Origin: Anaerobacillus arseniciselenatis
GTDB taxonomy: Bacteria > Bacillota > Bacilli > Bacillales > Anaerobacillaceae
DNA: 64,000 nt
NCBI RefSeq assembly: GCF_001865995.1
Contig: NZ_MLQQ01000010.1
Location: forward strand, 156,457-220,456
Direction of reading: 5' to 3'
Below the pieces are notes generated by a model. The model made no database searches and was not told the DNA's origin. It saw nothing but the letters and a program-made list of their open reading frames with translations. A program made the translations under genes and the position numbers. This document shows, in pieces, positions 1 to 64,000 of this stretch. How positions within the stretch are numbered: the first letter of the stretch is position 1; each line of letters opens with the position of its first letter.

Positions 1-57
1 TTTTATATTAATATAAAAATTTCGTATTTTTTCAAGTACCAGCATAAAATTCTTACT

Positions 58-215
58 ATGTTTCATACAAAACGAGCATGACGATTTACCGTCACCATCT
101 AATATGGAAAAGGCGGATGATTTCCTTCTCTTCGCTGTAAACTTCTAGCGAATTTTAGAGGCTCGTTCAGGAAATCACTCGTTCTTTTTTCATACAAAAC
201 CTTCATGACGAAGCT
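58..215. repeat. Family A stem-loop repeat, copy 1
   Basis: Starts with TTTCATACAAAACGAGCATG. A small hairpin TGACG (79-83)/CGTCA (90-94) is followed by a 9-bp stem TGATTTCCT (118-126)/AGGAAATCA (169-177). The stem encloses the family core CTTCGCTGTAAACTTCTA and TTTTAGAGGCTCG. A second TTTCATACAAAAC lies at 188-200. The same core recurs near 15.3, 30.5 and 42.8 kb with different stem sequences. Positions 1-57 and 288-486 show nothing I can name. Confidence 0.8.
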
Positions 216-247
216 TTGAAACTATTGTAAAAATTCTCTCATTTTAG

Positions 248-287
248 AAAAAACTCTAAATTTACTATTCTACACAAAAGAGTTTTT
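248..287. terminator. Putative bidirectional terminator
   Basis: Arms AAAAACTCT and AGAGTTTTT are separated by about 21 bases, and the structure has A/T runs on both sides. It could end a gene lying left of the window. No gene in the window needs it. Confidence 0.4.
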
Positions 288-486
288 AACTCAATCAAAG
301 GATTTCTCCCATTAGTGCCGAAAACATACTTATGCTTATTGTTTGTAACAGTCAATTTCATAATGCCAATAAACTAGCCATATCCATCTAGTTGAGGACG
401 ATTTAACTTAAATAACTTAAGCATCTTAGTGTGCCAAATAATGATTATGAGATTTATTAAACTACACAAAAAAGGGGTGCCGAGCT

Positions 487-1665
487 ATGAATATTCGAAA
501 ACTAAAACAAGAAGAAATAGATTTAAGTATCTCTATGTCTGAATTCGCTTTCCAATTAAAACTATCCGAGGAACAACGTCAAAAAAGAAAAGAAACGATT
601 GACCCTAGTAACACTATCGTCGCTACAGAAAATGAAAAAATAATTTCTAAAGTCACTATTCTACCTTTTGAGACGACAATTCAAGGAAAGACATTTTCTA
701 TGGGCGGGGTTTCAGGGGTAGTGACTTGGCCTGAATACCGAAGAAATGGCTTAGTAAAAACGTTATTAAAGAGGAGTTTGGAGGAAATGAAAGATAATGG
801 CCAAACGATTTCTTTTCTTTTTCCGTTCTCGATCTCTTTTTATCGAAAATATGGGTGGGAGATCTTTGCTGATAAAAAGCGAGTTACGTTAACAAAGGCG
901 CAAATCCCTCGTTTTGAGACTCAAAAAGGCTCCATCGAGCGCGTTGCTCCAAACTTCGAATTATTAAACAGTATGTATCAACGTTTTGCTCTCGAATTTA
1001 ACGGCATGCTACTACGTGATAAAAAATGGTGGGAAGATAGGATCTTTGCCAATCTTAAAGGGCAAATTGCGGTCTATTATGATGAACAAAACGAAGCACA
1101 AGGGTATATCGAGTATGATGTAAAAGAACGCAAAATGAAAATATCGGAACTAGTTTACTTAACAACAGCCGCCTGGAAACAACTTTGGAACTTTATTTCT
1201 AACCACGATTCTATGGCTGACACTGTTGAATATACGACATTCAGCAAGGATCCAGCACTATTTTTTATCAATGAGCCACTTGTCGATCAAAATATTGAAC
1301 CTTATTTTATGGCGCGAATTGTTGACGTGAAAGAGTTCCTCTCTATGTATCCATTTGATTTGAAAGATGAAGAAACGATTGTCCTTCACATAGAAGATTC
1401 TTTTTGTAATTGGAATACAGGAACATTTTTCGTAAGTAACAACGAAGTAAAACAGTTCCCAGCATCAAAAGAAGGTGTATCTTGCAGCCATCCTCCTAAA
1501 CGTGGCATTACTTGTTCGGTTCGTAGCTTAGCAGCAATGTTACTAAACTACCAAACCCCTTCAATACTATTACAGTTTGAAGAGATTACAGGAGCAAAAA
1601 AGGAAGTTACTCTACTAGAGAGGGCCATTCCAGGAAAAGATCCGGCATTTTTTGACTTTTTCTAA
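487..1665 (+). CDS. Eis-like GNAT N-acetyltransferase
   Basis: Predicted acetyl-CoA-dependent amine acetyltransferase of the Eis type; the natural substrate cannot be read from sequence. The GNAT domain shows the acetyl-CoA loop WPEYRRNGL at residues 81-89 and FYRKYGWE at 118-125. The C-terminal third corresponds to the SCP2-like domain of Eis proteins. The chain ends in DFF; in characterised Eis enzymes the C-terminal Phe carboxylate and a Tyr are catalytic, which fits this ending. Its 392 residues are close to the family norm. The ATG start has AGGGG about 9 bases upstream. It appears monocistronic and converges with gerQ, the two being separated by a family C hairpin. Confidence 0.8.
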   Translation: MNIRKLKQEEIDLSISMSEFAFQLKLSEEQRQKRKETIDPSNTIVATENEKIISKVTILPFETTIQGKTFSMGGVSGVVTWPEYRRNGLVKTLLKRSLEEMKDNGQTISFLFPFSISFYRKYGWEIFADKKRVTLTKAQIPRFETQKGSIERVAPNFELLNSMYQRFALEFNGMLLRDKKWWEDRIFANLKGQIAVYYDEQNEAQGYIEYDVKERKMKISELVYLTTAAWKQLWNFISNHDSMADTVEYTTFSKDPALFFINEPLVDQNIEPYFMARIVDVKEFLSMYPFDLKDEETIVLHIEDSFCNWNTGTFFVSNNEVKQFPASKEGVSCSHPPKRGITCSVRSLAAMLLNYQTPSILLQFEEITGAKKEVTLLERAIPGKDPAFFDFF

Positions 1666-1675
1666 AGGGTTATTT

Positions 1676-1798
1676 CAAAAATAAAATCGAGCTGTCTCAT
1701 AAACGTCTGACACTAAATAAACTTACTCAATATAGACGGATAAATCCCTTATCCGTCTATATTAGGTGCCTTACACTTTATTTTTGAATAACTCCATT
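1676..1798. repeat. Family C long hairpin, copy 1
   Basis: Outer arms TTTCAAAAATAAA and TTTATTTTTGAA bracket CGTCTGACAC and an inner stem TATAGACGGATAA/TTATCCGTCTATA. It lies between the convergent Eis-like gene and gerQ and probably terminates both. The outer arms differ from the other copies but still pair. Confidence 0.75.
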
Positions 1799-1861
1799 TT
1801 ATTTCTTTATCGAAGAATTAGCGCGCTATAATAATCCTTTTTCCAACTATATTTATGCTTT

Positions 1862-2404
1862 TTAAGCGAAAGGATAATCGTATTCAATTTCTTCATCAAA
1901 CTCAACGTAATCTAAATAAACCATAAGTAATAAATACCTTTGTCCTGTTTGTGGGTCACTTAAAATAATATGGTCACGTCCCGCTGCTTCTATTACTCCT
2001 TCAAAAAGTTGCTGTCTATTGTCATTAACTCTACCTTCAAACGTCATATAAACTCTCGCAATTTTTCCTCGATTTAAGCGGAGGATATTTTCAATATAAG
2101 ACATTTCAAGCGGTAACATTCCTTCAACAGGTACTTGTGGAAGTTGATGAAAAGGTACTCTTCTTCGTGTTGATTGATCAGAGCAACTTCTTGGAGTAGT
2201 TTGACCACTATTATTTCCATTAAAATTTGGTTGTGCGTTTGTAATCGGTTGATTAGTTAATGATTGATTTGTAATTGACTGGCTTGTCGCTGCTTTATTC
2301 GCAACAGGTTGGTTGGCAACAGATTGATTTGCAAAAGTTTGGTTCGCTCCATTTTGATAAGGTTGGTATGATTGATATGGCTGATAATACACTTTATTCG
2401 TCAC
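1862..2404 (-). CDS. gerQ: Spore coat protein GerQ
   Basis: Coat protein needed in B. subtilis for CwlJ localisation and for germination triggered by Ca-dipicolinate, and a substrate of spore transglutaminase. The conserved C-terminal GerQ domain is residues about 85-178, with the stretches LPQVPVEGMLPLEMSYIENI and QTGQRYLLLMVYLDYVEF. The N-terminal 80 residues are low-complexity and rich in Asn/Gln/Tyr, with short repeats of the form NQxxTNQ. Its length of 180 aa is typical. It lies 12 bases downstream of cwlJ on the same strand, the conserved cwlJ-gerQ operon of Bacillus. Confidence 0.92.
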   Translation of the reverse strand: MTNKVYYQPYQSYQPYQNGANQTFANQSVANQPVANKAATSQSITNQSLTNQPITNAQPNFNGNNSGQTTPRSCSDQSTRRRVPFHQLPQVPVEGMLPLEMSYIENILRLNRGKIARVYMTFEGRVNDNRQQLFEGVIEAAGRDHIILSDPQTGQRYLLLMVYLDYVEFDEEIEYDYPFA

Positions 2405-2416
2405 TCCATTCTTTTT

Positions 2417-2848
2417 TTAAAAAGTTCCGTAAACGTCTGGACATTCACCGGCCAACGGTGTATAAAAACAATGCTCTTTATATCTCCCAGAATTCCATTG
2501 CCCCCACCACTGAGCTGGACAAGGACCATCTGGTCGGAAAAACCATAAAGCAAATTCCGCAGGATCATATCGATTACCTTTAATCAATTTATCAACTAAA
2601 CGTAATTCATGTTCCCTTGCACGTTGATAAAAATAACCGTGTAAAACTGCTTCAAACCCTCCAGGAGATTGATACGTCATTTCAGGAATGCTATTAATAT
2701 GTTCAAAGTCTAAGCAAGCCGACCGAACTCGATTCACCATGACATTCCCTGCTTTAAGCATTCCTAAATCCCCTTCACCCTCAGCTTCTGCACGGATTAA
2801 TCTTGCTAACATTTTCCTATCCTTTTGATTTGCTTTAATGACTGCCAT
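2417..2848 (-). CDS. cwlJ: Spore cortex-lytic hydrolase CwlJ
   Basis: SleB/CwlJ-family hydrolase that degrades spore cortex peptidoglycan during germination. The family domain covers almost the whole 143 residues: RAEAEGEGDLGMLKAGNVMV near the N terminus contains the conserved Glu region, and the family Trp-rich segment follows (ALWFFRPDGPCPAQWWGQWN). There is no signal peptide, as expected for CwlJ, which is made in the mother cell, and unlike SleB. The ATG is preceded by GGGGGTGAATAA. Its operon with gerQ matches the known dependence of CwlJ on GerQ. Confidence 0.93.
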   Translation of the reverse strand: MAVIKANQKDRKMLARLIRAEAEGEGDLGMLKAGNVMVNRVRSACLDFEHINSIPEMTYQSPGGFEAVLHGYFYQRAREHELRLVDKLIKGNRYDPAEFALWFFRPDGPCPAQWWGQWNSGRYKEHCFYTPLAGECPDVYGTF

Positions 2849-2933
2849 TTATTCACCCCCAAACTTCAGTTCAATTATAAAATATAGGTTGTTAACTACT
2901 TTTGTGCTAAAATTTCAGAAATTTGGGCTCAAA

Positions 2934-2977
2934 AAAACTAAGGCGCTCACTAGTGTAATTAGTGAGTAACCTTAGTT
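2934..2977. terminator. Bidirectional terminator hairpin
   Basis: AAAACTAAGG and CCTTAGTTTT arms plus an inner CTCACTA/TAGTGAG pair, flanked by A and T runs. It lies downstream of the minus-strand cysteine-cluster operon and just upstream of cwlJ. Confidence 0.8.
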
Positions 2978-2993
2978 TTCGTATATATTTTAT

Positions 2994-3047
2994 TTACTTT
3001 TTGCCACTACCACATGAACACATTTCATTACTTTTCACTATTTTCAT
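2994..3047 (-). CDS. Possible 17-aa SEC-C-like mini-protein
   Basis: A 17-codon ORF, MKIVKSNEMCSCGSGKK, starts at ATG 3047 with a strong GGGAGAGGTGAAGCAG upstream. The end, CSCGSGKK, looks like the first half of a SEC-C zinc motif, whose full form continues with a further Cys pair; here TAA follows directly. It is the last ORF before the terminator at 2934-2977 and follows the cysteine-cluster gene and a 39-aa membrane ORF. It may be a real metal-binding micro-protein or the remnant of a longer SEC-C tail. Only the RBS and the motif support it. Confidence 0.35.
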   Translation of the reverse strand: MKIVKSNEMCSCGSGKK

Positions 3048-3086
3048 CTGCTTCACCTCTCCCAAAAATAACTGGAATACTTTTTC

Positions 3087-3206
3087 CTATTCTTTTTCTG
3101 CGATTTTCTTCACATATTCCTTGATCTCACTGAGTTCACTTTTTGTTTTGACAAGCTCTCTAAATAGTAAAACGACTAAGACGACAAGAATGATATCTAA
3201 GGTCAT
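3087..3206 (-). CDS. 39-aa single-span membrane protein
   Basis: The ORF starts at ATG 3206, immediately after the stop of the upstream cysteine-cluster gene (TAAATG), with AAGGAGAGAG as RBS inside that gene's end. The product begins with a hydrophobic segment (MTLDIILVVLVVLLF) and continues as a charged helix (residues about 16-39, rich in Lys/Glu), a layout seen in small membrane-anchored regulators. I do not recognise a family. The adjacent stop/start suggests translational coupling. Confidence 0.6.
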   Translation of the reverse strand: MTLDIILVVLVVLLFRELVKTKSELSEIKEYVKKIAEKE

Positions 3207-3965
3207 TTATCTCTCTCCTTTTATACGTGGCAATTGTTCTTTTAATAGTCTTGGTAAATAATCGGCTTCGTAAACATCATTAGGTAGATTGATAGGATCA
3301 TTTTCTGTTTCAAAAACGACTTCTTGAATCGTATTCACTAAAGCATACATGTAATATTCATATAAAAATTCATAGCTAAACACCTCATCAGGAATGTCAG
3401 TATCGAAACAAACTTGCGGGTCACAATAATTCAAGTAAGTTCGACAAGAAATCGGTCGCACTTCATACGCCTTACATTTGTTTGTTTTTTTATCTAATAA
3501 TGGACAAGCAACTTGCTTTTGAATATACTTTCTCTTGAAATCGTGATCCGTTTGAAAATCTATGCTATTAATTTGCTCAAGATCTTCCGTTTCGTAATAG
3601 TTTTCAAGGTGTGCGATGAGCTCTTGTTTTTCTTGATCGGGCATTTCCTCGATATATTGAGAGATTAGCTTTGCTTCCATTTTCGTTACAATGATCGGAA
3701 AATAACAGCAATGACTACAACCTTCAAAACAACTCGGCTTCACCTTCACCTTCTCTTCAATCCGCTCAATCTCTTTATCTATGACTGAAAGCTTTCGTTT
3801 AAAAGCTGTACTGACAAATTTATCACGGCTAGCATCTCCATACTGCTCAAACTGATCTTCTATCGCTTGCATAAAGCGGGAATCGTCCGGAATATGCTTG
3901 TCATTAATCTCTTGGCATATTCTCTCCATATCTTTTATCGTTAAAAATTGTTTCAAAACGTCCAC
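3207..3965 (-). CDS. YkgJ-family cysteine-cluster protein
   Basis: Predicted Zn- or Fe-binding protein of the YkgJ (UPF0153/CxxCxxCC) family, of unknown biochemical role. The hallmark cluster is CFEGCSHCC (Cys79, Cys83, Cys86, Cys87). Further Cys lie in CPLLDKKTNKC and RPISCRTYLNYC, the usual second half of the site. The N-terminal 75 residues are mainly helical. At 252 aa it is a longer member of the family. It heads a likely three-gene unit with the 39-aa membrane ORF and the 17-aa SEC-C-like ORF, ending at the hairpin 2934-2977. Confidence 0.8.
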   Translation of the reverse strand: MDVLKQFLTIKDMERICQEINDKHIPDDSRFMQAIEDQFEQYGDASRDKFVSTAFKRKLSVIDKEIERIEEKVKVKPSCFEGCSHCCYFPIIVTKMEAKLISQYIEEMPDQEKQELIAHLENYYETEDLEQINSIDFQTDHDFKRKYIQKQVACPLLDKKTNKCKAYEVRPISCRTYLNYCDPQVCFDTDIPDEVFSYEFLYEYYMYALVNTIQEVVFETENDPINLPNDVYEADYLPRLLKEQLPRIKGER

Positions 3966-4397
3966 TCCTTAATTGTGTTGACTACTATTATTTGAGCTAT
4001 AAAAAACTAACTACTAGCGAGGTCACCTCTAATAATTGACATGACCTATTACGAACTTTCTACAATCTATAGTACTATCTACTAATCGTTTCGCTATTTA
4101 AGCAAAACGTCCACCCTTAATAGTAGAACAATTAGCCGCTAAAATCTACACTTGATGACTAGTGTTTGTTTCCAGATATCCATTTTCGCAAATTCAAGAT
4201 ATTTTACCATTCTCAAGCTGTCATTCGCACCATCACCAACAACATCTGTTGTATTAAGGTGAAAATCAGTTAGGGGGGAAACTGCACGGGATACTCCCCC
4301 ATTGTTCTGTTATCTCCCACTAATTATTATGGCAACTCTTGGTCAACTAACGTAAGCGAACACGTTTTAACAAGAGGTTAGACCGCACTCCCAAATA
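3966..4397. other. Gene-free gap with possible decayed ORF
   Basis: No intact gene. On the minus strand, a frame of about 43 codons within 4138-4272 reads like protein (it contains ANDSLRMVKYLEFAKMDIW) but lacks a start and shows no family I recognise. GGGGG/CCCCC arms near 4274-4302 could form a hairpin. This may be the relic of a lost gene. Confidence 0.3.
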
Positions 4398-5363
4398 TTA
4401 AAAGTGGAGTTCATACTGTCTAAATTTAGTACTGCCGGTATATTTTAAATTCATGGATTTTAATATTCTTGAAGCAGTATAAGGAGAAGGAAGGTGGAGG
4501 AAATTCCTCAATTTTTGGTTAGTAATCGTTTTACCTAGGAGCAAATAATAGTGTTTTAATGAAGGTATATGCGCTTCTTTGGATTCGAATAAACACTTCG
4601 GACAGTACCAACTCCCTTTTTTTCGCTCCATTGGAAGTGCAGAACAATTAGGACAATGTACACCCGTTAAAATTGCACTTTCTGGGACTTTTAATTGCTC
4701 TAATATATCAACTTTTTTAGGCTCGTGACAATTGATCAGATGGTCAGAAAAGGAATCTAAGTCATGGATGATTTTGCGCCTTGTGTTAAACGTCTGTTGT
4801 ATTGAAAGAATTTTTGCGGGTAAGTTATCGGCGAGGTAAACCATCTCTAATGCTTCTTTATAATCTGAAGAAGCTTTAATAATCGTAGTTGGATTGGCAA
4901 TTACCACAAGCGGAATGATTGGTAGGGATGGGAGGTTATTAATATTGAGCCACTTTTTTAATTTTCTTTGCTGATTAATGACTTGAGGTATGGGATTTTC
5001 CATGCCTTCTTCTACTCCGTTTTTTTCTCTAATTAACTGCTTAAAATTACCGTCAAAATATAATGATCCTACATAATTTTTCACTTCAATGATTAGAAGG
5101 CAGTTTGGCGTATTAATTAATATATCGATTTGAAAAAAGTTATCATTTGCGATGCGCAATCTTAAATCATGAAGTATGTGGAAATGGTTGGAGGAGAAAT
5201 CTTTTAAATAATAATCAATCGATTTTTCACCAAAGTAACCTGCCTTCGCTTTACCTAATTCTTGCTCAACTCTAGGACGTTTTACATAATTTTTAGATAA
5301 TCTCAATAAGGCTGCTTCTAAACTTTCAACTTTTAATGGAATTTGTATTGCTTTTTTCATCAT
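4398..5363 (-). CDS. NERD domain protein
   Basis: Nuclease-related-domain (NERD) protein; the fold is related to restriction-type nucleases but the cellular role is unknown. The domain lies at residues about 41-160, with GEKSIDYYL at 45-53 and the putative nuclease core FQIDIL (Asp80) and IIEVKNY (Glu93, Lys95). The C-terminal half has a zinc ribbon, CPNC followed by CPKC about 20 residues later, then a Lys-rich tail. Its 321 aa are typical for Bacillus NERD proteins. It stands alone, with tandem repeats upstream and an empty gap downstream. Confidence 0.8.
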   Translation of the reverse strand: MMKKAIQIPLKVESLEAALLRLSKNYVKRPRVEQELGKAKAGYFGEKSIDYYLKDFSSNHFHILHDLRLRIANDNFFQIDILINTPNCLLIIEVKNYVGSLYFDGNFKQLIREKNGVEEGMENPIPQVINQQRKLKKWLNINNLPSLPIIPLVVIANPTTIIKASSDYKEALEMVYLADNLPAKILSIQQTFNTRRKIIHDLDSFSDHLINCHEPKKVDILEQLKVPESAILTGVHCPNCSALPMERKKGSWYCPKCLFESKEAHIPSLKHYYLLLGKTITNQKLRNFLHLPSPYTASRILKSMNLKYTGSTKFRQYELHF

Positions 5364-5437
5364 AATTAAGTCACCACCTATTTTTTTGCTGATATTATTC
5401 TTTTTTGAGATTAAAATTTCCTGCTTATTTTTTAATT

Positions 5438-5850
5438 TTTTTGCGATTTTTGAATTTTTTTTGCGTTACGTATCTTCTTTCTTGCGATACTCACAGTTTT
5501 TTTGCATGCCTTATTTTAGAGGTGTGCTTTTATTGAGTTAATCGCTTTTTTCTTGCGATTTTCCACTTTTTCTTGCGTTACGCACCTTCTTTCTTGCGAT
5601 TTCCACGTTTCTTTTTGCACAGCTCATTCTAGGGGTATCCATTTATTGAGTTATTCAAAATTTTCTTGCGATTTTCCACTTTCTTCTTGCGTTACGCTCC
5701 TTCTTTCTTGCGATTTCCACAGTTTTTTTGCACAGCTCATTCTAGGGGTATCCATTTATTGAGTTATTCAAAATTTTCTTGCGATTTTCCACTTTCTTCT
5801 TGCCTTACGCTCCTTCTTTCTTGCGATTTCCACAGTTTTTTTGCACGCTT
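5438..5850. repeat. 113-bp tandem repeat array
   Basis: Nearly identical units start at 5532, 5645 and 5758 (period exactly 113), with a more diverged unit before 5532. Each unit contains about four sub-repeats of some 20-28 bp built on CTTGCGATTTCCAC or CTTGCGTTACG. The array sits upstream of the NERD gene and downstream of the ABC-F gene. Two short open frames across it have the same translation in different frames, a by-product of the period. Confidence 0.85.
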
Positions 5851-5877
5851 TTATTAAGTAAGATCTAGAATTTAAAA

Positions 5878-5915
5878 GAGGGCGTCCTCAAAAGCTAAGC
5901 TTTGAGGACGCCCTC
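5878..5915. terminator. Perfect bidirectional hairpin
   Basis: Arms GAGGGCGTCCTCAAAGCT-type pair almost end to end (GAGGGCGTCCTC at 5878-5889, GAGGACGCCCTC at 5904-5915). It lies downstream of the ABC-F gene, next to a second terminator. Confidence 0.7.
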
Positions 5916-5932
5916 TCCAATAGAAAAACCCC

Positions 5933-5951
5933 GGCTAACACCGGGTTTTTC
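5933..5951 (-). terminator. Terminator of the ABC-F gene
   Basis: A small GC-rich hairpin (CCCGGTGTTAGCCGGGG on the minus strand) is followed by a T run, directly after the ABC-F stop codon. Confidence 0.75.
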
Positions 5952-5952
5952 A

Positions 5953-7854
5953 TCAACTATTCTCAATCTCCTCGACTAACAGCGAAAGTTCTTCCCAACG
6001 TTCCATCGCTGCTTCCAACTCTGCATCGACTTCTTTTTGTTTAGCAAACAATTCGTTAATGCGGCCGATATCACTTCCGGCAGCGGCTATTTCTTTTTCT
6101 AATGCTTCTTTCTTTTCTTCGAGTGCTGCAATACGATCTTCGATACCGTTCCACTCTTGTTGATCTTTATAAGAAAGCTTTTTCTTGCGTTCTTTTCGTG
6201 GTTGCTCTTGCTTCTTAGACGTTGCAGCTTCCTTCTCAATTGCTGCTTCTAATTCACGTTTCTGCTGTTCTTCTTCCATAAAATCGGAGTAACTTCCTTG
6301 GAAACGATCCACCGATCCACCACCGAACACTAACAAATGATCGACGACGCGATCTAAAAAGTAGCGGTCATGTGACACAGTAATGACGACGCCTGGAAAC
6401 TGATCTAAATAATCTTCTAATATGCTTAAAGTTTGTATATCCAGATCATTCGTTGGCTCATCTAAAAATAACACGTTCGGTTCGGTCATTAATATTTTTA
6501 ACAAGTATAGGCGACGTCGTTCTCCACCAGATAAACGACGAATGTACGTCCATTGCATTGCTCGTGAAAATAAAAAGCGTTCTAGCATTTGCTCGGCAGT
6601 AATTGTTTGACCGTCTGCTGTGTGGACGACTTCAGCAACTTCTTTTATAAACTCAACAACACGTAAATCGCCGTTCATTTCTTCATCGCCTTGCGTATAG
6701 TAGCCTATTTTTACAGTTTCACCTACATCAATTCCACCACTGTCCGGTTCAATGCGTCCAGCCAAAATATTCAGTAACGTTGACTTCCCGCTTCCATTAG
6801 GTCCGATAATCCCTAGCCGTTCCCCGGGAACAACTAAATAACTAAAGTCCTTGATCAGCTCCTCACCATCAAAAGATTTGGATACCCCTTCTACTTCAAT
6901 GACTTTGTCACCGAGACGCTTTGAGCCAATCGAAAACTCAACATCTTGTTTGATCGCCAATCCTTTTTGATTTTGTAAATCATCTACACGTTGGATACGG
7001 GCTTTTTGTTTCGTCGTTCTTGCTTTTGCTCCACGGCGAAGCCATGCCAATTCTCTTCTTAATATATTTTGCCGTTTTGCTTCATTTTGCTCAGCGATCA
7101 TTTCTCTTTCTGCTTTTTTCTCTAAAAAAACCTCATAGTTACCTTCGTAAGTGTAAAGCTCGCCACCGTCTAGTTCGAAAATTTGATTCGTTACTCGATT
7201 TAAAAAGTAGCGATCATGGGTAACTAACAGTAAGGCACCTTTATATTGCGATAAAAATCCTTCTAACCATTCAATCGTTTCATTATCTAAATGGTTTGTT
7301 GGCTCATCTAAAATAAGAAGATCGGCTTTTTGAATTAACGCTTTGGCAATAGCAACACGTTTTTTTTGCCCACCTGACAATTGAGTGACAGACTTTGAAA
7401 AATCGGTGATTCCTAAACGTGTTAATACTGTTTTCGCAACTGTATTTGCTTCCCAAGCATCTAGTTCATCCATTTTCTGTTGCTTTTGAAAAAGTCGAGT
7501 TTGTAACTTTTCACTTTCTGGATTTTTTTCTAAATCTGCTAATGCAACTTCGTATTCCCGCATTGCAACCATGATCGCAGATTCACCAAAATATATTTGC
7601 TCTAAAACTGTTAGAGATGCATCAAGTTCTGGTTGTTGCGATAAATATTCAATATGAAATTGATTGGCATGAATGATTTTACCGTTATCTTTCCCTTCAA
7701 TTCCAGCAAGGATTTTTAACAGTGTCGATTTCCCGGTACCATTGACACCAATGAGACCGATTCGATCTTTTTCAGAAATCGTAAATGAAAGGTCGTCAAA
7801 CAATGTTTTATCACCATATGTTTTATGTAAATTTTCAACTGAAAGTATGCTCAT
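5953..7854 (-). CDS. yfmR: ABC-F ATPase, YfmR/Uup type
   Basis: Ribosome-associated ABC-F protein with two ATPase domains and no membrane segments. In B. subtilis the YfmR/Uup type acts on stalled ribosomes, overlapping EF-P. Walker A motifs are GVNGTGKST (36-44) and GPNGSGKST in the second half. Signatures are LSGGQKKR and LSGGERRR, and the Walker B stretches LLILDEPTNHLD and VLFLDEPTNDLD are intact. The interdomain linker is basic. The last 90 residues form the charged coiled coil typical of Uup/YfmR, which favours this over antibiotic-resistance ABC-F proteins. Its 633 aa fit. The ATG follows AAGGG. The symbol is assigned by similarity to B. subtilis YfmR. Confidence 0.88.
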   Translation of the reverse strand: MSILSVENLHKTYGDKTLFDDLSFTISEKDRIGLIGVNGTGKSTLLKILAGIEGKDNGKIIHANQFHIEYLSQQPELDASLTVLEQIYFGESAIMVAMREYEVALADLEKNPESEKLQTRLFQKQQKMDELDAWEANTVAKTVLTRLGITDFSKSVTQLSGGQKKRVAIAKALIQKADLLILDEPTNHLDNETIEWLEGFLSQYKGALLLVTHDRYFLNRVTNQIFELDGGELYTYEGNYEVFLEKKAEREMIAEQNEAKRQNILRRELAWLRRGAKARTTKQKARIQRVDDLQNQKGLAIKQDVEFSIGSKRLGDKVIEVEGVSKSFDGEELIKDFSYLVVPGERLGIIGPNGSGKSTLLNILAGRIEPDSGGIDVGETVKIGYYTQGDEEMNGDLRVVEFIKEVAEVVHTADGQTITAEQMLERFLFSRAMQWTYIRRLSGGERRRLYLLKILMTEPNVLFLDEPTNDLDIQTLSILEDYLDQFPGVVITVSHDRYFLDRVVDHLLVFGGGSVDRFQGSYSDFMEEEQQKRELEAAIEKEAATSKKQEQPRKERKKKLSYKDQQEWNGIEDRIAALEEKKEALEKEIAAAGSDIGRINELFAKQKEVDAELEAAMERWEELSLLVEEIENS

Positions 7855-7891
7855 GAAACCATTCCCTTGTTCATTCGTATAGTTAGTAACT

Positions 7892-8008
7892 GAGTGAATT
7901 CATAATTACCAAAAATGAGCCACATCACTCAATATATAGTTTGCGAATAGTTTTGACGCAACTATATATTAATCTTAGTGGTGGAAATAATGGATTATGG
8001 AATTCATT
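7892..8008. repeat. Family B MITE-like repeat, copy 1
   Basis: Terminal inverted repeats GAGTGAATTCATAATTACC and the complementary end near ATTATGGAATTCATT enclose an inner palindrome TATATAGTTTGCG/CGCAACTATATA. It lies upstream of the ABC-F gene, in inverted orientation to copies at 14.8 and 28.1-28.4 kb. Confidence 0.85.
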
Positions 8009-8095
8009 ATTTCCATTATAGCAAATCTCTACGGCAATAGTTGCCTTACAGCTTAAAGTTATTTTTATGAACAATTTTAACAAGAAAACTTAATT

Positions 8096-8211
8096 GAGTG
8101 AATTTCATAATTACCTCAATTGAGCAATATCAAACTATATGTAGTTGCGAGAGGTTTGACGCAACTACATATAGTTACTTAATGGCGATAATATTAAATT
8201 ATGAAATTCAC
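8096..8211. repeat. Family B MITE-like repeat, copy 2
   Basis: Ends GAGTGAATTTCATAATTACC and AATTATGAAATTCAC; inner perfect palindrome ATATGTAGTTGCG/CGCAACTACATAT. The inner arms carry a paired G-C change relative to copy 1. It ends 60 bp before the DUF4870 gene. Confidence 0.88.
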
Positions 8212-8270
8212 AAAATTTAGGCGAAAACAAAAAGACTTTCGTGAATACATTAAAGAAGGAGGTGATGAAA

Positions 8271-8591
8271 ATGGAAGAAAGAGATTATCGTATGTTAGCA
8301 ATGCTTATTTATTTGATTAGCTTTTTTACAGCATTTATTGGTCCTCTTCTTATTTGGTTACTTAAAAAAGATGACTCCGATTTTATTGATCATCATGGTA
8401 GGGAATACTTTAATTTTTTAATTTCAATTACGGTTTACTTTATAATTAGTGGCATATTAGTATTGCTTGTTATCGGGATCTTTTTACTTATTGCTCTAAG
8501 TATTGCCGCATTCATCTTTACAATTATTGCGGCGGTCAAAGCCTATGATGGTGAGTATTATCGGTTCCCATTTATATTTAGAATTTTATAA
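8271..8591 (+). CDS. DUF4870 (Tic20-like) membrane protein
   Basis: Small integral membrane protein of the DUF4870 family, function unknown. Three hydrophobic segments (about residues 8-30, 45-68 and 70-90) and the family stretch HHGREYFNFLISITVYFII are visible. The start is set at ATG 8271 because AAGGAGGTG lies 8 bases upstream; a longer in-frame start at 8241 would place this RBS inside the gene. 106 aa. It is a single gene ending at the hairpin 8597-8638. Confidence 0.8.
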   Translation: MEERDYRMLAMLIYLISFFTAFIGPLLIWLLKKDDSDFIDHHGREYFNFLISITVYFIISGILVLLVIGIFLLIALSIAAFIFTIIAAVKAYDGEYYRFPFIFRIL

Positions 8592-8596
8592 GACAT

Positions 8597-8638
8597 AAAC
8601 GGTAACGGCCTACTCCATAAAGGTTGTTACCGTTTTTC
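8597..8638. terminator. Terminator after the DUF4870 gene
   Basis: AAACGGTAAC and GTTACCGTTT arms end in a T run. The stretch from here to 8830 holds no gene and no cobalamin-riboswitch signature. TATAAT at 8791 with TTATCA 16 bases upstream is a weak promoter candidate for cbiM. Confidence 0.8.
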
Positions 8639-8829
8639 CACTCTCCATGCCCCATTAACTTCTACTAACCCTAGTCCGTACAGTACCATCAACTCCACTG
8701 AAACTAAATATTTAAGATTTACCGCACCTCTAAAAAAAGCAACTATTTCTCTATCAAAAGTTTGCATATTATCATGGTCAAAACAATATTTATAATTAGC
8801 GCAAGTTCGCTAGAAGGGATCGTGAAATT

Positions 8830-9438
8830 ATGCATGTTGCAGATGGAGTCCTAAGCATTACGGTTGCAGCGACAACATCCATTGCCGCTGTTGGACTTTT
8901 AGCCTACTCACTAAAAGGAATTAAAGAAGAGGAAGTGCCAAAGATCAGTTTACTAACTGGAGCCTTCTTCGTCTCTTCACTCATCAATATTCCAATCGGA
9001 CCTACTTCTGTTCATCCGTTGCTCGGCGGATTTCTCGGCTTAATTCTCGGCCGTAGGGCTCCATTAGGAATCTTTATAGGATTAATTCTTCAAGCCACGT
9101 TATTTCAGCACGGCGGCTTAAGTACTTTAGGAGCAAACACGTTATTAATGTCGATCCCGGCCTTATTTATATATTGGCTAGCTAATATATTTAAGCGCTA
9201 CTCACCGTTTATTAAAGGTTTTTTTGCTGGCTTTTTAGCAATATGTGGCGGAGTATTATTATTAGCTATTCTCCTCCTTATTTCCGACCAACGTTACGGG
9301 GCAGGAACTTTCTCTGTTATTAACATCATGTTTATTGCCTATTTGCCACTAGCAATTTTAGAAGGGGTTTTAACCGGCTTTGCCGTCAAATATTTATATA
9401 CTGTCCGACCAACTTTATTTGAAATCAAAAAGGAGTGA
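8830..9438 (+). CDS. cbiM: CbiM/NikM metal-binding ECF subunit
   Basis: Substrate-binding membrane subunit of an ECF importer for cobalt or nickel. The N terminus MHVADGVL has the family His2 that, with the free N terminus, coordinates the metal. GPTSVHPLLGGFLG near residue 58 carries the second conserved His, and QATLFQHGGLSTLGANT the third. About six membrane segments; 202 aa. It is followed by two exported genes of the NikL and NikK type and by a CbiQ-type subunit. The accessory set points to nickel more than cobalt, but specificity is inferred. RBS is GAAGGGAT. Confidence 0.88.
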   Translation: MHVADGVLSITVAATTSIAAVGLLAYSLKGIKEEEVPKISLLTGAFFVSSLINIPIGPTSVHPLLGGFLGLILGRRAPLGIFIGLILQATLFQHGGLSTLGANTLLMSIPALFIYWLANIFKRYSPFIKGFFAGFLAICGGVLLLAILLLISDQRYGAGTFSVINIMFIAYLPLAILEGVLTGFAVKYLYTVRPTLFEIKKE

Positions 9439-9450
9439 GGGGTACCGCTT

Positions 9451-9858
9451 GTGAAAATACGATTAAAACAAAACCTTTTATTGATCATCGTGATATTTCT
9501 TATGCAACCTGAAGAGGTTTTTGCTCACCGCATGCTCGTTGAAGTAGTCGACGACGGAGTTATCCAAGTTCGGTACGATGACGGTACCCGTTCAGGGATT
9601 GCAAAAGTCACTGCTTATGACGACCTAGGCGACCTTCTCTTTGAAGAGAACGTGAATGAAAACGGCATCGTTTACTTTGATTCGAGTATTAATATAGCTC
9701 AAATTGTCGCTGATGACGGGATGGGTCACCGAGCTACTTGGACAAATGACAGAGAGGAACCAATACCTCTTATACCAGTTTGGATGAGGACATTATTAGG
9801 CGTATCACTACTCTTGTTTATTGCCTCATTCTTCCATTACCGCAACCAAAAAAAATAA
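9451..9858 (+). CDS. NikL-type exported accessory protein
   Basis: Short membrane-anchored extracytoplasmic protein of the type found between NikM and NikK in nickel ECF systems. A signal peptide ends at VFA with the mature chain beginning HRMLVEVVDDG, so His would be the first residue after cleavage. The middle is a beta-rich domain with many Asp/Glu, and a C-terminal hydrophobic segment (about 110-128) precedes a basic tail. The GTG start at 9451 has GTGAGGGG upstream. 12-bp gap after cbiM. Gene assignment rests on context and the AH motif. Confidence 0.65.
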   Translation: MKIRLKQNLLLIIVIFLMQPEEVFAHRMLVEVVDDGVIQVRYDDGTRSGIAKVTAYDDLGDLLFEENVNENGIVYFDSSINIAQIVADDGMGHRATWTNDREEPIPLIPVWMRTLLGVSLLLFIASFFHYRNQKK

Positions 9859-9877
9859 ACAACGAGGTGCTAATTAA

Positions 9878-10717
9878 ATGAAAAGGACACTGACATTTAT
9901 TTTTATTGCTACATTATTTTTCACACTGTTTTTAACACCAAAAGCATTTGCTCATGAACTTTTTATCGAAGTAAAAGAAGATCGGCAAACTGGAGAATTA
10001 CGGATCGATGTATTGTGGGGACATATTAGAGATTTTCTTGAGGTAGCAAACTACGAAGATTTCGAATTATTTGTACGTGACCCTGGCGGTAATGTTGAAC
10101 AACTAGAACTTGAAGGCATCGGAGTTCAAGGACGAGCACATTTAATACCACAAACAGAAGGTGAATATGTTTTTTTGGCAAATCGAAAAGCGGGTACATA
10201 CACTCCAGGCGATGGTATTACGAGATTAAGTGTTCAAATGGCAAAGACTGTTTACCATGTTGGCGATGGACCAGAAACAGTCAGCCAACCAGTTGATTTA
10301 CTTTTAGATATTGTCCCAGAAACTAGCGTAAAAAACTTTGATATTGGGACATTTAAAGGCAATGTGTTATTAAACGGGAGCACAATCGCAGAGGCAACCG
10401 TTACTGCCTACGGGCCGAAGGATGAAATCTTAGAAGGGACTACCGATAGCGATGGCGCTTTTGAGTTTGAAATAACATCAAACGGACAATGGTTATTAAA
10501 AGCTAATATTGAAACTGAAGAAAGCGGCAATGTTGACGGAGGTGACTATGAACTCACTAGTCGGACTTCAACGTTATTAATTGATAATACAAAAGAGGCA
10601 CCCGCAACAACTACATCAACAACTAACGCGAACCCATTCACTCTTATTACAATATTAGTTATTGGCTTACTTCTAGGTTCTGCGTTAACTTTTATGTTCA
10701 CAAAAGGGAAAAAATAA
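9878..10717 (+). CDS. NikK-type DUF4198 metal-uptake protein
   Basis: Exported DUF4198-family protein of nickel/cobalt ECF systems (NikK). The signal peptide (1-25) ends in AFA and the mature protein starts HELFIEV, again exposing an N-terminal His. A beta-rich DUF4198 region is followed by a carnitine-type repeat-like segment (VLLNGSTIAEATVTAYGPKD) and a Thr-rich linker. A C-terminal membrane anchor (about 255-275) and GKK complete it. 279 aa. It follows the NikL-type gene by 19 bp. The cbiQ-type gene lies 197 bp further on, separated by a family C hairpin. Confidence 0.75.
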   Translation: MKRTLTFIFIATLFFTLFLTPKAFAHELFIEVKEDRQTGELRIDVLWGHIRDFLEVANYEDFELFVRDPGGNVEQLELEGIGVQGRAHLIPQTEGEYVFLANRKAGTYTPGDGITRLSVQMAKTVYHVGDGPETVSQPVDLLLDIVPETSVKNFDIGTFKGNVLLNGSTIAEATVTAYGPKDEILEGTTDSDGAFEFEITSNGQWLLKANIETEESGNVDGGDYELTSRTSTLLIDNTKEAPATTTSTTNANPFTLITILVIGLLLGSALTFMFTKGKK

Positions 10718-10730
10718 CAAATACGTTTAG

Positions 10731-10850
10731 AGGGTGAGACAAAAGTGTCTGACACCACGCGGACCCTACTAAATATAGACGTAAAGATTTATCATATGTC
10801 TATATTCGGTGTCTAGCGGTGTCTGACACTTTGTTTTGTCCCACCCTCGA
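10731..10850. repeat. Family C long hairpin, copy 2
   Basis: Outer arms GGGTGAGACAAAAGTGTCTG and the complementary CAGACACTTTGTTTTGTCCC form are visible, with an inner stem AATATAGACG/TGTCTATATT. It lies inside the importer operon between the nikK-type gene and cbiQ and could attenuate cbiQ. Confidence 0.8.
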
Positions 10851-10914
10851 GTACATTACTTAGTATTCGGGGGGAGTTTCATACACATACAATACTAGGA
10901 TAGTTGGTGAGTTA

Positions 10915-11664
10915 ATGCCAAAAACACAAGGTGATATTCAATCTGATTTAGTAGGGGTTTCAGCATGGGCACTTTCGTGGGAGGCGAGAGCAAAATTATT
11001 AGCGGTTATTGTCTTTATTTTTGGCGTCATAAGCCTTAATACAGCCTCTTTTGCTTTTATCGCTTTTTTTATATCTGTCATTGGTGCTCTTTGGATGGGA
11101 TTATCAATTATTTTTTTACTGAAAAGGTATTTAATTATCGCACCGTTTTTACTTTTGATGACCGTTCCATTACTATTTAGTAGTGGTTTTCCAATAGAGA
11201 TTGAACAAGTGTCATTTGCCTCAATTATTATTTTAAAAGCGGTCACGTGTATGACAGTGATGACGATTCTATTACACACACAAACGATCGATGATTTTAT
11301 GGATAGCCTAGCACATTTGAAAGTTCCGCCGATTGTAATTACCATTCTTTTATTATCTTACCGTTACGTATTTTTATTTTTTGACGATATTCAAAAAATG
11401 CAATTGGCGGCTAGATCTCGGTTTTTCTCTGGAAAAATCACGCTGAGAAATTTGAAAATATACGGACAACTTATGGGAGGACTGCTCATTAAGTCACTAG
11501 ACCGCGCAGAGAATGTGTATAAAGCAATGACCGCTCGTTGTTTTAACGGCACATTACGTGTTGGTAACGCTAAACAGCTGAACCGTTCAGATATATTTAA
11601 AACCGTAGCCTCATTTACGTTAATTTTTGCATTAATTGCAGTTGAAAGAATTTATTTTTTGTAA
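10915..11664 (+). CDS. cbiQ: CbiQ/NikQ ECF transmembrane subunit
   Basis: Energy-coupling transmembrane (T) subunit of a cobalt/nickel ECF importer. Five or six membrane segments are visible, with the cytoplasmic coupling helices carrying ARSRFF (near residue 165) and AMTARCFNG (near 203), the Ala-Arg-Gly motifs that contact the ATPase. 249 aa. Start ATG 10915 follows a weak GGTGAG. No ATPase gene follows: the next gene is lrgB on the opposite strand. The only ECF ATPase in the window is the lone cbiO at 40.4-41.2 kb. Confidence 0.85.
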   Translation: MPKTQGDIQSDLVGVSAWALSWEARAKLLAVIVFIFGVISLNTASFAFIAFFISVIGALWMGLSIIFLLKRYLIIAPFLLLMTVPLLFSSGFPIEIEQVSFASIIILKAVTCMTVMTILLHTQTIDDFMDSLAHLKVPPIVITILLLSYRYVFLFFDDIQKMQLAARSRFFSGKITLRNLKIYGQLMGGLLIKSLDRAENVYKAMTARCFNGTLRVGNAKQLNRSDIFKTVASFTLIFALIAVERIYFL

Positions 11665-11722
11665 GGGAGCGTCTCTAGTACTTCTTAACATTTAGGCAGA
11701 TGAACAAAATGGCATATAATGC

Positions 11723-11768
11723 AAAAAGGGGTATTTCATCGACATCCGCTGTCTTGAATACCCCTTTT
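11723..11768. terminator. Bidirectional terminator
   Basis: AAAAGGGGTAT and ATACCCCTTTT arms lie between the convergent cbiQ and lrgB genes. Confidence 0.85.
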
Positions 11769-11800
11769 GACTCAACTTAATTTAACGTTTAGCCTACCTT

Positions 11801-12496
11801 CTATATGAAAAACGGCACTAAAATTGGTGCAGCTATAGAAGTAAAGATCGCTGCTAAGCCCATTGCGACTCCGGCAATCGCCCCTTGCAACTCCCCTTCT
11901 GTAGCAGCTTGCGCCGTCCCTTGTCCATGGGAAATTGTTCCGAGTGCTAGCCCCCTGGAAAGCGGATGATCAATTTTCGCAACATTCATTAATGACGGTC
12001 CAATCATAGTTCCGAGAATACCCGTTGCAACGACGAACGCTGCAGTCAGCGCTGGATCACCACCGATGATATTAGAGATTTCAACAGCAACAGGTACTGT
12101 CACTGATTTCACACTTACCGAAGCTAAGATTTCATTTGATAAAGAAAATAACTTCGTCAGAAAAATCGCTGCTAAAATCGTCGACATCGTTCCGATCACG
12201 ATACCAACTAAAGCTGGTCCGCTATGCTTTTTTATAATTTGACGATTTTTATAAAGAGGAACGGCTAAAGCAACCGTTGCAGGACCTAATAGAAAAGTCA
12301 TGATATCTTTTGCCAGTGTGTAATCTTCAAATGTTAATCCGAATGACATTAATAAAATAATAATTAACGCCGTACTGAAAAATACTGGTGTTGTAAAAGG
12401 TGATGGGTAACGTTTCCCAACCACCTTTGATAACATGTATGCACCGATGGTCATTGCAATACTAAGCAGAGTGACGAGTACGATCATTCGTTGCAC
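11801..12496 (-). CDS. lrgB: LrgB/CidB membrane protein
   Basis: LrgB/CidB-family multi-spanning protein, linked to murein hydrolase control and, in Bacillus, to pyruvate/small-acid transport with LrgA. Family stretches include KSVTVPVAVEIS, IGGDPALTAAFVVATGILG and GTISHGQGTAQA. Six to seven membrane segments; 231 aa is typical. It overlaps the end of lrgA by 35 bp on the same strand, so translation is coupled. Confidence 0.9.
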   Translation of the reverse strand: MQRMIVLVTLLSIAMTIGAYMLSKVVGKRYPSPFTTPVFFSTALIIILLMSFGLTFEDYTLAKDIMTFLLGPATVALAVPLYKNRQIIKKHSGPALVGIVIGTMSTILAAIFLTKLFSLSNEILASVSVKSVTVPVAVEISNIIGGDPALTAAFVVATGILGTMIGPSLMNVAKIDHPLSRGLALGTISHGQGTAQAATEGELQGAIAGVAMGLAAIFTSIAAPILVPFFI

Positions 12497-12854
12497 CTTC
12501 TTTCTTTTCTGCTAAAACTTGAGAAACTTTCCCAGTAATATAAATACCGAGCGCCGCACTACCAATGATGACGACTACTAAGAAAATACCATTTTGAATA
12601 AATAACGCACCAAAGTTCATCAACCCAACGGCTATAGGAATGAAAAAGAATGCTAAATGTTTAATGAGAAATGAGGACGCTTCTTCGACCCATTTCAAAG
12701 AAACAACACCAGTCATCAATAGCACAAATAAAATAACCATCCCTAAAACATTCCCTGGTATCGGTAAATGGAAAGCTTCCACTAAGAAAAATCCAAGTTC
12801 ATTTAAGAACCAAAGCAAGCCTATTTGTAAAATAATGATTCCGATTTTTTTCAC
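12462..12854 (-). CDS. lrgA: LrgA/CidA holin-like protein
   Basis: Holin-like LrgA/CidA membrane protein, partner of LrgB. Four hydrophobic segments and the family signature PIPGNVLGMVILFVLL near residue 31 are present, then FFFIPIAVGLM. The charged C-terminal tail ends TNDRTRHSA. 130 aa. It is first in the lrgAB pair; no two-component regulator of the LytSR type lies next to it in this window. Confidence 0.9.
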   Translation of the reverse strand: MKKIGIIILQIGLLWFLNELGFFLVEAFHLPIPGNVLGMVILFVLLMTGVVSLKWVEEASSFLIKHLAFFFIPIAVGLMNFGALFIQNGIFLVVVIIGSAALGIYITGKVSQVLAEKKEGATNDRTRHSA

Positions 12855-12908
12855 AACGATAACTCCCTATCTTTTTTTTCAATGAAAACTATTTTAGCAT
12901 AAAAATAA

Positions 12909-13025
12909 AAGGCTGTCCCACAAGTTTCTGACACCACGCGCACTACTCTAAAATATAGACGTATAGATAAAATATCCGTCTATATTTAGATGTCTAACGG
13001 TGTCTGACACTTATGTTGAACAGCC
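12909..13025. repeat. Family C long hairpin, copy 3
   Basis: GGCTGTCCCACAAG and the complementary GAACAGCC end bracket TCTGACACC and TGTCTGACACTT, with inner arms AATATAGACG/CGTCTATATTT. It lies between lrgA and the transporter gene, directly abutting the latter's stop codon, and probably serves as its terminator. Confidence 0.8.
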
Positions 13026-14612
13026 TTATAAAATCAACACTAAAAATTGTGATGCAATCGCAACGAAAATTAAAGCAATTGGATAAGCCGCTGCATAAGC
13101 AATTGCTGGGTCGTCTGTATTTACTAGCGTATTACAAGCACCTAACCCCGGGGTACTTGTCATCCCTCCACAAATTGCTCCTAGAGAATGAATGATGCTG
13201 AGATGAAATAGCTTTTTAGCGATGATGAATGAAACGAACATTGGGATTAGTGTAATCAACGCACCACCAATAATTAAACCTACTCCTTCATTCACCACTA
13301 CTTCCACTAAGCCACTTCCAGCAGTCGTACCAGCGCCTGCTAAAAATAGGACGAGACCGACATCTCTTATTACTCGATTGGAAGGCTGGTAAAACCTTGC
13401 TTGAATAGGTCCAACTTTTCCGAAATGGCCTATAATAATCGCAATTAATAAAGGCCCACCAGCAACACCTAAAGTCATACTTCCTAAACCTGGGATATGG
13501 ATCGGGATCATCCCAATTAATATGCCTAATAAAAGAATTATACTTAACGAAAATATATGAATATTTGCTTCTTCATGCTGTCGCGTTCCAAACAATTCTT
13601 GGACACCTTTAATTCGTTCTGGACTACAGACAACCGTCAAAACGTCCCCCCGCTCAAAGCGCCAAGCTGCTGCAGGAGGAAACTCGTATCCCGCTCTTTC
13701 CAATCTCGTTACGGTAACGTTATATTTTTCCCTTAATTTAATTTCGCGAAGACTTTTACCAATCATATATGGTGAGTCGACGGTAACACGGTGCATTTTT
13801 ATATTTTCACGAATATTTACATCCGTAGTTACTTCTTTACCGACGGCTTCTTTCAATTTATTTAAGTCTTCTGGATAACCGACAGCAATAATTTCATCAC
13901 CAATTAATAACACCGTATCATTTCTCCCTAAAAAGTTACGATCTCCACGAATAACACGACTAATGATCGCTGAATTTTTAATTGTCCGCTGGAGTTCCTT
14001 CAACGTTTTCTTATGGGCAATATTATTTTCAACTTTAATTGTCATGTTTTTAAGCGTACTTTTGTGTTTCACAGGGCTAAGCGTTTTTTGTAAGTCTTTT
14101 TCTAAATCTACTTTTAACACTTTCGGAAAAAGCTGGACAAATAAAACAACGGCAATAACGCCAAATGGGTACGCAATTCCGTAGCCAACAGAAACGATTG
14201 GGTCGTTCGTAGCCTCAAGTGCCGCTGCTAACCCTGGCGTACTCGTTAAAGCTCCGGTCATTAAACCTAAGCTTAGTGGTGCAGATAAATTAAATATTTT
14301 GGAAACGATAATCGTTGTAATAATGGCAATAACGATGATCACTAAAGCTAAAATAGCAAAAACTAATCCACTACTTCTCATCATCCGAAAAAAACGAGGC
14401 CCCGCCTGCAGGCCTACTGCAACAATAAATAAACTTAACCCTAAGTTTTGAACGATTGCAGGAATTTGATAACCGAAATGTCCTAAAACCATTGCAAATA
14501 ACAACACTCCAGAAGCTCCTAAGTTAACCCCCTTATATTCTAATTGACCTATGAAAGAGCCAACAAATAAGATGACAAATATGAGTATTAACGGATCATC
14601 TAATAATGACAT
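13026..14612 (-). CDS. AspT/YbjL-type transporter with RCK_C domains
   Basis: Predicted secondary transporter of the aspartate:alanine exchanger (AspT/YidE/YbjL) family. Two homologous membrane halves (about residues 1-160 and 360-528) each contain the family duplication signature TSTPGL. Between them lie two TrkA-C/RCK_C-type ligand-binding domains (about 190-345, with NDTVLLIGDEIIAVG and ERGDVLTVVCSPE). The substrate is unknown. The start is set at ATG 14612 since GGAGGGG lies 9 bases upstream; a longer frame to 14660 lacks an RBS. 528 aa. Confidence 0.82.
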   Translation of the reverse strand: MSLLDDPLILIFVILFVGSFIGQLEYKGVNLGASGVLLFAMVLGHFGYQIPAIVQNLGLSLFIVAVGLQAGPRFFRMMRSSGLVFAILALVIIVIAIITTIIVSKIFNLSAPLSLGLMTGALTSTPGLAAALEATNDPIVSVGYGIAYPFGVIAVVLFVQLFPKVLKVDLEKDLQKTLSPVKHKSTLKNMTIKVENNIAHKKTLKELQRTIKNSAIISRVIRGDRNFLGRNDTVLLIGDEIIAVGYPEDLNKLKEAVGKEVTTDVNIRENIKMHRVTVDSPYMIGKSLREIKLREKYNVTVTRLERAGYEFPPAAAWRFERGDVLTVVCSPERIKGVQELFGTRQHEEANIHIFSLSIILLLGILIGMIPIHIPGLGSMTLGVAGGPLLIAIIIGHFGKVGPIQARFYQPSNRVIRDVGLVLFLAGAGTTAGSGLVEVVVNEGVGLIIGGALITLIPMFVSFIIAKKLFHLSIIHSLGAICGGMTSTPGLGACNTLVNTDDPAIAYAAAYPIALIFVAIASQFLVLIL

Positions 14613-14815
14613 CAGACCTAACCCCTCCATGTAAACATTAAATCCTGAGCTTAGCTTCAAATCGTAAAAGCTGACAGCGTTCCATGTTCAGGAAATTTAT
14701 ATTACTTTTATTTTTTGCTTGAGGTCTTTTATTATAACAGATTGGTTTAGTCGTTTCTGTACAGCTCCGTTCGTGAAAAGGCTTACTTTAGAAATGACAA
14801 AAAAACGCCATATTT

Positions 14816-14932
14816 AATGAATTTCATAATTCAATATTTTACGCCATTAAGTATCTATATGTAGTTGCGTTAAACCATTCGCACTACATATAGTTTGATA
14901 TGGCTCAATTTTGGTAATTATGAAATTCACTC
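14816..14932. repeat. Family B MITE-like repeat, copy 3
   Basis: Ends AATGAATTTCATAATTC and AATTATGAAATTCACTCA; inner arms TATATGTAGTTGCG and CGCACTACATATA. The rest of 14613-15047 shows no gene except the short ORF that follows. Confidence 0.88.
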
Positions 14933-15047
14933 AATTAAGGCGTTTTCATCCAACTTTTCGTTTACTATACAATTTTTCTAAACATCAGTTTACATTTCCT
15001 TATTTTGGAGATAATTATTAGTAGTTTAATAGAAGGAGTGTTTTTTA

Positions 15048-15188
15048 ATGGACTATTTAGATCGTTTACATAATGCCTCAAAAAAGGAAAAAATTCACGA
15101 AAAGTACATCCAAGGGAAAATCTCGACTGAGGAAATGGAGAAAAAAATAAGAGCGTTAGGAACAAAGCTAAGAGATAAAAAGCGATAA
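15048..15188 (+). CDS. 46-aa basic helical protein
   Basis: An ORF too short for usual gene calling, starting at ATG 15048 with AGAAGGAGTG at a good distance. The product begins MDYLDRLHNASKKEKIHEKY and ends in a Lys/Arg-rich helix (TKLRDKKR); it is highly charged with no membrane segment. No family recognised. Codon use resembles the neighbours and the RBS is strong, so expression is likely. Confidence 0.6.
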   Translation: MDYLDRLHNASKKEKIHEKYIQGKISTEEMEKKIRALGTKLRDKKR

Positions 15189-15246
15189 TGCGGAGGCCGG
15201 AGTAGATTCAATTGAATATTAGAAGTTCACTTGGAAAAGTCGACCG

Positions 15247-15575
15247 TCATTTTATTTTCACACAAAACGCAAATGGCGGATATTCCGCCACCATTTAATA
15301 TGGAAAAGAACAAGCAATTTCCCTCTCTTCGCTGTAAATCTACTGACCTCAATCACAACATGGAATACACCCTCGAGAATACTCCATGTGCTTTGCGACG
15401 AGGAACCGCAGGAGCACCTTCTATCGAATCTCAGAGGCTCGTCACGAAATCATTCGCCTTTTTTCATACAAAATCATCATGATGGCTTACCTGCCACCAC
15501 CATCCAACATCAAAAGTCGGACGAGGGTCCTAACCAACTAGCCACTAACCAACAAACCAACTAACAAACCAACTA
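15247..15575. repeat. Family A repeat, copy 2 (longest, with insert)
   Basis: Small hairpin TGGCGGA (15274-15280)/TCCGCCA (15284-15290) is perfect although its sequence differs from copy 1. The core CTTCGCTGTAAA is split from TCAGAGGCTCG by about 100 bases containing another hairpin (ACATGGA/TCCATGT). A second CATACAAAATCATCATG follows, then the heptamer tract CCAACTAGCCACTAACCAAC. The outer stem is weak here (about 5 bp). No gene occurs in 15189-15581. Confidence 0.75.
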
Positions 15576-15581
15576 TTCATT

Positions 15582-16022
15582 TTAATTATGATAAAATTCA
15601 GATGCGCTAATGTTATAAATAGCGAAAAGTTCCAGCTCTGATTCCACCATTTTTTCTAATTGCTCATTTGCTTCATCTGTGTAACATTGACCACATTCTT
15701 CATAAAGAATTCGAAATTGTTGTGCATGATAGGCTAAGCCTCTCAAATGGTATAAAATGGCTCTTTCGTTATCTGTTAACGGATCATCAGCTGTTGCTTC
15801 AGCACTATAACCATCGATAAAGGCATTATATTTTTCATATTGCTCTTCCTCCATTGGTTCATAAGGGGAAGATTCAACTAAAATTTCGGTCATATATTCA
15901 TAACTTGTGTCCCAAATATCATCACGAACATCTGTCGGTAACTCTTGGGGGCTCCGTAAAAAGAAAAAGAAGATAAAACCAAAGATTGCTAAACCTGTAA
16001 TAATGTATTTCTTTCTATTCAT
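15582..16022 (-). CDS. Membrane-anchored hypothetical protein
   Basis: 146-aa protein with an N-terminal hydrophobic anchor (residues about 5-23, including IITGLAIFGFIFFFFL) and an extracytoplasmic acidic helical domain with many Tyr/Glu. A CxxC pair (ECGQC) lies near residue 110. I do not recognise a family. The start is set at ATG 16022 because AAGGAGACG lies upstream; a longer open frame to 16178 would cover that RBS. Single gene. Confidence 0.65.
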   Translation of the reverse strand: MNRKKYIITGLAIFGFIFFFFLRSPQELPTDVRDDIWDTSYEYMTEILVESSPYEPMEEEQYEKYNAFIDGYSAEATADDPLTDNERAILYHLRGLAYHAQQFRILYEECGQCYTDEANEQLEKMVESELELFAIYNISASEFYHN

Positions 16023-16075
16023 CGTTTCTTTCGTCTCCTTATTATTATCTAATAGCTTAACAATACCATTAGAAA

Positions 16076-16100
16076 AAAACGGCTTCAAGTCAAGCCGCCT
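16076..16100 (-). terminator. Terminator-like hairpin upstream of the hypothetical gene
   Basis: GGCGGCTTGACTTGAAGCCG followed by a T run on the minus strand. No minus-strand gene lies just upstream, so it may end an unrecognised small transcript from 16.1-16.4 kb or act as a leader. Confidence 0.5.
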
Positions 16101-16258
16101 CTTTTGAGAAAGATATATTCGTAAACATTGTCGGTTTGTGCGTTTTTTGAATAGGCCTCCCAAAAATAGCACGCTCACTCCTTCTCTTTACATTATAGAA
16201 ATAACAAGTTACCTTTATATAGAACTTATTTTTTTGAAAATGACAAATGATATAAGAG

Positions 16259-16406
16259 GATGTTCAAAAAATCCGGTAATCATAGCTTACGAATCTCTTC
16301 GTTGGCTCGCTTCTGTGCTACTCATGTATTAATAGCCTAAATTCTGAAGCTCGAAGCTTCGCCGCCTCGACCTCCTATGCTCTGATTATCCTCCTTTTTG
16401 AACACG
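16259..16406. repeat. Single inverted-repeat element
   Basis: Ends GATGTTCAAAAAATCCGGTA and, complementary, GCGTGTTCAAAAAGGAGG match over most of about 28 bases with gaps; the middle contains GAAGCTCGAAGCTTCGCCGC. Seen once in this window. It occupies most of the gap between the hypothetical gene and mqnB. Confidence 0.6.
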
Positions 16407-16429
16407 CACTATTAAGGAGAAACTTAACT

Positions 16430-17110
16430 ATGGATACTTATTCTACAAATAACGATTTTAATGCGATGCGTATTTTAATTATGACTGCTGTTACCGCTGA
16501 GAAAGAAGCGGTTTTACGTGGACTCCAAGAAGATGACAGGTTTGATGTCATTGCTGGTGGTGTTGGGCCGATCGTATCTGCTGTAAGTACAACGAAAGCA
16601 CTTGCCGCTAGTAATCGTTATGACCTTGTAATTAGTATGGGGATCGGTGGTGGATTTCCAGAGAAAGCTGAAGTTGGCTCTGTCGTCGTTAGTAACGAAA
16701 TTGTTTCTGCTGACTTAGGGGCTGAAACTAATGAAGGTTTTTGTCGTATAGAAAATTTAGGTTTCGGATGTTCGCGTGTGGCTGTCGATCAGCAACTTTC
16801 ATCAAAAGTAGCAGAGGCTTTAACAGATGCAGGACTCTCTGTCCAAACTGGCGCGATCCTTACATTATGTACAGTTACTGGTACAAAGGAAACAGCGATT
16901 GAACTATCAACTAGAGTCCCAGGGGCTACAGTTGAAGCTATGGAAGGTTTCGGTGTGGCTACAGCAGCTCATGATGCAGGGGTACCTGTTCTTGAAATTC
17001 GGACAATCTCAAATCCAGTTGGACCACGGGACCGAAATGCATGGAAAATTAAAGAAGCCTTACAAGCTTTAGAAAAAGTAAGTTCAGTATTACCGGAGGT
17101 GTTAAAATGA
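16430..17110 (+). CDS. mqnB: Futalosine hydrolase MqnB
   Basis: Predicted cytoplasmic futalosine hydrolase, releasing hypoxanthine from futalosine to give dehypoxanthinyl futalosine in the alternative menaquinone pathway. It belongs to the PNP/MTAN nucleosidase fold: GGVGPIVSAVSTTKAL near residue 43, ISMGIGGGFP near 69, and VEAMEGFGVATAA, which has the family Glu near 170. 226 aa. The ATG has AAGGAG 10 bases upstream; an internal Met at residue 13 is a less likely start. Its stop overlaps the mqnD start (ATGA). Confidence 0.9.
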   Translation: MDTYSTNNDFNAMRILIMTAVTAEKEAVLRGLQEDDRFDVIAGGVGPIVSAVSTTKALAASNRYDLVISMGIGGGFPEKAEVGSVVVSNEIVSADLGAETNEGFCRIENLGFGCSRVAVDQQLSSKVAEALTDAGLSVQTGAILTLCTVTGTKETAIELSTRVPGATVEAMEGFGVATAAHDAGVPVLEIRTISNPVGPRDRNAWKIKEALQALEKVSSVLPEVLK

Positions 17111-17940
17111 AAATTGTCTTCTCCCCTTGTCCTAATGATACATTTATTTTTCACGCTTTAGTACATGGACTTGTGTCGGGTGCTCCTGATTTTGATGTTA
17201 CTTACGCTGATATTGATGTGACGAATAAGTTAGCGGTTCAAGAAGATGGTCCGGATATTTTAAAGATTTCATTTGCAGCCCTACCATGGGCACACCCTGA
17301 TTACGCTCTCCTCCCATGTGGTGGAGCGTTAGGAAGAGGATGTGGACCACTCGTTTTAACGAAAGATCATTCACGGGACCCTGCAACATTATCAGGAAAA
17401 CGTGTTGCTGTTCCTAGCGAGAGGTCGACCGCTTATTTACTATTTCGACTTTGGGCTAGCGCACAAGTTCCAGGAGGCGTCGGTGAAATTGTTGTCATGC
17501 CTTTCCATGAAATCATGCCAGCAGTCCGTGACGGTAAAGTCGATGCTGGACTAGTCATCCATGAAGCTCGCTTTACATATGGTGAATACGGTTTATCACT
17601 ACTTACGGATTTAGGTAGCTGGTGGGAAGAAGACACAGGATTACCAATTCCACTTGGAGCTATTATAGCTCGTCGCTCACTTGACTTAAAAGCATTAAGT
17701 CGTTGGATCACACAATCGGTAGAGTATGCTTGGGAACACCCTGAAGCTTCACGAGAATATATCATGTGCCATGCCCAAGAGCTTTCTCCAGAAGTTGCAC
17801 AAGCTCATATCGACTTATATGTTAATAAGTTTTCAGCCAATTTAGACGATGATGGTTATGCTGCCATCAGTGCACTCCTAGGTCGTGCCGCTAAAGAAGG
17901 GTTAGTCCCAGAAATTGATATTAAACGACTTCGCATCTAA
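17107..17940 (+). CDS. mqnD: 1,4-dihydroxy-6-naphthoate synthase MqnD
   Basis: MqnD converts cyclic dehypoxanthinyl futalosine to 1,4-dihydroxy-6-naphthoate, a late step of the futalosine menaquinone route. It has the two-lobed periplasmic-binding-like fold. Signatures are FSPCPNDTFIFHALVHG at the N terminus, ADIDVTNKLA near 37, and GLVIHEARFTYGEYGL near 154 with the catalytic His. 277 aa is typical. It overlaps mqnB by 4 bp. The other pathway genes (mqnA, mqnC, mqnE) are not in this window. Confidence 0.93.
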   Translation: MKIVFSPCPNDTFIFHALVHGLVSGAPDFDVTYADIDVTNKLAVQEDGPDILKISFAALPWAHPDYALLPCGGALGRGCGPLVLTKDHSRDPATLSGKRVAVPSERSTAYLLFRLWASAQVPGGVGEIVVMPFHEIMPAVRDGKVDAGLVIHEARFTYGEYGLSLLTDLGSWWEEDTGLPIPLGAIIARRSLDLKALSRWITQSVEYAWEHPEASREYIMCHAQELSPEVAQAHIDLYVNKFSANLDDDGYAAISALLGRAAKEGLVPEIDIKRLRI

Positions 17941-18065
17941 CAAGAAAAGCGGATGCGCCTTGGTAAGATTCGACAAGCGTTGGAGAGCCAGCAGCGTTTT
18001 GCCTCCTCTTTGTGGTACCTCTTGAATAGGCAAATCTTGATGGACCGAAACGCTCGAGAAGCTAG
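17941..18065. repeat. CAAGAAAAGCG repeat after mqnD
   Basis: CAAGAAAAGCGGATGCGCCT begins directly after the mqnD stop codon. A shorter version of the same element begins directly after the gerPC stop at 40215. It resembles a short interspersed element seen in many Bacillaceae; I recall that only generally. Confidence 0.6.
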
Positions 18066-18087
18066 ACAACTTTCCGAGCTCTTCAAA

Positions 18088-18126
18088 TAAAAAACTAGCT
18101 TACAATTCGTAAGCTAGTTTTTTATG
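18088..18126. terminator. Terminator after mqnBD
   Basis: AAAAAACTAGCTTAC and GTAAGCTAGTTTTTT arms around a 5-base loop, with T/A runs on both sides. Confidence 0.9.
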
Positions 18127-18159
18127 CATTTGTTATAAGTGCGTTACGATCACTTTATT

Positions 18160-18242
18160 AGAAAATGTCCGCCCCACGTGGACATTTTTACGATTTGTCC
18201 ACGTGCGGTGTCTGACACCATGTGAAAACTTCACATGGTATA
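18160..18242. repeat. Family C variant
   Basis: CACGTGGACA and TGTCCACGTG arms, then GTGTCTGACACC and an ATGTGAA/TTCACAT hairpin. It abuts the end of the diguanylate cyclase gene. Confidence 0.7.
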
Positions 18243-18246
18243 AGCA

Positions 18247-20469
18247 CTACACACTCCAGTGACTAACTCTGTTTCGGCCTTTTTCTTTAGCCATGTATAA
18301 GGCGTCGTCTGCCATACGCATAACAGTATCTTTTTTCATCCCGGATTGTGGAATGATCGTAGCCGCTCCAACAGTTAACGTAATATAGCTTGCTACTTTT
18401 GAACATTGATGTTCAATCTTTAAGGAAGTAATATTTTTGATCATTTTTTCCGCTACTTTAATAGCACCTTTATGATCTGTGTTTGGGAGAATTGCAGCAA
18501 ATTCATCTCCACCATATCTAGCAATTAAATCTGTTTTTCTTTTCGGGGTGTTTTGGAGTGTTTGTGCGACTTCCACTAACGCTTTGTCGCCTTCTTGGTG
18601 TCCGTAATGATCATTGTATTCTTTAAACTGATCGATATCGATAATTAATAATGAAAGTGGTTGTTCTTCTCTTACAGCTTTTTCCCACTCTTTTTCAAAT
18701 GCCGTATCAAATATTCTTCGATTCGGAATACATGTTAATCCATCTAATTCCGAAAGTTTTTGAAGTTTATTATTCATATTTTTAAGCTCTAACTGCGATT
18801 GCTTTCTCATTGTAATTTCTTCAGCTAGTTCTTCTGATTTTTGGGCATTGTTTATCGCAATCGCAATATATGAGACGAGCGCTCTAATTGAGTCTAGCGA
18901 ATACTGATTGTAAGCATTTTTATGTTTACTTTGTACCGTAACTACACCAATTGTCTTTCCTTCTACGATCAACGGGCAAAAAATAAGTGATGGCTTTATA
19001 TTACCGAATGTACTATTAATCCCATCTAAATACTTTTGATACTCTTGTTCAACATCATTAATGATAACTTCTTCTTTATTTTTAATACACCATACAGCAT
19101 AACTAGATGTACTAGATAGCGGGATTTCAAACTCGGGAGCTGCTTGGCCTTCTTCAATATATAGCTTGTATTCGATGGCTTGTTTCGCTTCATCGTACAT
19201 ACCAATACCAAAAACATCAGCATCCAATAAATTTTTGATATTTTCGTAAAGTCGGCGAAATACTTTGTTTATATCTAAAGTGGCAGTAATACTTTTGCCT
19301 ATTTCACTAATCACTTTCATTTGTGAATAAGACTTAGAAAGTTCCTTCGTTTTTTGCTCTAATTGCTCATTTAAAATTTGAAAAGCTTTATTTTTCCGTT
19401 TTGATTCTTCTGCTTTTAATTGCATCGCAATACTTCTAAGTTTGCTTTGTGTAGCAACACTGCTTATTCCCTTTGTGCGGTCATGAAATTTTTTGTAATA
19501 ATAAATCATCTTATCATGATTTCCTAACGTTTCATAAACTTCTGCTAGGAAAGAGCAAAGTTGTATGACCAAGTCTTCAGCTTTTATTTTTTCGGCAAGC
19601 TCTAATCCTTTATATAAACAGTCTAGCGCCCGTTCCATTTCATTAGCATCTTTTTCTAACTTATAATAATCTATATAAACTTCTACCTCTAAAAATACAT
19701 CTTTAACTTCTCTGTTCACTTTTAAAAATTGATCAAAATATTTTCTTGCTTCTTCACTTTTACCTTTTTCGTAAGCTAAGCGCCCTAACAAGTGATAGCT
19801 AATACTTTCTCTAATCTTATCTTTTTCAGCTTTACTCACTGCAAGGCTTTTTAATATATATTTTTCTGCTTGTTCAAACTCCCTTAAACCGAGGTGTGAG
19901 GCACCGATATTAATAAGGCCGATTGCTTGCAAGTATTGTTCCTTCTCTCGCTCGAACAACTTCAAGCTATCTTTATAATACTTTAATGCCGCACGATAAT
20001 CTTGAAGCCGATAATATATTTCTCCGATATTATTTAATAGCGCAGCAATTAATTTTTCATAATGAATGGCAGTAGCTAAATTTAGAGCCTCACTGTAATA
20101 CTCAAGCGCACGATCATAAGACTTCAAATAAATATTTACGTTTCCTAATGCATTTAAAATCTCAACCTCATATTCGTTTTCTTCTTCTAATGCTCTAGCC
20201 CGTTCTAATCCGTCAATGAGCTTTTCTAACGCTTTTTCTAAATCACCTGTTAACCATAAACTTCTACCGATTTGTAGTAGGCTTTTTACAACTCCTTTTT
20301 GATCATCCTCTTTTAAGGCAATATCATATGCTTCCTCCGCTAAAAAAAGTGAATGCAGCGGCTTACTTCGTTCAAGATCTTCGGAAAGTTTATTTAAAAG
20401 CTTAATTTTTTCTTTTGTTTCATCACAATTACTTATTAAAGGTTCATATTCTTTAAATATTTCATTCAA
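18247..20469 (-). CDS. TPR-GAF-GGDEF diguanylate cyclase
   Basis: Predicted cytoplasmic diguanylate cyclase making c-di-GMP. About 340 N-terminal residues form tetratricopeptide repeats (for example NALGNVNIYLKSYDRALEYY). A coiled linker and a GAF domain (about 385-545) follow, then a GGDEF domain (about 565-735). The active motif is intact, GGDEF at about 653-657, with a product-inhibition site RKTD five residues before it. No membrane segment is seen. The start is set at TTG 20469 with GGAGGG 7 bases upstream. A sigma-A-like promoter precedes it. 740 aa. Confidence 0.9.
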   Translation of the reverse strand: MNEIFKEYEPLISNCDETKEKIKLLNKLSEDLERSKPLHSLFLAEEAYDIALKEDDQKGVVKSLLQIGRSLWLTGDLEKALEKLIDGLERARALEEENEYEVEILNALGNVNIYLKSYDRALEYYSEALNLATAIHYEKLIAALLNNIGEIYYRLQDYRAALKYYKDSLKLFEREKEQYLQAIGLINIGASHLGLREFEQAEKYILKSLAVSKAEKDKIRESISYHLLGRLAYEKGKSEEARKYFDQFLKVNREVKDVFLEVEVYIDYYKLEKDANEMERALDCLYKGLELAEKIKAEDLVIQLCSFLAEVYETLGNHDKMIYYYKKFHDRTKGISSVATQSKLRSIAMQLKAEESKRKNKAFQILNEQLEQKTKELSKSYSQMKVISEIGKSITATLDINKVFRRLYENIKNLLDADVFGIGMYDEAKQAIEYKLYIEEGQAAPEFEIPLSSTSSYAVWCIKNKEEVIINDVEQEYQKYLDGINSTFGNIKPSLIFCPLIVEGKTIGVVTVQSKHKNAYNQYSLDSIRALVSYIAIAINNAQKSEELAEEITMRKQSQLELKNMNNKLQKLSELDGLTCIPNRRIFDTAFEKEWEKAVREEQPLSLLIIDIDQFKEYNDHYGHQEGDKALVEVAQTLQNTPKRKTDLIARYGGDEFAAILPNTDHKGAIKVAEKMIKNITSLKIEHQCSKVASYITLTVGAATIIPQSGMKKDTVMRMADDALYMAKEKGRNRVSHWSV

Positions 20470-20522
20470 ATAGCTTCCCTCCAAAACAAACCGAAATTAG
20501 AAATAAATAACACTATTCTAAT

Positions 20523-20551
20523 ATTATACAAAAACTTCACTAAATTGTCTT
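20523..20551 (-). promoter_or_regulatory. Promoter of the diguanylate cyclase gene
   Basis: Minus strand: AAGACA (20551-20546), 17-base spacer, TATAAT (20528-20523), about 55 bases before the start codon. Confidence 0.6.
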
Positions 20552-20602
20552 ATTTTTTGAAATTTTATCTTTATAACTTTGTAGCTTTGATACAAATCAC
20601 CT

Positions 20603-20660
20603 GAGTAAATTGATAATTACCTAACCCTCACGATATAAAATTATATGTAGTTGCGAGCCA
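20603..20660. repeat. Family B half copy (truncated)
   Basis: GAGTAAATTGATAATTACC through TATATGTAGTTGCGAGCCA matches the left half of copies 1-2 and stops near the centre. A BCCT-transporter fragment begins 15 bases later. Confidence 0.7.
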
Positions 20661-20674
20661 TTTAATTAAATCTT

Positions 20675-20896
20675 CTAACAATCGTTTGGTTCGTTGCCTT
20701 CGGTGGAACTGCACTTTTTCATGAAATAAAGGGGATATCTAATACTTCCTCACAAGTATACACTCAACCAAAAACAGGACTCTTCTTAATGTTAAACCAA
20801 TTACCTTTTGGGTCGATGTTAAGTATTTTAGCCCTATTTCTAATTTGTTTCTTTATAACTTCAGCTAACTCGGCAACCTATGTTCTTGGTACGTGA
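20675..20896 (+). pseudogene. BCCT-family transporter remnant
   Basis: A 74-codon frame without a start reads VWFVAFGGTALFHEIKG, then MLNQLPFGSMLSILALFLIC and FFITSANSATYVLGT. This matches the membrane segments of betaine/carnitine/choline transporters, including the conserved FFxTSAxS stretch. It lacks roughly 300 N-terminal and over 100 C-terminal residues and ends at TGA. It begins beside a truncated family B repeat, suggesting deletion or rearrangement. The remaining gap to 21047 holds only a loose AAGTTGCTA/TAGCAACTT hairpin, possibly the rlmCD terminator. Confidence 0.75.
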
Positions 20897-21047
20897 TGTG
20901 TCTTGCCTGTAAATTAAGTTGCTACAGGAAAGTTCGCTTTTTTAGTGAAGCTTTTCTTAGCAACTTATTTACATTGATGTTGGTAAAAATGATTTTTGAG
21001 ACAGAATTATGGAGGAAAATCCCTGTTAATGGATTCAATTTAACGTA

Positions 21048-22430
21048 TCATAGTAATTGTAGTTTCGCGACTACTTCCACATGATTCGTATGAGGGAACA
21101 TATCGACCGGTTGCACTTCGACGGTTTTAAAACCACCATCCTCTAAAATACGCAAATCACGCGCTAATGTCGCTGGATTACATGACACATAAACGACTCG
21201 CTCTGGTTTCATTTTTATAATCGTATCGAGTAAAGCTTCATCACAGCCTTTTCTCGGCGGATCAACAACAATAACGTCAGCACGAATTCCTTGAGCATAC
21301 CACCAAGGAATCACTTTCTCTGCTTCACCGACCGCAAAGTCGACATTTTCCATTTTATTTAATTGCGCATTTCGCTTTGCATCACTAATTGCTTCTGGAA
21401 CTATTTCGACACCATATACCTGCTTCGCTTTTTGCGCTAAAAATAATGAGATCGTTCCAATTCCACAGTAAGCATCTATGACTGTCTCGGAACCGGTTAG
21501 CTCGGCATATTCAAGTGCTTTATCATATAAAACTTTCGTTTGCTCAGGATTTACTTGATAAAAAGATCGTGCAGAAATGGCAAATTTTACATTGCCTATC
21601 GTGTCATAAATATATTCTTCGCCCCACAATACTTTCGTTTCCTCACCAAAAATAACATTTGTCCGTTTCGTATTTACATTTTGAACAATCGCTGTGACAT
21701 TCGGTAGCTTTTTGCAAATCTCTTCGACGATCTTTTGTTTGTTTTCTAAATCGCGTGATCTAGTCACTAAAACAACCATTAATTGCCCCGTATTAACACC
21801 GTAACGAGCCACGACATGACGTAAAATGCCACTATGTTTTTTTTCATCATAGGCACGAACACCAATTTTTTTCGCAACATCTTTGACAACTTGAACAACT
21901 TTATCGTTTTCTTCGTGTTGAATTAAACAGCTATTCATATCGATAATTTCGTGACTTCGTTCTTGATAAAAACCTGCGACAAGTCCACCCTCTCTCTGCG
22001 CAAAAGGAACTTGAGCTTTATTTCGATACCGCCACGGATCACCCATTCCGAGCGTAGAGTGTACGGTAATATTATGAATGTGTCCAATACGCTCAAGCAC
22101 ATTGCGAACTTGCTTTTGTTTTTGTTTTAACTGTCCTGCGTAGCTTAAGTGCTGCAGCTGGCATCCTCCACATTGATCAAAAATCGGACACGGGGTCTCG
22201 TCTACTCGGTCTTCACTTTTTTCTAGTACTTCAATAAGTTTTGCAAATCCATAGCCCTTATTTACTTTTACTACTTTGATTTTTGCACGCTCTCCTGGTA
22301 ATGCTTTTGGAATAAAAAGAGCATATCCTTCAATTTTTGCGACTCCTGCACCTTCGTGAGTTAAGTCTTCGATCGTTACTTCTAACAATTCATTTTTCGA
22401 AACTGGTGCTTGTACTTTTGCCATTTTCAT
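21048..22430 (-). CDS. rlmCD: 23S rRNA uracil-5 methyltransferase RlmCD
   Basis: RumA-family enzyme that methylates uracils of 23S rRNA (U747 and U1939 in B. subtilis) using SAM. It has an N-terminal TRAM domain (about 12-72). The iron-sulfur cluster Cys are Cys81, Cys87 and Cys90 ([10 protein letters not shown]), with a fourth in NSCLIQ. The methyltransferase domain shows [12 protein letters not shown] and [12 protein letters not shown], and the catalytic Cys lies in [15 protein letters not shown]. 460 aa is typical. It follows dgkB on the same strand with a family C hairpin between them. Confidence 0.92.
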
Positions 22431-22519
22431 CGTCCGTCCTTACGTTCAATTTTTTCTAGTGTTGATTTTATCATAAAAAAAACATTAAAAGCGAATTGCT
22501 CGTTATGTCCGAAAAATAA

Positions 22520-22633
22520 AGGCTGCCCCATAAATGTTTGTTCATCCCGATGTAATATAGTTGACGTGTTTTAGCGACACCGTCTATTTATACCGTCGAG
22601 ATGACTGACACTTTGCTTTAGGACAGCCTTTAT
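22520..22633. repeat. Family C long hairpin, copy 4
   Basis: GGCTGCCCCATAAA and the complementary TTTAGGACAGCC end, with CTGACACTTT and a degenerate inner GACGTG/CACCGTC region. It lies between dgkB and rlmCD and may terminate dgkB. Confidence 0.7.
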
Positions 22634-22663
22634 TTTGAAAATTTTCTTCTTTGAACAATTCGT

Positions 22664-23578
22664 TTAATCAAGTTCTTTATATTTCCGATAGCGGCTCTCT
22701 GGTACGAATAGCTGAAAGTGATGTCTTAAGTTCACAAATTCGCCGGGCAGCATGCCACCGTATTCCCCATCTAAGTTTAAGTGAACGACGCTATCAACGT
22801 ACACTTTAATTCTACTTGCTTGCACATAAAGAACAGAAGGATCATAAATATGTTCCCCACGAGTAGCGCTACTGACCACGCGAACGAAATCTGGTAGATT
22901 AGTTTTCTTTAATATGAGTAAATCAAACATCCCATCATTTAAAGATGCTTTCGGGGCTAACTTTTCCATCCCACCTACAGAATTTGTGTTTGATACAAGA
23001 AATAACATCATTTCTCCTTCAAACAACTTTCCATCGTACTCAATTCGGACATGGACCGGCTGGATCTTTGGGAGTTTTTCTAACCCTTTAGCGTAATAAG
23101 CCAGTTGACCAATCATTGTCTTTAATTTACTTGGAACTTCATATGTGAGCTCTGTTAACGTTCCGCCTCCTGCGATATTGATAAAATATTGATCACCGAC
23201 TTTCCCAATATCAATCGGTATTTCATAACCATTACAAATCGCATCACAAGCAGCTTCAATCGATTTAGGAACCTCAATTGCACGAGCAAAATCGTTTGTT
23301 GTACCAGCAGGAATGATTCCTATCTTTGGGCGATACGAAAGTTCTGCTAACCCATTAATGACCTCATTAATGGTTCCATCTCCACCTGCGGCAACGACTA
23401 GATCAAACTGTCTTTCCGCAGCTCTCCTTGCAGCTTTTGTCGCACACTCTGGGCCAGTAGTAGCATGAGCTGATGTTTCATAACCTGCTTGTTCCAATCT
23501 TTCTAAAATATATGGCAATTGTCTTTTTACGTGTTCTCTGCCTGCTGAAGGATTATAAATTAAACGTGCCCGTTTCAT
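22664..23578 (-). CDS. dgkB: Diacylglycerol kinase DgkB
   Basis: Soluble, membrane-associated diacylglycerol kinase that returns diacylglycerol from lipoteichoic acid synthesis to phosphatidic acid. The DAGK catalytic motif GGDGTINEV lies at 65-73, with PAGTTNDFARA near 95. The family C-terminal LxLDGE-like stretch is LNLDGEYGGMLPGEF. 304 aa matches B. subtilis DgkB (YerQ). RBS is AAAAGGGG. The order gatCAB-dgkB-rlmCD is conserved in Bacillus. Confidence 0.93.
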   Translation of the reverse strand: MKRARLIYNPSAGREHVKRQLPYILERLEQAGYETSAHATTGPECATKAARRAAERQFDLVVAAGGDGTINEVINGLAELSYRPKIGIIPAGTTNDFARAIEVPKSIEAACDAICNGYEIPIDIGKVGDQYFINIAGGGTLTELTYEVPSKLKTMIGQLAYYAKGLEKLPKIQPVHVRIEYDGKLFEGEMMLFLVSNTNSVGGMEKLAPKASLNDGMFDLLILKKTNLPDFVRVVSSATRGEHIYDPSVLYVQASRIKVYVDSVVHLNLDGEYGGMLPGEFVNLRHHFQLFVPESRYRKYKELD

Positions 23579-23826
23579 AAACAGTCCCCTTTTTTAGCTA
23601 TAATAAAAACGTGATTAAGCCTCTCCTTAAAAAATTTAAAGCACTTTCAAATTCCATCATTTAACATGTACAACTTTTATTTTAACCGATACCAATACAT
23701 ATTAAAAGAGAAATCGGTGTTTCGCAGGATGGGGGAGTGTGCAGTAAACTATAATACGCAATATGGGGAGAATGTGCAGTAATTCGCACTCGCTCGATAG
23801 TATGCATTATGGGGAGAGTGTGCTGT

Positions 23827-24310
23827 AGTTGGGTTCCTTATCGGGTCAAGCATGCGAGAAGATCTTGCGTTACCTTTTGGTGAGTGTGACGCTTCGTTCG
23901 GGCACGGGAGAAGGTGTCGCGTTCCCTTTTGTGTGAAGTGACGCTTCGTTCGGGCACGGGAGAAGGTCTCGCGTTCCCTTTTGGTTGATGTGACGCTTTG
24001 TTCGGGCACGCGAGAAGCTCTCGCGTTCCCTTTTAGTTGATGTGACGCTTTGTTCGGGCGCGCGAGAAGCTCTCGCGTTCCCTTTTGTGTGAAGTGACGC
24101 TTCGTTCGGGCACGGGAGAAGGTCTCGCGTTCCCTTTTAGTTGATGTGACGCTTTGTTCGGGCGCGGGAGAAGGTCTCGCGTCACCTCTTGGGTGATGTG
24201 ACGCTTTGTTTGGGCGCGCGAGATCATCTTGCGTGCCTTTTTTGTTGATGAGAAGCTCGGTTACGTCACGCGAGAAATTCTTACGTTCCCTTTAGCTGAT
24301 GTAGCGTACG
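23827..24310. repeat. 52-bp tandem repeat array
   Basis: Units containing GTGACGCTTYGTTCGGGC start at 23886, 23938, 23990, 24042, 24094, 24146 and 24198, exactly 52 bp apart, with diverged units at both edges (24250, 24301 and before 23886). Each unit has a CGCGAGAAGCTCTCGCG-type hairpin followed by TTCCCTTTT. There is no variable spacer. The array fills the dgkB-gatB gap (23579-24449); short open frames across it are artefacts. Confidence 0.9.
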
Positions 24311-24404
24311 ATTAGGGCACTTACACTAATTTGCACATCACCTCCTGTTTTATTGCACATAACTCCCATACTCCGTAACAAAAGGAACAGTATCTGACCA
24401 GAAA

Positions 24405-24441
24405 AAAGTGCCTGATCCAAGCATACAGATCAGACACTCTC
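24405..24441 (-). terminator. Terminator of gatCAB
   Basis: Minus strand AGTGTCTGATC and GATCAGGCACT arms followed by a T run, just downstream of gatB. Confidence 0.85.
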
Positions 24442-24449
24442 TTAAAACC

Positions 24450-25883
24450 TTACCTCGTTTTAATTTCTTCTAATAATATTTTATTTACTAATTGTGGATT
24501 TGCTTTTCCACGTGATGCTTTCATTACTTGTCCGACTAAAAAGCCGATCGCTTTTTCTTTTCCTGCTTTATAATCGTCAATCGATGGTTGATTTTGATCG
24601 AGAATGCCGATAATCATCGTCCTAATTTCGCCTTCGTCAGAAATTTGTACGAGACCTTTATCTTTGACGATTTTTTCAGGGTCTCCACCTTTTTCAATTA
24701 AGTCCTTAAATACTTGTTTAGCAATTTTTGAAGAAATCGTTCCTTTTTCAATTAGGCCGATCATTTTTGCTAACGCTTCAGGAGTTAATGGCACATCACC
24801 AATTTCTTTATCTGCTGTTTTCAAGTAAGCATTCACTTCACCCATAAGCCAATTCGCCAGTTGTTTTGCAGGTGCATCATAAGAAAGGCCTGTTTCAAAA
24901 AACTCCGCCATTGCTTTTGATTGCGTAATTACTTCAGCATCATAGCTTGATAAACCTAATTCACTTTCGTAACGTGCTTTACGTGCATCAGGGAGTTCTG
25001 GGATTGTTGCTCGAACTCGTTCCTTCCAGTCCTCATCAATATGGAAATCAACTAAGTCAGGATCTGGGAAGTATCGATAGTCGTCCGATCCTTCTTTCAC
25101 ACGCATTAAGATCGTTTTCTTATTCGCATCGTCCCAACGTCTAGTTTCTTGTTGAATTTCGCCACCGTCGGTAAGCACTTCCGCTTGGCGAACTTCTTCA
25201 TATGCTAATCCACTTCTCACGTGAGCAAATGAGTTTAAGTTTTTAATTTCTGTTTTTGTCCCGAACTCTTCTTGACCGACTGGACGAAGCGAGATGTTCG
25301 CATCACAACGAAGTGATCCTTCTTCCATTTTACAATCAGACACTTCCGTATACTGAAGGATCGCTTTTAATTTTTCTAAATAAGCATACGCTTCTTCTGG
25401 TGTGCGAATGTCTGGTTCAGAAACAATTTCAATTAACGGTGTCCCGACACGGTTAAAATCAACCAAAGAATAATCCCCGTACTCAGAGTGAGTAAGCTTC
25501 CCAGCATCTTCTTCTAAGTGAATACGAGTAATACCGATACGTTTCTTTTCTCCGTTCACTTCAATATCGATCCAGCCGTGCTCACCTATCGGCTTATCAA
25601 ATTGAGAAATTTGGTAAGCTTTTGGGCTATCTGGATAAAAATAATTTTTTCGATCAAATTTCGTAATTGGTGCGATTTCACAGTTTAATGCCATCGCTGC
25701 TTTCATGCCATATTCAACGGCTTGTTTATTTAATACAGGTAACACCCCTGGATGTCCTAAACAGATTGGACATGTGTGCGAGTTTGGTGGCGCACCAAAT
25801 TCTGTAGAACACCCACAAAAGATTTTTGTTTTCGTTTTTAACTCTACGTGGACTTCTAATCCTACGACCGTTTCAAAGTTCAT
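24450..25883 (-). CDS. gatB: Glutamyl-tRNA(Gln) amidotransferase subunit B
   Basis: GatB of the GatCAB amidotransferase, which converts misacylated Glu-tRNA(Gln) and, where needed, Asp-tRNA(Asn) to the amide forms. It has the N-terminal kinase-like cradle domain with the Cys pairs CGCSTEFG and CPICLG, the [20 protein letters not shown] stretch, and the C-terminal YqeY-like tRNA-binding domain (about 330-477). 477 aa is typical. ATG with AAGGGGGGG; 12 bp after gatA. Confidence 0.97.
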
Positions 25884-25895
25884 GTTTACCCCCCC

Positions 25896-27353
25896 TTACA
25901 ATTGTGGTTTCGCTTTATGGTGATCTGTCGATTGCTCAAATGAATGAGCAACACGATAAACCGTCGACTCATCAAAATGTTTTCCGATAATTTGTAGACC
26001 AACCGGTAACCCATTTGACAATCCGCACGGTACTGAAATCGCAGGTACACCTGCTAAATTGACAGGGATTGTTAAAATATCGTTGGCATACATCGTAAGT
26101 GGATCATCAACTTTTTCACCAATTTTAAACGCCGTCGTTGGTGCTGTCGGTCCAATAATTACATCAAAATCTGCTAATACGTCATCAAAGTCTTTTTTAA
26201 TTAACGTACGCACTTGTTGAGCTTTTTTATAATATGCATCGTAGTAACCTGAACTTAATGCAAACGTTCCAAGCATAATACGTCGTTTTACTTCATCTCC
26301 GAAACCAGCACTACGAGATTCTTTGTACATTTCAATTAAGTTCGTATCATTATCAGAACGTACACCGTAACGAACGCCATCAAAACGTGCTAAGTTTGCA
26401 GATGCTTCCGACGAAGCAAGTAAATAATACGTTGCTACGGCATATTTAGAATGTGGTAAAGATACTTCTTCCCAAGTAGCCCCAAGGCCTTCTAACACTT
26501 TTAACGCTTCTAAAGTTTTATTTTTAACGTCTTCATTTACGCCTTCCGCTAAATATTCTTTCGGAACAGCGATCTTCAAGCCGGTTACATCACCCGTTAA
26601 GCTAGATAAATAATCAGGAACATCAACATTGGCACTTGTAGAGTCCATATTGTCATAACCCGAGATTACTTGCATTAAGTAGGCGTTATCTTCTACACTT
26701 CTCGTGATCGGTCCGATTTGATCTAATGAAGAAGCAAATGCTACAAGACCGAAACGTGAAACTCGTCCATATGTTGGCTTAAGTCCAACAACTCCACAAT
26801 ATGAAGCAGGTTGACGGATCGAACCTCCTGTATCAGACCCAAGTGAAAATAAAACTTCACCTGCTGCAACCGATGCTGCTGATCCACCACTTGATCCACC
26901 TGGAACGTAATCAATATCCCACGGGTTCCGCGTTCGGAAAAAGCCAGAGTTTTCCGTTGAAGATCCCATCGCAAATTCATCCATGTTCAATTTACCGATC
27001 ATTACTGCTTCTGATGAACGAATTTTCCCCATGACAGTGGCATCATGAACAGGTTCAAAGTTTCCTAGTAATTTACTTGCACAAGTTGTTTTTAAACCTT
27101 TTGTAATAATATTATCTTTAATACCGATTGGCAGGCCGTATAAAAGCCCTTTTTCTTCTTTTCCAACTAACGCCTCATCTAGTTGCTTAGCATAATTGCG
27201 AGCATTTTCTTCATCAAGAGAAATGAACGCTTTAACTTTGTCTTCAACTTCTCCAATTCGTTTATATGAAGCATCAACTAACTCTGAAACTGTTATTTCT
27301 TTTTCGCGAAGCTGTTTATGTAATGCTTGTACACTTTGTTCTAACAATGACAA
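25896..27353 (-). CDS. gatA: Glutamyl-tRNA(Gln) amidotransferase subunit A
   Basis: GatA, the glutaminase subunit that supplies ammonia to GatB. Amidase-signature residues are visible: catalytic Lys in LPIGIKDNI (near 79), [15 protein letters not shown] (near 150) and the nucleophile Ser in [13 protein letters not shown] (near 178). 485 aa is typical. Translation starts with TTG at 27353 preceded by AAAGGAGGG. It lies 14 bp after gatC. Confidence 0.97.
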
Positions 27354-27367
27354 CTCGAGACCCTCCT

Positions 27368-27658
27368 TTACTCTAAAATTGATGGAACTTTCACTTGTCC
27401 ATCTTGTTCTTCTGGTGCGTTTTTCAATGCGTCTTCTCTTTTAAGCGATTGTTTTACGACATCGTCTCGAAGGACATTTTTCACATCTAATACGTGTGTT
27501 GTCGGTTCAATTCCTTCTGTATCTAACTCATTCAGTTGTTCTGCAAAACCGATAATTGCATCTAGTTGTTCTGTAAACTGCTCAACTTCTTCTTCAGAAA
27601 CTGAAAGACGAGCTAAATGAGCAACGTGCTTTACTTGATCTTTCGTAATTCGAGCCAT
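27368..27658 (-). CDS. gatC: Glutamyl-tRNA(Gln) amidotransferase subunit C
   Basis: GatC, the small subunit that stabilises the GatA-GatB complex. 96 aa with the family start ([20 protein letters not shown]) and the central [20 protein letters not shown] stretch. ATG with GGAGGTGG. First gene of gatCAB, with a good promoter about 70 bp upstream and no T-box leader. Confidence 0.96.
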
Positions 27659-27726
27659 TATTCCACCTCCGTTACATATGATAACTTTTAGAAGTCTTTG
27701 TTAACATACATTTTCACAATATATAG

Positions 27727-27755
27727 ATAATACCAAACAAGAGGCTTTAATTCAA
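27727..27755 (-). promoter_or_regulatory. gatCAB promoter overlapping a hairpin
   Basis: Minus strand TTGAAT (27755-27750), 17-base spacer, TATTAT (27732-27727). The -35 hexamer lies in the loop of an inverted repeat AAGAGGGGCTTTA/TAAAGCCTCTT, which could be an operator. Confidence 0.65.
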
Positions 27756-27775
27756 TAAAGCCCCTCTTAACAATT

Positions 27776-27797
27776 ATTAATTAAACGTTTAATTAAT
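27776..27797. promoter_or_regulatory. 22-bp perfect palindrome upstream of gatC
   Basis: Two 11-base arms, ATTAATTAAAC and its complement, are perfectly symmetrical around CG. The same 22 bases recur at 62026-62047 in the pur leader. The AAACGTTT centre resembles operators of LacI-family regulators. Confidence 0.6.
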
Positions 27798-27867
27798 TTT
27801 TTAGAGCGTAAAAATCCCTCTTATATTATTAAAAATTTTCCCTACTGAATGATTTTGCATTAAATAA

Positions 27868-27893
27868 ACGAGGGCCCATAAGGACACCCTCGC
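27868..27893 (-). terminator. Terminator of the 59-aa membrane gene
   Basis: Minus strand CGAGGGTGTCC and GGGCCCTCG arms, directly after the stop codon region of the small gene. Confidence 0.65.
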
Positions 27894-27903
27894 TTACTTT
27901 TAC

Positions 27904-28083
27904 CTATCTACCGAAGCACTCTCGTTCATCCTTCGCATTTTTTATAATATAGACCATTATAATACCAGCTACAATCGATAAAAGTCCTAAAAGTACGTTA
28001 CCGAACATTACTATGTTCATAATCCCCATCACAAATAGAGTAGCCGTTAGCAATAACATAACTAAACCCAATAACATTTTCAT
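27904..28083 (-). CDS. 59-aa two-span membrane protein
   Basis: ORF from ATG 28083 (a second ATG is two codons in) with GGGGGAG as RBS. The product has two hydrophobic segments (about 2-25 and 28-48) and a short charged cytoplasmic tail (NAKDERECFGR). No family recognised. It has its own terminator and lies between gatC and the family B repeats. Confidence 0.65.
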   Translation of the reverse strand: MKMLLGLVMLLLTATLFVMGIMNIVMFGNVLLGLLSIVAGIIMVYIIKNAKDERECFGR

Positions 28084-28106
28084 TTGATCTCCCCCTTATT
28101 TATCTT

Positions 28107-28223
28107 AATGAATTCCATAATTCAATATTATCGCATCAAGTATCTAAAATGTAGTTACGTTAAGTCACTCGCAACTATATTTAGTTTGATTTGGCTTGAT
28201 TTAGGAAATTATGAAATTCACTC
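28107..28223. repeat. Family B MITE-like repeat, copy 4
   Basis: Ends AATGAATTCCATAATTCA and AATTATGAAATTCACTCA; inner arms AAATGTAGTTACG and CGCAACTATATTT. It begins 23 bp upstream of the 59-aa gene. Confidence 0.87.
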
Positions 28224-28304
28224 ATCTATTAACATTATAAAAAAGAGAGCTCTTTATTGTCTGTTCAAAATGAACAGTTCACAAAATTTTCATAAAGATA
28301 CTTC

Positions 28305-28423
28305 AATGAATTTCATAATTCATTATTCTCGCTACTAAGATCAATATATAGTTGCGTCAAAACCATTCGCAAACTATATATTGCGTGATATGGCTCATTT
28401 TTGGTAATTATGAAATTCACTCA
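28305..28423. repeat. Family B MITE-like repeat, copy 5
   Basis: Ends AATGAATTTCATAATTCA and AATTATGAAATTCACTCA; inner arms TATATAGTTGCG and CGCAAACTATATA. Same orientation as copy 4, with about 80 bp between them. Confidence 0.88.
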
Positions 28424-28465
28424 GTTACCGATTAATAAATTATACGGACATTGTCCGTTTCTGCA

Positions 28466-28503
28466 CAAAAAAATGAGGAGATTAGTAATCCCCTCATTTT
28501 TTA
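28466..28503. terminator. Terminator of the Na+/proline symporter gene
   Basis: AAAAAATGAGGAGATTA and TAATCCCCTCATTTTTT arms, with T/A runs on both sides. Confidence 0.88.
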
Positions 28504-28561
28504 TGTGATTTTCTATTTTTTTAGAGCAACTTACTCTGTTACTAAAAACGGCATTTTCTCT

Positions 28562-30073
28562 TTAAATCTTACTCGTTTTTACACTATCAAACTCGTCTAA
28601 AATTTCTTGTGATGGTTCTTTTCCTAGTAAACTAACGACCATGATCGCAATCCATCCAAGGATGAAGCCTGGGACAATCTCATATAATCCGAAAATTGGA
28701 TGAGTGTCTGCTGTAATGTTGAACCACACCTCAAGTAAGTCTGCCCAAATGACTACGGTAAGGGCACCGACAATCATACCTGCTAGGGCTCCGTTACGAG
28801 TCATACGTCTCCAGAACAACGAAAGAATAATGACTGGACCGAATGCCGCACCGAATCCACCCCAAGCGTAAGCGACTAATTCAAGAACTGTGCTTTCTGG
28901 GTTGTAAGCTAAGATGATCGCAATTAAGGCAATTGCTAAAACTCCAAATCGACCGACCCAAACAAGTTCTGTTTGACTTGCTGTTTTTCTAAAGATCGCT
29001 TTATAGAAATCCTCTGTAATTGCACTTGAAGAAACTAATAGCTGAGAGTCAATCGTACTCATAATTGCTGCTAAAATTGCAGCTAGTAAGAAACCAGATA
29101 CCCAAGGGTTAAATAAAATTTGTGTAAACATGATGAATACCGTTTCATGAGCACCATCTGCAAGTGGCTCAACGCCAGGACCCATGCTTGAGAAGTAAGC
29201 AATACCCACAAAACCTGTGAAAATGGCGCCCATTAAAGCAAGGACCATCCACGTCATCCCTACTAATCTAGCTTTCGGAATTTCTTTTGACGACTTTACC
29301 GCCATAAAACGCGTAATAATATGCGGTTGACCGAAATAACCTAACCCCCATGCTGCAAGTGAAATAATACCTATCGTCGTAACGCCTGCAAACGCATCTA
29401 AGTGTGAAGGGTCAATACTTCCAACGGCATTGACCGTTTCACTCCAACCACCCATTTGTGAAATCGCTACAACCGGAACAATAATTAAGGCTAAAAACAT
29501 TAAAATCCCTTGGAAAAAGTCCGTCCAACTTACCGCTAAAAATCCACCTAAAAATGTATATGAAATAATGACAATCGCACCAATCCATAACGCTTGTGTA
29601 TACGTTAAACCGAATGACGCTTCAAATAATAACGCTCCACCGACAAGGCCGGATGAAGTATAAAAAGCAAAGAATATTAAAATAACAAAAGCAGAAATGA
29701 CTCTTAACATTTTAGAATTGTCGCGGAAACGATTTTCTAAAAAGTCAGGCACTGTAATCGAATCTCCAGCAATCTCTGTATATTTGCGTAAACGAGTCGC
29801 AACAAATTGCCAGTTTAAGTAGGCACCCACTGCTAAACCTACCGAGATCCAAATCGCTTCCATTCCAGCGACGTAAGCATAACCTGGCAATCCTAGTAAA
29901 AGCCAGCTACTCATATCAGAAGCACCCGCACTTAAAGCGGCGACACCCCCACCTAATCTTCTTCCGCCTAAAACATAGTCTGATAAATTGTTAGTCATTC
30001 GATAGGCAACAAGACCGATCGCTAACATCCCTACTAAATACACGATAAACGTAACTAACGTTGCTGTTTCCAA
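28562..30073 (-). CDS. putP: Na+/proline symporter (PutP/OpuE family)
   Basis: Sodium:solute symporter of the SSS family, proline type, used for nutrition or as an osmoprotectant importer (OpuE in B. subtilis). About 13 membrane segments in 503 aa. Signatures are GGRRLGGGVAALSAGASDMS near the N terminus (Na+ site), GLPGYAYVAGMEAIW, and the later AAIMSTIDSQLLVSSSAITED. The start codon is TTG 30073 with GGAGAGAA upstream. The stop of a 35-aa ORF lies 2 bp before it, so translation is probably coupled. Whether it is catabolic PutP or osmotic OpuE cannot be decided from sequence alone. Confidence 0.92.
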   Translation of the reverse strand: METATLVTFIVYLVGMLAIGLVAYRMTNNLSDYVLGGRRLGGGVAALSAGASDMSSWLLLGLPGYAYVAGMEAIWISVGLAVGAYLNWQFVATRLRKYTEIAGDSITVPDFLENRFRDNSKMLRVISAFVILIFFAFYTSSGLVGGALLFEASFGLTYTQALWIGAIVIISYTFLGGFLAVSWTDFFQGILMFLALIIVPVVAISQMGGWSETVNAVGSIDPSHLDAFAGVTTIGIISLAAWGLGYFGQPHIITRFMAVKSSKEIPKARLVGMTWMVLALMGAIFTGFVGIAYFSSMGPGVEPLADGAHETVFIMFTQILFNPWVSGFLLAAILAAIMSTIDSQLLVSSSAITEDFYKAIFRKTASQTELVWVGRFGVLAIALIAIILAYNPESTVLELVAYAWGGFGAAFGPVIILSLFWRRMTRNGALAGMIVGALTVVIWADLLEVWFNITADTHPIFGLYEIVPGFILGWIAIMVVSLLGKEPSQEILDEFDSVKTSKI

Positions 30074-30075
30074 TT

Positions 30076-30183
30076 TTATTCTCTCCTCTCAATATTGTAT
30101 GTGATAATAGATAAGACAATTAGTATTGGCATCGGAACAAACAGCCAAAACCAACTTGCAGTCGTTAATGCGTATTCCATCAT
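30076..30183 (-). CDS. Symporter small accessory protein, 35 aa
   Basis: ORF from ATG 30183 with AAAGGTGGTGAACG upstream. The product, starting MMEYALTTASWFWLFVPMPI, is a single membrane span ending in IERRE. It resembles the small accessory proteins found directly upstream of SSS-family symporters in Bacillaceae. Its stop codon is 2 bp from the symporter TTG start. Confidence 0.7.
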   Translation of the reverse strand: MMEYALTTASWFWLFVPMPILIVLSIITYNIERRE

Positions 30184-30381
30184 CGTTCACCACCTTTGAA
30201 TATGTATTTCAGCATAATATCCCCTTATTCACCTTTATACATTAGAAAGAAAATTAACGCTATACTGATAATTAATATTTACCGACGAACATTTGAAAAT
30301 ATAACACATAATAAGAAATAGAACATTCTGATTATTATTTTAATAAAAACATCGCGCATATTTATTCATAATTACCTTCGA

Positions 30382-30395
30382 TACAAACGCTTACA
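30382..30395. promoter_or_regulatory. Possible cre-like site
   Basis: TGTAAGCGTTTGTA on the minus strand is a partial match to the CcpA cre consensus, about 200 bp upstream of the symporter unit. Weak support. Confidence 0.25.
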
Positions 30396-30487
30396 TTGAT
30401 ATATAAGAATATATATCCAACTAGTTTAATTTAAATTAATTTAAGTTTTTTTCATTTTTATTGAAAATCACAGCAAAAGTCACCCAC

Positions 30488-30722
30488 TTTTTTCATACAA
30501 AACGCTCATGGCGATGTATCGTCACCATTTGGCATGTAAAATTGGTGATGGATTTTCTTCCCCTTCGCTATAAACTTCTATCGAATTTTAGAGGCTCGTG
30601 AAAGAAAATCCATCACCAAGTATCTATTTACACACAAAACTGTCATGTCGATATACCCGTCGCCATCTAACATGAAAAGTCGGGTGGGTGTCCCAACCAT
30701 CTAACCAACTAGCCAACTAACC
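30488..30722. repeat. Family A repeat, copy 3 (18-bp perfect stem)
   Basis: TTTTCATACAAAACGCTCATG, with small hairpin TGGCGA/TCGTCA, then an 18-bp perfect stem TTGGTGATGGATTTTCTT (30542-30559) pairing with 30602-30619. The stem encloses the core CTTCGCTATAAACTTCTA and TTTTAGAGGCTCG. It is followed by CACACAAAACTGTCATG and the heptamer tract CCAACTAGCCAACTAACC. Confidence 0.85.
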
Positions 30723-30757
30723 AAAAAAAGAGCCTTTCATCAAAGAAAGAACTCTTA
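30723..30757 (-). terminator. Terminator of yerH/camS
   Basis: Minus strand AAGAGTTCTTTC and GAAAGGCTCTT arms followed by a long T run; it overlaps the stop codon. Confidence 0.85.
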
Positions 30758-31987
30758 ACGATAAATATGAACAAATGGTTGCTCATTTGCATGGCGAACA
30801 ATAATACTTTCTGCACCTTCAAGAGATGTTAAATAAACTTGAACGGTTAAGTTTTCTGGAAAGTGTTTAAGGCGATCAGTAATATATTGTGTCATTGCAA
30901 TAATTTCTGCTTTTCCATTTGATTGTAGGTTGATATCAATTGTTAATTCTTGAAGTTGGTTATTTTTATAACGTCCTTTACCAACAATCCCGATGTAGTT
31001 ATTAAAAAATCCATCGATATCTTGTTTGAAGTTATCAAATCTTGTAGCATCGTCTCGGTGATTCGCAGTAGCACTACTCGAAGGGAAAAAATAATGAGCA
31101 TCATCAACCGTTTCCCAGCGTTCTATACGCCTACCTGGCTCCACAACGGTCATCGCTACGAACGTCCCTGGTATGATCGCCTGTCGACGTTCTTCTTGAT
31201 ATAAAGCAATCACGATCGGCACATTCGCTAAGTTTTCTCTTTGGCGGACGCGATCGAGGACTTCACTAGCGATTTTCTTTCCTTCTTCTAAAATTATTTC
31301 GTCCTCTAAATTCACTTCAAAAGGATGCGTTAAGCCCCTTTCATCAACGATTTGAAAACTATACACTGAATTTAACGAGATCCCCAAAACGAACCCACCA
31401 AGTTCAATTGAGCCATCACCGACATCTCGTAAATAGTTATGTTCCATTATATGAGATAAATATGCTGGTTCCTCTTCATGAAGTTGACGTTCATGACTTA
31501 CCCTTAGGCGCCGCTCTTCACTAGATAATATTTCCGTTTCCTCTGATAAAAAAGTATAATCTCCTTCTGGTAAGGGTGGGTTTAATCCCTCGACATGAGT
31601 TTCTCGATTTTCGTCGTACCTCCTTAACCACCGATTAATTAAAGAACCTTCTAAATACTGTCCTTCCTGAAAATAATATTCCGATTGAGGAAATTTCGTT
31701 GATGCCAATTCCATAAGACCTAATTCAAGCTGCTTAATATCTAATCGATTATTAATCGCCTGTGTCACTAGCCCACGGGCTTCACTTTGTCGATAATCAC
31801 CTTCTTGTAAAACAGTACGATAATAGTTTTCAGGTGTGTTTAAGTTAGGACTAATAATCATTTGATCTTGATCTTCTACTTCTTCAATAACAATAATCTC
31901 TTCTTCTACTTGACGATCAAGTATACCGTTACACCCCGTTAAAAATAAACTTACAACAAGTAAGGAACATAACTTTATTTTATTCAT
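30755..31987 (-). CDS. yerH: CamS-family lipoprotein (YerH)
   Basis: CamS/YerH-family extracytoplasmic lipoprotein; homologues in other Firmicutes give rise to sex-pheromone peptides from the signal sequence, but the role here is unknown. The signal peptide ends in a lipobox LTGC with Cys19. 410 aa, with family stretches NYYRTVLQEGDYRQSEARGL and GFVLGISLNSVYSF. The start is set at ATG 31987 with GGAGGG upstream; the longer frame to 32083 would bury the signal peptide. Last gene of the pcrB-pcrA-ligA-yerH operon. Confidence 0.9.
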   Translation of the reverse strand: MNKIKLCSLLVVSLFLTGCNGILDRQVEEEIIVIEEVEDQDQMIISPNLNTPENYYRTVLQEGDYRQSEARGLVTQAINNRLDIKQLELGLMELASTKFPQSEYYFQEGQYLEGSLINRWLRRYDENRETHVEGLNPPLPEGDYTFLSEETEILSSEERRLRVSHERQLHEEEPAYLSHIMEHNYLRDVGDGSIELGGFVLGISLNSVYSFQIVDERGLTHPFEVNLEDEIILEEGKKIASEVLDRVRQRENLANVPIVIALYQEERRQAIIPGTFVAMTVVEPGRRIERWETVDDAHYFFPSSSATANHRDDATRFDNFKQDIDGFFNNYIGIVGKGRYKNNQLQELTIDINLQSNGKAEIIAMTQYITDRLKHFPENLTVQVYLTSLEGAESIIVRHANEQPFVHIYR

Positions 31988-32036
31988 CAACCAACCCTCC
32001 TCTGCTAAACAACATGGGAATGAATCGCCATTATAA

Positions 32037-32083
32037 AGGGGGGTTCCAAAAGAAAGTGTCAGACACTTATAGAACAACCCCAT
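32037..32083. repeat. Family C short copy
   Basis: GGGTTCCAAAAGAAAGTGTC and GACACTTATAGAACAACCC arms form one short hairpin between ligA and yerH, without the inner TATAGACG stem. Confidence 0.7.
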
Positions 32084-32111
32084 CTTTTATGAGCGATGCA
32101 CCTCTTTTTCT

Positions 32112-34228
<2,117 letters not shown>

Positions 34229-34231
34229 TCA

Positions 34232-36475
34232 TTAAGCCTTCGTAATCGGGGCGAATTTGGCTGCAAGACGCTTAATGCCAACTGGTTGTGGAAAGGCAAT
34301 ATCTAATTCGATATTGTCACCTGAACCTTTCGTACTTACTACCGTTCCAACGCCCCACTTCTTATGCTCAGCTTTATCGCCAACTTGCCAACCGAACTGG
34401 TCGCCACCTGTTGTTGTCATTTGCGGACGTGTAGCTGTTGTCGTTCTTTGTCGTTGTTGAGTTGTTATCCCACCACTAGCTGGTGCTTGTCTCGATGTTT
34501 TTGCCCACGCTGGCGCTTCTTTTTGTTCGTTCAACGATTCAATCATTTCACCAGGAATCTCACCAATAAAACGAGACTGCGAATTCGTATTCGTGCGTCC
34601 AAATAATGTCCTCATTTTCGCACAAGATAAAAATAGGCGCTGTTCAGCTCGAGTAATCCCAACATAGGCAAGTCTTCTTTCTTCTTCCATTTCCTCTTCT
34701 TCGAACAAGGAGCGGCTATGAGGGAAAACACCTTCTTCCATACCAATTAAGAATACCACTGGGAATTCTAAACCTTTGGAGGAATGCAAAGTCATTAATA
34801 AAACTCGATCCGTATCCTGCTGTTCTTCTTCATCTTCATCAACTTTGTCAATATCAGCAATAAGCGCTAAATCAGTTAAGAAAGCGACTAACGACTTATC
34901 ATCATTTTTATTTTCAAATTCTTTTGTTACAGATAAAAACTCATCAATATTTTCAAGGCGACTTTGCGCTTCAATTGTTTTTTCATTTTTTAACATATCA
35001 CGATAGCCAGTTTTCTCTAGCAACTCTTCAACAAGTTCGGTAACTGATAAATATTCTTCGAGTTGTACCCAACCTCTAAGTTGATCTATAAAATCAACCA
35101 ACTTATTCGTGGCCCCTTTTGCTAACCCCATCTGTTCGACTTCATGGAGGGCTCGGTACATTGACAGCCCTTGAACAGCCGCAAACTCAGCTATTTTTTC
35201 TACAGTTGTTGCACCAATTCCTCGCTTCGGAACATTAATAATTCTACGTAATGAAATATCATCATCAGGGTTCGCCACAACTCGTAAGTAAGCAAGAAGG
35301 TCTTTAATCTCTTTTCGATCATAGAACTTTGTCCCACCAACAATGTTATAGTTGATATTTGATTTGACGAGTAATTCCTCAATAACACGCGATTGCGCGT
35401 TGGTTCGATATAAAATGGCAATATCGGAAAGTTTATAATCGTGTTCTGTCATTAACTCTTTAATTTTTCCAACAATAAAATAAGCTTCATCATGTTCATT
35501 GTCACCAATATAACAGGAAATATTTTCACCCGATTGATTTTCTGTCCATAAATTTTTCGGCTTCCGATTAAAGTTATTGTTAATGACTTCGTTTGCCGCT
35601 CGAAGAATCGTTTTAGTCGAGCGGTAATTTTGCTCAAGCATAATCGTTGTCGAGCGCGGATAATCTTCTTCAAAGGAAAGAATATTCGTAATATCAGCTC
35701 CACGCCAACGATAAATAGACTGATCAGAATCACCAACTACACAAATATTTTTATAGCGCTCTGCCATCAATTTTACGAGCATATATTGCGCTCGGTTCGT
35801 ATCTTGATACTCGTCAACATGAATGTATTGAAATTTACGCTGATAAAATTCTAACACTTCAGGAACTTGTTTAAACAATTGAATGGTAGTCATAATCAGA
35901 TCATCAAAATCTAAGGAATGGTTTTTACGAAGTTCTTTTTGGTACGCTTCATAAACTTCAGCAACTGTAGATTCATATGGTCCTTTAGCACTCCCTGTAT
36001 ACTCTTTCACCGTTTTTAATTCGTTTTTCGCACTACTAATCGAACCTAATAAGCTTCTCGGTTCAAATTTCTTTGAGTCGATATTTTTTTGCTTTAAAAT
36101 TTGTTTTATTACCGTTAATTGGTCACCTGGATCTAAAATCGTGAAATTACGTTTGACTCCTACGCGATCAATGTCTCTACGTAAAATACGGACACACATT
36201 GAGTGGAATGTCGAAATCCAAATATCCTCTCCAGTTTGTCCGATAATGTTTTTGACACGTTCTTTCATTTCTTTTGCTGCCTTATTCGTAAAAGTAATCG
36301 CTAAAATTGACCAGGGCGCAACTTCTTTTTCACCAATTAAATACGCGATGCGACTTGTAAGTACTCTTGTTTTTCCCGAGCCTGCTCCAGCCATGATTAA
36401 TAAAGCTCCGTCTGTATGCTTGACCGCTTCACGTTGTTGTTCATTTAATCCCGATAATAATTTTTGCATATCCAT
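34232..36475 (-). CDS. pcrA: ATP-dependent DNA helicase PcrA
   Basis: UvrD/PcrA superfamily 1A 3'-5' helicase for repair and for rolling-circle and replication-transcription conflicts. It shows Walker [10 protein letters not shown] near 30, [10 protein letters not shown] (motif II), [16 protein letters not shown] (motif III), [15 protein letters not shown] (motif V) and [11 protein letters not shown] (motif VI). The C-terminal tail (about 655-747) is the Tudor-like RNA polymerase-binding region ending [11 protein letters not shown]. Start at ATG 36475 rather than the upstream in-frame start. 747 aa. Confidence 0.96.
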
Positions 36476-36541
36476 TGTATATCCACCACCAAAACGTATG
36501 TTCTTATTTTTTATTTTAACTAAACTAGCTTGTAAGGGCAA

Positions 36542-37225
36542 CTAAAACTTACATTTAACCGTTTTTAACGCACTTTCAATATCGTCATAAATGACGTTGC
36601 CGACAACAACAGTATCCGCGTATTGTGCGACTTGCTTAGCTTGTTCTATGTTCGTAATACCTCCACCATAAAAAAGTCGTGTCTCATCCAAAGCACCACT
36701 AACTTCTTTCACTATTTCCATATCTCCAAAAACTCCACTATATTCAACATAAAAAATAGGTAGCTTGAACATCTTTTCAGCCATTTCTGCATAAGCAACT
36801 ACATCGTCCCCGTGAAGATCTGTATTTGCCTCTGTTAATGAAGCGACCTTGCTTTCACCGTTAAGAATGCAATAGCCTTCCATAATGATTTCATCCCAAT
36901 TCATAATCGCTCCAAATTCCTTAACCGCTTGATGATGTAAACCCGTGACCCAATTAACAGAGCCGCTATTTAATACCGATGGAATAAAATAATAATCAAA
37001 GCCTGGAGTTATCGTCTCAATCGAAGAAACTTCTAACGCACAAGGAACAGAATACCGCCTCACTCTCACAAGCAAGTCCAATACGTTATCTTCGGTAACC
37101 CCATCACTACCACCAACAATAATGGCATCTGTGCCAGAAACGCAAATTCTTTCTAAGTCGTGATCAGTAATCTCCTTGTTAGGATCTAATTTAAAAACGT
37201 GCTTCCACTCATTATATTCAAGCAT
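36542..37225 (-). CDS. pcrB: Heptaprenylglyceryl phosphate synthase PcrB
   Basis: TIM-barrel prenyltransferase that joins heptaprenyl diphosphate to glycerol-1-phosphate, making an archaeal-type ether lipid in Bacillus. Family stretches are [12 protein letters not shown] at the N terminus, [17 protein letters not shown] near 42, [10 protein letters not shown] and [14 protein letters not shown] near the phosphate site. 227 aa. Start ATG 37225 with AAGGGGC; the longer frame to 37261 lacks an RBS. 66 bp before pcrA in the conserved operon. Confidence 0.94.
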
Positions 37226-37383
37226 TTTAAAGCCCCTTTTTTTAGAAATGCGCCAGCGCATTAATATTTCATCATATCCTCATTCGGTTATTATATCAAA
37301 AAAAACATACACTCTCACTATTACAATTGGTGGAATTAAAAAACTGTGTCACATTACTTATGTTAGACACAGTTCCAAAAAAT

Positions 37384-37950
37384 TCAAGCAATATTTTTTT
37401 CATTATGGTGATCGTTAATTTGGGGAATTTCTACAACTTCATAAAGCTGTTCAATGGTGATAAAGTTTACCTTTTTGCTTATTCTAACCTTTGAAACTTC
37501 CTGTTCAGTTGTTGTAGGAGATTGATTGTTTCTTATATTTAAACTTTCATTTAATACAAGACGTTGAATATTATTTAATTTAGGAGTAGCGTCGGAGTTT
37601 TTAACATTGTTAGAGGTTGGTTCGGTGACCGTTTCAAGTTGGAATGGAGCTGTCTCTCCTAAAGCTATCATCCAAATCGAGACTGACCACTGTAGTTCTT
37701 TTTTTAAGCGCCAATTTTTTTTAATTACCTTTTCAAGTGCTAATGGTATTTCTTTTGCGTTAATCTCTTTTGCATAAAACAGATCGATCAATTGCTTTTT
37801 TACAAGAATAAGGGCTTGTATTTCTCGTTGTTCCCCATACAAACTATTTAGTAGTTCCTCCAACTTACTGGCATCACACCACTCATACCCGTACTTCTCC
37901 ACTAAAGAAATTACAGTGTTACCAACATACCGATTTATAATCACCACCAC
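37384..37950 (-). CDS. Hypothetical helical protein
   Basis: 188-aa soluble protein I cannot assign. The first 95 residues (VISLVEKYGYEWCDASKLEE, then LLNSLYGEQREIQALILVKK and ELQWSVSIWMIALG) resemble a helical module that I recall beside chaperone-like or multi-domain bacterial proteins: KYG..CD...L..LL..L......EI.ALI...W....ALG. The C-terminal half is low-complexity, rich in Asn, Thr and Glu. It sits upstream of pcrB, with 158 bp between, at the border of the region not shared with the B. subtilis order. The start lacks a strong RBS. Confidence 0.55.
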   Translation of the reverse strand: MVVIINRYVGNTVISLVEKYGYEWCDASKLEELLNSLYGEQREIQALILVKKQLIDLFYAKEINAKEIPLALEKVIKKNWRLKKELQWSVSIWMIALGETAPFQLETVTEPTSNNVKNSDATPKLNNIQRLVLNESLNIRNNQSPTTTEQEVSKVRISKKVNFITIEQLYEVVEIPQINDHHNEKNIA

Positions 37951-38082
37951 CCTTGCACAATATATATAAATTATAACTGACTTTTAACAGAATTTATTAA
38001 AGATTTTAACTTTTTAATAAATTCGTAATATAACATTCACTTAAATGTTATATGTCCACCTTTTTTGAAATTAATCAAAATA

Positions 38083-38122
38083 AAAAAACTAGCTGCCTTA
38101 TTAAAAGTAAGCTAGTTTTTTT
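38083..38122. terminator. Terminator between LysM and hypothetical genes
   Basis: AAAAAACTAGCT and AGCTAGTTTTTT arms with an imperfect middle, just downstream of the LysM gene. Confidence 0.8.
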
Positions 38123-38138
38123 ACATTGCTAATTTTAC

Positions 38139-38576
38139 TTAATAACCCCAGTGGTTAGGTTGATAATATGGCGCTTGATAGCGTTGGTGTAATTCATGAA
38201 CCGCTTGTTGTGGTGGGTGTTGACCATAATGCGGATATTGTGGATAAATTGGTGCTTGCTCAAAATCCTTATGCTGATAATGAGTTCCATTTATCGGCTG
38301 TGTATAGTCTTGTGAAGGCCAATGTTGAATGTCTAACTTTTTGTACTGAACGGGTTCATCAGCCACATAAGCACAAACATTTCCTTTTCCATCTAGCTCA
38401 TCAACCATAAGTCCCTCTAATCCAATAATCGAAGGAATTTTTATTTGCATTCCTTCATGAAGGTTCGTCGGATCTTGAATATGTTGGTTATGACTAAAAA
38501 GTACATTAATGTCGATTTGATAACGGTGAGCTACTTGATATAATGTTTCCCCTTTTTTCGTAATATGAATTTTCAA
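38139..38576 (-). CDS. LysM-domain protein, spore type
   Basis: 145-aa protein with an N-terminal LysM domain (about 1-48: IHITKKGETLYQVAHRYQID, then MQIKIP) binding peptidoglycan-like glycans. A Tyr/Pro/Gln/His-rich tail (about 90-145) typical of Bacillus spore coat or morphogenetic proteins such as SafA-like members follows. It lacks a signal peptide, fitting mother-cell coat assembly. Start is TTG 38576, with AGGAGG upstream; the longer open frame has no RBS. Divergent from the gerP-like cluster. Confidence 0.75.
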   Translation of the reverse strand: MKIHITKKGETLYQVAHRYQIDINVLFSHNQHIQDPTNLHEGMQIKIPSIIGLEGLMVDELDGKGNVCAYVADEPVQYKKLDIQHWPSQDYTQPINGTHYQHKDFEQAPIYPQYPHYGQHPPQQAVHELHQRYQAPYYQPNHWGY

Positions 38577-38730
38577 TTTTATTAACCTCCTAAAACGATT
38601 TCGTTTACATAACAATATATATTTATGCAACATTTGGGTATTTGCTATTACATTTTATCTCTGCGTGCATATTGGGCTTTTTCATTACTTAAGAACTTTA
38701 AGGAAACTGTATCATCCCCTATTTTTATTT

Positions 38731-38739
38731 CATACGATA
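38731..38739 (+). promoter_or_regulatory. Possible sporulation sigma -10 element
   Basis: CATACGATA 30 bp upstream of the first gerP-like gene matches the -10 pattern of mother-cell sigma factors (SigK/SigE). No convincing -35 partner was found. Confidence 0.35.
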
Positions 38740-38769
38740 TGTGTATAGGACAGAAAATGGGAGGAAATT

Positions 38770-38994
38770 ATGTTGACACATATGAACAATATCCTTGGGA
38801 TTCGGATAAACAGCGCTTCTTCTAATGCTTCGATGAACTTTGGTAATGTCGTGCATAAAGGTCACCAAGCAAACGTCAAAATGAATGTTGGCTATGCTCA
38901 AGCTGGGGACGCAAACTTCTCGCCATTACAATTTAATAATGCTAATTTAACGAATGATCCTGATGTGCTTGACCAACCACAAGCACAAATTTAA
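38770..38994 (+). CDS. GerPA/GerPF-family spore protein 1
   Basis: 74-aa member of the GerPA/GerPF family, small coat-associated proteins that help nutrient germinants cross the coat. Family features: RINSASSNASMNFGN, a Gly/Asn-rich middle, and NDPDVLDQPQAQI at the end (the usual D-DQ ending). ATG with GGAGG. It is about 75-80% identical to the next gene by eye, indicating a recent tandem duplication, and is followed by a third diverged copy and gerPC. Confidence 0.8.
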   Translation: MLTHMNNILGIRINSASSNASMNFGNVVHKGHQANVKMNVGYAQAGDANFSPLQFNNANLTNDPDVLDQPQAQI

Positions 38995-39014
38995 AGCTAG
39001 TTTAGGAGGTTTTT

Positions 39015-39242
39015 ATGATACCGACTCATATTAATAATATTCTTGGAATCAGAATCAATGGCGCATCTTCTAACGCTTCAATGAATTTTGGTAATTCGAT
39101 ATTAAAAGGGTTCCAAGGGAACGTAAAGTCAAATGTTGGTTACTTGCAACCAGGGGATGCAAACTTCTCACCATTACAATTTAATAACGCTAACTTAACG
39201 AATGATCCTGATGTCCTTGATCAGCCTCAATCACAAATTTAA
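39015..39242 (+). CDS. GerPA/GerPF-family spore protein 2
   Basis: 75-aa tandem paralogue of the preceding gene, sharing NNILGIRIN, SSNASMNFGN, GDANFSPLQFNNANLTNDPD and VLDQPQ. Differences are concentrated in the middle (SILKGFQGNVKSNVGYLQPG). AGGAGG precedes the ATG, and the gap to the upstream copy is 20 bp, so the two are co-transcribed. Confidence 0.8.
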   Translation: MIPTHINNILGIRINGASSNASMNFGNSILKGFQGNVKSNVGYLQPGDANFSPLQFNNANLTNDPDVLDQPQSQI

Positions 39243-39286
39243 TTAACAACGGCAAATCCAAGTATAATTTTTAGGAGAGAAAAATT

Positions 39287-39523
39287 ATGCAAATTAACAT
39301 TAGAAATATCCGGATAAATTCGATTAGTACTATTGGTTCATTAAATATTGGGAAAACCGTTTTCAGTGATAATCAGGCCTCAAGCGCCCAATTCCCTAAA
39401 CCAAATTATGAAGAAACTGAACCTGAAAACGAAGACAATAATGAAAATGAACAAAATAATAATGATGGCGAAAATATTGAATTTCAGCCACCGATGGATG
39501 CCCCACCAATTTATATTCCTTAG
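39287..39523 (+). CDS. GerP-like protein 3 with acidic tail
   Basis: 78-aa protein whose first 30 residues (INIRNIRINSISTIGSLNIG) match the start of the two upstream paralogues, while the rest is an Asn/Glu-rich acidic tail ending in a Pro-rich stretch (FQPPMDAPPIYIP). It may be a GerPB-like or diverged GerPA-family protein. ATG with AGGAGAG. It precedes a terminator. Confidence 0.65.
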   Translation: MQINIRNIRINSISTIGSLNIGKTVFSDNQASSAQFPKPNYEETEPENEDNNENEQNNNDGENIEFQPPMDAPPIYIP

Positions 39524-39528
39524 TATGT

Positions 39529-39578
39529 CATAGCACTACTAGTTAGCCGTTAGGTTAAAAAGTAGTGCTTTTTTTATT
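39529..39578 (+). terminator. Terminator after the three GerP-like genes
   Basis: AGCACTACT and AGTAGTGCT arms followed by a T run. gerPC lies beyond it and may have its own promoter. Confidence 0.8.
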
Positions 39579-39674
39579 TCCGCTATAGCCTGAAGCACTG
39601 CTAAAAAAACATGAACACTTAGAGCCCATTTTTCATAGTGTATTAAAGGTTGTTATTAAGGAGGCGGATTTTAT

Positions 39675-40214
39675 ATGTATTATTATCAATGGCCTTATCA
39701 GTATTGTTATCAGCAGCCATATTACTATTGTAACTATCCATATTCCAATTATTATATTGAGCCTGCGAACGGCGAACAATGGATGAATGCTGATCAATAT
39801 GTTGATTATTACTATGACGAAACTGCTACTAAAGCAAATTATAATGCGAAAAATGAAAATAAGGAGAACAACAACTTCAATGTAAATGACATTCCTCAAC
39901 TTAATGGAGTACAACATTTTATACCTAAAGTGATGCAAACCCTTGAAAGCATACAACAAAAAATGAAAGAAATAGAAGAAGAAAATGAAAATTTAAAAGA
40001 AAAGATTAAAGATATAAAACCGATTAACATTGAAAATATTAATTACAAAATTCAAGAGCTAACAGTTGAAGAATTATCAGGGGCATTAAATATCGGCTTA
40101 AGTGCATTGACAGATGCTGAGAACTTGAAGAAATTACTTAATGAAAACGGAGAAATCAAATTCAATGACCTAGATACGAATATGGAAGAAAACTTTGAGG
40201 AAATGGATGGGTGA
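39675..40214 (+). CDS. gerPC: GerPC-type spore germination protein
   Basis: 179-aa protein with a Tyr-rich N terminus (YYYQWPYQYCYQQPYYYCNY), a Glu/Lys coiled coil (about 90-120), and the GerPC hallmark INIENINYKIQELTVEEL followed by SGALNIGLSAL. GerPC is required in B. subtilis for germinant permeability through the coat. The linker is rich in Asn. RBS AAGGAGG. The gerPABCDEF operon is not complete here; D, E and standard B were not found. Confidence 0.75.
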   Translation: MYYYQWPYQYCYQQPYYYCNYPYSNYYIEPANGEQWMNADQYVDYYYDETATKANYNAKNENKENNNFNVNDIPQLNGVQHFIPKVMQTLESIQQKMKEIEEENENLKEKIKDIKPINIENINYKIQELTVEELSGALNIGLSALTDAENLKKLLNENGEIKFNDLDTNMEENFEEMDG

Positions 40215-40240
40215 CAAGAAAAGCGTAAGCGCCTTGGGCA
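40215..40240. repeat. CAAGAAAAGCG repeat after gerPC
   Basis: CAAGAAAAGCGTAAGCGCCT begins directly after the TGA stop of gerPC, as the related copy does after mqnD. Confidence 0.6.
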
Positions 40241-40256
40241 GGTCCAAATAAAAACT

Positions 40257-40287
40257 GGAGCCTTTCACCAAAAGGCGCCTTTTTGTC
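40257..40287 (+). terminator. Terminator after gerPC
   Basis: GGAGCCTTT and AAAGGCGCC arms followed by T residues. Confidence 0.75.
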
Positions 40288-40361
40288 TTTTTGGGAAGGT
40301 CAAATAAAACAATGGGGTTGTCCTAAACGATAGTACTTGTTTTTGGGCACCCCTCTTTTAT

Positions 40362-41195
40362 TTATAATTTAATTTGTTGGACGTTTATTAACTTATGTAA
40401 TAATCTTGCTGCTTCTTGTTCATTTTTCGGTAAATTTTCTACGTTTAAGTTCGGAACCATTCGAAATAACCTGGCGATTCTCGGGAGGTGAAGATTTGAT
40501 TTTCTAATCCACTCTTCATCCGTTAGTAACTCCGGACCACCGCTAGCTAAAAGTTGACCGTCTTTCATTAAAATGATCATATCAGCCCAAGATACGGCAA
40601 AATCTACATCATGTGTTGATAATAATACGGTTTTCCCCATAAAACTTAATCCTTGAAGTAGAGCAGCCACTTCATCTTGTCCTTGTGGATCGAGATAAGA
40701 CATTGGCTCGTCTAAAATGACAATGTCAGGCTTCATCGCAAGGATCCCAGCAATAGCTACTCGCTTTTTTTGACCGTAACTTAATTGATAAGGTGCTCTT
40801 GATTTAAACTCCAGCATTCCTACAGAGCCTAAAGCAACATTACAAACTTCCTCAATTTCTTCTTCAGAAAGCCCAAGGTTTCTAGGTCCAAATTGTACAT
40901 CTTCCCAAACCGTTCCTGATATTACTTGATCATCTGGATCTTGAAACACTAGTCCAACTTTTTGGCGAATTGCTTTCGCACTTTTTTTATTTAACGGAAC
41001 CCCCATAATTGATACCGAACCATTTTGTGGTAGCTTCAAACCATTTAAATGATGTAATAACGTCGATTTGCCAGCTCCATTAGGACCAAGTAAAGCGACT
41101 TTTGCTCCTACCGGTATTTGTAATGAGATATCACTAATCGCCGGCGTCATATCTGGATAACTGTAAGTAACATTTTCAATGTGTACCGCTTGCAA
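40362..41195 (-). CDS. cbiO: Orphan cobalt/nickel ECF ATPase CbiO
   Basis: ATP-binding subunit of an ECF importer, cobalt/nickel type. Walker A is GPNGAGKST near 38, Q-loop VGLVFQDPDDQV, signature LSYGQKKRVAIAG, and Walker B IVILDEPMSYLDP; the H-loop is STHDVDFA. The C-terminal part resembles CbiO rather than the EcfA1/A2 pair of shared vitamin importers. 277 aa. Start is TTG 41195 with AAAGGAGG. No S or T subunit is nearby; the cbiM-nikL-nikK-cbiQ genes at 8.8-11.7 kb lack an ATPase and are the obvious partner. It lies downstream of a ureohydrolase with a family C hairpin between. Confidence 0.85.
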   Translation of the reverse strand: MQAVHIENVTYSYPDMTPAISDISLQIPVGAKVALLGPNGAGKSTLLHHLNGLKLPQNGSVSIMGVPLNKKSAKAIRQKVGLVFQDPDDQVISGTVWEDVQFGPRNLGLSEEEIEEVCNVALGSVGMLEFKSRAPYQLSYGQKKRVAIAGILAMKPDIVILDEPMSYLDPQGQDEVAALLQGLSFMGKTVLLSTHDVDFAVSWADMIILMKDGQLLASGGPELLTDEEWIRKSNLHLPRIARLFRMVPNLNVENLPKNEQEAARLLHKLINVQQIKL

Positions 41196-41209
41196 GTAGA
41201 TTCCTCCTT

Positions 41210-41283
41210 TTTGGGTGTCTGACACCCTCCGTGGACATTTGGTGATTTTGTCCTCCTGAGGTGGACACCTCAGAAGGACAAAC
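41210..41283. repeat. Family C variant between ureohydrolase and cbiO
   Basis: GTGTCTGACACC at 41216-41227, then GTCCTCCTGAGG and CCTCAGAAGGAC arms. The hairpin could terminate or attenuate transcription into cbiO. Confidence 0.7.
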
Positions 41284-41286
41284 TAA

Positions 41287-42447
41287 CTATGAAAATTTCT
41301 TCCCTAACTTCCCTGCATCAACCATTGATGCTAAAACGTCACAGATAATACGTGTACCAAGTAATGCGGTCTGGTCACTTACGTCATATGGTGGGGATAC
41401 TTCTACTAATTCCATGCCACATATCCCTTCTCTAGCTACAATATCTAAAAACTTCAAACCTTCTCTCGGTGTAAATCCACCTGGTTCAGGCCACCCAGTA
41501 CCAGGTACAAAACCAGCATCAAAGCTGTCAATATCGACACTTAAGTAGACTGCTTTCGCACCGCCTTGCCACGCTTTTTCTAAAGCAATTTCGGCTACTT
41601 TTTCAATTCCCAGCTTTTCAACATCATCGATGGAAATTGCTGTTGTATTAAACTTCCTTACATTTTGAACGGCCTCGCGAGGAACTTGCCAGCCACCTAT
41701 TCCGACTTGAACTAAGTTTTCAGGTGGGGCATTAGGAATGTTTGTCGCATGGAACCAAGGAGTAGTGTGCATACGCTCATCCATATCTTTTTCTTGCAAA
41801 TCAAGATGGCGGTCCATATGAATAATTCCAACCTTGCCATCCACGTGTTCAGCAATCGCTCGTAAACATGGATAACCGATGGCATGGTCCCCACCTAGCA
41901 TTACCGGTAATGTCCCTTGTTTAAATACGTGGGAAACAGCTTTAAAAATTTGATCAAAACTTTTTTCAATATTAGCAATCGTAAACACGTCACCTACATC
42001 ACACATGTTTAATGACTCCACTAGATCGACACCTTTTTCATAACTGTAACTAGTGTATAACTTAGAAATTCTTCGCATTGCCTCGGGTCCAAAACGAGCA
42101 CCCGCTCTGTAGGTCGTTCCAATATCAAAAGGAACACCCATAAATGCAACGTCATATTCACCTACTCTTCGAACGTCTTCTAAAAACGGCGTTCGCAAGA
42201 ATGTAGGTATTCCCGCATAAGCAGGCCTTGGCTCCCTAGTAAACGTGGAAATTGTTCGATCACCAATTGAAGGAGCTGCTTCCAGTCCATACTTTAACGA
42301 CCTTTTTAAAATTTTCTGATTTTCAACTTCAGGAATTTTTGCTTCCTTCTCAGCTTGCTCAATTCCTAGTAAATCAGTCGTTCGGTCGCTTTCGAGGGCT
42401 TTTTTCTTTCTAAAGCTTAGTCCGTGATTATCGAAAAAACCCAACAT
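41287..42447 (-). CDS. Ureohydrolase-family enzyme, possible guanidine hydrolase
   Basis: Arginase/agmatinase-family metallohydrolase, 386 aa, with a 90-residue N-terminal extension. All six metal ligands are present: His188 (GGDHAIGYP), Asp212, His214, Asp216 (MDRHLDL, Arg in place of the usual Ala), Asp305 and Asp307 (SVDIDSFDAGF). The loop GTGWPEPGG (316-324) differs from the agmatinase GTGTPE-type loop and recalls the Ni2+-dependent guanidine hydrolase GdmH of Synechocystis. That substrate is an inference; agmatine or guanidinobutyrate remain possible. No speA/speE or guanidine riboswitch is adjacent. ATG with AAAAGGATG. Confidence 0.7.
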   Translation of the reverse strand: MLGFFDNHGLSFRKKKALESDRTTDLLGIEQAEKEAKIPEVENQKILKRSLKYGLEAAPSIGDRTISTFTREPRPAYAGIPTFLRTPFLEDVRRVGEYDVAFMGVPFDIGTTYRAGARFGPEAMRRISKLYTSYSYEKGVDLVESLNMCDVGDVFTIANIEKSFDQIFKAVSHVFKQGTLPVMLGGDHAIGYPCLRAIAEHVDGKVGIIHMDRHLDLQEKDMDERMHTTPWFHATNIPNAPPENLVQVGIGGWQVPREAVQNVRKFNTTAISIDDVEKLGIEKVAEIALEKAWQGGAKAVYLSVDIDSFDAGFVPGTGWPEPGGFTPREGLKFLDIVAREGICGMELVEVSPPYDVSDQTALLGTRIICDVLASMVDAGKLGKKFS

Positions 42448-42598
42448 GTATCACATCCTTTTCTCTTCATTTAGATGTACTTCATGCTGTCATTAGGCAG
42501 AGTTAGGAGCACATACTAACAATATATGTATTCAATCATTTGTAAATAAATGCCTATAAAAAAGATTTTTTTTGTAAAAGAAAAGCCTATTTTGGGAT

Positions 42599-42873
42599 AG
42601 TTGGTTAGTGGTTTGTTGGTTTGTTGGTTTGTGGTTGGCTGAAAGTTGGAAAAAACAAGGAGGCGTCAGTGAACGTGTCCGCCGCCTCTTTTCACCTTAG
42701 GTGATAACGATGTTCATCATCGGTTTGTATGATAAAAGAATGCTCGGTCGCTTTTCTGGAGCGAGCCTCTAAAATTCGATAGAAGTTTACAGCGAAGCGA
42801 GAGGAAAGCGACCGACACTTTCATTCAAGATGGTGATGAGATATCGTCATGAACATTTTGTATGAAAAAAGGT
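42599..42873. repeat. Family A repeat, copy 4 (inverted)
   Basis: Reverse orientation. Heptamer tract GGTTAGTGGTTTGTTGG at the left, then a 14-base stem TCGGTCGCTTTTCT (42744-42757)/AGGAAAGCGACCGA (42802-42815) with one mismatch around the core. Small hairpin TGATGA/TCGTCA, and GTTCATACAAAA-type ends. It fills the gap upstream of the ureohydrolase. Confidence 0.82.
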
Positions 42874-42925
42874 GGGTGTTTTTGTGAACGGCAAAAAAAT
42901 AGTGCTGCTTTAAGTGCAGCACGCA

Positions 42926-43390
42926 TCACTCTTCATCTAAGTTTTGAATATTTACCTTTTTATTAACTTTCGTCGACCTAATTAAGCGATGTAAATGGAC
43001 AACTAAAACTCCTCTTTGGTAAGATGCATCAACTTTGTCATCTCTCACTGGATAGGGTAATTCGATCGTTCGTTTAAATGGTCCTTGAGGGATCTCTTCC
43101 TGTATTAAGCGAAAGCCATTGTAATCGACATGGAGCGTTCCTCTAACTTCAAGTGTACGTTCATAAGCGTAAACATCTACATCTTCAAGCTTCAATCCTG
43201 GTAAAGCAAAAACACATAAAATCTCATTACCAGACTCATAAATATTTATTTTGGGCCCACTACTATCAAAAAGTAAATTTTGAAAATCGGAAAAGAAATC
43301 TTCTCCTAAAAAGCTTGGCATTGATTTTTTCCAGTTGTTATTACCATTTCCACCGCCATTATTCATCGGCCAGAATTTATTCATATCCAT
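42926..43390 (-). CDS. Hsp20/alpha-crystallin small heat shock protein
   Basis: 154-aa small heat shock protein. The alpha-crystallin domain spans about 48-150, with INIYESGNEILCVFALPGLK, the VDVYAYERTLEVRG strand and GPFKRTIELPYPV, and ends in GVLVVHLHR. The N terminus is Gly/Asn-rich. In Bacillus several Hsp20 paralogues are spore coat proteins, and the surrounding spore genes make that plausible here; a general chaperone role is also possible. RBS AAAGGAGG. Confidence 0.85.
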   Translation of the reverse strand: MDMNKFWPMNNGGGNGNNNWKKSMPSFLGEDFFSDFQNLLFDSSGPKINIYESGNEILCVFALPGLKLEDVDVYAYERTLEVRGTLHVDYNGFRLIQEEIPQGPFKRTIELPYPVRDDKVDASYQRGVLVVHLHRLIRSTKVNKKVNIQNLDEE

Positions 43391-43524
43391 ACTTCCGCCT
43401 CCTTTACCTTTAATAGTTTATGGGCGTAAAAAAAATATGTGCTTGTCTAAGCCATCGTCAAATTGATCTCTAATAATTTTAAAAAACATTTAAAAAAACT
43501 TTACAGCCCTCTAAACTAAAATAA

Positions 43525-43560
43525 AATGGTAAAAGCAGGATAAAACCCACTTTTACCATT
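43525..43560 (-). terminator. Terminator of the 82-aa gene
   Basis: AATGGTAAAAG and CTTTTACCATT arms around a short loop. Confidence 0.75.
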
Positions 43561-43564
43561 ACCA

Positions 43565-43813
43565 TTAAATCCAAAATAAAGATGCTCCTAGTGCAAACCC
43601 ACCGATTGCCGCTAAAGCTACTGGGAAAATAAACGGGCGCCATCCCCAGCCCCAACCCCAATGAAATCCAGATACTCCTCTAGATACGGGCTCAAGATAA
43701 ACATGTTGATGGTCGACGGATACAATTCTACCCGTATGAACTCTACCTGTTTTCTCATAAATTGTCACAACTTGCCCTTTGTGTTTACAACAAAGATCGT
43801 AATAATGACTCAC
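43565..43813 (-). CDS. 82-aa small membrane protein
   Basis: The N-terminal half looks like a small beta-barrel of the Sm/KOW type (GQVVTIYEKTGRVHTGRIVS). A striking SGFHWGWGWGWRPF linker and a C-terminal hydrophobic segment (about 61-82, FIFPVALAAIGGFALGASLF) follow. I know similar proteins only as uncharacterised in Bacillaceae. RBS GGAGGGAG. Single gene between the Hsp20 gene and a divergent YppG-like gene. Confidence 0.65.
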   Translation of the reverse strand: MSHYYDLCCKHKGQVVTIYEKTGRVHTGRIVSVDHQHVYLEPVSRGVSGFHWGWGWGWRPFIFPVALAAIGGFALGASLFWI

Positions 43814-44055
43814 TTTACTCCCTCCTTTTGTCTATTTCTCTACTATAGTATTTAAATGACTACCTATTTGCCTGTGCTTTTACAACTGTTTTTTTAATGA
43901 TAGAAAAATAGGCTATTAAACTTACCATTTAATTATTATTAGGGAAAACACCCTCCCACTGGCACATGGTCTGACATAAACTAATGAGAAACGAAGGGTA
44001 GGCTAGACGACCAAGTGCGATATACTCTTTATCGAAAAAAATAATAGGGAGGAAA

Positions 44056-44604
44056 ATGAATATGTTTCCGTTTAAAAGTATGATGTTCCCGTTCTCAATG
44101 ATGAAAAGCAACAATACAATGGGGTTTAACCCGTTTGAATTTCATAATCATATGATGAAGCACCACCCGATGATGAAACAGCTTCCTATGATGATGAATC
44201 AAAATCCAATGAGGAAACAAAACCCTGCAATGATGAAAAATTCTCCATCAGGCATCTTTAACTCTTTTCCTTTTAATTACGATCAGCAACAATATCAAGA
44301 AGAAAATCCATTTTTAAATAGCTTTTTTCAACCGCAATCTCCTACACAAGGACAAAATCAACAGCAGCAAGCTGGTCAAATCCAACAGTCAGCCTTTCCT
44401 TTCCAGGGACACTCTCAGCAGCAACCATTCTCGCTACAAGGGCAAACGCAAGTACAAAACCGATCTCAATTCCCTCAATCACTTTTCACTGACCAAAATG
44501 GAAAAGTTGATTTAAACAAGATTGGCGGGGGCGTCCAAACAGCTTTAAACCTTGCCAATCAGGTGAGCCCGATCATGAAAATGTTCGGTGGATTTTTCAG
44601 ATAA
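44056..44604 (+). CDS. YppG-like Met/Gln-rich protein
   Basis: 182-aa low-complexity protein: Met/His/Phe-rich N terminus (about 1-70, with HNHMMKHHPMMKQLPMMM), Gln-rich middle (80-140), and a conserved-looking C terminus LFTDQNGKVDLNKIGGGVQT ending in MKMFGGFFR. This C terminus is the pattern of Bacillus YppG-type, probably spore-associated, proteins. The many Met/His could bind metal. An ATG with GGGAGG is used. Confidence 0.6.
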   Translation: MNMFPFKSMMFPFSMMKSNNTMGFNPFEFHNHMMKHHPMMKQLPMMMNQNPMRKQNPAMMKNSPSGIFNSFPFNYDQQQYQEENPFLNSFFQPQSPTQGQNQQQQAGQIQQSAFPFQGHSQQQPFSLQGQTQVQNRSQFPQSLFTDQNGKVDLNKIGGGVQTALNLANQVSPIMKMFGGFFR

Positions 44605-44605
44605 A

Positions 44606-44702
44606 AAAAGTGCCAGTCACCTCAAACACTATATTTAAAAATGTGCGAGATACACTTTTAAATATAGTATTTCTTTGAGGTGAGCTGACACTTTATTGGC
44701 AC
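44606..44702. repeat. Long hairpin between YppG-like gene and yerC
   Basis: AAGTGCCAGTCACCTCAAA and TTTGAGGTGAGCTGACACTT outer arms, with inner TATATTTAAAA/TTTTAAATATA. It is related in plan to family C but has its own inner stem. It terminates the two convergent genes. Confidence 0.8.
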
Positions 44703-44712
44703 CTATATTTAA

Positions 44713-45036
44713 TTAATCATTCGTAATTTCTTTTTGTAACTGATCTTTAACACGTTCTAATGTCATTTGATATCCTTCGTTGCCGTAATTTAAACAGCGC
44801 TTTACTCTTGAAATTGTGGCAGTACTCGCGCCTGTTTCTGCCTCTATTTTTTGGTAAGTAAATCCATCACGAAGCATTCTTGCTACTTCTAGACGTTGAG
44901 CTAATGATTGTATTTCGTTAATAGTACAAAGGTCATCAAAAAATTGATAACATTCTTCTAAATCTTTTAAACTTAAAATAGCTAAAAACAGCTGATCTAA
45001 TTCTTTTCCTCTTAATTTATCGATTTGCAAATTCAT
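44713..45036 (-). CDS. yerC: TrpR-like regulator YerC
   Basis: 107-aa protein of the YerC/YecD family with a TrpR-like helix-turn-helix: LEECYQFFDDLCTINEIQSL, then the turn AETGASTATISRVKRCLNYG near 70-90. Predicted DNA-binding regulator; the regulon is unknown. ATG after GGAAGGATG. The order yerA-yerB-yerC downstream of the pur operon matches B. subtilis. Confidence 0.93.
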   Translation of the reverse strand: MNLQIDKLRGKELDQLFLAILSLKDLEECYQFFDDLCTINEIQSLAQRLEVARMLRDGFTYQKIEAETGASTATISRVKRCLNYGNEGYQMTLERVKDQLQKEITND

Positions 45037-45067
45037 TCATCCTTCCATGACGTTTTATCAGTTTATA

Positions 45068-46138
45068 TTACTTCGTGATATTCACGCTTTGATCTAAGTT
45101 AGGAACTACATTTATCCATGTTTTCCCTTGAACAAAATTTAGCCTCTCTCCATCTTTCACCGGTAAGATTTGTCCATCAATATTTTCCCAGTCTACATAT
45201 TGGTATACTCCATTTTGAACGAGCAGTGCATTTCCACCTGATGTAATATCGATAGCTCTACGTCCAACATTATCAATCACTCTATGGCTCATTTCTACGA
45301 TAAAAAGGTTGTCCGTAGTAACGGGAATTTCTTCTTCTTTATAGTCAACGATTTTTTCCCCACCTACGTGTCGAATATAGCTTTCAAGCTCTTGGTCATA
45401 TCGATAAACGACATTGTTAGTACTACTACCATAGTTAATTGTAACCTCTAACGCCTCGTCACCGCCAATGATTGACTCATCATCAAAAAATGTCAATGAT
45501 GGAACAGGAGTAATTAGCGCATGCCCTGCATGTTCAGCTGCTTTTAATAAATCATTATAGCTAGTATACATATTATGCGGTGCTCTTCTTTCTGAAGAGC
45601 GCCACAAATACCTTCCGTCATAAGCTAACCCATCAATATGATCAACTTGTCGATTTTGAATCATGGCAAACGCTTGCGGACTTCCACCAGCTGAAACATA
45701 AATTCCATTATAACCATTATTCAAATTAATATAATAATCTCTAGCGCTACGAACAGGTCCAATTACTTCGGGCTTTTCACTATGATAAAATGCAAGCAGA
45801 CGAGTAATCGTTCCTTCTGATAAAACTTCATAAACTAAATCCGCTTGGTAAAGTCCTGTTTGAGGTCTTGCTGAGCGGGAATTTTCAATCATAACACCGA
45901 ATGCTCGGTAATCAACATCTTCATTTGTGCCGATACCTGTTAACGGAAATTGATTTTCAAAAACTTCTTCTTCAGGCTCTGGCTCTGGTTTCGGCTCAGG
46001 CTCTGGTTCAGTTTTTTCAACAACTTCTTCTGGTGGGTCATCTGGTTGAACAGCACCAGTATCTTCCTTTTTATTACAAGCAAAGACGAATGTTACTACG
46101 AGTACTAAAAGCAATCCTAAAGTAAGCCTTTTCATCAT
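45068..46138 (-). CDS. yerB: DUF3048 lipoprotein YerB
   Basis: 356-aa exported lipoprotein; signal peptide with lipobox VFAC (Cys21), a Pro/Glu-rich linker (about 35-60, EPEPEPKPEPEPEEE), then the DUF3048 N domain (PLTGIGTNEDVDYRAFGVMI, GLYQADLVYEVLSEGTITR) and C domain. Role unknown; probably cell-envelope. The linker likely spans the wall-proximal zone. 31 bp upstream of yerC. Confidence 0.92.
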   Translation of the reverse strand: MMKRLTLGLLLVLVVTFVFACNKKEDTGAVQPDDPPEEVVEKTEPEPEPKPEPEPEEEVFENQFPLTGIGTNEDVDYRAFGVMIENSRSARPQTGLYQADLVYEVLSEGTITRLLAFYHSEKPEVIGPVRSARDYYINLNNGYNGIYVSAGGSPQAFAMIQNRQVDHIDGLAYDGRYLWRSSERRAPHNMYTSYNDLLKAAEHAGHALITPVPSLTFFDDESIIGGDEALEVTINYGSSTNNVVYRYDQELESYIRHVGGEKIVDYKEEEIPVTTDNLFIVEMSHRVIDNVGRRAIDITSGGNALLVQNGVYQYVDWENIDGQILPVKDGERLNFVQGKTWINVVPNLDQSVNITK

Positions 46139-46173
46139 AAAACCTTCCTTTACAAAAGATATCCTTTTATAGT

Positions 46174-47916
46174 TTAACGCATAATCGAAGGAAAGAGTAC
46201 CGTTTTCTTCTTTACATCAAAAATCCCTTTTTGCGTAACGCGAATATACGGTAAATGAGTTGATGAAAAAAACAGAAGACTATAGATAGGATCTTCGAAC
46301 AAATATCCTCTTTCTTTTAATGCGCTCACAAGACTCTTCTCTTCCTTAATAACTTCTTCCATTCGTTTATTAGACATTACTCCATATAACTCTAGCTTTA
46401 TACTATTTATTACCTTTCCTCTTTCTGTTAAAACAATACCACCTTGTTGCTGTTTTAATTGTTGAAAAGCAAGTAACATATCTTTTTTATTTTTCCCGAT
46501 TAAAATTAAGTCCCCAGTGTTAGAAAAAGACGACGCAAAACCCGAAACATTTTTTGCAAAGCCTTTAATGATCGTATTAATGATCCAATCCCCATTTTTA
46601 TCGACCATAATGAAAAAACTTTCATCGCTCTCAGCAGGTAACTGCTCTTGTGTGACATCAATGGAAATACGGTATGGTTTTAAAATGACGGAATTCATCA
46701 TCTCAATTCCAAGTGGCATTGAGAAATGCATATCACTTTCGGTTAAATCCCAATTTAACTCGAGCGGTTTAACATCATATTCTTCCCATGGAAATGACGG
46801 TACTGGATATTGGTGAACTCCATCTTTTTTCACCCACTGGCCTTTCGCTAATACAGAAACTGGTAAAGGATTATTCTTATCCTCAAGAATGTTGATGTGA
46901 GCTAACCTTCCAGGTGCTATCATTCCGACACGGTCATCTAAGTGATAATGGCGCGCAACATTATACGTCGCCATTGCATAAGCATCAGTGTCAGGAATAC
47001 CTTTATCTAAAGCAATTTTAATCACCATATCCATAAAGCCTTGTTCGTAAAAACTCGGTGTTGATCCATCCGTTGTTAAAAGTACTCGACTAAAATCATC
47101 TACACCTAGCTCTATAAGCTCCTCGATTATTTGCGGCAAATCCGGACGAATAGAAGAATACCTTAATGATGTTGTATACCCCATTTCAAGACGCATTAAT
47201 GCTTCTTTCCCTGTCATTGCTTCATGATCGGAACTCACACCTAATAAAGCCATTTGCGTTAACGTTCGTTCTGAAGCTCCTGGAAAATGTCCTTCGATTG
47301 GTTTGTTTAACTTTTTCGTTTCCTGAAGCCAATGGAGCATACTGTCATCTCCATGGAGAACTTTCGGCCAAGCCGTTAGTTCTCCACCTTGAACAACAAG
47401 AGGATGTTCAAGCCACGATTTCATATTAGAATAAGAAAAAATAGCTTCCTCGTTTTCTAACTCCGTTTGTGCGTCATAACGACACCACCAATACATTGAT
47501 GTTGGCAACTTATCTAAGTCATCAATTAGTGAAAGCGCTTTCTTTTTGTCCAAATTCAAAAACCAAATCATGTTGTCGTTAATTAATGTCGTCGTCCCAT
47601 GAACAGATGCATATTCAGCCAATGAATGGGGATTATATAACTGAAACGGGTGAGCATGATGTTCTATATATCCTGGAACAAGGGTTTGATTGCTACAATC
47701 AACCACTTCAGTACCTTCCATTTTTATAGGCATATCTTTACCAACATATATAATGCGGTCTTCATGAATCCAAATATTTGCCTGAAGCCATTTATTTAGA
47801 ACGCTATTTAAATAGGTCGCATTTGTTAAACATATGGTTGGTGCAACCTCACCGCGAATGATTTGGAGTTGTTTGCGTATTTGTTTTTTTGACCAACGTT
47901 CAACTCGTTGTGCCAC
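46174..47916 (-). CDS. yerA: Adenine deaminase-like amidohydrolase YerA
   Basis: Amidohydrolase of the adenine deaminase group (YerA type), probably cytoplasmic; activity on adenine is inferred only. Metal ligands are in GYIEHHAHPFQLY near 93, EGHFPGAS near 210 and the SSDHEAMTG stretch. The C-terminal third is the adenine-deaminase C domain. It lacks the HIHIES-type motif of AdeC, so substrate may differ. 580 aa. Start taken as GTG 47916, with GGGTG 6 bases upstream; GTG 47925 is an alternative. It follows the purine operon, which fits purine salvage. Confidence 0.82.
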   Translation of the reverse strand: MAQRVERWSKKQIRKQLQIIRGEVAPTICLTNATYLNSVLNKWLQANIWIHEDRIIYVGKDMPIKMEGTEVVDCSNQTLVPGYIEHHAHPFQLYNPHSLAEYASVHGTTTLINDNMIWFLNLDKKKALSLIDDLDKLPTSMYWWCRYDAQTELENEEAIFSYSNMKSWLEHPLVVQGGELTAWPKVLHGDDSMLHWLQETKKLNKPIEGHFPGASERTLTQMALLGVSSDHEAMTGKEALMRLEMGYTTSLRYSSIRPDLPQIIEELIELGVDDFSRVLLTTDGSTPSFYEQGFMDMVIKIALDKGIPDTDAYAMATYNVARHYHLDDRVGMIAPGRLAHINILEDKNNPLPVSVLAKGQWVKKDGVHQYPVPSFPWEEYDVKPLELNWDLTESDMHFSMPLGIEMMNSVILKPYRISIDVTQEQLPAESDESFFIMVDKNGDWIINTIIKGFAKNVSGFASSFSNTGDLILIGKNKKDMLLAFQQLKQQQGGIVLTERGKVINSIKLELYGVMSNKRMEEVIKEEKSLVSALKERGYLFEDPIYSLLFFSSTHLPYIRVTQKGIFDVKKKTVLFPSIMR

Positions 47917-48043
47917 TTTTATCACCCAATTCTCATAAAAATGTGTTTCTACTATCGTAACATATTTTTATCATTTACCACACTAAAGTTTTTGACAAAA
48001 AAACAAATATTTTTGTCAAAAAATAACGAAAGGTGATTTACTA

Positions 48044-48331
48044 ATGAAAAAGATAACACCAAACATCGGATTATTAAATTCTTTTATTAGACTTACTTGT
48101 GGATTTACAATGCTGGCATGGGGAACTTCTAAACTTGTGAAAAGACCTTTCAGCAACTCACCAATAATAGCAATTGTTTTAGGAGCAATGAAAGTAGCAG
48201 AAGGATTTACGCGCTTTTGTCCATTAACATTCTTATTTGAGGAAAGAATGGAAGAACTTGCAAAAGAAGGCGATATCGAGGCTCCTGACACTACTGAGAA
48301 AAGTTACGATGACCTGATTAATCCAAGCTAA
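48044..48331 (+). CDS. DUF2892 membrane protein
   Basis: 95-aa protein of the DUF2892 type (YgaP-like membrane segment pair): PNIGLLNSFIRLTCGFTMLA at the start and SPIIAIVLGAMKVAEGFTRFC, which keep the family pattern of two spans with a Cys-containing turn, followed by CPLTFLF and an acidic tail. Function unknown. RBS AAAGGTG. Divergent from yerA. Confidence 0.8.
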   Translation: MKKITPNIGLLNSFIRLTCGFTMLAWGTSKLVKRPFSNSPIIAIVLGAMKVAEGFTRFCPLTFLFEERMEELAKEGDIEAPDTTEKSYDDLINPS

Positions 48332-48338
48332 AATTGGT

Positions 48339-48412
48339 GTCTTTTTTTTCGGTGTCTGACACCACTCGTGGACAAATCAACAAAATGTCCTCCTGAGGTG
48401 GACACCTTTGAT
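48339..48412. repeat. Family C variant after the DUF2892 gene
   Basis: GGTGTCTGACACC with a GTGGACA / TGTCCTCCTGAGGTGGACACC hairpin set, as at 41.2 and 18.2 kb. It ends in T/A-rich DNA. Confidence 0.7.
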
Positions 48413-48427
48413 TTTTCAAAAAATTAA

Positions 48428-48545
48428 ATGGGACTGTCCCAAAAAAAGTGTCTGACACCGTTAGGCTTAAATAGACGGGCTACTGAATTTATACGTCTAT
48501 ATTTAGTAAGTTCTACATGGTGTCAGACACTTATGGGACATCCAC
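48428..48545. repeat. Family C long hairpin, copy 5
   Basis: GGGACTGTCCCAAAAAAAGT and ACTTATGGGACATCC, with GTGTCTGACACC/GGTGTCAGACAC and the inner AATAGACG/CGTCTATATTT. It immediately follows purD and probably terminates the pur operon. Confidence 0.8.
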
Positions 48546-48555
48546 ACTTTTGGGT

Positions 48556-49996
<1,441 letters not shown>

Positions 49997-49997
49997 A

Positions 49998-51530
49998 TTA
50001 ATGTTTAAAATGCCTTACTCCTGTCATGACCATTGCAATTCCTAGTTCGTCGGCTTTTTTAATTGAGTCTTCGTCGCGAATTGAGCCACCTGGTTGGATA
50101 ATCGCCGTAACTCCAGCAAGGCCAGCAGCTTCAACCGTATCGTTCATTGGGAAAAATGCATCTGAACCCATGACAGATCCTCCTACTTTTTCTCCTGCTT
50201 GTTCAATCGCAATTTTCGCTGAGCCAACGCGATTCATTTGTCCTGCACCGACACCGACTGTCATATCATCTTTCACTAAAACGATCGCATTCGATTTAAC
50301 GTGTTTTACTACTTTCCAGGCCATCTTAAGGGCTGCCCATTCAGCTTCTGTTGGTTCACGCTTCGTTGCTACGGTTACGTTCGCTTCTTCTAGTCCATAT
50401 GTATCTTCATCTTGAACAAGAAGGCCTCCGTGAATTGATGTTATACGTTTTTCAACTTTAGTCTCAGTTGCTAATGGCAATGTTAAAAGACGTAAATTTT
50501 TCTTGGACGTTAAAATTTCTAAGGCTTCTGCACTAAAAGAAGGAGCAATAATAATTTCTAAGAAAACCTCTTTCATTTTTAAGGCTGTTGCTGCATCTAC
50601 TTCTTTGTTCAAGGCAACAATACCACCGAAAATAGAAACTGGATCAGCAGCATATGCTTTGTCATATGCCTGTTCAATTGTTTCCCCGATACCGACACCA
50701 CAAGGATTCATATGCTTGATGGCGACAACTGCCGGTTCAGTAAACTCCTTCACAAGTGCTAGAGCCGCATCTGCATCATTAATATTGTTAAATGAAAGTT
50801 CTTTACCGTGAAGTTGTACCGCATTAGCAATAGAACTTTCCGACCCTAAAGGCTTTTTATAAAAAGCCGCTTTTTGATGTGGATTTTCCCCGTAACGTAA
50901 ATCTTGTTTTTTCTCAAATGTGACTGTTAGTGATTCTGGGGCATCTTCTTGAGCTTCTTTTGTTAAATACTCCGCAATAACCGCATCATAAGCTGCCGTG
51001 TGGCGGAAGACTTTGGCCGCTAAACGGGCTCGAGTTTCTCCATTGACCGTTCCTTCTTCTTTTAATTCAGCAACCACCGCTTCGTAATCACTTGGATCAA
51101 CAACAACGGTGACGTGCTTATGATTTTTGGCAGCGGCGCGAAGCATGCTCGGACCACCGATATCAATATTTTCAATCGCATCCGCAAAAGTCACATCAGG
51201 TTTAGCAATCGTTTGTTGGAATGGATATAAGTTAACAACAACGAAATCAATTGGTTGAATTTGATGCTCCTCTAATTGTGCTAAATGATCATCACTTTCA
51301 CGCATCGCAAGTAATCCACCGTGAATATTTGGATGAAGCGTTTTAACACGACCATCTAAAATTTCTGGAAACCCAGTAACTTCTGAAATTCCGGTAACGG
51401 GGATGCCAGCTTCTTGAATCGCTTTTTTTGTACCACCCGTAGAGACAACCTCTACCCCAAGTTCAACTAACTGGCGAGCAAAAGGGATAATCCCTTCCTT
51501 ATTTGAAACACTGATTAATGCACGTTTCAT
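49998..51530 (-). CDS. purH: AICAR transformylase/IMP cyclohydrolase PurH
   Basis: Bifunctional enzyme for the last two steps to IMP. The N-terminal IMP cyclohydrolase domain (about 1-195) shows [15 protein letters not shown] and [14 protein letters not shown] type stretch ([14 protein letters not shown]). The C-terminal transformylase has the catalytic Lys-His in [13 protein letters not shown], and [14 protein letters not shown], ending [10 protein letters not shown]. 510 aa. Its start overlaps the purN stop by 4 bp. Confidence 0.97.
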
Positions 51531-52123
51531 TTATTATTAAACCTCTCTTTCCATTTTCGTTCATTGACTAATTTTTGTAACACTTCAGGATATATTTTAT
51601 GTTCGACCGCTTGAATTTTCATTCGAACAACATCGACCGTATCATTTTCTTCGATAAAAATAGGTGCTTGAGCAATGATCGGACCTGTATCCATCCCCTC
51701 ATCGACATAATGGATCGTTACACCTGTGACTTTCACTTTTGCCTCATACGCTTGCTCGATCGCATCTTTGCCAGGAAAAGCTGGTAATAGCGATGGATGA
51801 ATATTAATGATCCTACCTTCATAAGCCCTTAATAACGTTTCTCCAATGAGCCTCATATATCCTGCCAGCGCAATCAATTCAACATTTAGTTCATCTAATC
51901 TTCTTAAGATTTCGGTTTCAAACGCTTGTTTATTTTCAAAGCTTTTCGGTATAAATTGAAAAACCTTAATATGATGTTTTTTCGCACGTTCGATCGCAAA
52001 AGCATCTCGTTTGTCACAAATAAGAATCGCGATTTCAGCATTAAGTTCACCGCGTTCAACCGAATCAATAATTGCTTGAAAGTTAGATCCACTTCCAGAA
52101 GCAAATACCGCTAACTTAATCAT
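51527..52123 (-). CDS. purN: GAR transformylase PurN
   Basis: 10-formyl-THF-dependent glycinamide ribonucleotide transformylase. Motifs: [12 protein letters not shown] at 8-19, [12 protein letters not shown] near 88, [12 protein letters not shown] with the catalytic Asn-His near 108, and the [12 protein letters not shown] stretch near 141 with the catalytic Asp. 198 aa. 4-bp overlaps with purM and purH. Confidence 0.96.
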
Positions 52124-53157
52124 TCTGGAAGACCTCCAATTTCAACACCTTCACCCGTAGTGACACGACCTATAATAAATGCTTTTTCTCCTAACTGTTC
52201 TAATTGCTTAATTGCTGGAACTGCTGCATCTTCCGATAAAATCATAATCATACCAATCCCCATATTAAAGGTCGAGAACAAGTCTTGGTAAGATAACTGA
52301 CCCTTTTCTTGTAACAAGTCAAAAATCGGCTGGATTGGCCATGAACCGAAATCAATTTCAGCTGCCAAACCTGCAGGAAGTGACCTCGGGATATTTTCAT
52401 AAAAACCGCCACCAGTAATATGTGAAAGTCCTTTGACATGAAATTGTTTTATCGCTTCTAAAACCGGCTTTACGTAAATGCGCGTCGGTGTTAAAAGTTC
52501 GTCTCCTAATGGTTTTCCTAAATTTCCATAAACTTCATTCAAATCAAGTTCACTTTCCTCTAAAAGAACTTTGCGAACTAATGAATATCCATTACTATGC
52601 AAACCATTCGATGAAAGGCCAACAATGATATCACCTTCTGCAATTGTTTCACCCGTGATAAGTTTTGTCTTCTCAGCAATCCCGACCGAAAAACCGGCTA
52701 GATCATATTCTTCGTCACCATATAAACCTGGCATTTCAGCAGTTTCTCCCCCGATAAGAGAACAACCAGCTTGCGAACAACCATCGGAAATTCCTTTGAC
52801 AATTGCTTCGATTTTAACTGGTTCCGCTTTGCCACAAGCAATATAATCTAAAAAGTAAAGTGGTTCTGCTCCTTGGACAACGATATCATTTACACACATT
52901 GCGACAGCATCAATGCCAATTGTATCGTGCTTTTCAAGCATAAAAGCAAGCATTAATTTCGTGCCCACTCCGTCCGTACCTGAAACTAAAACAGGTTCAT
53001 TAAGCTTAAAGTTTGATAGATCAAACATTGCTCCAAATGAACCTAAACCACCTAATACTTCAGGACGAAGCGTCTTTTTTACGTGTTTTTTCATCCGCTC
53101 TACAGATTCATATCCTGCCTCAATATTTACACCAGCTCGTTTATATGCACTAGACAT
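52120..53157 (-). CDS. purM: AIR synthetase PurM
   Basis: Converts FGAM to AIR. PurM/SelD fold with SYKRAG-type start ([14 protein letters not shown]), [16 protein letters not shown] near 56, [14 protein letters not shown] near 103 and [10 protein letters not shown] near 140. 345 aa. Start is ATG 53157, since GGAGG lies 5 bases upstream and covers the alternative longer start. Overlaps purN by 4 bp; a hairpin element separates it from purF. Confidence 0.96.
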
Positions 53158-53164
53158 AGTTACC

Positions 53165-53276
53165 TCCAAGTTTAATGTACAATGTACAATGCAAAATTTA
53201 AAATTGTTTGAAAGCAGTGCTTCGAGGCCTTTCTTTCAGTAATTGTAAATTATACATTGTACATTTTAAATTTTAA
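53165..53276. repeat. Family D-like palindrome between purF and purM
   Basis: AATGTACAATGTACAATG pairs with CATTGTACATT; the centre GAAAGCAGTGCTTCGAGGCC closely matches the centre of the family D copy at 58.6 kb while the arms are different. Confidence 0.7.
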
Positions 53277-54695
53277 CTAGTTTTTCACCGTGTTTTCTTC
53301 ATTACTTTCTTTATTAAAAATTTCTGTCGGATAGTTACCGGTAAAGCATGCTAGGCATTGGCCGTTATTTTTATAAAGTTCACTTCTTCCAATTCCCTTC
53401 AGTAACCCTTCAACACTTAAGTATTCGAGCGTGTCTGCACCGATTTCCTTTCTAATTTCTTCCACTGTTTTCTTTGCTGCAATTAGTTCTGACGTTGACG
53501 ATGTATCGATGCCGTAAAAGCAAGGGTTTGTTATCGGTGGCGAACTAATACGGACGTGGACCTCTTTCGCACCAGCTTCGCGTAACAATCGGACAATACG
53601 TCTACTGGTCGTGCCACGAACGATCGAATCATCGATCATGACGACTCGTTTTCCTTCAACAACACCGCGAACAGCAGATAATTTCATCTTTACCCCTTGC
53701 TCTCTTAGTTCTTGGGAAGGCTGAATAAAGGTTCGACCTACATAACGATTTTTAATTAGACCTAACTCATAAGGGATGCCTGTTTGTTCAGCAAATCCGA
53801 TCGCCGCGGAAATACTTGAATCAGGTACACCAGTAATAACATCTGCTTCTACAGGAAATTCAAGTGCAAGCTGCTTCCCTAAATTTTTTCTTGCGGTATG
53901 AACGTTTATTTGATCAACATTACTATCGGGTCTTGCAAAATAAATATACTCCATGCTACAAATCGAACGATCAACTGGTTTTGAAAACCATTCTGTATGA
54001 AGCCCTTCATCATTAAAAATAATTAGTTCACCAGGTAACACTTCTCTTTCATATGTCGCACCGACGACATCAAAGGCACAAGTTTCTGAAGCGATAACGT
54101 ATGCATCACCTATCCGTCCAATCGAAAGTGGACGTAAGCCATTCGGATCGAGAGCGACCATTAACTCATTTTCTGTCATGACCATAAAGGCGTATGCACC
54201 TTTGACCATTGAGAGCGCATTTTTTACACTCTCTTTCATCGGTAAATCACAACTTCTTTTAATTAAGTGAGCTAAAACTTCTGTATCTGACGTCGTCTGA
54301 AAAATACTCCCTTGATTTTCTAACTCGCTTCTTAACAATTCCGCGTTAACTAAGTTACCGTTATGGGCTAATGCTAATCCACCGGTTTGTGATTTAAATA
54401 GTAAAGGTTGGGTATTAGTAAGACCACCGCCGCCTGCTGTTGAGTAGCGAACATGACCAATAGCAGCACTACCATGCAACGTTTCAATTTCTCCTTTTGA
54501 AAAAACCTCTGTTACAAGTCCTAAACCTTTATGAATATTTAAATTGTCACTATCAGAAACAACGATTCCGGTTCCTTCTTGTCCACGATGTTGTAAGCTG
54601 TGTAATCCGTAATAAGTAATTTGAGCTGCATCCGGATGGCCCCATACACCTAACACTCCACACTCTTCATTTAAGCCTTTGATTTCAGCAAACAT
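53277..54695 (-). CDS. purF: Glutamine PRPP amidotransferase PurF
   Basis: First committed enzyme of purine synthesis. An 11-residue propeptide ([11 protein letters not shown]) precedes the catalytic Cys12, as in B. subtilis. The Ntn glutaminase domain is followed by the PRTase domain with [18 protein letters not shown] (PRPP loop). C-terminal Cys ([14 protein letters not shown]) and an upstream Cys support a structural 4Fe-4S cluster. 472 aa. Start ATG 54695 lies inside the end of purL (25-bp overlap), with GGAGAGGAG upstream. Confidence 0.96.
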
Positions 54696-56896
54696 GGAAT
54701 AGCTCCTCTCCAAGAGTTTTGCAATTCGTCGGTTGCTACTTGAATAACAGGCTCACCACTTTCATTTAAAATCGTAAGCCCTGCATCAACAACCTCACCA
54801 ACACAGGTTGCATCTACTAAACTTTCAAACTGCTCTTTTTTATCACGTGGCACAGAAACAACAAAACGACTTTGACTTTCTGCAAACAATGCAGTTACTT
54901 CTTCACCTGTAATCGAAACTTTCGCACCGACTTTTCCGTCCATGATACACTCAGCAACTGCGACAGCAAAACCACCCTCACTAACGTCATGTGCCGAAGC
55001 TATTGCCCCTGAGCGAATTGCTGTTAATAACTGGGTTTGTAATTTTTTCTCTATGTCTAAATCAATGCTCGGTGACTTACCTGAAATTTCACCGTCAACT
55101 AGTTTTTGAAGTTCACTTCCGCCAAATTCCGGCTTCGTTTCACCGATTAAAAAAATCAAATCTCCTGCATTTTTAAAGCTCTGTGTTGTAATATGGTTAA
55201 CATCATCAATTAAGCCAACCATCCCAATGACTGGCGTTGGATAAACGGCTACACCGCTTCGTTCATTATATAAAGATACATTTCCACCGATCACTGGTGT
55301 TTCAAGCTCACGACAAGCTTCACTTAGACCATCTGTTGATTTTTCAAGCTGCCAGAAAATCTCAGGTTTTTCTGGGTTTCCATAATTTAAACAATCGGTT
55401 ACCCCAAGTGGCTCTGCTCCTGAACAAACAAGGTTTCTTGCCGCTTCAGCAATCGCGATTTTCCCACCAACTTCAGGGTCTAAATATAAATAACGAGAAT
55501 TACAATCAGTCGTCATTGCAAGTGCCTTATTCGTATCACGAATGCGAAGTACAGCAGCATCTGATCCTGGGCAAACAACTGTATTTGTACGAACCATGTA
55601 GTCGTATTGGTCGTAAACCCACTCTTTACTAGCAATTGTCGGCTGCGCTAATAAATCAAGTAATGTTTGCTTTACGTCTGTAACTTTAGGAATAACTTCC
55701 TCTTGTTGTTGGAACTTTGCAAAATATTCTGGCTCACGCGAAGGCTTGTGATATACTGGTGCATCTTCAGCTAAAGCATCAACTGGTACTTCTGCGGATA
55801 CTTCACCTTTAAAAATGAGACGAAGTTTTTTATCGTCGGTTACTGTTCCGACCACTTTAGAAAGTAAGCCCCAACGATCAAAAATTTCTTTTATCTCATC
55901 TTCGCGACCTTTTTTAACAACGATGAGCATTCTCTCTTGAGATTCTGAAAGCATCATTTCATAAGGTGTCATTCCTAGTTCACGTTGTGGTACTTCATCT
56001 AGGTTTAATTCAATACCAGATCCAGCTTTACTAGCCATTTCCGCAGATGATGACGTTAAGCCTGCCGCTCCCATATCTTGAATTCCAACTAATGCGTCTG
56101 ACTTGATCAACTCTAAACAAGCTTCAAGAAGTAATTTCTCCATAAATGGATCTCCTACTTGAACCGCTGGACGTTTTTCATCAGATGCTTCATCTAATTC
56201 TTCTGAAGCAAACGTAGCACCGTGAATACCATCACGACCCGTACTTGCTCCGACATACATTACTGTATTACCGACACCTTTTGCTTGCCCCTTTTGTATA
56301 TCTTTATGGTCAATTAAACCGACACACATTGCATTAACAAGGGGATTTCCTTCATAGCAAGGGTCAAATTGGACTTCACCACCAACGGTCGGAATACCGA
56401 TACAGTTACCATAACCAGCAATTCCAGCAACCACTTCTTCAAATAGGTATTTGACCTTTGGCGACTGTAGCTCACCAAAACGTAAAGAATTTAATAACGC
56501 AACTGGACGAGCGCCCATCGAGAACACGTCACGAATAATTCCACCAACACCGGTTGCCGCTCCTTGATACGGCTCAATCGCTGATGGGTGGTTGTGACTT
56601 TCAATTTTAAATACAACCGCTTGATCATCATTTATATCGATGATCCCAGCACCTTCACCTGGCCCTTGAAGAACACGCTCGCCTGTTATTGGGAATTTCT
56701 TAAGTAAAACTTTTGAGTTTTTATATGAACAATGCTCGCTCCACATCACTGAAAATAATCCCGTTTCCGTCCAGTTTGGGAGACGTCCAAGAATGTTTTC
56801 TACTAGTTGAAACTCTTCATCCGTTAAGCCCATGTCAGCGTAAAGTCGATTTTCTTTAATCATTTCTGCTGTTGGTTCTTTATACATTAAGGACAT
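54671..56896 (-). CDS. purL: FGAM synthase large subunit PurL
   Basis: Small-type PurL (741 aa) that works with PurQ and PurS to make FGAM from FGAR and glutamine. PurM-like halves with [15 protein letters not shown] near 32, [20 protein letters not shown] near 88, and [20 protein letters not shown] in the second half. Start ATG 56896 with GGAGGG; a longer frame runs into purQ and is not used. Overlaps purQ by 17 bp. Confidence 0.96.
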
Positions 56897-57563
56897 GTGC
56901 TTCCCTCCAGTTTCGTAAAATTGATTTAAAAAGCAATAAGCCATCATTACTACCAATTAGTTGATCGACAGCACGTTCAGGGTGTGGCATCATTCCTATT
57001 ACATTTCCTTTTTCATTTTTAATACCAGCAATATTAGAAATTGAACCGTTTGGATTATTTTTATATGTGAAAATAATTTGCTTATTATCCTTAAGAGACT
57101 TTAAAGTTGCTTCGTCACAGTAATAGTTTCCTTCACCGTGAGCAACAGGAATGGTTATTTCTTCCCCTAATTCATAGCCTGTCGTAAACATCGTTTCATT
57201 GTTTTCTACGACTAACGTTACCGGACGACAAATAAATTTTAAGTTTTGATTACGGCGCATCGCTCCCGGAAGTAACCCTGCTTCAAGAAGAACTTGAAAT
57301 CCGTTACAAACTCCAAGAACTGGTTTTCCTTCATTCGCTGCTTTAATGACTGCATCCATCACATTTGAAAATCTAGCAATAGCTCCTGAACGAAGGTAGT
57401 CTCCGTAAGAGAAACCCCCTGGTAATAAAATTGCATCAAAACGATCTAAGTTTGCTTCATCGTGCCAAACGTACTCAACTTCTTCTCCAAGTTCATCACG
57501 AATAGCATGAAACATATCTACGTCACAGTTTGATCCTGGAAAGACGATACATGCAAATTTCAT
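56880..57563 (-). CDS. purQ: FGAM synthase glutaminase PurQ
   Basis: Class I glutamine amidotransferase supplying ammonia to PurL. Catalytic Cys in [18 protein letters not shown] near 86, and His/Glu in [10 protein letters not shown] near 195. 227 aa. Overlaps purS by 4 bp and purL by 17 bp. Confidence 0.97.
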
Positions 57564-57814
57564 GAAGAGACAACCTCCTCGATTTCATAACGATAATCTT
57601 CAATAACAGTGTTTGCTAGAAGCTTTTCACACATTTCTTTAATACGAGCATCAACATCTTCTTCAGTTTTACTTAACGTAAGCTCCATATACTTCCCGAT
57701 ACGAACATCTTGTACTTCGTTATAAGTTAGTGCATGGAGTGACGTGCGCACTGCGCTTCCTTGTGGATCTAAAACACTTTCCCTTAATGTAATGTAAACT
57801 TTTACTTTCATCAT
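57560..57814 (-). CDS. purS: FGAM synthase subunit PurS
   Basis: 84-aa PurS, which bridges PurQ and PurL. Family stretch [20 protein letters not shown] and GKYMELTL near 41. ATG 57814 (or the second ATG at 57811) with GGAGG. Its start overlaps the purC stop by 4 bp. Confidence 0.96.
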
Positions 57815-58530
57815 GATGATGATCCTCCTAGTCTCGTTAAAATTTCTTCATAGCCTTCTGTTAAACTACCAATATTGCGACGAAATAAATCTTTATCAAA
57901 TTTTTGATTCGTATGAATGTCCCAAAGCCTACATGTGTCTGGAGAAATCTCGTCTGCCAAAAGTATTTCTCCATTTCCAGTAACACCAAACTCTAACTTA
58001 AAATCTACTAACCTTACATTTACATCTTGAAATAGTTGAATTAGAAATTGATTTACTTTTAAAGCAATACTACGCATTGTTTGCAATTGCTCAGGAGTTG
58101 CAATATTTAATAAGCGAATGTGATCTTCATTGATTAACGGATCACCAAGATCGTCATCTTTATAATAAAATTCAATGACCGGTGCTTCTAGCTGAATGCC
58201 CTCTTCCATTCCTAATCGCTTCGAAAGACTGCCAGCTGTAACATTACGAACAACGACTTCTAGAGGAACGATTGTCACCTTTTGAACTAACTGCTCGGTA
58301 TCAGAAAGTTTTTCAATAAAATGATTGTTAATTCCCTCTTTTTTTAATACTTCGAAAATTTTCGATGTAATCAAGTTATTCAGTCTTGATTTCCCTGTAA
58401 TTTTATCTTTTTTCTCTCCATTAAAAGCTGTGGCATCATCTTTATACTCGATCCAGAAAACATCTTGATGATCAGTTTCAAATATCTTTTTAGCTTTCCC
58501 TTCATACAAAAGACCTTTTTTATTCACCAT
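57811..58530 (-). CDS. purC: SAICAR synthetase PurC
   Basis: Joins CAIR and aspartate. [14 protein letters not shown] at 6-19, [11 protein letters not shown] near 34, [12 protein letters not shown] near 90, VDFKLEFGV and [12 protein letters not shown] near 190. 239 aa. Start ATG 58530 with GGAGGGG. It precedes purS and is separated from purB by a long family D region. Confidence 0.96.
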
Positions 58531-58545
58531 TCGCCCCTCCAATTA

Positions 58546-58766
58546 TTAGTTTTGAGTTTTGAGTTGCTTTTAGTTTTGAATTTTGAATTTTGAGTGTTGA
58601 GTTGGTGAAAGCAGTGCTCCGAAGCATTACTTTCACTAACTCAAAACTCTTCACTCAAAACTCAAAACTTATAAATAACTCTAAACTCTTCACTCAACAC
58701 TCCATTAGACTCCGGAGCGATACCCAGACCTAACTCATAACTCTTCACTCAAAATTCAAAACTACA
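58546..58766. repeat. Family D palindrome array between purB and purC
   Basis: Runs of GTTTTGAGTTTTGAG-type heptamers pair with ACTCAAAACTCTTCACTC; the centre is GAAAGCAGTGCTCCGAAGC. A second AACTCTTCACTCAA set follows. It is the longest family D copy and lies inside the operon. Confidence 0.8.
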
Positions 58767-58767
58767 A

Positions 58768-60063
58768 CTAAATAAGTCCAACTCTTTCAAAAATCGTATC
58801 GACATGCTTTAGGTGATGATTGTAATCAAAGCAGTCGTTAATTTCTTCCTCAGTTAATAGTGAAGTAATTTTCTCATCTGCATCTACGAGCTCACGGAAC
58901 TGAACGCCTCTTTCCCACGCTTCCATTGCTTTCGGTTGTACAAGGTCATATGCTTCTTCACGCACCATTCCTTTATCAATTAGTGAAAGCAGAACACGTT
59001 GTGAGTAAATCAAGCCATATGTTCTCGTCATGTTACGCTTCATATTCTCAGGGAAGACCGTTAAGTTTTTCACGATGTTTCCGAAGCGATTTAACATGTA
59101 GTTTAAAGCGATCGTTGCATCTGGTAAGATCACTCTTTCTGCTGATGAATGCGAAATATCCCTTTCATGCCAAAGAGCCACATTTTCATAGGCTGTTACC
59201 ATATGTCCACGAAGTACACGAGCAAGGCCCGTCATATTTTCTGATCCGATTGGATTACGCTTATGAGGCATTGCTGAAGACCCTTTTTGACCTTTTGCAA
59301 AAAACTCTTCTACTTCACGTGTTTCGCTTTTTTGGAGACCACGAATTTCCACCGCCATTTTTTCAATCGAAGCACCGATGAGCGCTATTGTTCCGATATA
59401 GTTAGCGTGACGGTCACGTTGGAGTGTTTGTGTTGAAACTGACGCGCGATCAAGACCTAAATTTTCGCAAACATATTGTTCTACAAATGGATCGATGTTG
59501 GCATACGTTCCAACCGCACCTGAAATTTTCCCTACACAAACTCCTTCTGCCGCTTGTTGAAATCTTGTTAAATTTCGTTTCATTTCTTCGTACCATAAAG
59601 CAAGCTTTAAACCGAATGTTGTTGGCTCTGCATGAACGCCATGCGTACGTCCCATCATGACTGTATCTTTGTGTTCAATCGCTTTATTTTTCAAAATTTC
59701 AATGAAGTTTTTAATATCTTTTTCAATAATTTCATTTGCTTGTTTCAGTAAGTAAGATAAAGCTGTATCAACTACATCGGTTGATGTTAATCCGTAATGA
59801 ACCCACTTTCTTTCTTCGCCAAGAGTTTCTGAGACTGCTCTCGTAAAAGCGACAACATCATGTCTCGTTTCTGCTTCAATCTCTAAAATACGGTTAATAT
59901 CAAACGAAGCGTTTTCGCGAATTTTTTTTACATCGTCTTTAGGTATGTCACCTAGCTCCGCCCATGCTTCACAAGCGACAATCTCCACTTCTAACCATGC
60001 TTTAAAGCGGTTCTCATCTGTCCAAATTGCACCCATTTCAGGTCGTGTGTAACGTTCAATCAT
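58768..60063 (-). CDS. purB: Adenylosuccinate lyase PurB
   Basis: Cleaves SAICAR and adenylosuccinate. Fumarase-family motifs: [14 protein letters not shown] near 67, [16 protein letters not shown] near 134 with the catalytic His, and the flexible signature loop [16 protein letters not shown] near 262. 431 aa. Start ATG 60063 with GGAGG upstream. Five bp after purK. Confidence 0.97.
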
Positions 60064-60068
60064 TCTTT

Positions 60069-61211
60069 TTAAACCTCCATCTTTTCTGCGTTCCAAATTT
60101 TTAGTGAAGCGACCTTCTCAAGTGCTTCTTCAACTGTGTCACCGAGTACATTAATATGTCCCATTTTTCTTCCGTGCTTTGCTTCCTCTTTTCCATACAA
60201 ATGAAGATGGACATCTGAAAAATGTTCGACATTTTCAAGTACTTTAGACAAGTGTTCCCCTAATATATTAACCATTACAGTAGGCTTTAGTAAACTGGTA
60301 TTACCTAATGGCCAATTACAAATGGAACGAACGTGCTGATCGAACTGAGAAGTTTCACACGCATTTATCGTATAGTGACCTGAATTATGCGGTCTCGGCG
60401 CTAATTCATTTACATAAATATCTCCATCTGCTGTTAAAAACATTTCGACAGCGAGCGTTCCGACAAGCCCTAAGTGCTTTGCTAAGTGAAGTGCAACTTG
60501 CTCGGCTTTACGAGTGACTTCTTCTGAAACACGTGCTGGAACAATCGACATATGCAAAATATTATTTTTATGAATGTTTTCTGCTACCGGGAATGTTTTT
60601 GCTTCTCCAGCGGAATTACCGGTAACAATCACAGACAATTCTTTATCAAAAGCAATCCATTTCTCTAAAACTAGCTCTCCTTGAACCGCTAACTTTTCAT
60701 ACGCCTGCTCAACTTCAGATCCGTTACGTATTACGAATTGACCTTTTCCATCGTACCCACCACGGCAAGTTTTAAGGACGGCAGGTAAACTCAACTCACG
60801 AATTCCTTCTCGTAAATCATCTAATGAATTTACTAAGTAGTATGGAGCAACTTTTATTCCTGAAGCTTCAATTGCCTTTTTCTCTTTGCCACGATGTTGC
60901 GTCGTTGAAAGAAGCTTACTTCCTTGAGGTAAATTACCATTTTCCTCAAGCCAATTAGCCGTTTTACTATCTATGTTTTCAAATTCATATGTGAGGACAT
61001 TACAATTTTTCAAGAGTTGTTTTGCACCTTCAAGGTCATCATAAGCTGAGACAACTTCAACATCAGCAATTTGGCCACAGGGAGAATTTTCATTCGGTTC
61101 TAATACGGCAATTTTATAACCCATTTCTCTAGCTGAAAGAGCCATCATTCTGCCAAGCTGTCCTCCACCTAAAATTCCTATGGTACTTCCCGGTAAGATC
61201 CTTTTTCTCAC
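60069..61211 (-). CDS. purK: N5-CAIR synthetase PurK
   Basis: ATP-grasp enzyme carboxylating AIR with bicarbonate. [19 protein letters not shown] at 12-30, [14 protein letters not shown] near 152, [16 protein letters not shown] near 270. 380 aa. It overlaps purE by 4 bp (ATGA type) and precedes purB. Confidence 0.96.
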
Positions 61212-61696
61212 AGCTCATCACTACTTTCTAACACACGATTTGTAATTGCTGCTCTTCTTGCTTCAACTGCTTCGGCTACTTCTTCGAATTGCGTTGCTAA
61301 CATTTGCGCAGCTAGCAACCCCGCATTTTCCGCTCCTGCTTTACCTATTGCAACAGTTGCCACTGGAATTCCTCCTGGCATTTGTACGATTGAAAGAAGT
61401 GAGTCAAGACCGTTAAGTGCCTTCGATTGAACAGGTACGCCAATCACTGGTAAGACTGTTTTCGCTGCCACCATTCCTGGTAAATGCGCCGCTCCACCTG
61501 CACCGGCAATAATAACTTTTATTCCTCGCTCCTTTGCTGTTTCAGCGTATGAAAACATTAAATCTGGAGTACGGTGGGCAGATACGACCTTTTTTTCATA
61601 AGGTACTTGTAATTCCTCTAAAATGTTGCAAGCATGCTTCATCGTTTCCCAATCAGAAGTACTTCCCATGATGACACCAACTAATGGCTTATTCAT
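61208..61696 (-). CDS. purE: N5-CAIR mutase PurE
   Basis: Class I PurE, converting N5-CAIR to [20 protein letters not shown] near 8, [12 protein letters not shown] near 38, and [16 protein letters not shown] near 66. 162 aa. First gene of the operon, with AGGAGG before ATG. Its 5' leader carries the guanine riboswitch described below. Confidence 0.97.
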
Positions 61697-61731
61697 AAAA
61701 ACCTCCTATTAATCTATAAAAAGTAAAATTG

Positions 61732-61857
61732 ATATGCTTTTCGTACCAAACCGACATGACAAATTACTTATCAACATTTAGCATGTGAAAGTCGAGCGAT
61801 TAATCCTTCCAACCAACAAACCAACTAACTACTAACCAACTTTTCCATACAAAAAGC
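61732..61857. repeat. Family A repeat, copy 5 (partial)
   Basis: CGTACCAAACCGACATGACA, a degenerate hairpin and TTTAGCATGTGAAAGTCG. The core stem-loop is missing. Then the heptamer tract CCAACCAACAAACCAACTAA and CCATACAAAA. It lies in the purE leader. Confidence 0.6.
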
Positions 61858-61914
61858 CCACGTATGAAAATGCTCGTAGACTCTAGTAAGAGAAAGCAAT
61901 TCAATACTTGGGCT
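61851..61914 (-). terminator. Putative riboswitch terminator in the pur leader
   Basis: Minus strand AGCCCAAGTA (61914-61905) and TACGTGGGCT (61864-61855) pair with one mismatch around a 40-base loop, followed by a T run. The loop contains GCTTTCTCTT, which can pair with AAGAGAAGC directly after the aptamer, a possible antiterminator. Confidence 0.5.
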
Positions 61915-62022
61915 GGTGAATGTAGTTTAATTGAAAATCATTCTTCAGAAAAACTAATTTTCGCAAAACAATCTAGTTTTCCTTGATAATCAATCATCTC
62001 AATATTATTTTGAAATAGCACA

Positions 62023-62050
62023 AAAATTAATTAAACGTTTAATTAATTTT
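62023..62050. promoter_or_regulatory. 28-bp perfect palindrome in the pur leader
   Basis: Two 14-base arms, AAAATTAATTAAAC and its complement, perfectly symmetrical around CG. It contains the same 22 bases as 27776-27797 upstream of gatC. It lies between the riboswitch aptamer and the putative terminator. Confidence 0.6.
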
Positions 62051-62085
62051 AGAATAATATTGATCCTACAAGTATATTTGCTTCT

Positions 62086-62154
62086 CTTCATAGTCTAACG
62101 ATTTACGGTCATTAGGTAGAAACTTTCGGGCCATATCCCCAATATTATATGAAG
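62086..62154 (-). ncRNA. Guanine-class purine riboswitch aptamer
   Basis: Minus strand: P1 CTTCATA (62154-62148)/TATGAAG (62092-62086), P2 around GGGGATATGGCCC, the conserved GTTTCTACC, P3 CTAATGACCGTAAATCGTTAG, and GACTATG. The C in GAC-TATG is at the ligand-specifying position, so guanine or hypoxanthine rather than adenine. It controls purEKBCSQLFMNHD, probably by termination. Confidence 0.93.
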
Positions 62155-62186
62155 AAAATATTATATATCGTTTTCTTTTCAATTTA

Positions 62187-62216
62187 ATCTTAGCAGTTTG
62201 TCAGGAGATTTGTCAA
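62187..62216 (-). promoter_or_regulatory. pur operon promoter
   Basis: Minus strand TTGACA (62216-62211), 18-base spacer, TAAGAT (62192-62187), about 35 bases before the aptamer. Confidence 0.8.
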
Positions 62217-62217
62217 C

Positions 62218-62264
62218 TTAAAATCGAACGTTTTTTATAAAATGTAGTTCTATTGTTCGCTTTT
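62218..62264. promoter_or_regulatory. Paired PurR boxes
   Basis: Two inverted PurBox-like sites upstream of the -35: AAAAGCGAACAAT (minus, about 62264-62252) and its inverse AACGTTCGATTTT (about 62231-62219). CGAAC cores are 30 bp apart. The outer box overlaps the last codon of yebG. Confidence 0.7.
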
Positions 62265-62466
62265 AGTCTATTAATTTTCCTTCAAAGACAATTTTCTGTT
62301 CTTTTACAACTTTTTCAAGCTTACCACCTTTAGATACTTCATGGAAAACAGGCTCTTCGATTCGTCGCGTCGGAGAATATCCTTCCTTTGCCATTCGATC
62401 AAGACATCCAGAGATCGTTTCTCCATCCTCAACAAAAAACTTTTTCTTTTTTAGCTTTTTTTCCAC
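62263..62466 (-). CDS. yebG: NETI-motif protein YebG
   Basis: 67-aa protein of the NETI family, of unknown function. KKFFVEDGETISGCLDRMAK contains GETI in place of NETI, followed by EGYSPTRRIEEPVFHE, the conserved tail. The Lys-rich start and RBS GGAGGTAATAAA fit. It lies upstream of purE as in B. subtilis. Confidence 0.85.
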   Translation of the reverse strand: MEKKLKKKKFFVEDGETISGCLDRMAKEGYSPTRRIEEPVFHEVSKGGKLEKVVKEQKIVFEGKLID

Positions 62467-62669
62467 CTTTTATTACCTCCGAATTCCTTTTACCTAGAAA
62501 CCACTATAAAACGCTCCTAATAAATTTCTCGTTATCTGGCTGGTAGGTAGTTCTATAATTTATGTATTAATCTAATTTTCCAATTCCAAGTGCTCGGTGT
62601 TCTACTAATATTTCTCTTATTTTTAGAATTGTTTATCTTCACATTTAATGATGAGAATCACTTCAGCAT

Positions 62670-62867
62670 TTAGACTGCAATTACTGCGGATAAATCAAAT
62701 AAACTAAACCCATCTGCCCGGTGAATTGTATCAAAAAATTTGGGTTGTTCAGTTGGTGTTTCAAGTGGGATAGCAACAATTTTTTCTTTCTCAAATCCCC
62801 TATTTAGCAATTTATTGATCGCTAATTCCAAAAATGCTGAGTGTTCGAAAGAAGATATTATATGCAT
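62670..62867 (-). CDS. Truncated small protein (stress-protein-like)
   Basis: 65-aa product, MHIISSFEHSAFLELAINKL then IHRADGFSLFDLSAVIAV. I recall Bacillaceae homologues of about 110-120 aa that continue with membrane segments after SLFDLAAVLG; here TAA intervenes and the following DNA does not encode them. It is therefore probably a truncated remnant. No strong RBS. It lies 11 bp after the decayed gene at 62879-63314. Confidence 0.5.
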   Translation of the reverse strand: MHIISSFEHSAFLELAINKLLNRGFEKEKIVAIPLETPTEQPKFFDTIHRADGFSLFDLSAVIAV

Positions 62868-62878
62868 ATTTTATTTCC

Positions 62879-63314
62879 TCACTTTTCTTTTGACTCAAGT
62901 AATTGATAATTTGGAAATTGGAAAGACTTTTGGAGAAATTGTTTTTGTTCCTTTTTAAATGCTTTGTTACACTCAACACAAAGCACGTAAGCTTCATAGG
63001 CCGCAAAACAATATATAGATGGTAAAAATAAGGCCCATTGAGGATCTAGTACTGATATGCCCATTGTAAAAGATCCAAGTAATGTGTATTGTAACGCTAC
63101 CAGGAAATTTGACATGTAAATTATTAAAATTGTACCAGATAAAAATATGAAACCTTCAATTATTCTATGGATATATAAATGACCTAAGCCTGGGAATAGC
63201 AATGATGATACTAGCGCAAACACAGGGGCTTCTCAAATGAACATCGCTGCAATTTAATGGACCTAAATAATTAGTGTAGCGTCGAACAGATTTAGTTGCC
63301 GTTTTATTATCCAT
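62879..63314 (-). pseudogene. Frameshifted small membrane protein gene
   Basis: Two overlapping frames give one plausible protein: MDNKTATKSVRRYTNYLGPL and DVHLRSP from the first (ATG 63314 with GAGAGGT upstream), then VFALVSSLLFPGLGHLYIHR with three or four hydrophobic segments from the second. Joining them needs skipping one base near the CCCC run at about 63225. This matches a Bacillaceae family with YTNYLGP.N...IHLRSP followed by FPGFGHL. Either a pseudogene or a sequencing error. Confidence 0.65.
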
Positions 63315-63391
63315 ATTAAAAGTACCTCTCATCATGTAAGTACTTTTATAATCCCACTGCATTTTTTAAATATGTATATTTTATTCATTTC

Positions 63392-63460
63392 AATGAATTT
63401 CATTATTCATTATTTCACCCACCAAGATCAATATATGGTTGCGTTAAAAACATCCACAAA
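63392..63460. repeat. Family B half copy near rRNA
   Basis: CAATGAATTTCATTATTCAT through ATATGGTTGCGTTAAAAAC matches the 5' half of copy 5 and ends at the centre. Confidence 0.7.
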
Positions 63461-63481
63461 CTGATTTGTATTTATAATTTG

Positions 63482-63528
63482 CTAGACGAAGAAAACACAT
63501 CCCATTGGAATGTGTTTTCTTCGTCTAG
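63482..63528 (-). terminator. rRNA operon terminator
   Basis: 19-bp perfect stem CTAGACGAAGAAAACACAT / complement, with a 9-base loop; one arm overlaps the 3' end of the 5S gene. Confidence 0.8.
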
Positions 63529-63638
63529 CAACGTCCTACTCTCACAAGGGGAAACCCCTAACTACCATCGGCGCAAAAGAGCTTAACGATCGTGTTCGGC
63601 ATGGGAACGAGTGTGACCTCTTCGCTATCGCCACTAGA
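63525..63638 (-). rRNA. rrf: 5S ribosomal RNA
   Basis: Minus strand begins CTAGTGGCGATAGCGAAGAG, continues with CCCATGCCGAACACGATCG and GCGCCGATGGTAGTTAGGGG and ends GAGTAGGACGTTGCTAG. The terminal helix CTAGTGGC/GTTGCTAG pairs. Length about 114 nt. Confidence 0.95.
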
Positions 63639-63644
63639 TTTTTA

Positions 63645-63872
63645 GTTTTGAATTATGAGTTTTGAGTGTTGAGTTACTTGTAAGCGTCTCTTGGAGGCTC
63701 ACTAGCATCAAACTTTATATTCATAATTCATTGAAAGATTGTTCTTTCAAAACTAGATAACATACATTTAAGTTTCTTGAGTGTGAATTCATTTCGATTT
63801 TGAGTTTGTGTTTTGCTTCTTTGAGTTACTTTCATAACTCAAAACTCAACACTCTTCACTCAAAACTTATTT
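63645..63872. repeat. 23S-5S spacer with family D arms
   Basis: AGTTTTGAATTATGAGTTTTG near 63645 and AACTCAAAACTCAACACTC near 63836 are the two arms of a family D palindrome surrounding the usual GTTCTTTCAAAACTAGATAA spacer sequence. The spacer is about 240 bp. Confidence 0.7.
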
Positions 63873-63876
63873 TTAG

Positions 63877-64000
63877 GATAAGTCCTCGACCGATTAGTAT
63901 CTCTCAGCTCCACGTGTCGCCACGCTTCCACCCGAGACCTATCAACCTCATCATCTCTAAGGGGTCTTACTGGATTAACTCCATGGGAAATCTCATCTTG
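63877..64000 (-). rRNA. rrl: 23S ribosomal RNA, 3' end (partial)
   Basis: The minus strand ends ATACTAATCGGTCGAGGACTT, the typical Bacillus 23S 3' end; upstream sequence (GTGGAAGCGTGGCGACACGT) is also 23S. The gene continues beyond the window. Confidence 0.95.

Follow-up and report, generated by a model that had tools for sequence, protein, structure and literature searches.

Repeat arrays in the 64-kb window

The window, the whole 64-kb stretch of DNA analysed here, carries copies of a repeat built from a direct repeat (R), two hairpins (M and S), a tail and, in copy 2, a nested module (X) (Table 1). Four copies lie where the preliminary description of this DNA had placed them; a fifth, which lacks S, was absent from its list.

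Table 1. Positions and module composition of the repeat copies in the window
Feature	Position	Strand	Composition
Copy 1	60..200	+	R 60-73, M hairpin 60-110, S hairpin 108-187, next R 187-200
Copy 2	15255..15575	+	R 15255, M, S with nested X, R 15461, M, tail CCAACTAGCC...CCAACT
X module inside copy 2 S loop	15339..15418	+	Sequence read directly
Copy 3	30490..30725	+	R 30490, M, S 30541-30620, R 30627, M, tail
Copy 4	42599..42868	-	R 42855-42868, M, S 42739-42820, R 42722, M, tail down to 42599
Fifth copy (S-less)	~61738..61855	+	R, M, tail, terminal R

The loop core that had been reported as common to the four copies is indeed shared, but in copy 2 it is split by X between CTTCGCTGTAAA and TTCTATCG, and its 3' half reads TCTCAGAGGCTCG; the S arms of this copy are unlike each other. 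The S stems of copy 3 (a perfect outer stem of 18 bp) and copy 4 pair as originally described, and in copy 1 the pairing is limited to about 9 bp, also as described, because its mosaic arms represent two types of stem (GGCGGATG... on the left, ...ACTCGTTC on the right). The R1 covariance model matches copy 1 (108-187, complementary strand, 91.4 bits), copy 3 (80.0 bits) and copy 4 (80.1 bits). Predicted RNA folds are stable for copy 3 (z = -7.28) and copy 4 (z = -3.99), and not unusual for copy 1 (z = -1.94).

The initial impression that no named family fits agrees with Rfam 15, in which no match overlaps a copy, either in the whole window at gathering scores or in positions 1-43500 up to an E value of 1. 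One viral search, and one against plasmids and phages with copy 3 alone as the query, yielded no plasmid or phage match, and literature searches gave nothing that describes this repeat, judged by titles and abstract openings.

Architecture of the repeat family

The family is a modular, high-copy hairpin repeat, the cassettes of which are parted by the 14-bp direct repeat R. Arrays have the form R-[M hairpin + S hairpin]-R-... and are often closed by M with a CCAACTAACC tail; the number of M-S units ranges from one to several. The tally of 198 cassettes comprises 115 M-S, 30 M-S with X and 23 M-tail, plus others. Next to the 118 S cores that lack X, R-like DNA lies immediately 3' of 93 (random, 9.5%) and M immediately 5' of 80 (random, 0.9%), and a right-end R was found in only 22 of 73 tails. 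Both array ends that were seen are direct copies of R, not the terminal inverted repeats by which MITEs are recognised. The genome contains the sequence CTTCGCTRTAAA 69 times but the reversed pattern only 4 times; the repeat is thus not a product of chance.

The S hairpin is 80 nt long, with two GA-rich internal loops (GA/GA and GA/GAA), and the conserved part of its internal loop reads GAACGAGC / AGCGAAGNGA on the complementary strand. The nested X module, also of 80 nt, is present in about one-fifth of cassettes, and its 3' part is found at 95 places in this genome; it has sequence matches in genomes G001-G005, and by sequence similarity X is a relative of a genus-wide repeat. The 44 open reading frames longer than 300 bp that lie between pairs of R resemble housekeeping genes (judged by eye), so the repeat evidently occupies gaps between genes, and an autonomous, gene-carrying copy was rejected on the same grounds.

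Stem covariation and strand asymmetry

S hairpins were set in a gap-free 80-nt register of 89 rows (77 distinct), from which those with X or with a 17-nt inner part were excluded, and the structure was counted after re-alignment with MAFFT, which moved some rows by one column and thereby lowers the pairing of those rows. Stem cells are paired in 84.3% of cases (74.1% when shuffled), the covariation score is 0.364 (0.194 when shuffled), and neither value was reached by any of 500 shuffles. Complementarity between the two arms of the same copy averages 13.3 in 114 S hairpins, and the highest of 2000 cross-copy shuffles gave 8.6. The covariation first proposed from four copies therefore holds with 77-114 copies, and the stems did not prove to be random flanking duplications. 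Nine of the 114 S hairpins were flagged for unlike arms (seven of them clear); arms have been recombined between copies. When 95 whole cassettes were simply aligned with MAFFT (20 of the 115 M-S cassettes having been excluded beforehand for length or a piece boundary), RNAalifold predicted zero pairs, because unlike arms are misaligned in such an alignment.

Well-paired S copies contain 41 A:C versus 7 G:T mismatch contexts, an asymmetry that points to the complementary strand. The M hairpin also shows paired variation, in line with the earlier remark: the sixth pair among 129 M hairpins is GC in 39, AT in 38 and TA in 7, the other 45 being unpaired or wobble. Mismatches in M have no strand preference (28 A:C, 28 G:T), and the helix of the outer M stem (TTTNCAT/ATGNAAA) is unproven, its variable position being without covariation. 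The combination of compensatory and strand-asymmetric change in S suggests structural selection on one strand.

Distribution beyond this genome

A covariance-model search of more genomes, which the preliminary description had proposed, identified at least 150 copies of S in this 3.95-Mb genome (80% complete) and 83 in a sister genome (62% complete), and 0 in four congeners. The internal loop of S is also present in single divergent hairpins of another Anaerobacillus and of two other genera; in the distant hairpins, the loop is kept and the stems are not. S occurs in one of four species of the genus of genome G178. The RNA folds of loci L280 and L281 are stable and that of L279 is not unusual (z = -1.53), and L279-L282, searched up to an E value of 0.1, have a single Rfam 15 match, to an FMN riboswitch close to the S hairpin of L280. 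An R1 match in genome G008 (L282) was rejected as a relative of S: the loop motif is absent, and the match is probably a terminator.

Among 397 genomes, 13 contain the pattern GAACGAGCN{10,38}AGCGAAGNGA, and 10 of these belong outside the genus. Fourteen distinct extra-generic places were read, of which two (L290 and L291) have a flanking stem, with scores of 14 and 13 (the 95th percentile of cross-pairs being 6.0), and the other 12 look like chance occurrences. Viral contigs contain 97 stretches with the pattern; among the 85 distinct places read, one (L345) has a weak stem (score 9).

Turnover between sister genomes

Comparison of 23 orthologous sites in the two sister genomes revealed 12 with the repeat in this genome only, 3 in the sister genome only, and 8 in both. 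Seven of the eight shared sites were read, and the cassettes differ in all seven; at C1:804146, one M-S cassette has been gained or lost between copies of R. Several 'empty' sites of the sister genome retain a trace of the repeat, and at L085/C40:51430 the array-less site keeps a single TTTTACATAC, possibly a target sequence or else the remnant of an excision; the corresponding gaps in outgroups are too diverged for comparison. Neither a target duplication nor a clean empty site was shown among the sites compared.

Interpretation

The preliminary description offered two readings, a structured RNA or a hairpin-recognised mobile element. The evidence favours the latter: array content varies from one sister genome to the other, as is typical of mobile DNA. 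An RNA role of S is possible. On balance, the repeat is likely to be a BOX/BIME-like mobile element that is non-autonomous, and its S hairpin is predicted to be the structure read by an enzyme on one DNA strand. The cassettes would be moved by a recombinase or transposase provided in trans, and their gain and loss would take place at R. Where copies lie in transcribed gaps, S would also fold in the mRNA, and it may be tolerated mainly when the transcript carries GAACGAGC...AGCGAAG; S could work as RNA or as single-stranded DNA. Strand specificity, predicted here for the recognition of S, is also a trait of RAYT systems. Y1 transposases (PF01797) number 2-17 in each of five congeners, 0 in this genome and 1 in the sister genome (L246, with the repeat motif absent within 3.3 kb), and a RAYT/Y1 mover is unsupported, with no linked Y1 found in either genome, this one being only 80% complete. 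Much more tentatively, the arrays may represent a new class of mobile hairpin cassettes, in which a hairpin with two GA-rich loops, old enough for genera to have its loop but not its stems in common, would be recognised by a dedicated recombinase and cassettes would be added, deleted and swapped at R, in integron-like but gene-less arrays.

Alternatively, though with lower probability, S may be a host-useful cis-acting RNA, co-transcribed with the upstream gene and likely to bind a protein or block an exonuclease, its dispersal being secondary. Such a function would account for wobble that favours the usually transcribed strand, for a loop conserved across genera while the stems change, and for the stable RNA folds of copies 3 and 4, L280 and L281. 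Copies that lie between two minus-strand genes are oriented 58:8 and those between two plus-strand genes 3:6 (Fisher p = 0.0009), a bias that fits an RNA role equally well, but the 22:11 lead of the same orientation between convergent or divergent genes (p = 0.08) is unexplained by transcription. A cis-acting RNA is also difficult to reconcile with the cassette turnover, the patchy occurrence, the persistence of copies with unlike arms, the symmetrical wobble of M and the ordinary folds of copy 1 and L279; furthermore, the sense strand of the ribD mRNA at L280 is the one on which the preliminary description read the loop, not the predicted one.

It is improbable that covariation and asymmetry are by-products of a few ancestral hairpin types, ordinary recombination and strand-biased mutational decay, without recognition or selection. 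There are only 12 left-arm types among the 114 S hairpins, so relatedness inflates the counts, all 114 taken together without a pairing cut-off give almost equal numbers of A:C and G:T cells (107:90), and a transcription-linked mutation bias is possible. However, a single copy per type still scores 12.2 against 7.0, four of the five large types exceed all within-type shuffles owing to compensatory differences within types, the A:C excess stays in leading-oriented copies (6:0 cells, in only 10 copies), and distant hairpins retain the loop but not the stems. Intrinsic terminators spreading without specific recognition are a very unlikely explanation: runs of A4 and T4-6 border the S stems, but the distance from copies to gene starts (median 140 bp) is about the same as that to gene ends (158 bp), and termination needs neither the conserved internal loop nor the inner stem, the M hairpin or R.

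Comparison with known systems

As a mobile element, this very high-copy modular repeat, so far known to be abundant in just two genomes, is best read as new in sequence and architecture, BOX and bcr1 being set apart by their descriptions. Its conserved internal loop, found also in the single divergent hairpins of other genera, is a handle for finding the reader protein, and cassette gain and loss can readily be followed in the pair of sister genomes. The bcr1 element of the Bacillus cereus group is an interspersed repeat of Bacillales with mobile-element traits; compared by description only, it is not known to form a cassette array, unlike the present repeat.

BOX of Streptococcus pneumoniae is described as an intergenic composite of hairpin modules (boxA-boxBn-boxC), thought to be parasitic and likely to affect co-transcribed genes, with about half of its insertions common to all strains (PMC3049150). 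The fixed order of modules and the variable number of the middle module are found here as well, a likeness of architecture. In contrast to BOX as there described, every cassette here is bounded by the direct repeat R, the stem of S covaries while the internal loop that it encloses is conserved, S can contain the nested X, and few insertions are common to the two sister species.

REP/BIME elements and their RAYT proteins provide a second parallel, the repeats being described as small, high-copy intergenic hairpins in mosaic with other motifs (PMC3733652), as in this family. By that account the differences are that the repeat here has no linked RAYT, that an unpaired GTAG tag was not seen at the foot of the S hairpin (by reading) and the CGTC of M is paired with GACG, and that S, at 80 nt, exceeds the palindromes of 20-40 nt.

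Integron attC arrays consist of tandem cassettes with hairpin sites and a short repeated site between them, and cassettes are gained and lost singly. The present arrays likewise have tandem hairpin-site cassettes separated by a short repeated site, but their cassettes, unlike those of integrons, are gene-less.

Modular organization of the repeat

Reading of 69 core sites (a few of which, e.g. L002, look like chance matches inside genes) and approximately 1.2 Mb of the window's genome (G000; 58 contigs, 3.95 Mb, 80% complete, with the window in contig C10) yielded one common plan for the repeat: a 14-bp direct repeat (R), a small hairpin (M) and a long hairpin (S), with the next R after S. Arrays often end in M and a stretch such as GTCGGGCG...CCTAACCAACTAACCAAC. 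Among 118 S cores lacking the nested 80-nt module X (taken from contig C1, 200 kb of contig C40 and the window), R-like DNA is found directly 3' of 93 (random windows, 9.5%), M directly 5' of 80 (random, 0.9%), and both together at 78; a terminal R follows the tail in 22 of 73 cases versus 14 of 365 random windows. The cassettes excised between R copies number 198 (115 M-S, 30 M-S with X, 23 M-tail, 16 M alone, 12 S alone and 2 other). X is a repeat separate from the cassette repeat; G000 has 95 occurrences of its 3' part, which is found in 33-bp tandem runs as well, and X-like DNA is present in five congeners.

Modules of the repeat and other features, with contigs of G000 unless a locus (L) is named
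Feature	Location	Description
R		TTTTCATACAAAAC
M		About 51 nt with R at its start; small hairpin around CATGACG....CGTCACCATC; 3' end ATGNAAAA
S		About 80 nt, long hairpin; variable outer stem of up to 18-20 bp
S interior		Conserved internal loop CTTCGCTG / GAGGCTCG (strand of the preliminary description), short inner stem, TANC loop
33-bp tandem runs	C1:815097-815215; C40:16095-16213; C2:109502-109620	GCGACGAGTAAYCGCAGGAGCA plus spacer, identical in sequence to the 3' part of X; two runs are followed by DNA resembling the third repeat type
Second repeat family	L112:4991-5135 (C1); many places in congeners G001-G006	About 130 bp, inverted ends GTGAATTTCATAAT ... ATTATGAAATTCAC; in 7 of 7 genus genomes searched; polymorphic between G000 and its sister genome G006
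Third repeat type	C40:43722-43905	GCGCCATCGGCTCGACCACTTCAGACC...GGTCTAAAACC; inserted in G000, missing in G006
RNA genes and riboswitch	Window 62071-62172 and 63523-64000, minus strand	Purine riboswitch, 5S rRNA, end of large-subunit rRNA
IMG/VR hairpin	L345:3327-3379	Loop motif in one viral contig, with flanking 9-bp stem GTATGGTGC / GCACCATAC; possibly a relative, possibly chance

Covariation and exchange of stems

The preliminary description held that the stems vary in sequence and still pair, and this holds for 114 S hairpins, in which own-arm complementarity averages 13.3, versus 7.6 with arms swapped among copies (maximum 8.6 in 2000 shuffles); when each of the 12 left-arm types is represented by a single copy, the values are 12.2 and 7.0. 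Within types, own arms beat all shuffles in four of the five types with at least 13 copies and 97% of shuffles in the fifth; the effect is absent in both four-copy types. Among 77 distinct S (gap-free), all 1000 shuffles are exceeded at 14 of the 22 outer and 3 of the 7 inner pairs. By a counting tool, 84.3% of cells were paired (shuffled, 74.1), 239 cells had changes on both sides (shuffled, 81.9) and the covariation score was 0.364 (shuffled, 0.194), and none of 500 shuffles equalled any of these values. The tool also gave 18 pairs with change on both sides (equalled in 11 of 500) and 52 further pair types (equalled in 2 of 500), kinship among the copies inflating such counts; slid versions of the alignment scored at most 0.190. 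Changes such as GGTGATGG/CCATCACC, GGAGGTGG/CCACCTCC and GGCGGTGG/CCACCGCC are plainly compensatory.

Nine of the 114 S have poor self-pairing, yet their left arm is a good partner for the right arm of some other copy. On inspection, two of these are apparently decayed, and in seven the two arms belong to different types, suggesting recombination within the loop. The outer arms of window copy 1 (about 60-200), which is not one of the nine, are likewise unlike.

Distribution and turnover

The covariance-model search proposed in the preliminary description, run with model R1 of the S hairpin, identified at least 150 S in G000 (every one of 150 candidates scored), 83 in G006 (labelled with the same genus) and 2 in G004, and none in the four other congeners. 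Under stricter filters, 6 of 299 genomes of the order were positive: these three, G178 (E = 1.3e-9), G129 (1.1e-5) and G008 (3e-4), the last match being probably a terminator. All 20 stretches found in a genome collection, from which the window's own genome was possibly excluded, came from SKSA01, an Anaerobacillus sp. MAG. G004 has one R-M-S-R arrangement (L279) and one divergent S (L410). The S of G178 (L280) and G129 (L281) have the same internal loop with wholly different outer and inner stems, directly downstream of a piece resembling the M 3' end (ACAACCTAGTATGAGAA, ACAACCCTAAATATAAAA); a second model, R2, found S in one of four species of G178's genus. Plasmid and phage records contained no match to copy 3 (30490-30725), Rfam had none to the repeat, and a literature search found no description of it. 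Tandem TCGAACGAGCGAAGCGA-like repeats in IMG/VR contigs L314, L379 and L391 contain the loop motif by composition.

G000 and G006 have long syntenic stretches in common (approximately 75-93% DNA identity). Of 23 orthologous sites with the repeat, 12 were scored as G000-only, 3 as G006-only and 8 as both. Reading of 21 gaps differing in size showed that at least four "G000-only" sites (L066, L085, L225/584347 and L230) retain a trace or edge copy in G006, and that L074 adjoins other copies; thus, a score of absence does not always mean an empty site. S is frequently the last feature on G006 contigs, so that some copies may be concealed by collapse during assembly. Seven of the eight shared sites were read, and the cassettes differ in all seven. 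A single M-S cassette between R copies makes the difference at C1:804146, and differing cassettes end at the same R at C1:654524.

Strand asymmetry and predicted folds

On the strand of the preliminary description, 86 distinct well-paired S have A:C mismatches, equivalent to G.U on the complement, in 58 cells (41 contexts) versus G:T in 10 cells (7 contexts; p 6e-7, the contexts being partly non-independent). With no pairing cut-off, all 114 S, unlike and poorly paired arms included, are near balance (107 A:C versus 90 G:T), and M has no wobble asymmetry (28 of each). The excess may derive from transcription-linked mutation; its persistence in ten leading-oriented G000 copies (6 cells versus 0) speaks against replication-linked mutation as the sole cause. 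The elements are mainly intergenic (9 of 110 midpoints inside ORFs of 80 aa or more) and oriented against gene direction, plus to minus being 58:8 between two minus-strand genes and 3:6 between two plus-strand genes (Fisher p 0.0009, with ORFs called mechanically); plus is ahead 22:11 between convergent or divergent genes (p 0.08). Thus, the wobble and orientation tests single out the complementary strand, on which the loop reads GAACGAGC...AGCGAAGNGA.

The predicted RNA fold of copy 4 (42599-42868, minus strand) and L279-L281 consists of an outer stem, a GA-rich loop, 2 bp, a GA/GAA loop, 2 bp and an inner stem; copy 3 has the same fold with a single middle pair, and copy 1 deviates from this plan. 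Copies 3 and 4, L280 and L281 fold far better than shuffles (z -4.0 to -8.9), which is not so for copy 1 (z -1.9) and L279 (z -1.5). The S of L280 sits between an FMN riboswitch and an apparent ribD, where mRNA sense is the strand of the preliminary description, and this argues against one fixed orientation of the RNA. The complementary strand usually corresponds to the transcript and, by GC skew, is also the likely lagging-strand template, so RNA and single-stranded DNA both fit as the strand that is read.

Mechanism and comparison with known repeats

The repeat has modules, covarying stems, unlike arms, a patchy distribution and turnover, and is most simply explained as a non-autonomous mobile repeat built up from hairpin cassettes. 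A putative trans-acting enzyme would recognize one strand of S, or of M and S together, and R would be the place where cassettes change. A Y1/RAYT enzyme as the mover is not supported. Of the defining features tested, the linked Y1/RAYT transposase and unpaired end tag of REP and the terminal inverted repeats of MITE were not seen. The repeat works like BOX (PMC3049150; compared by description) and like REP/BIME (PMC3733652).
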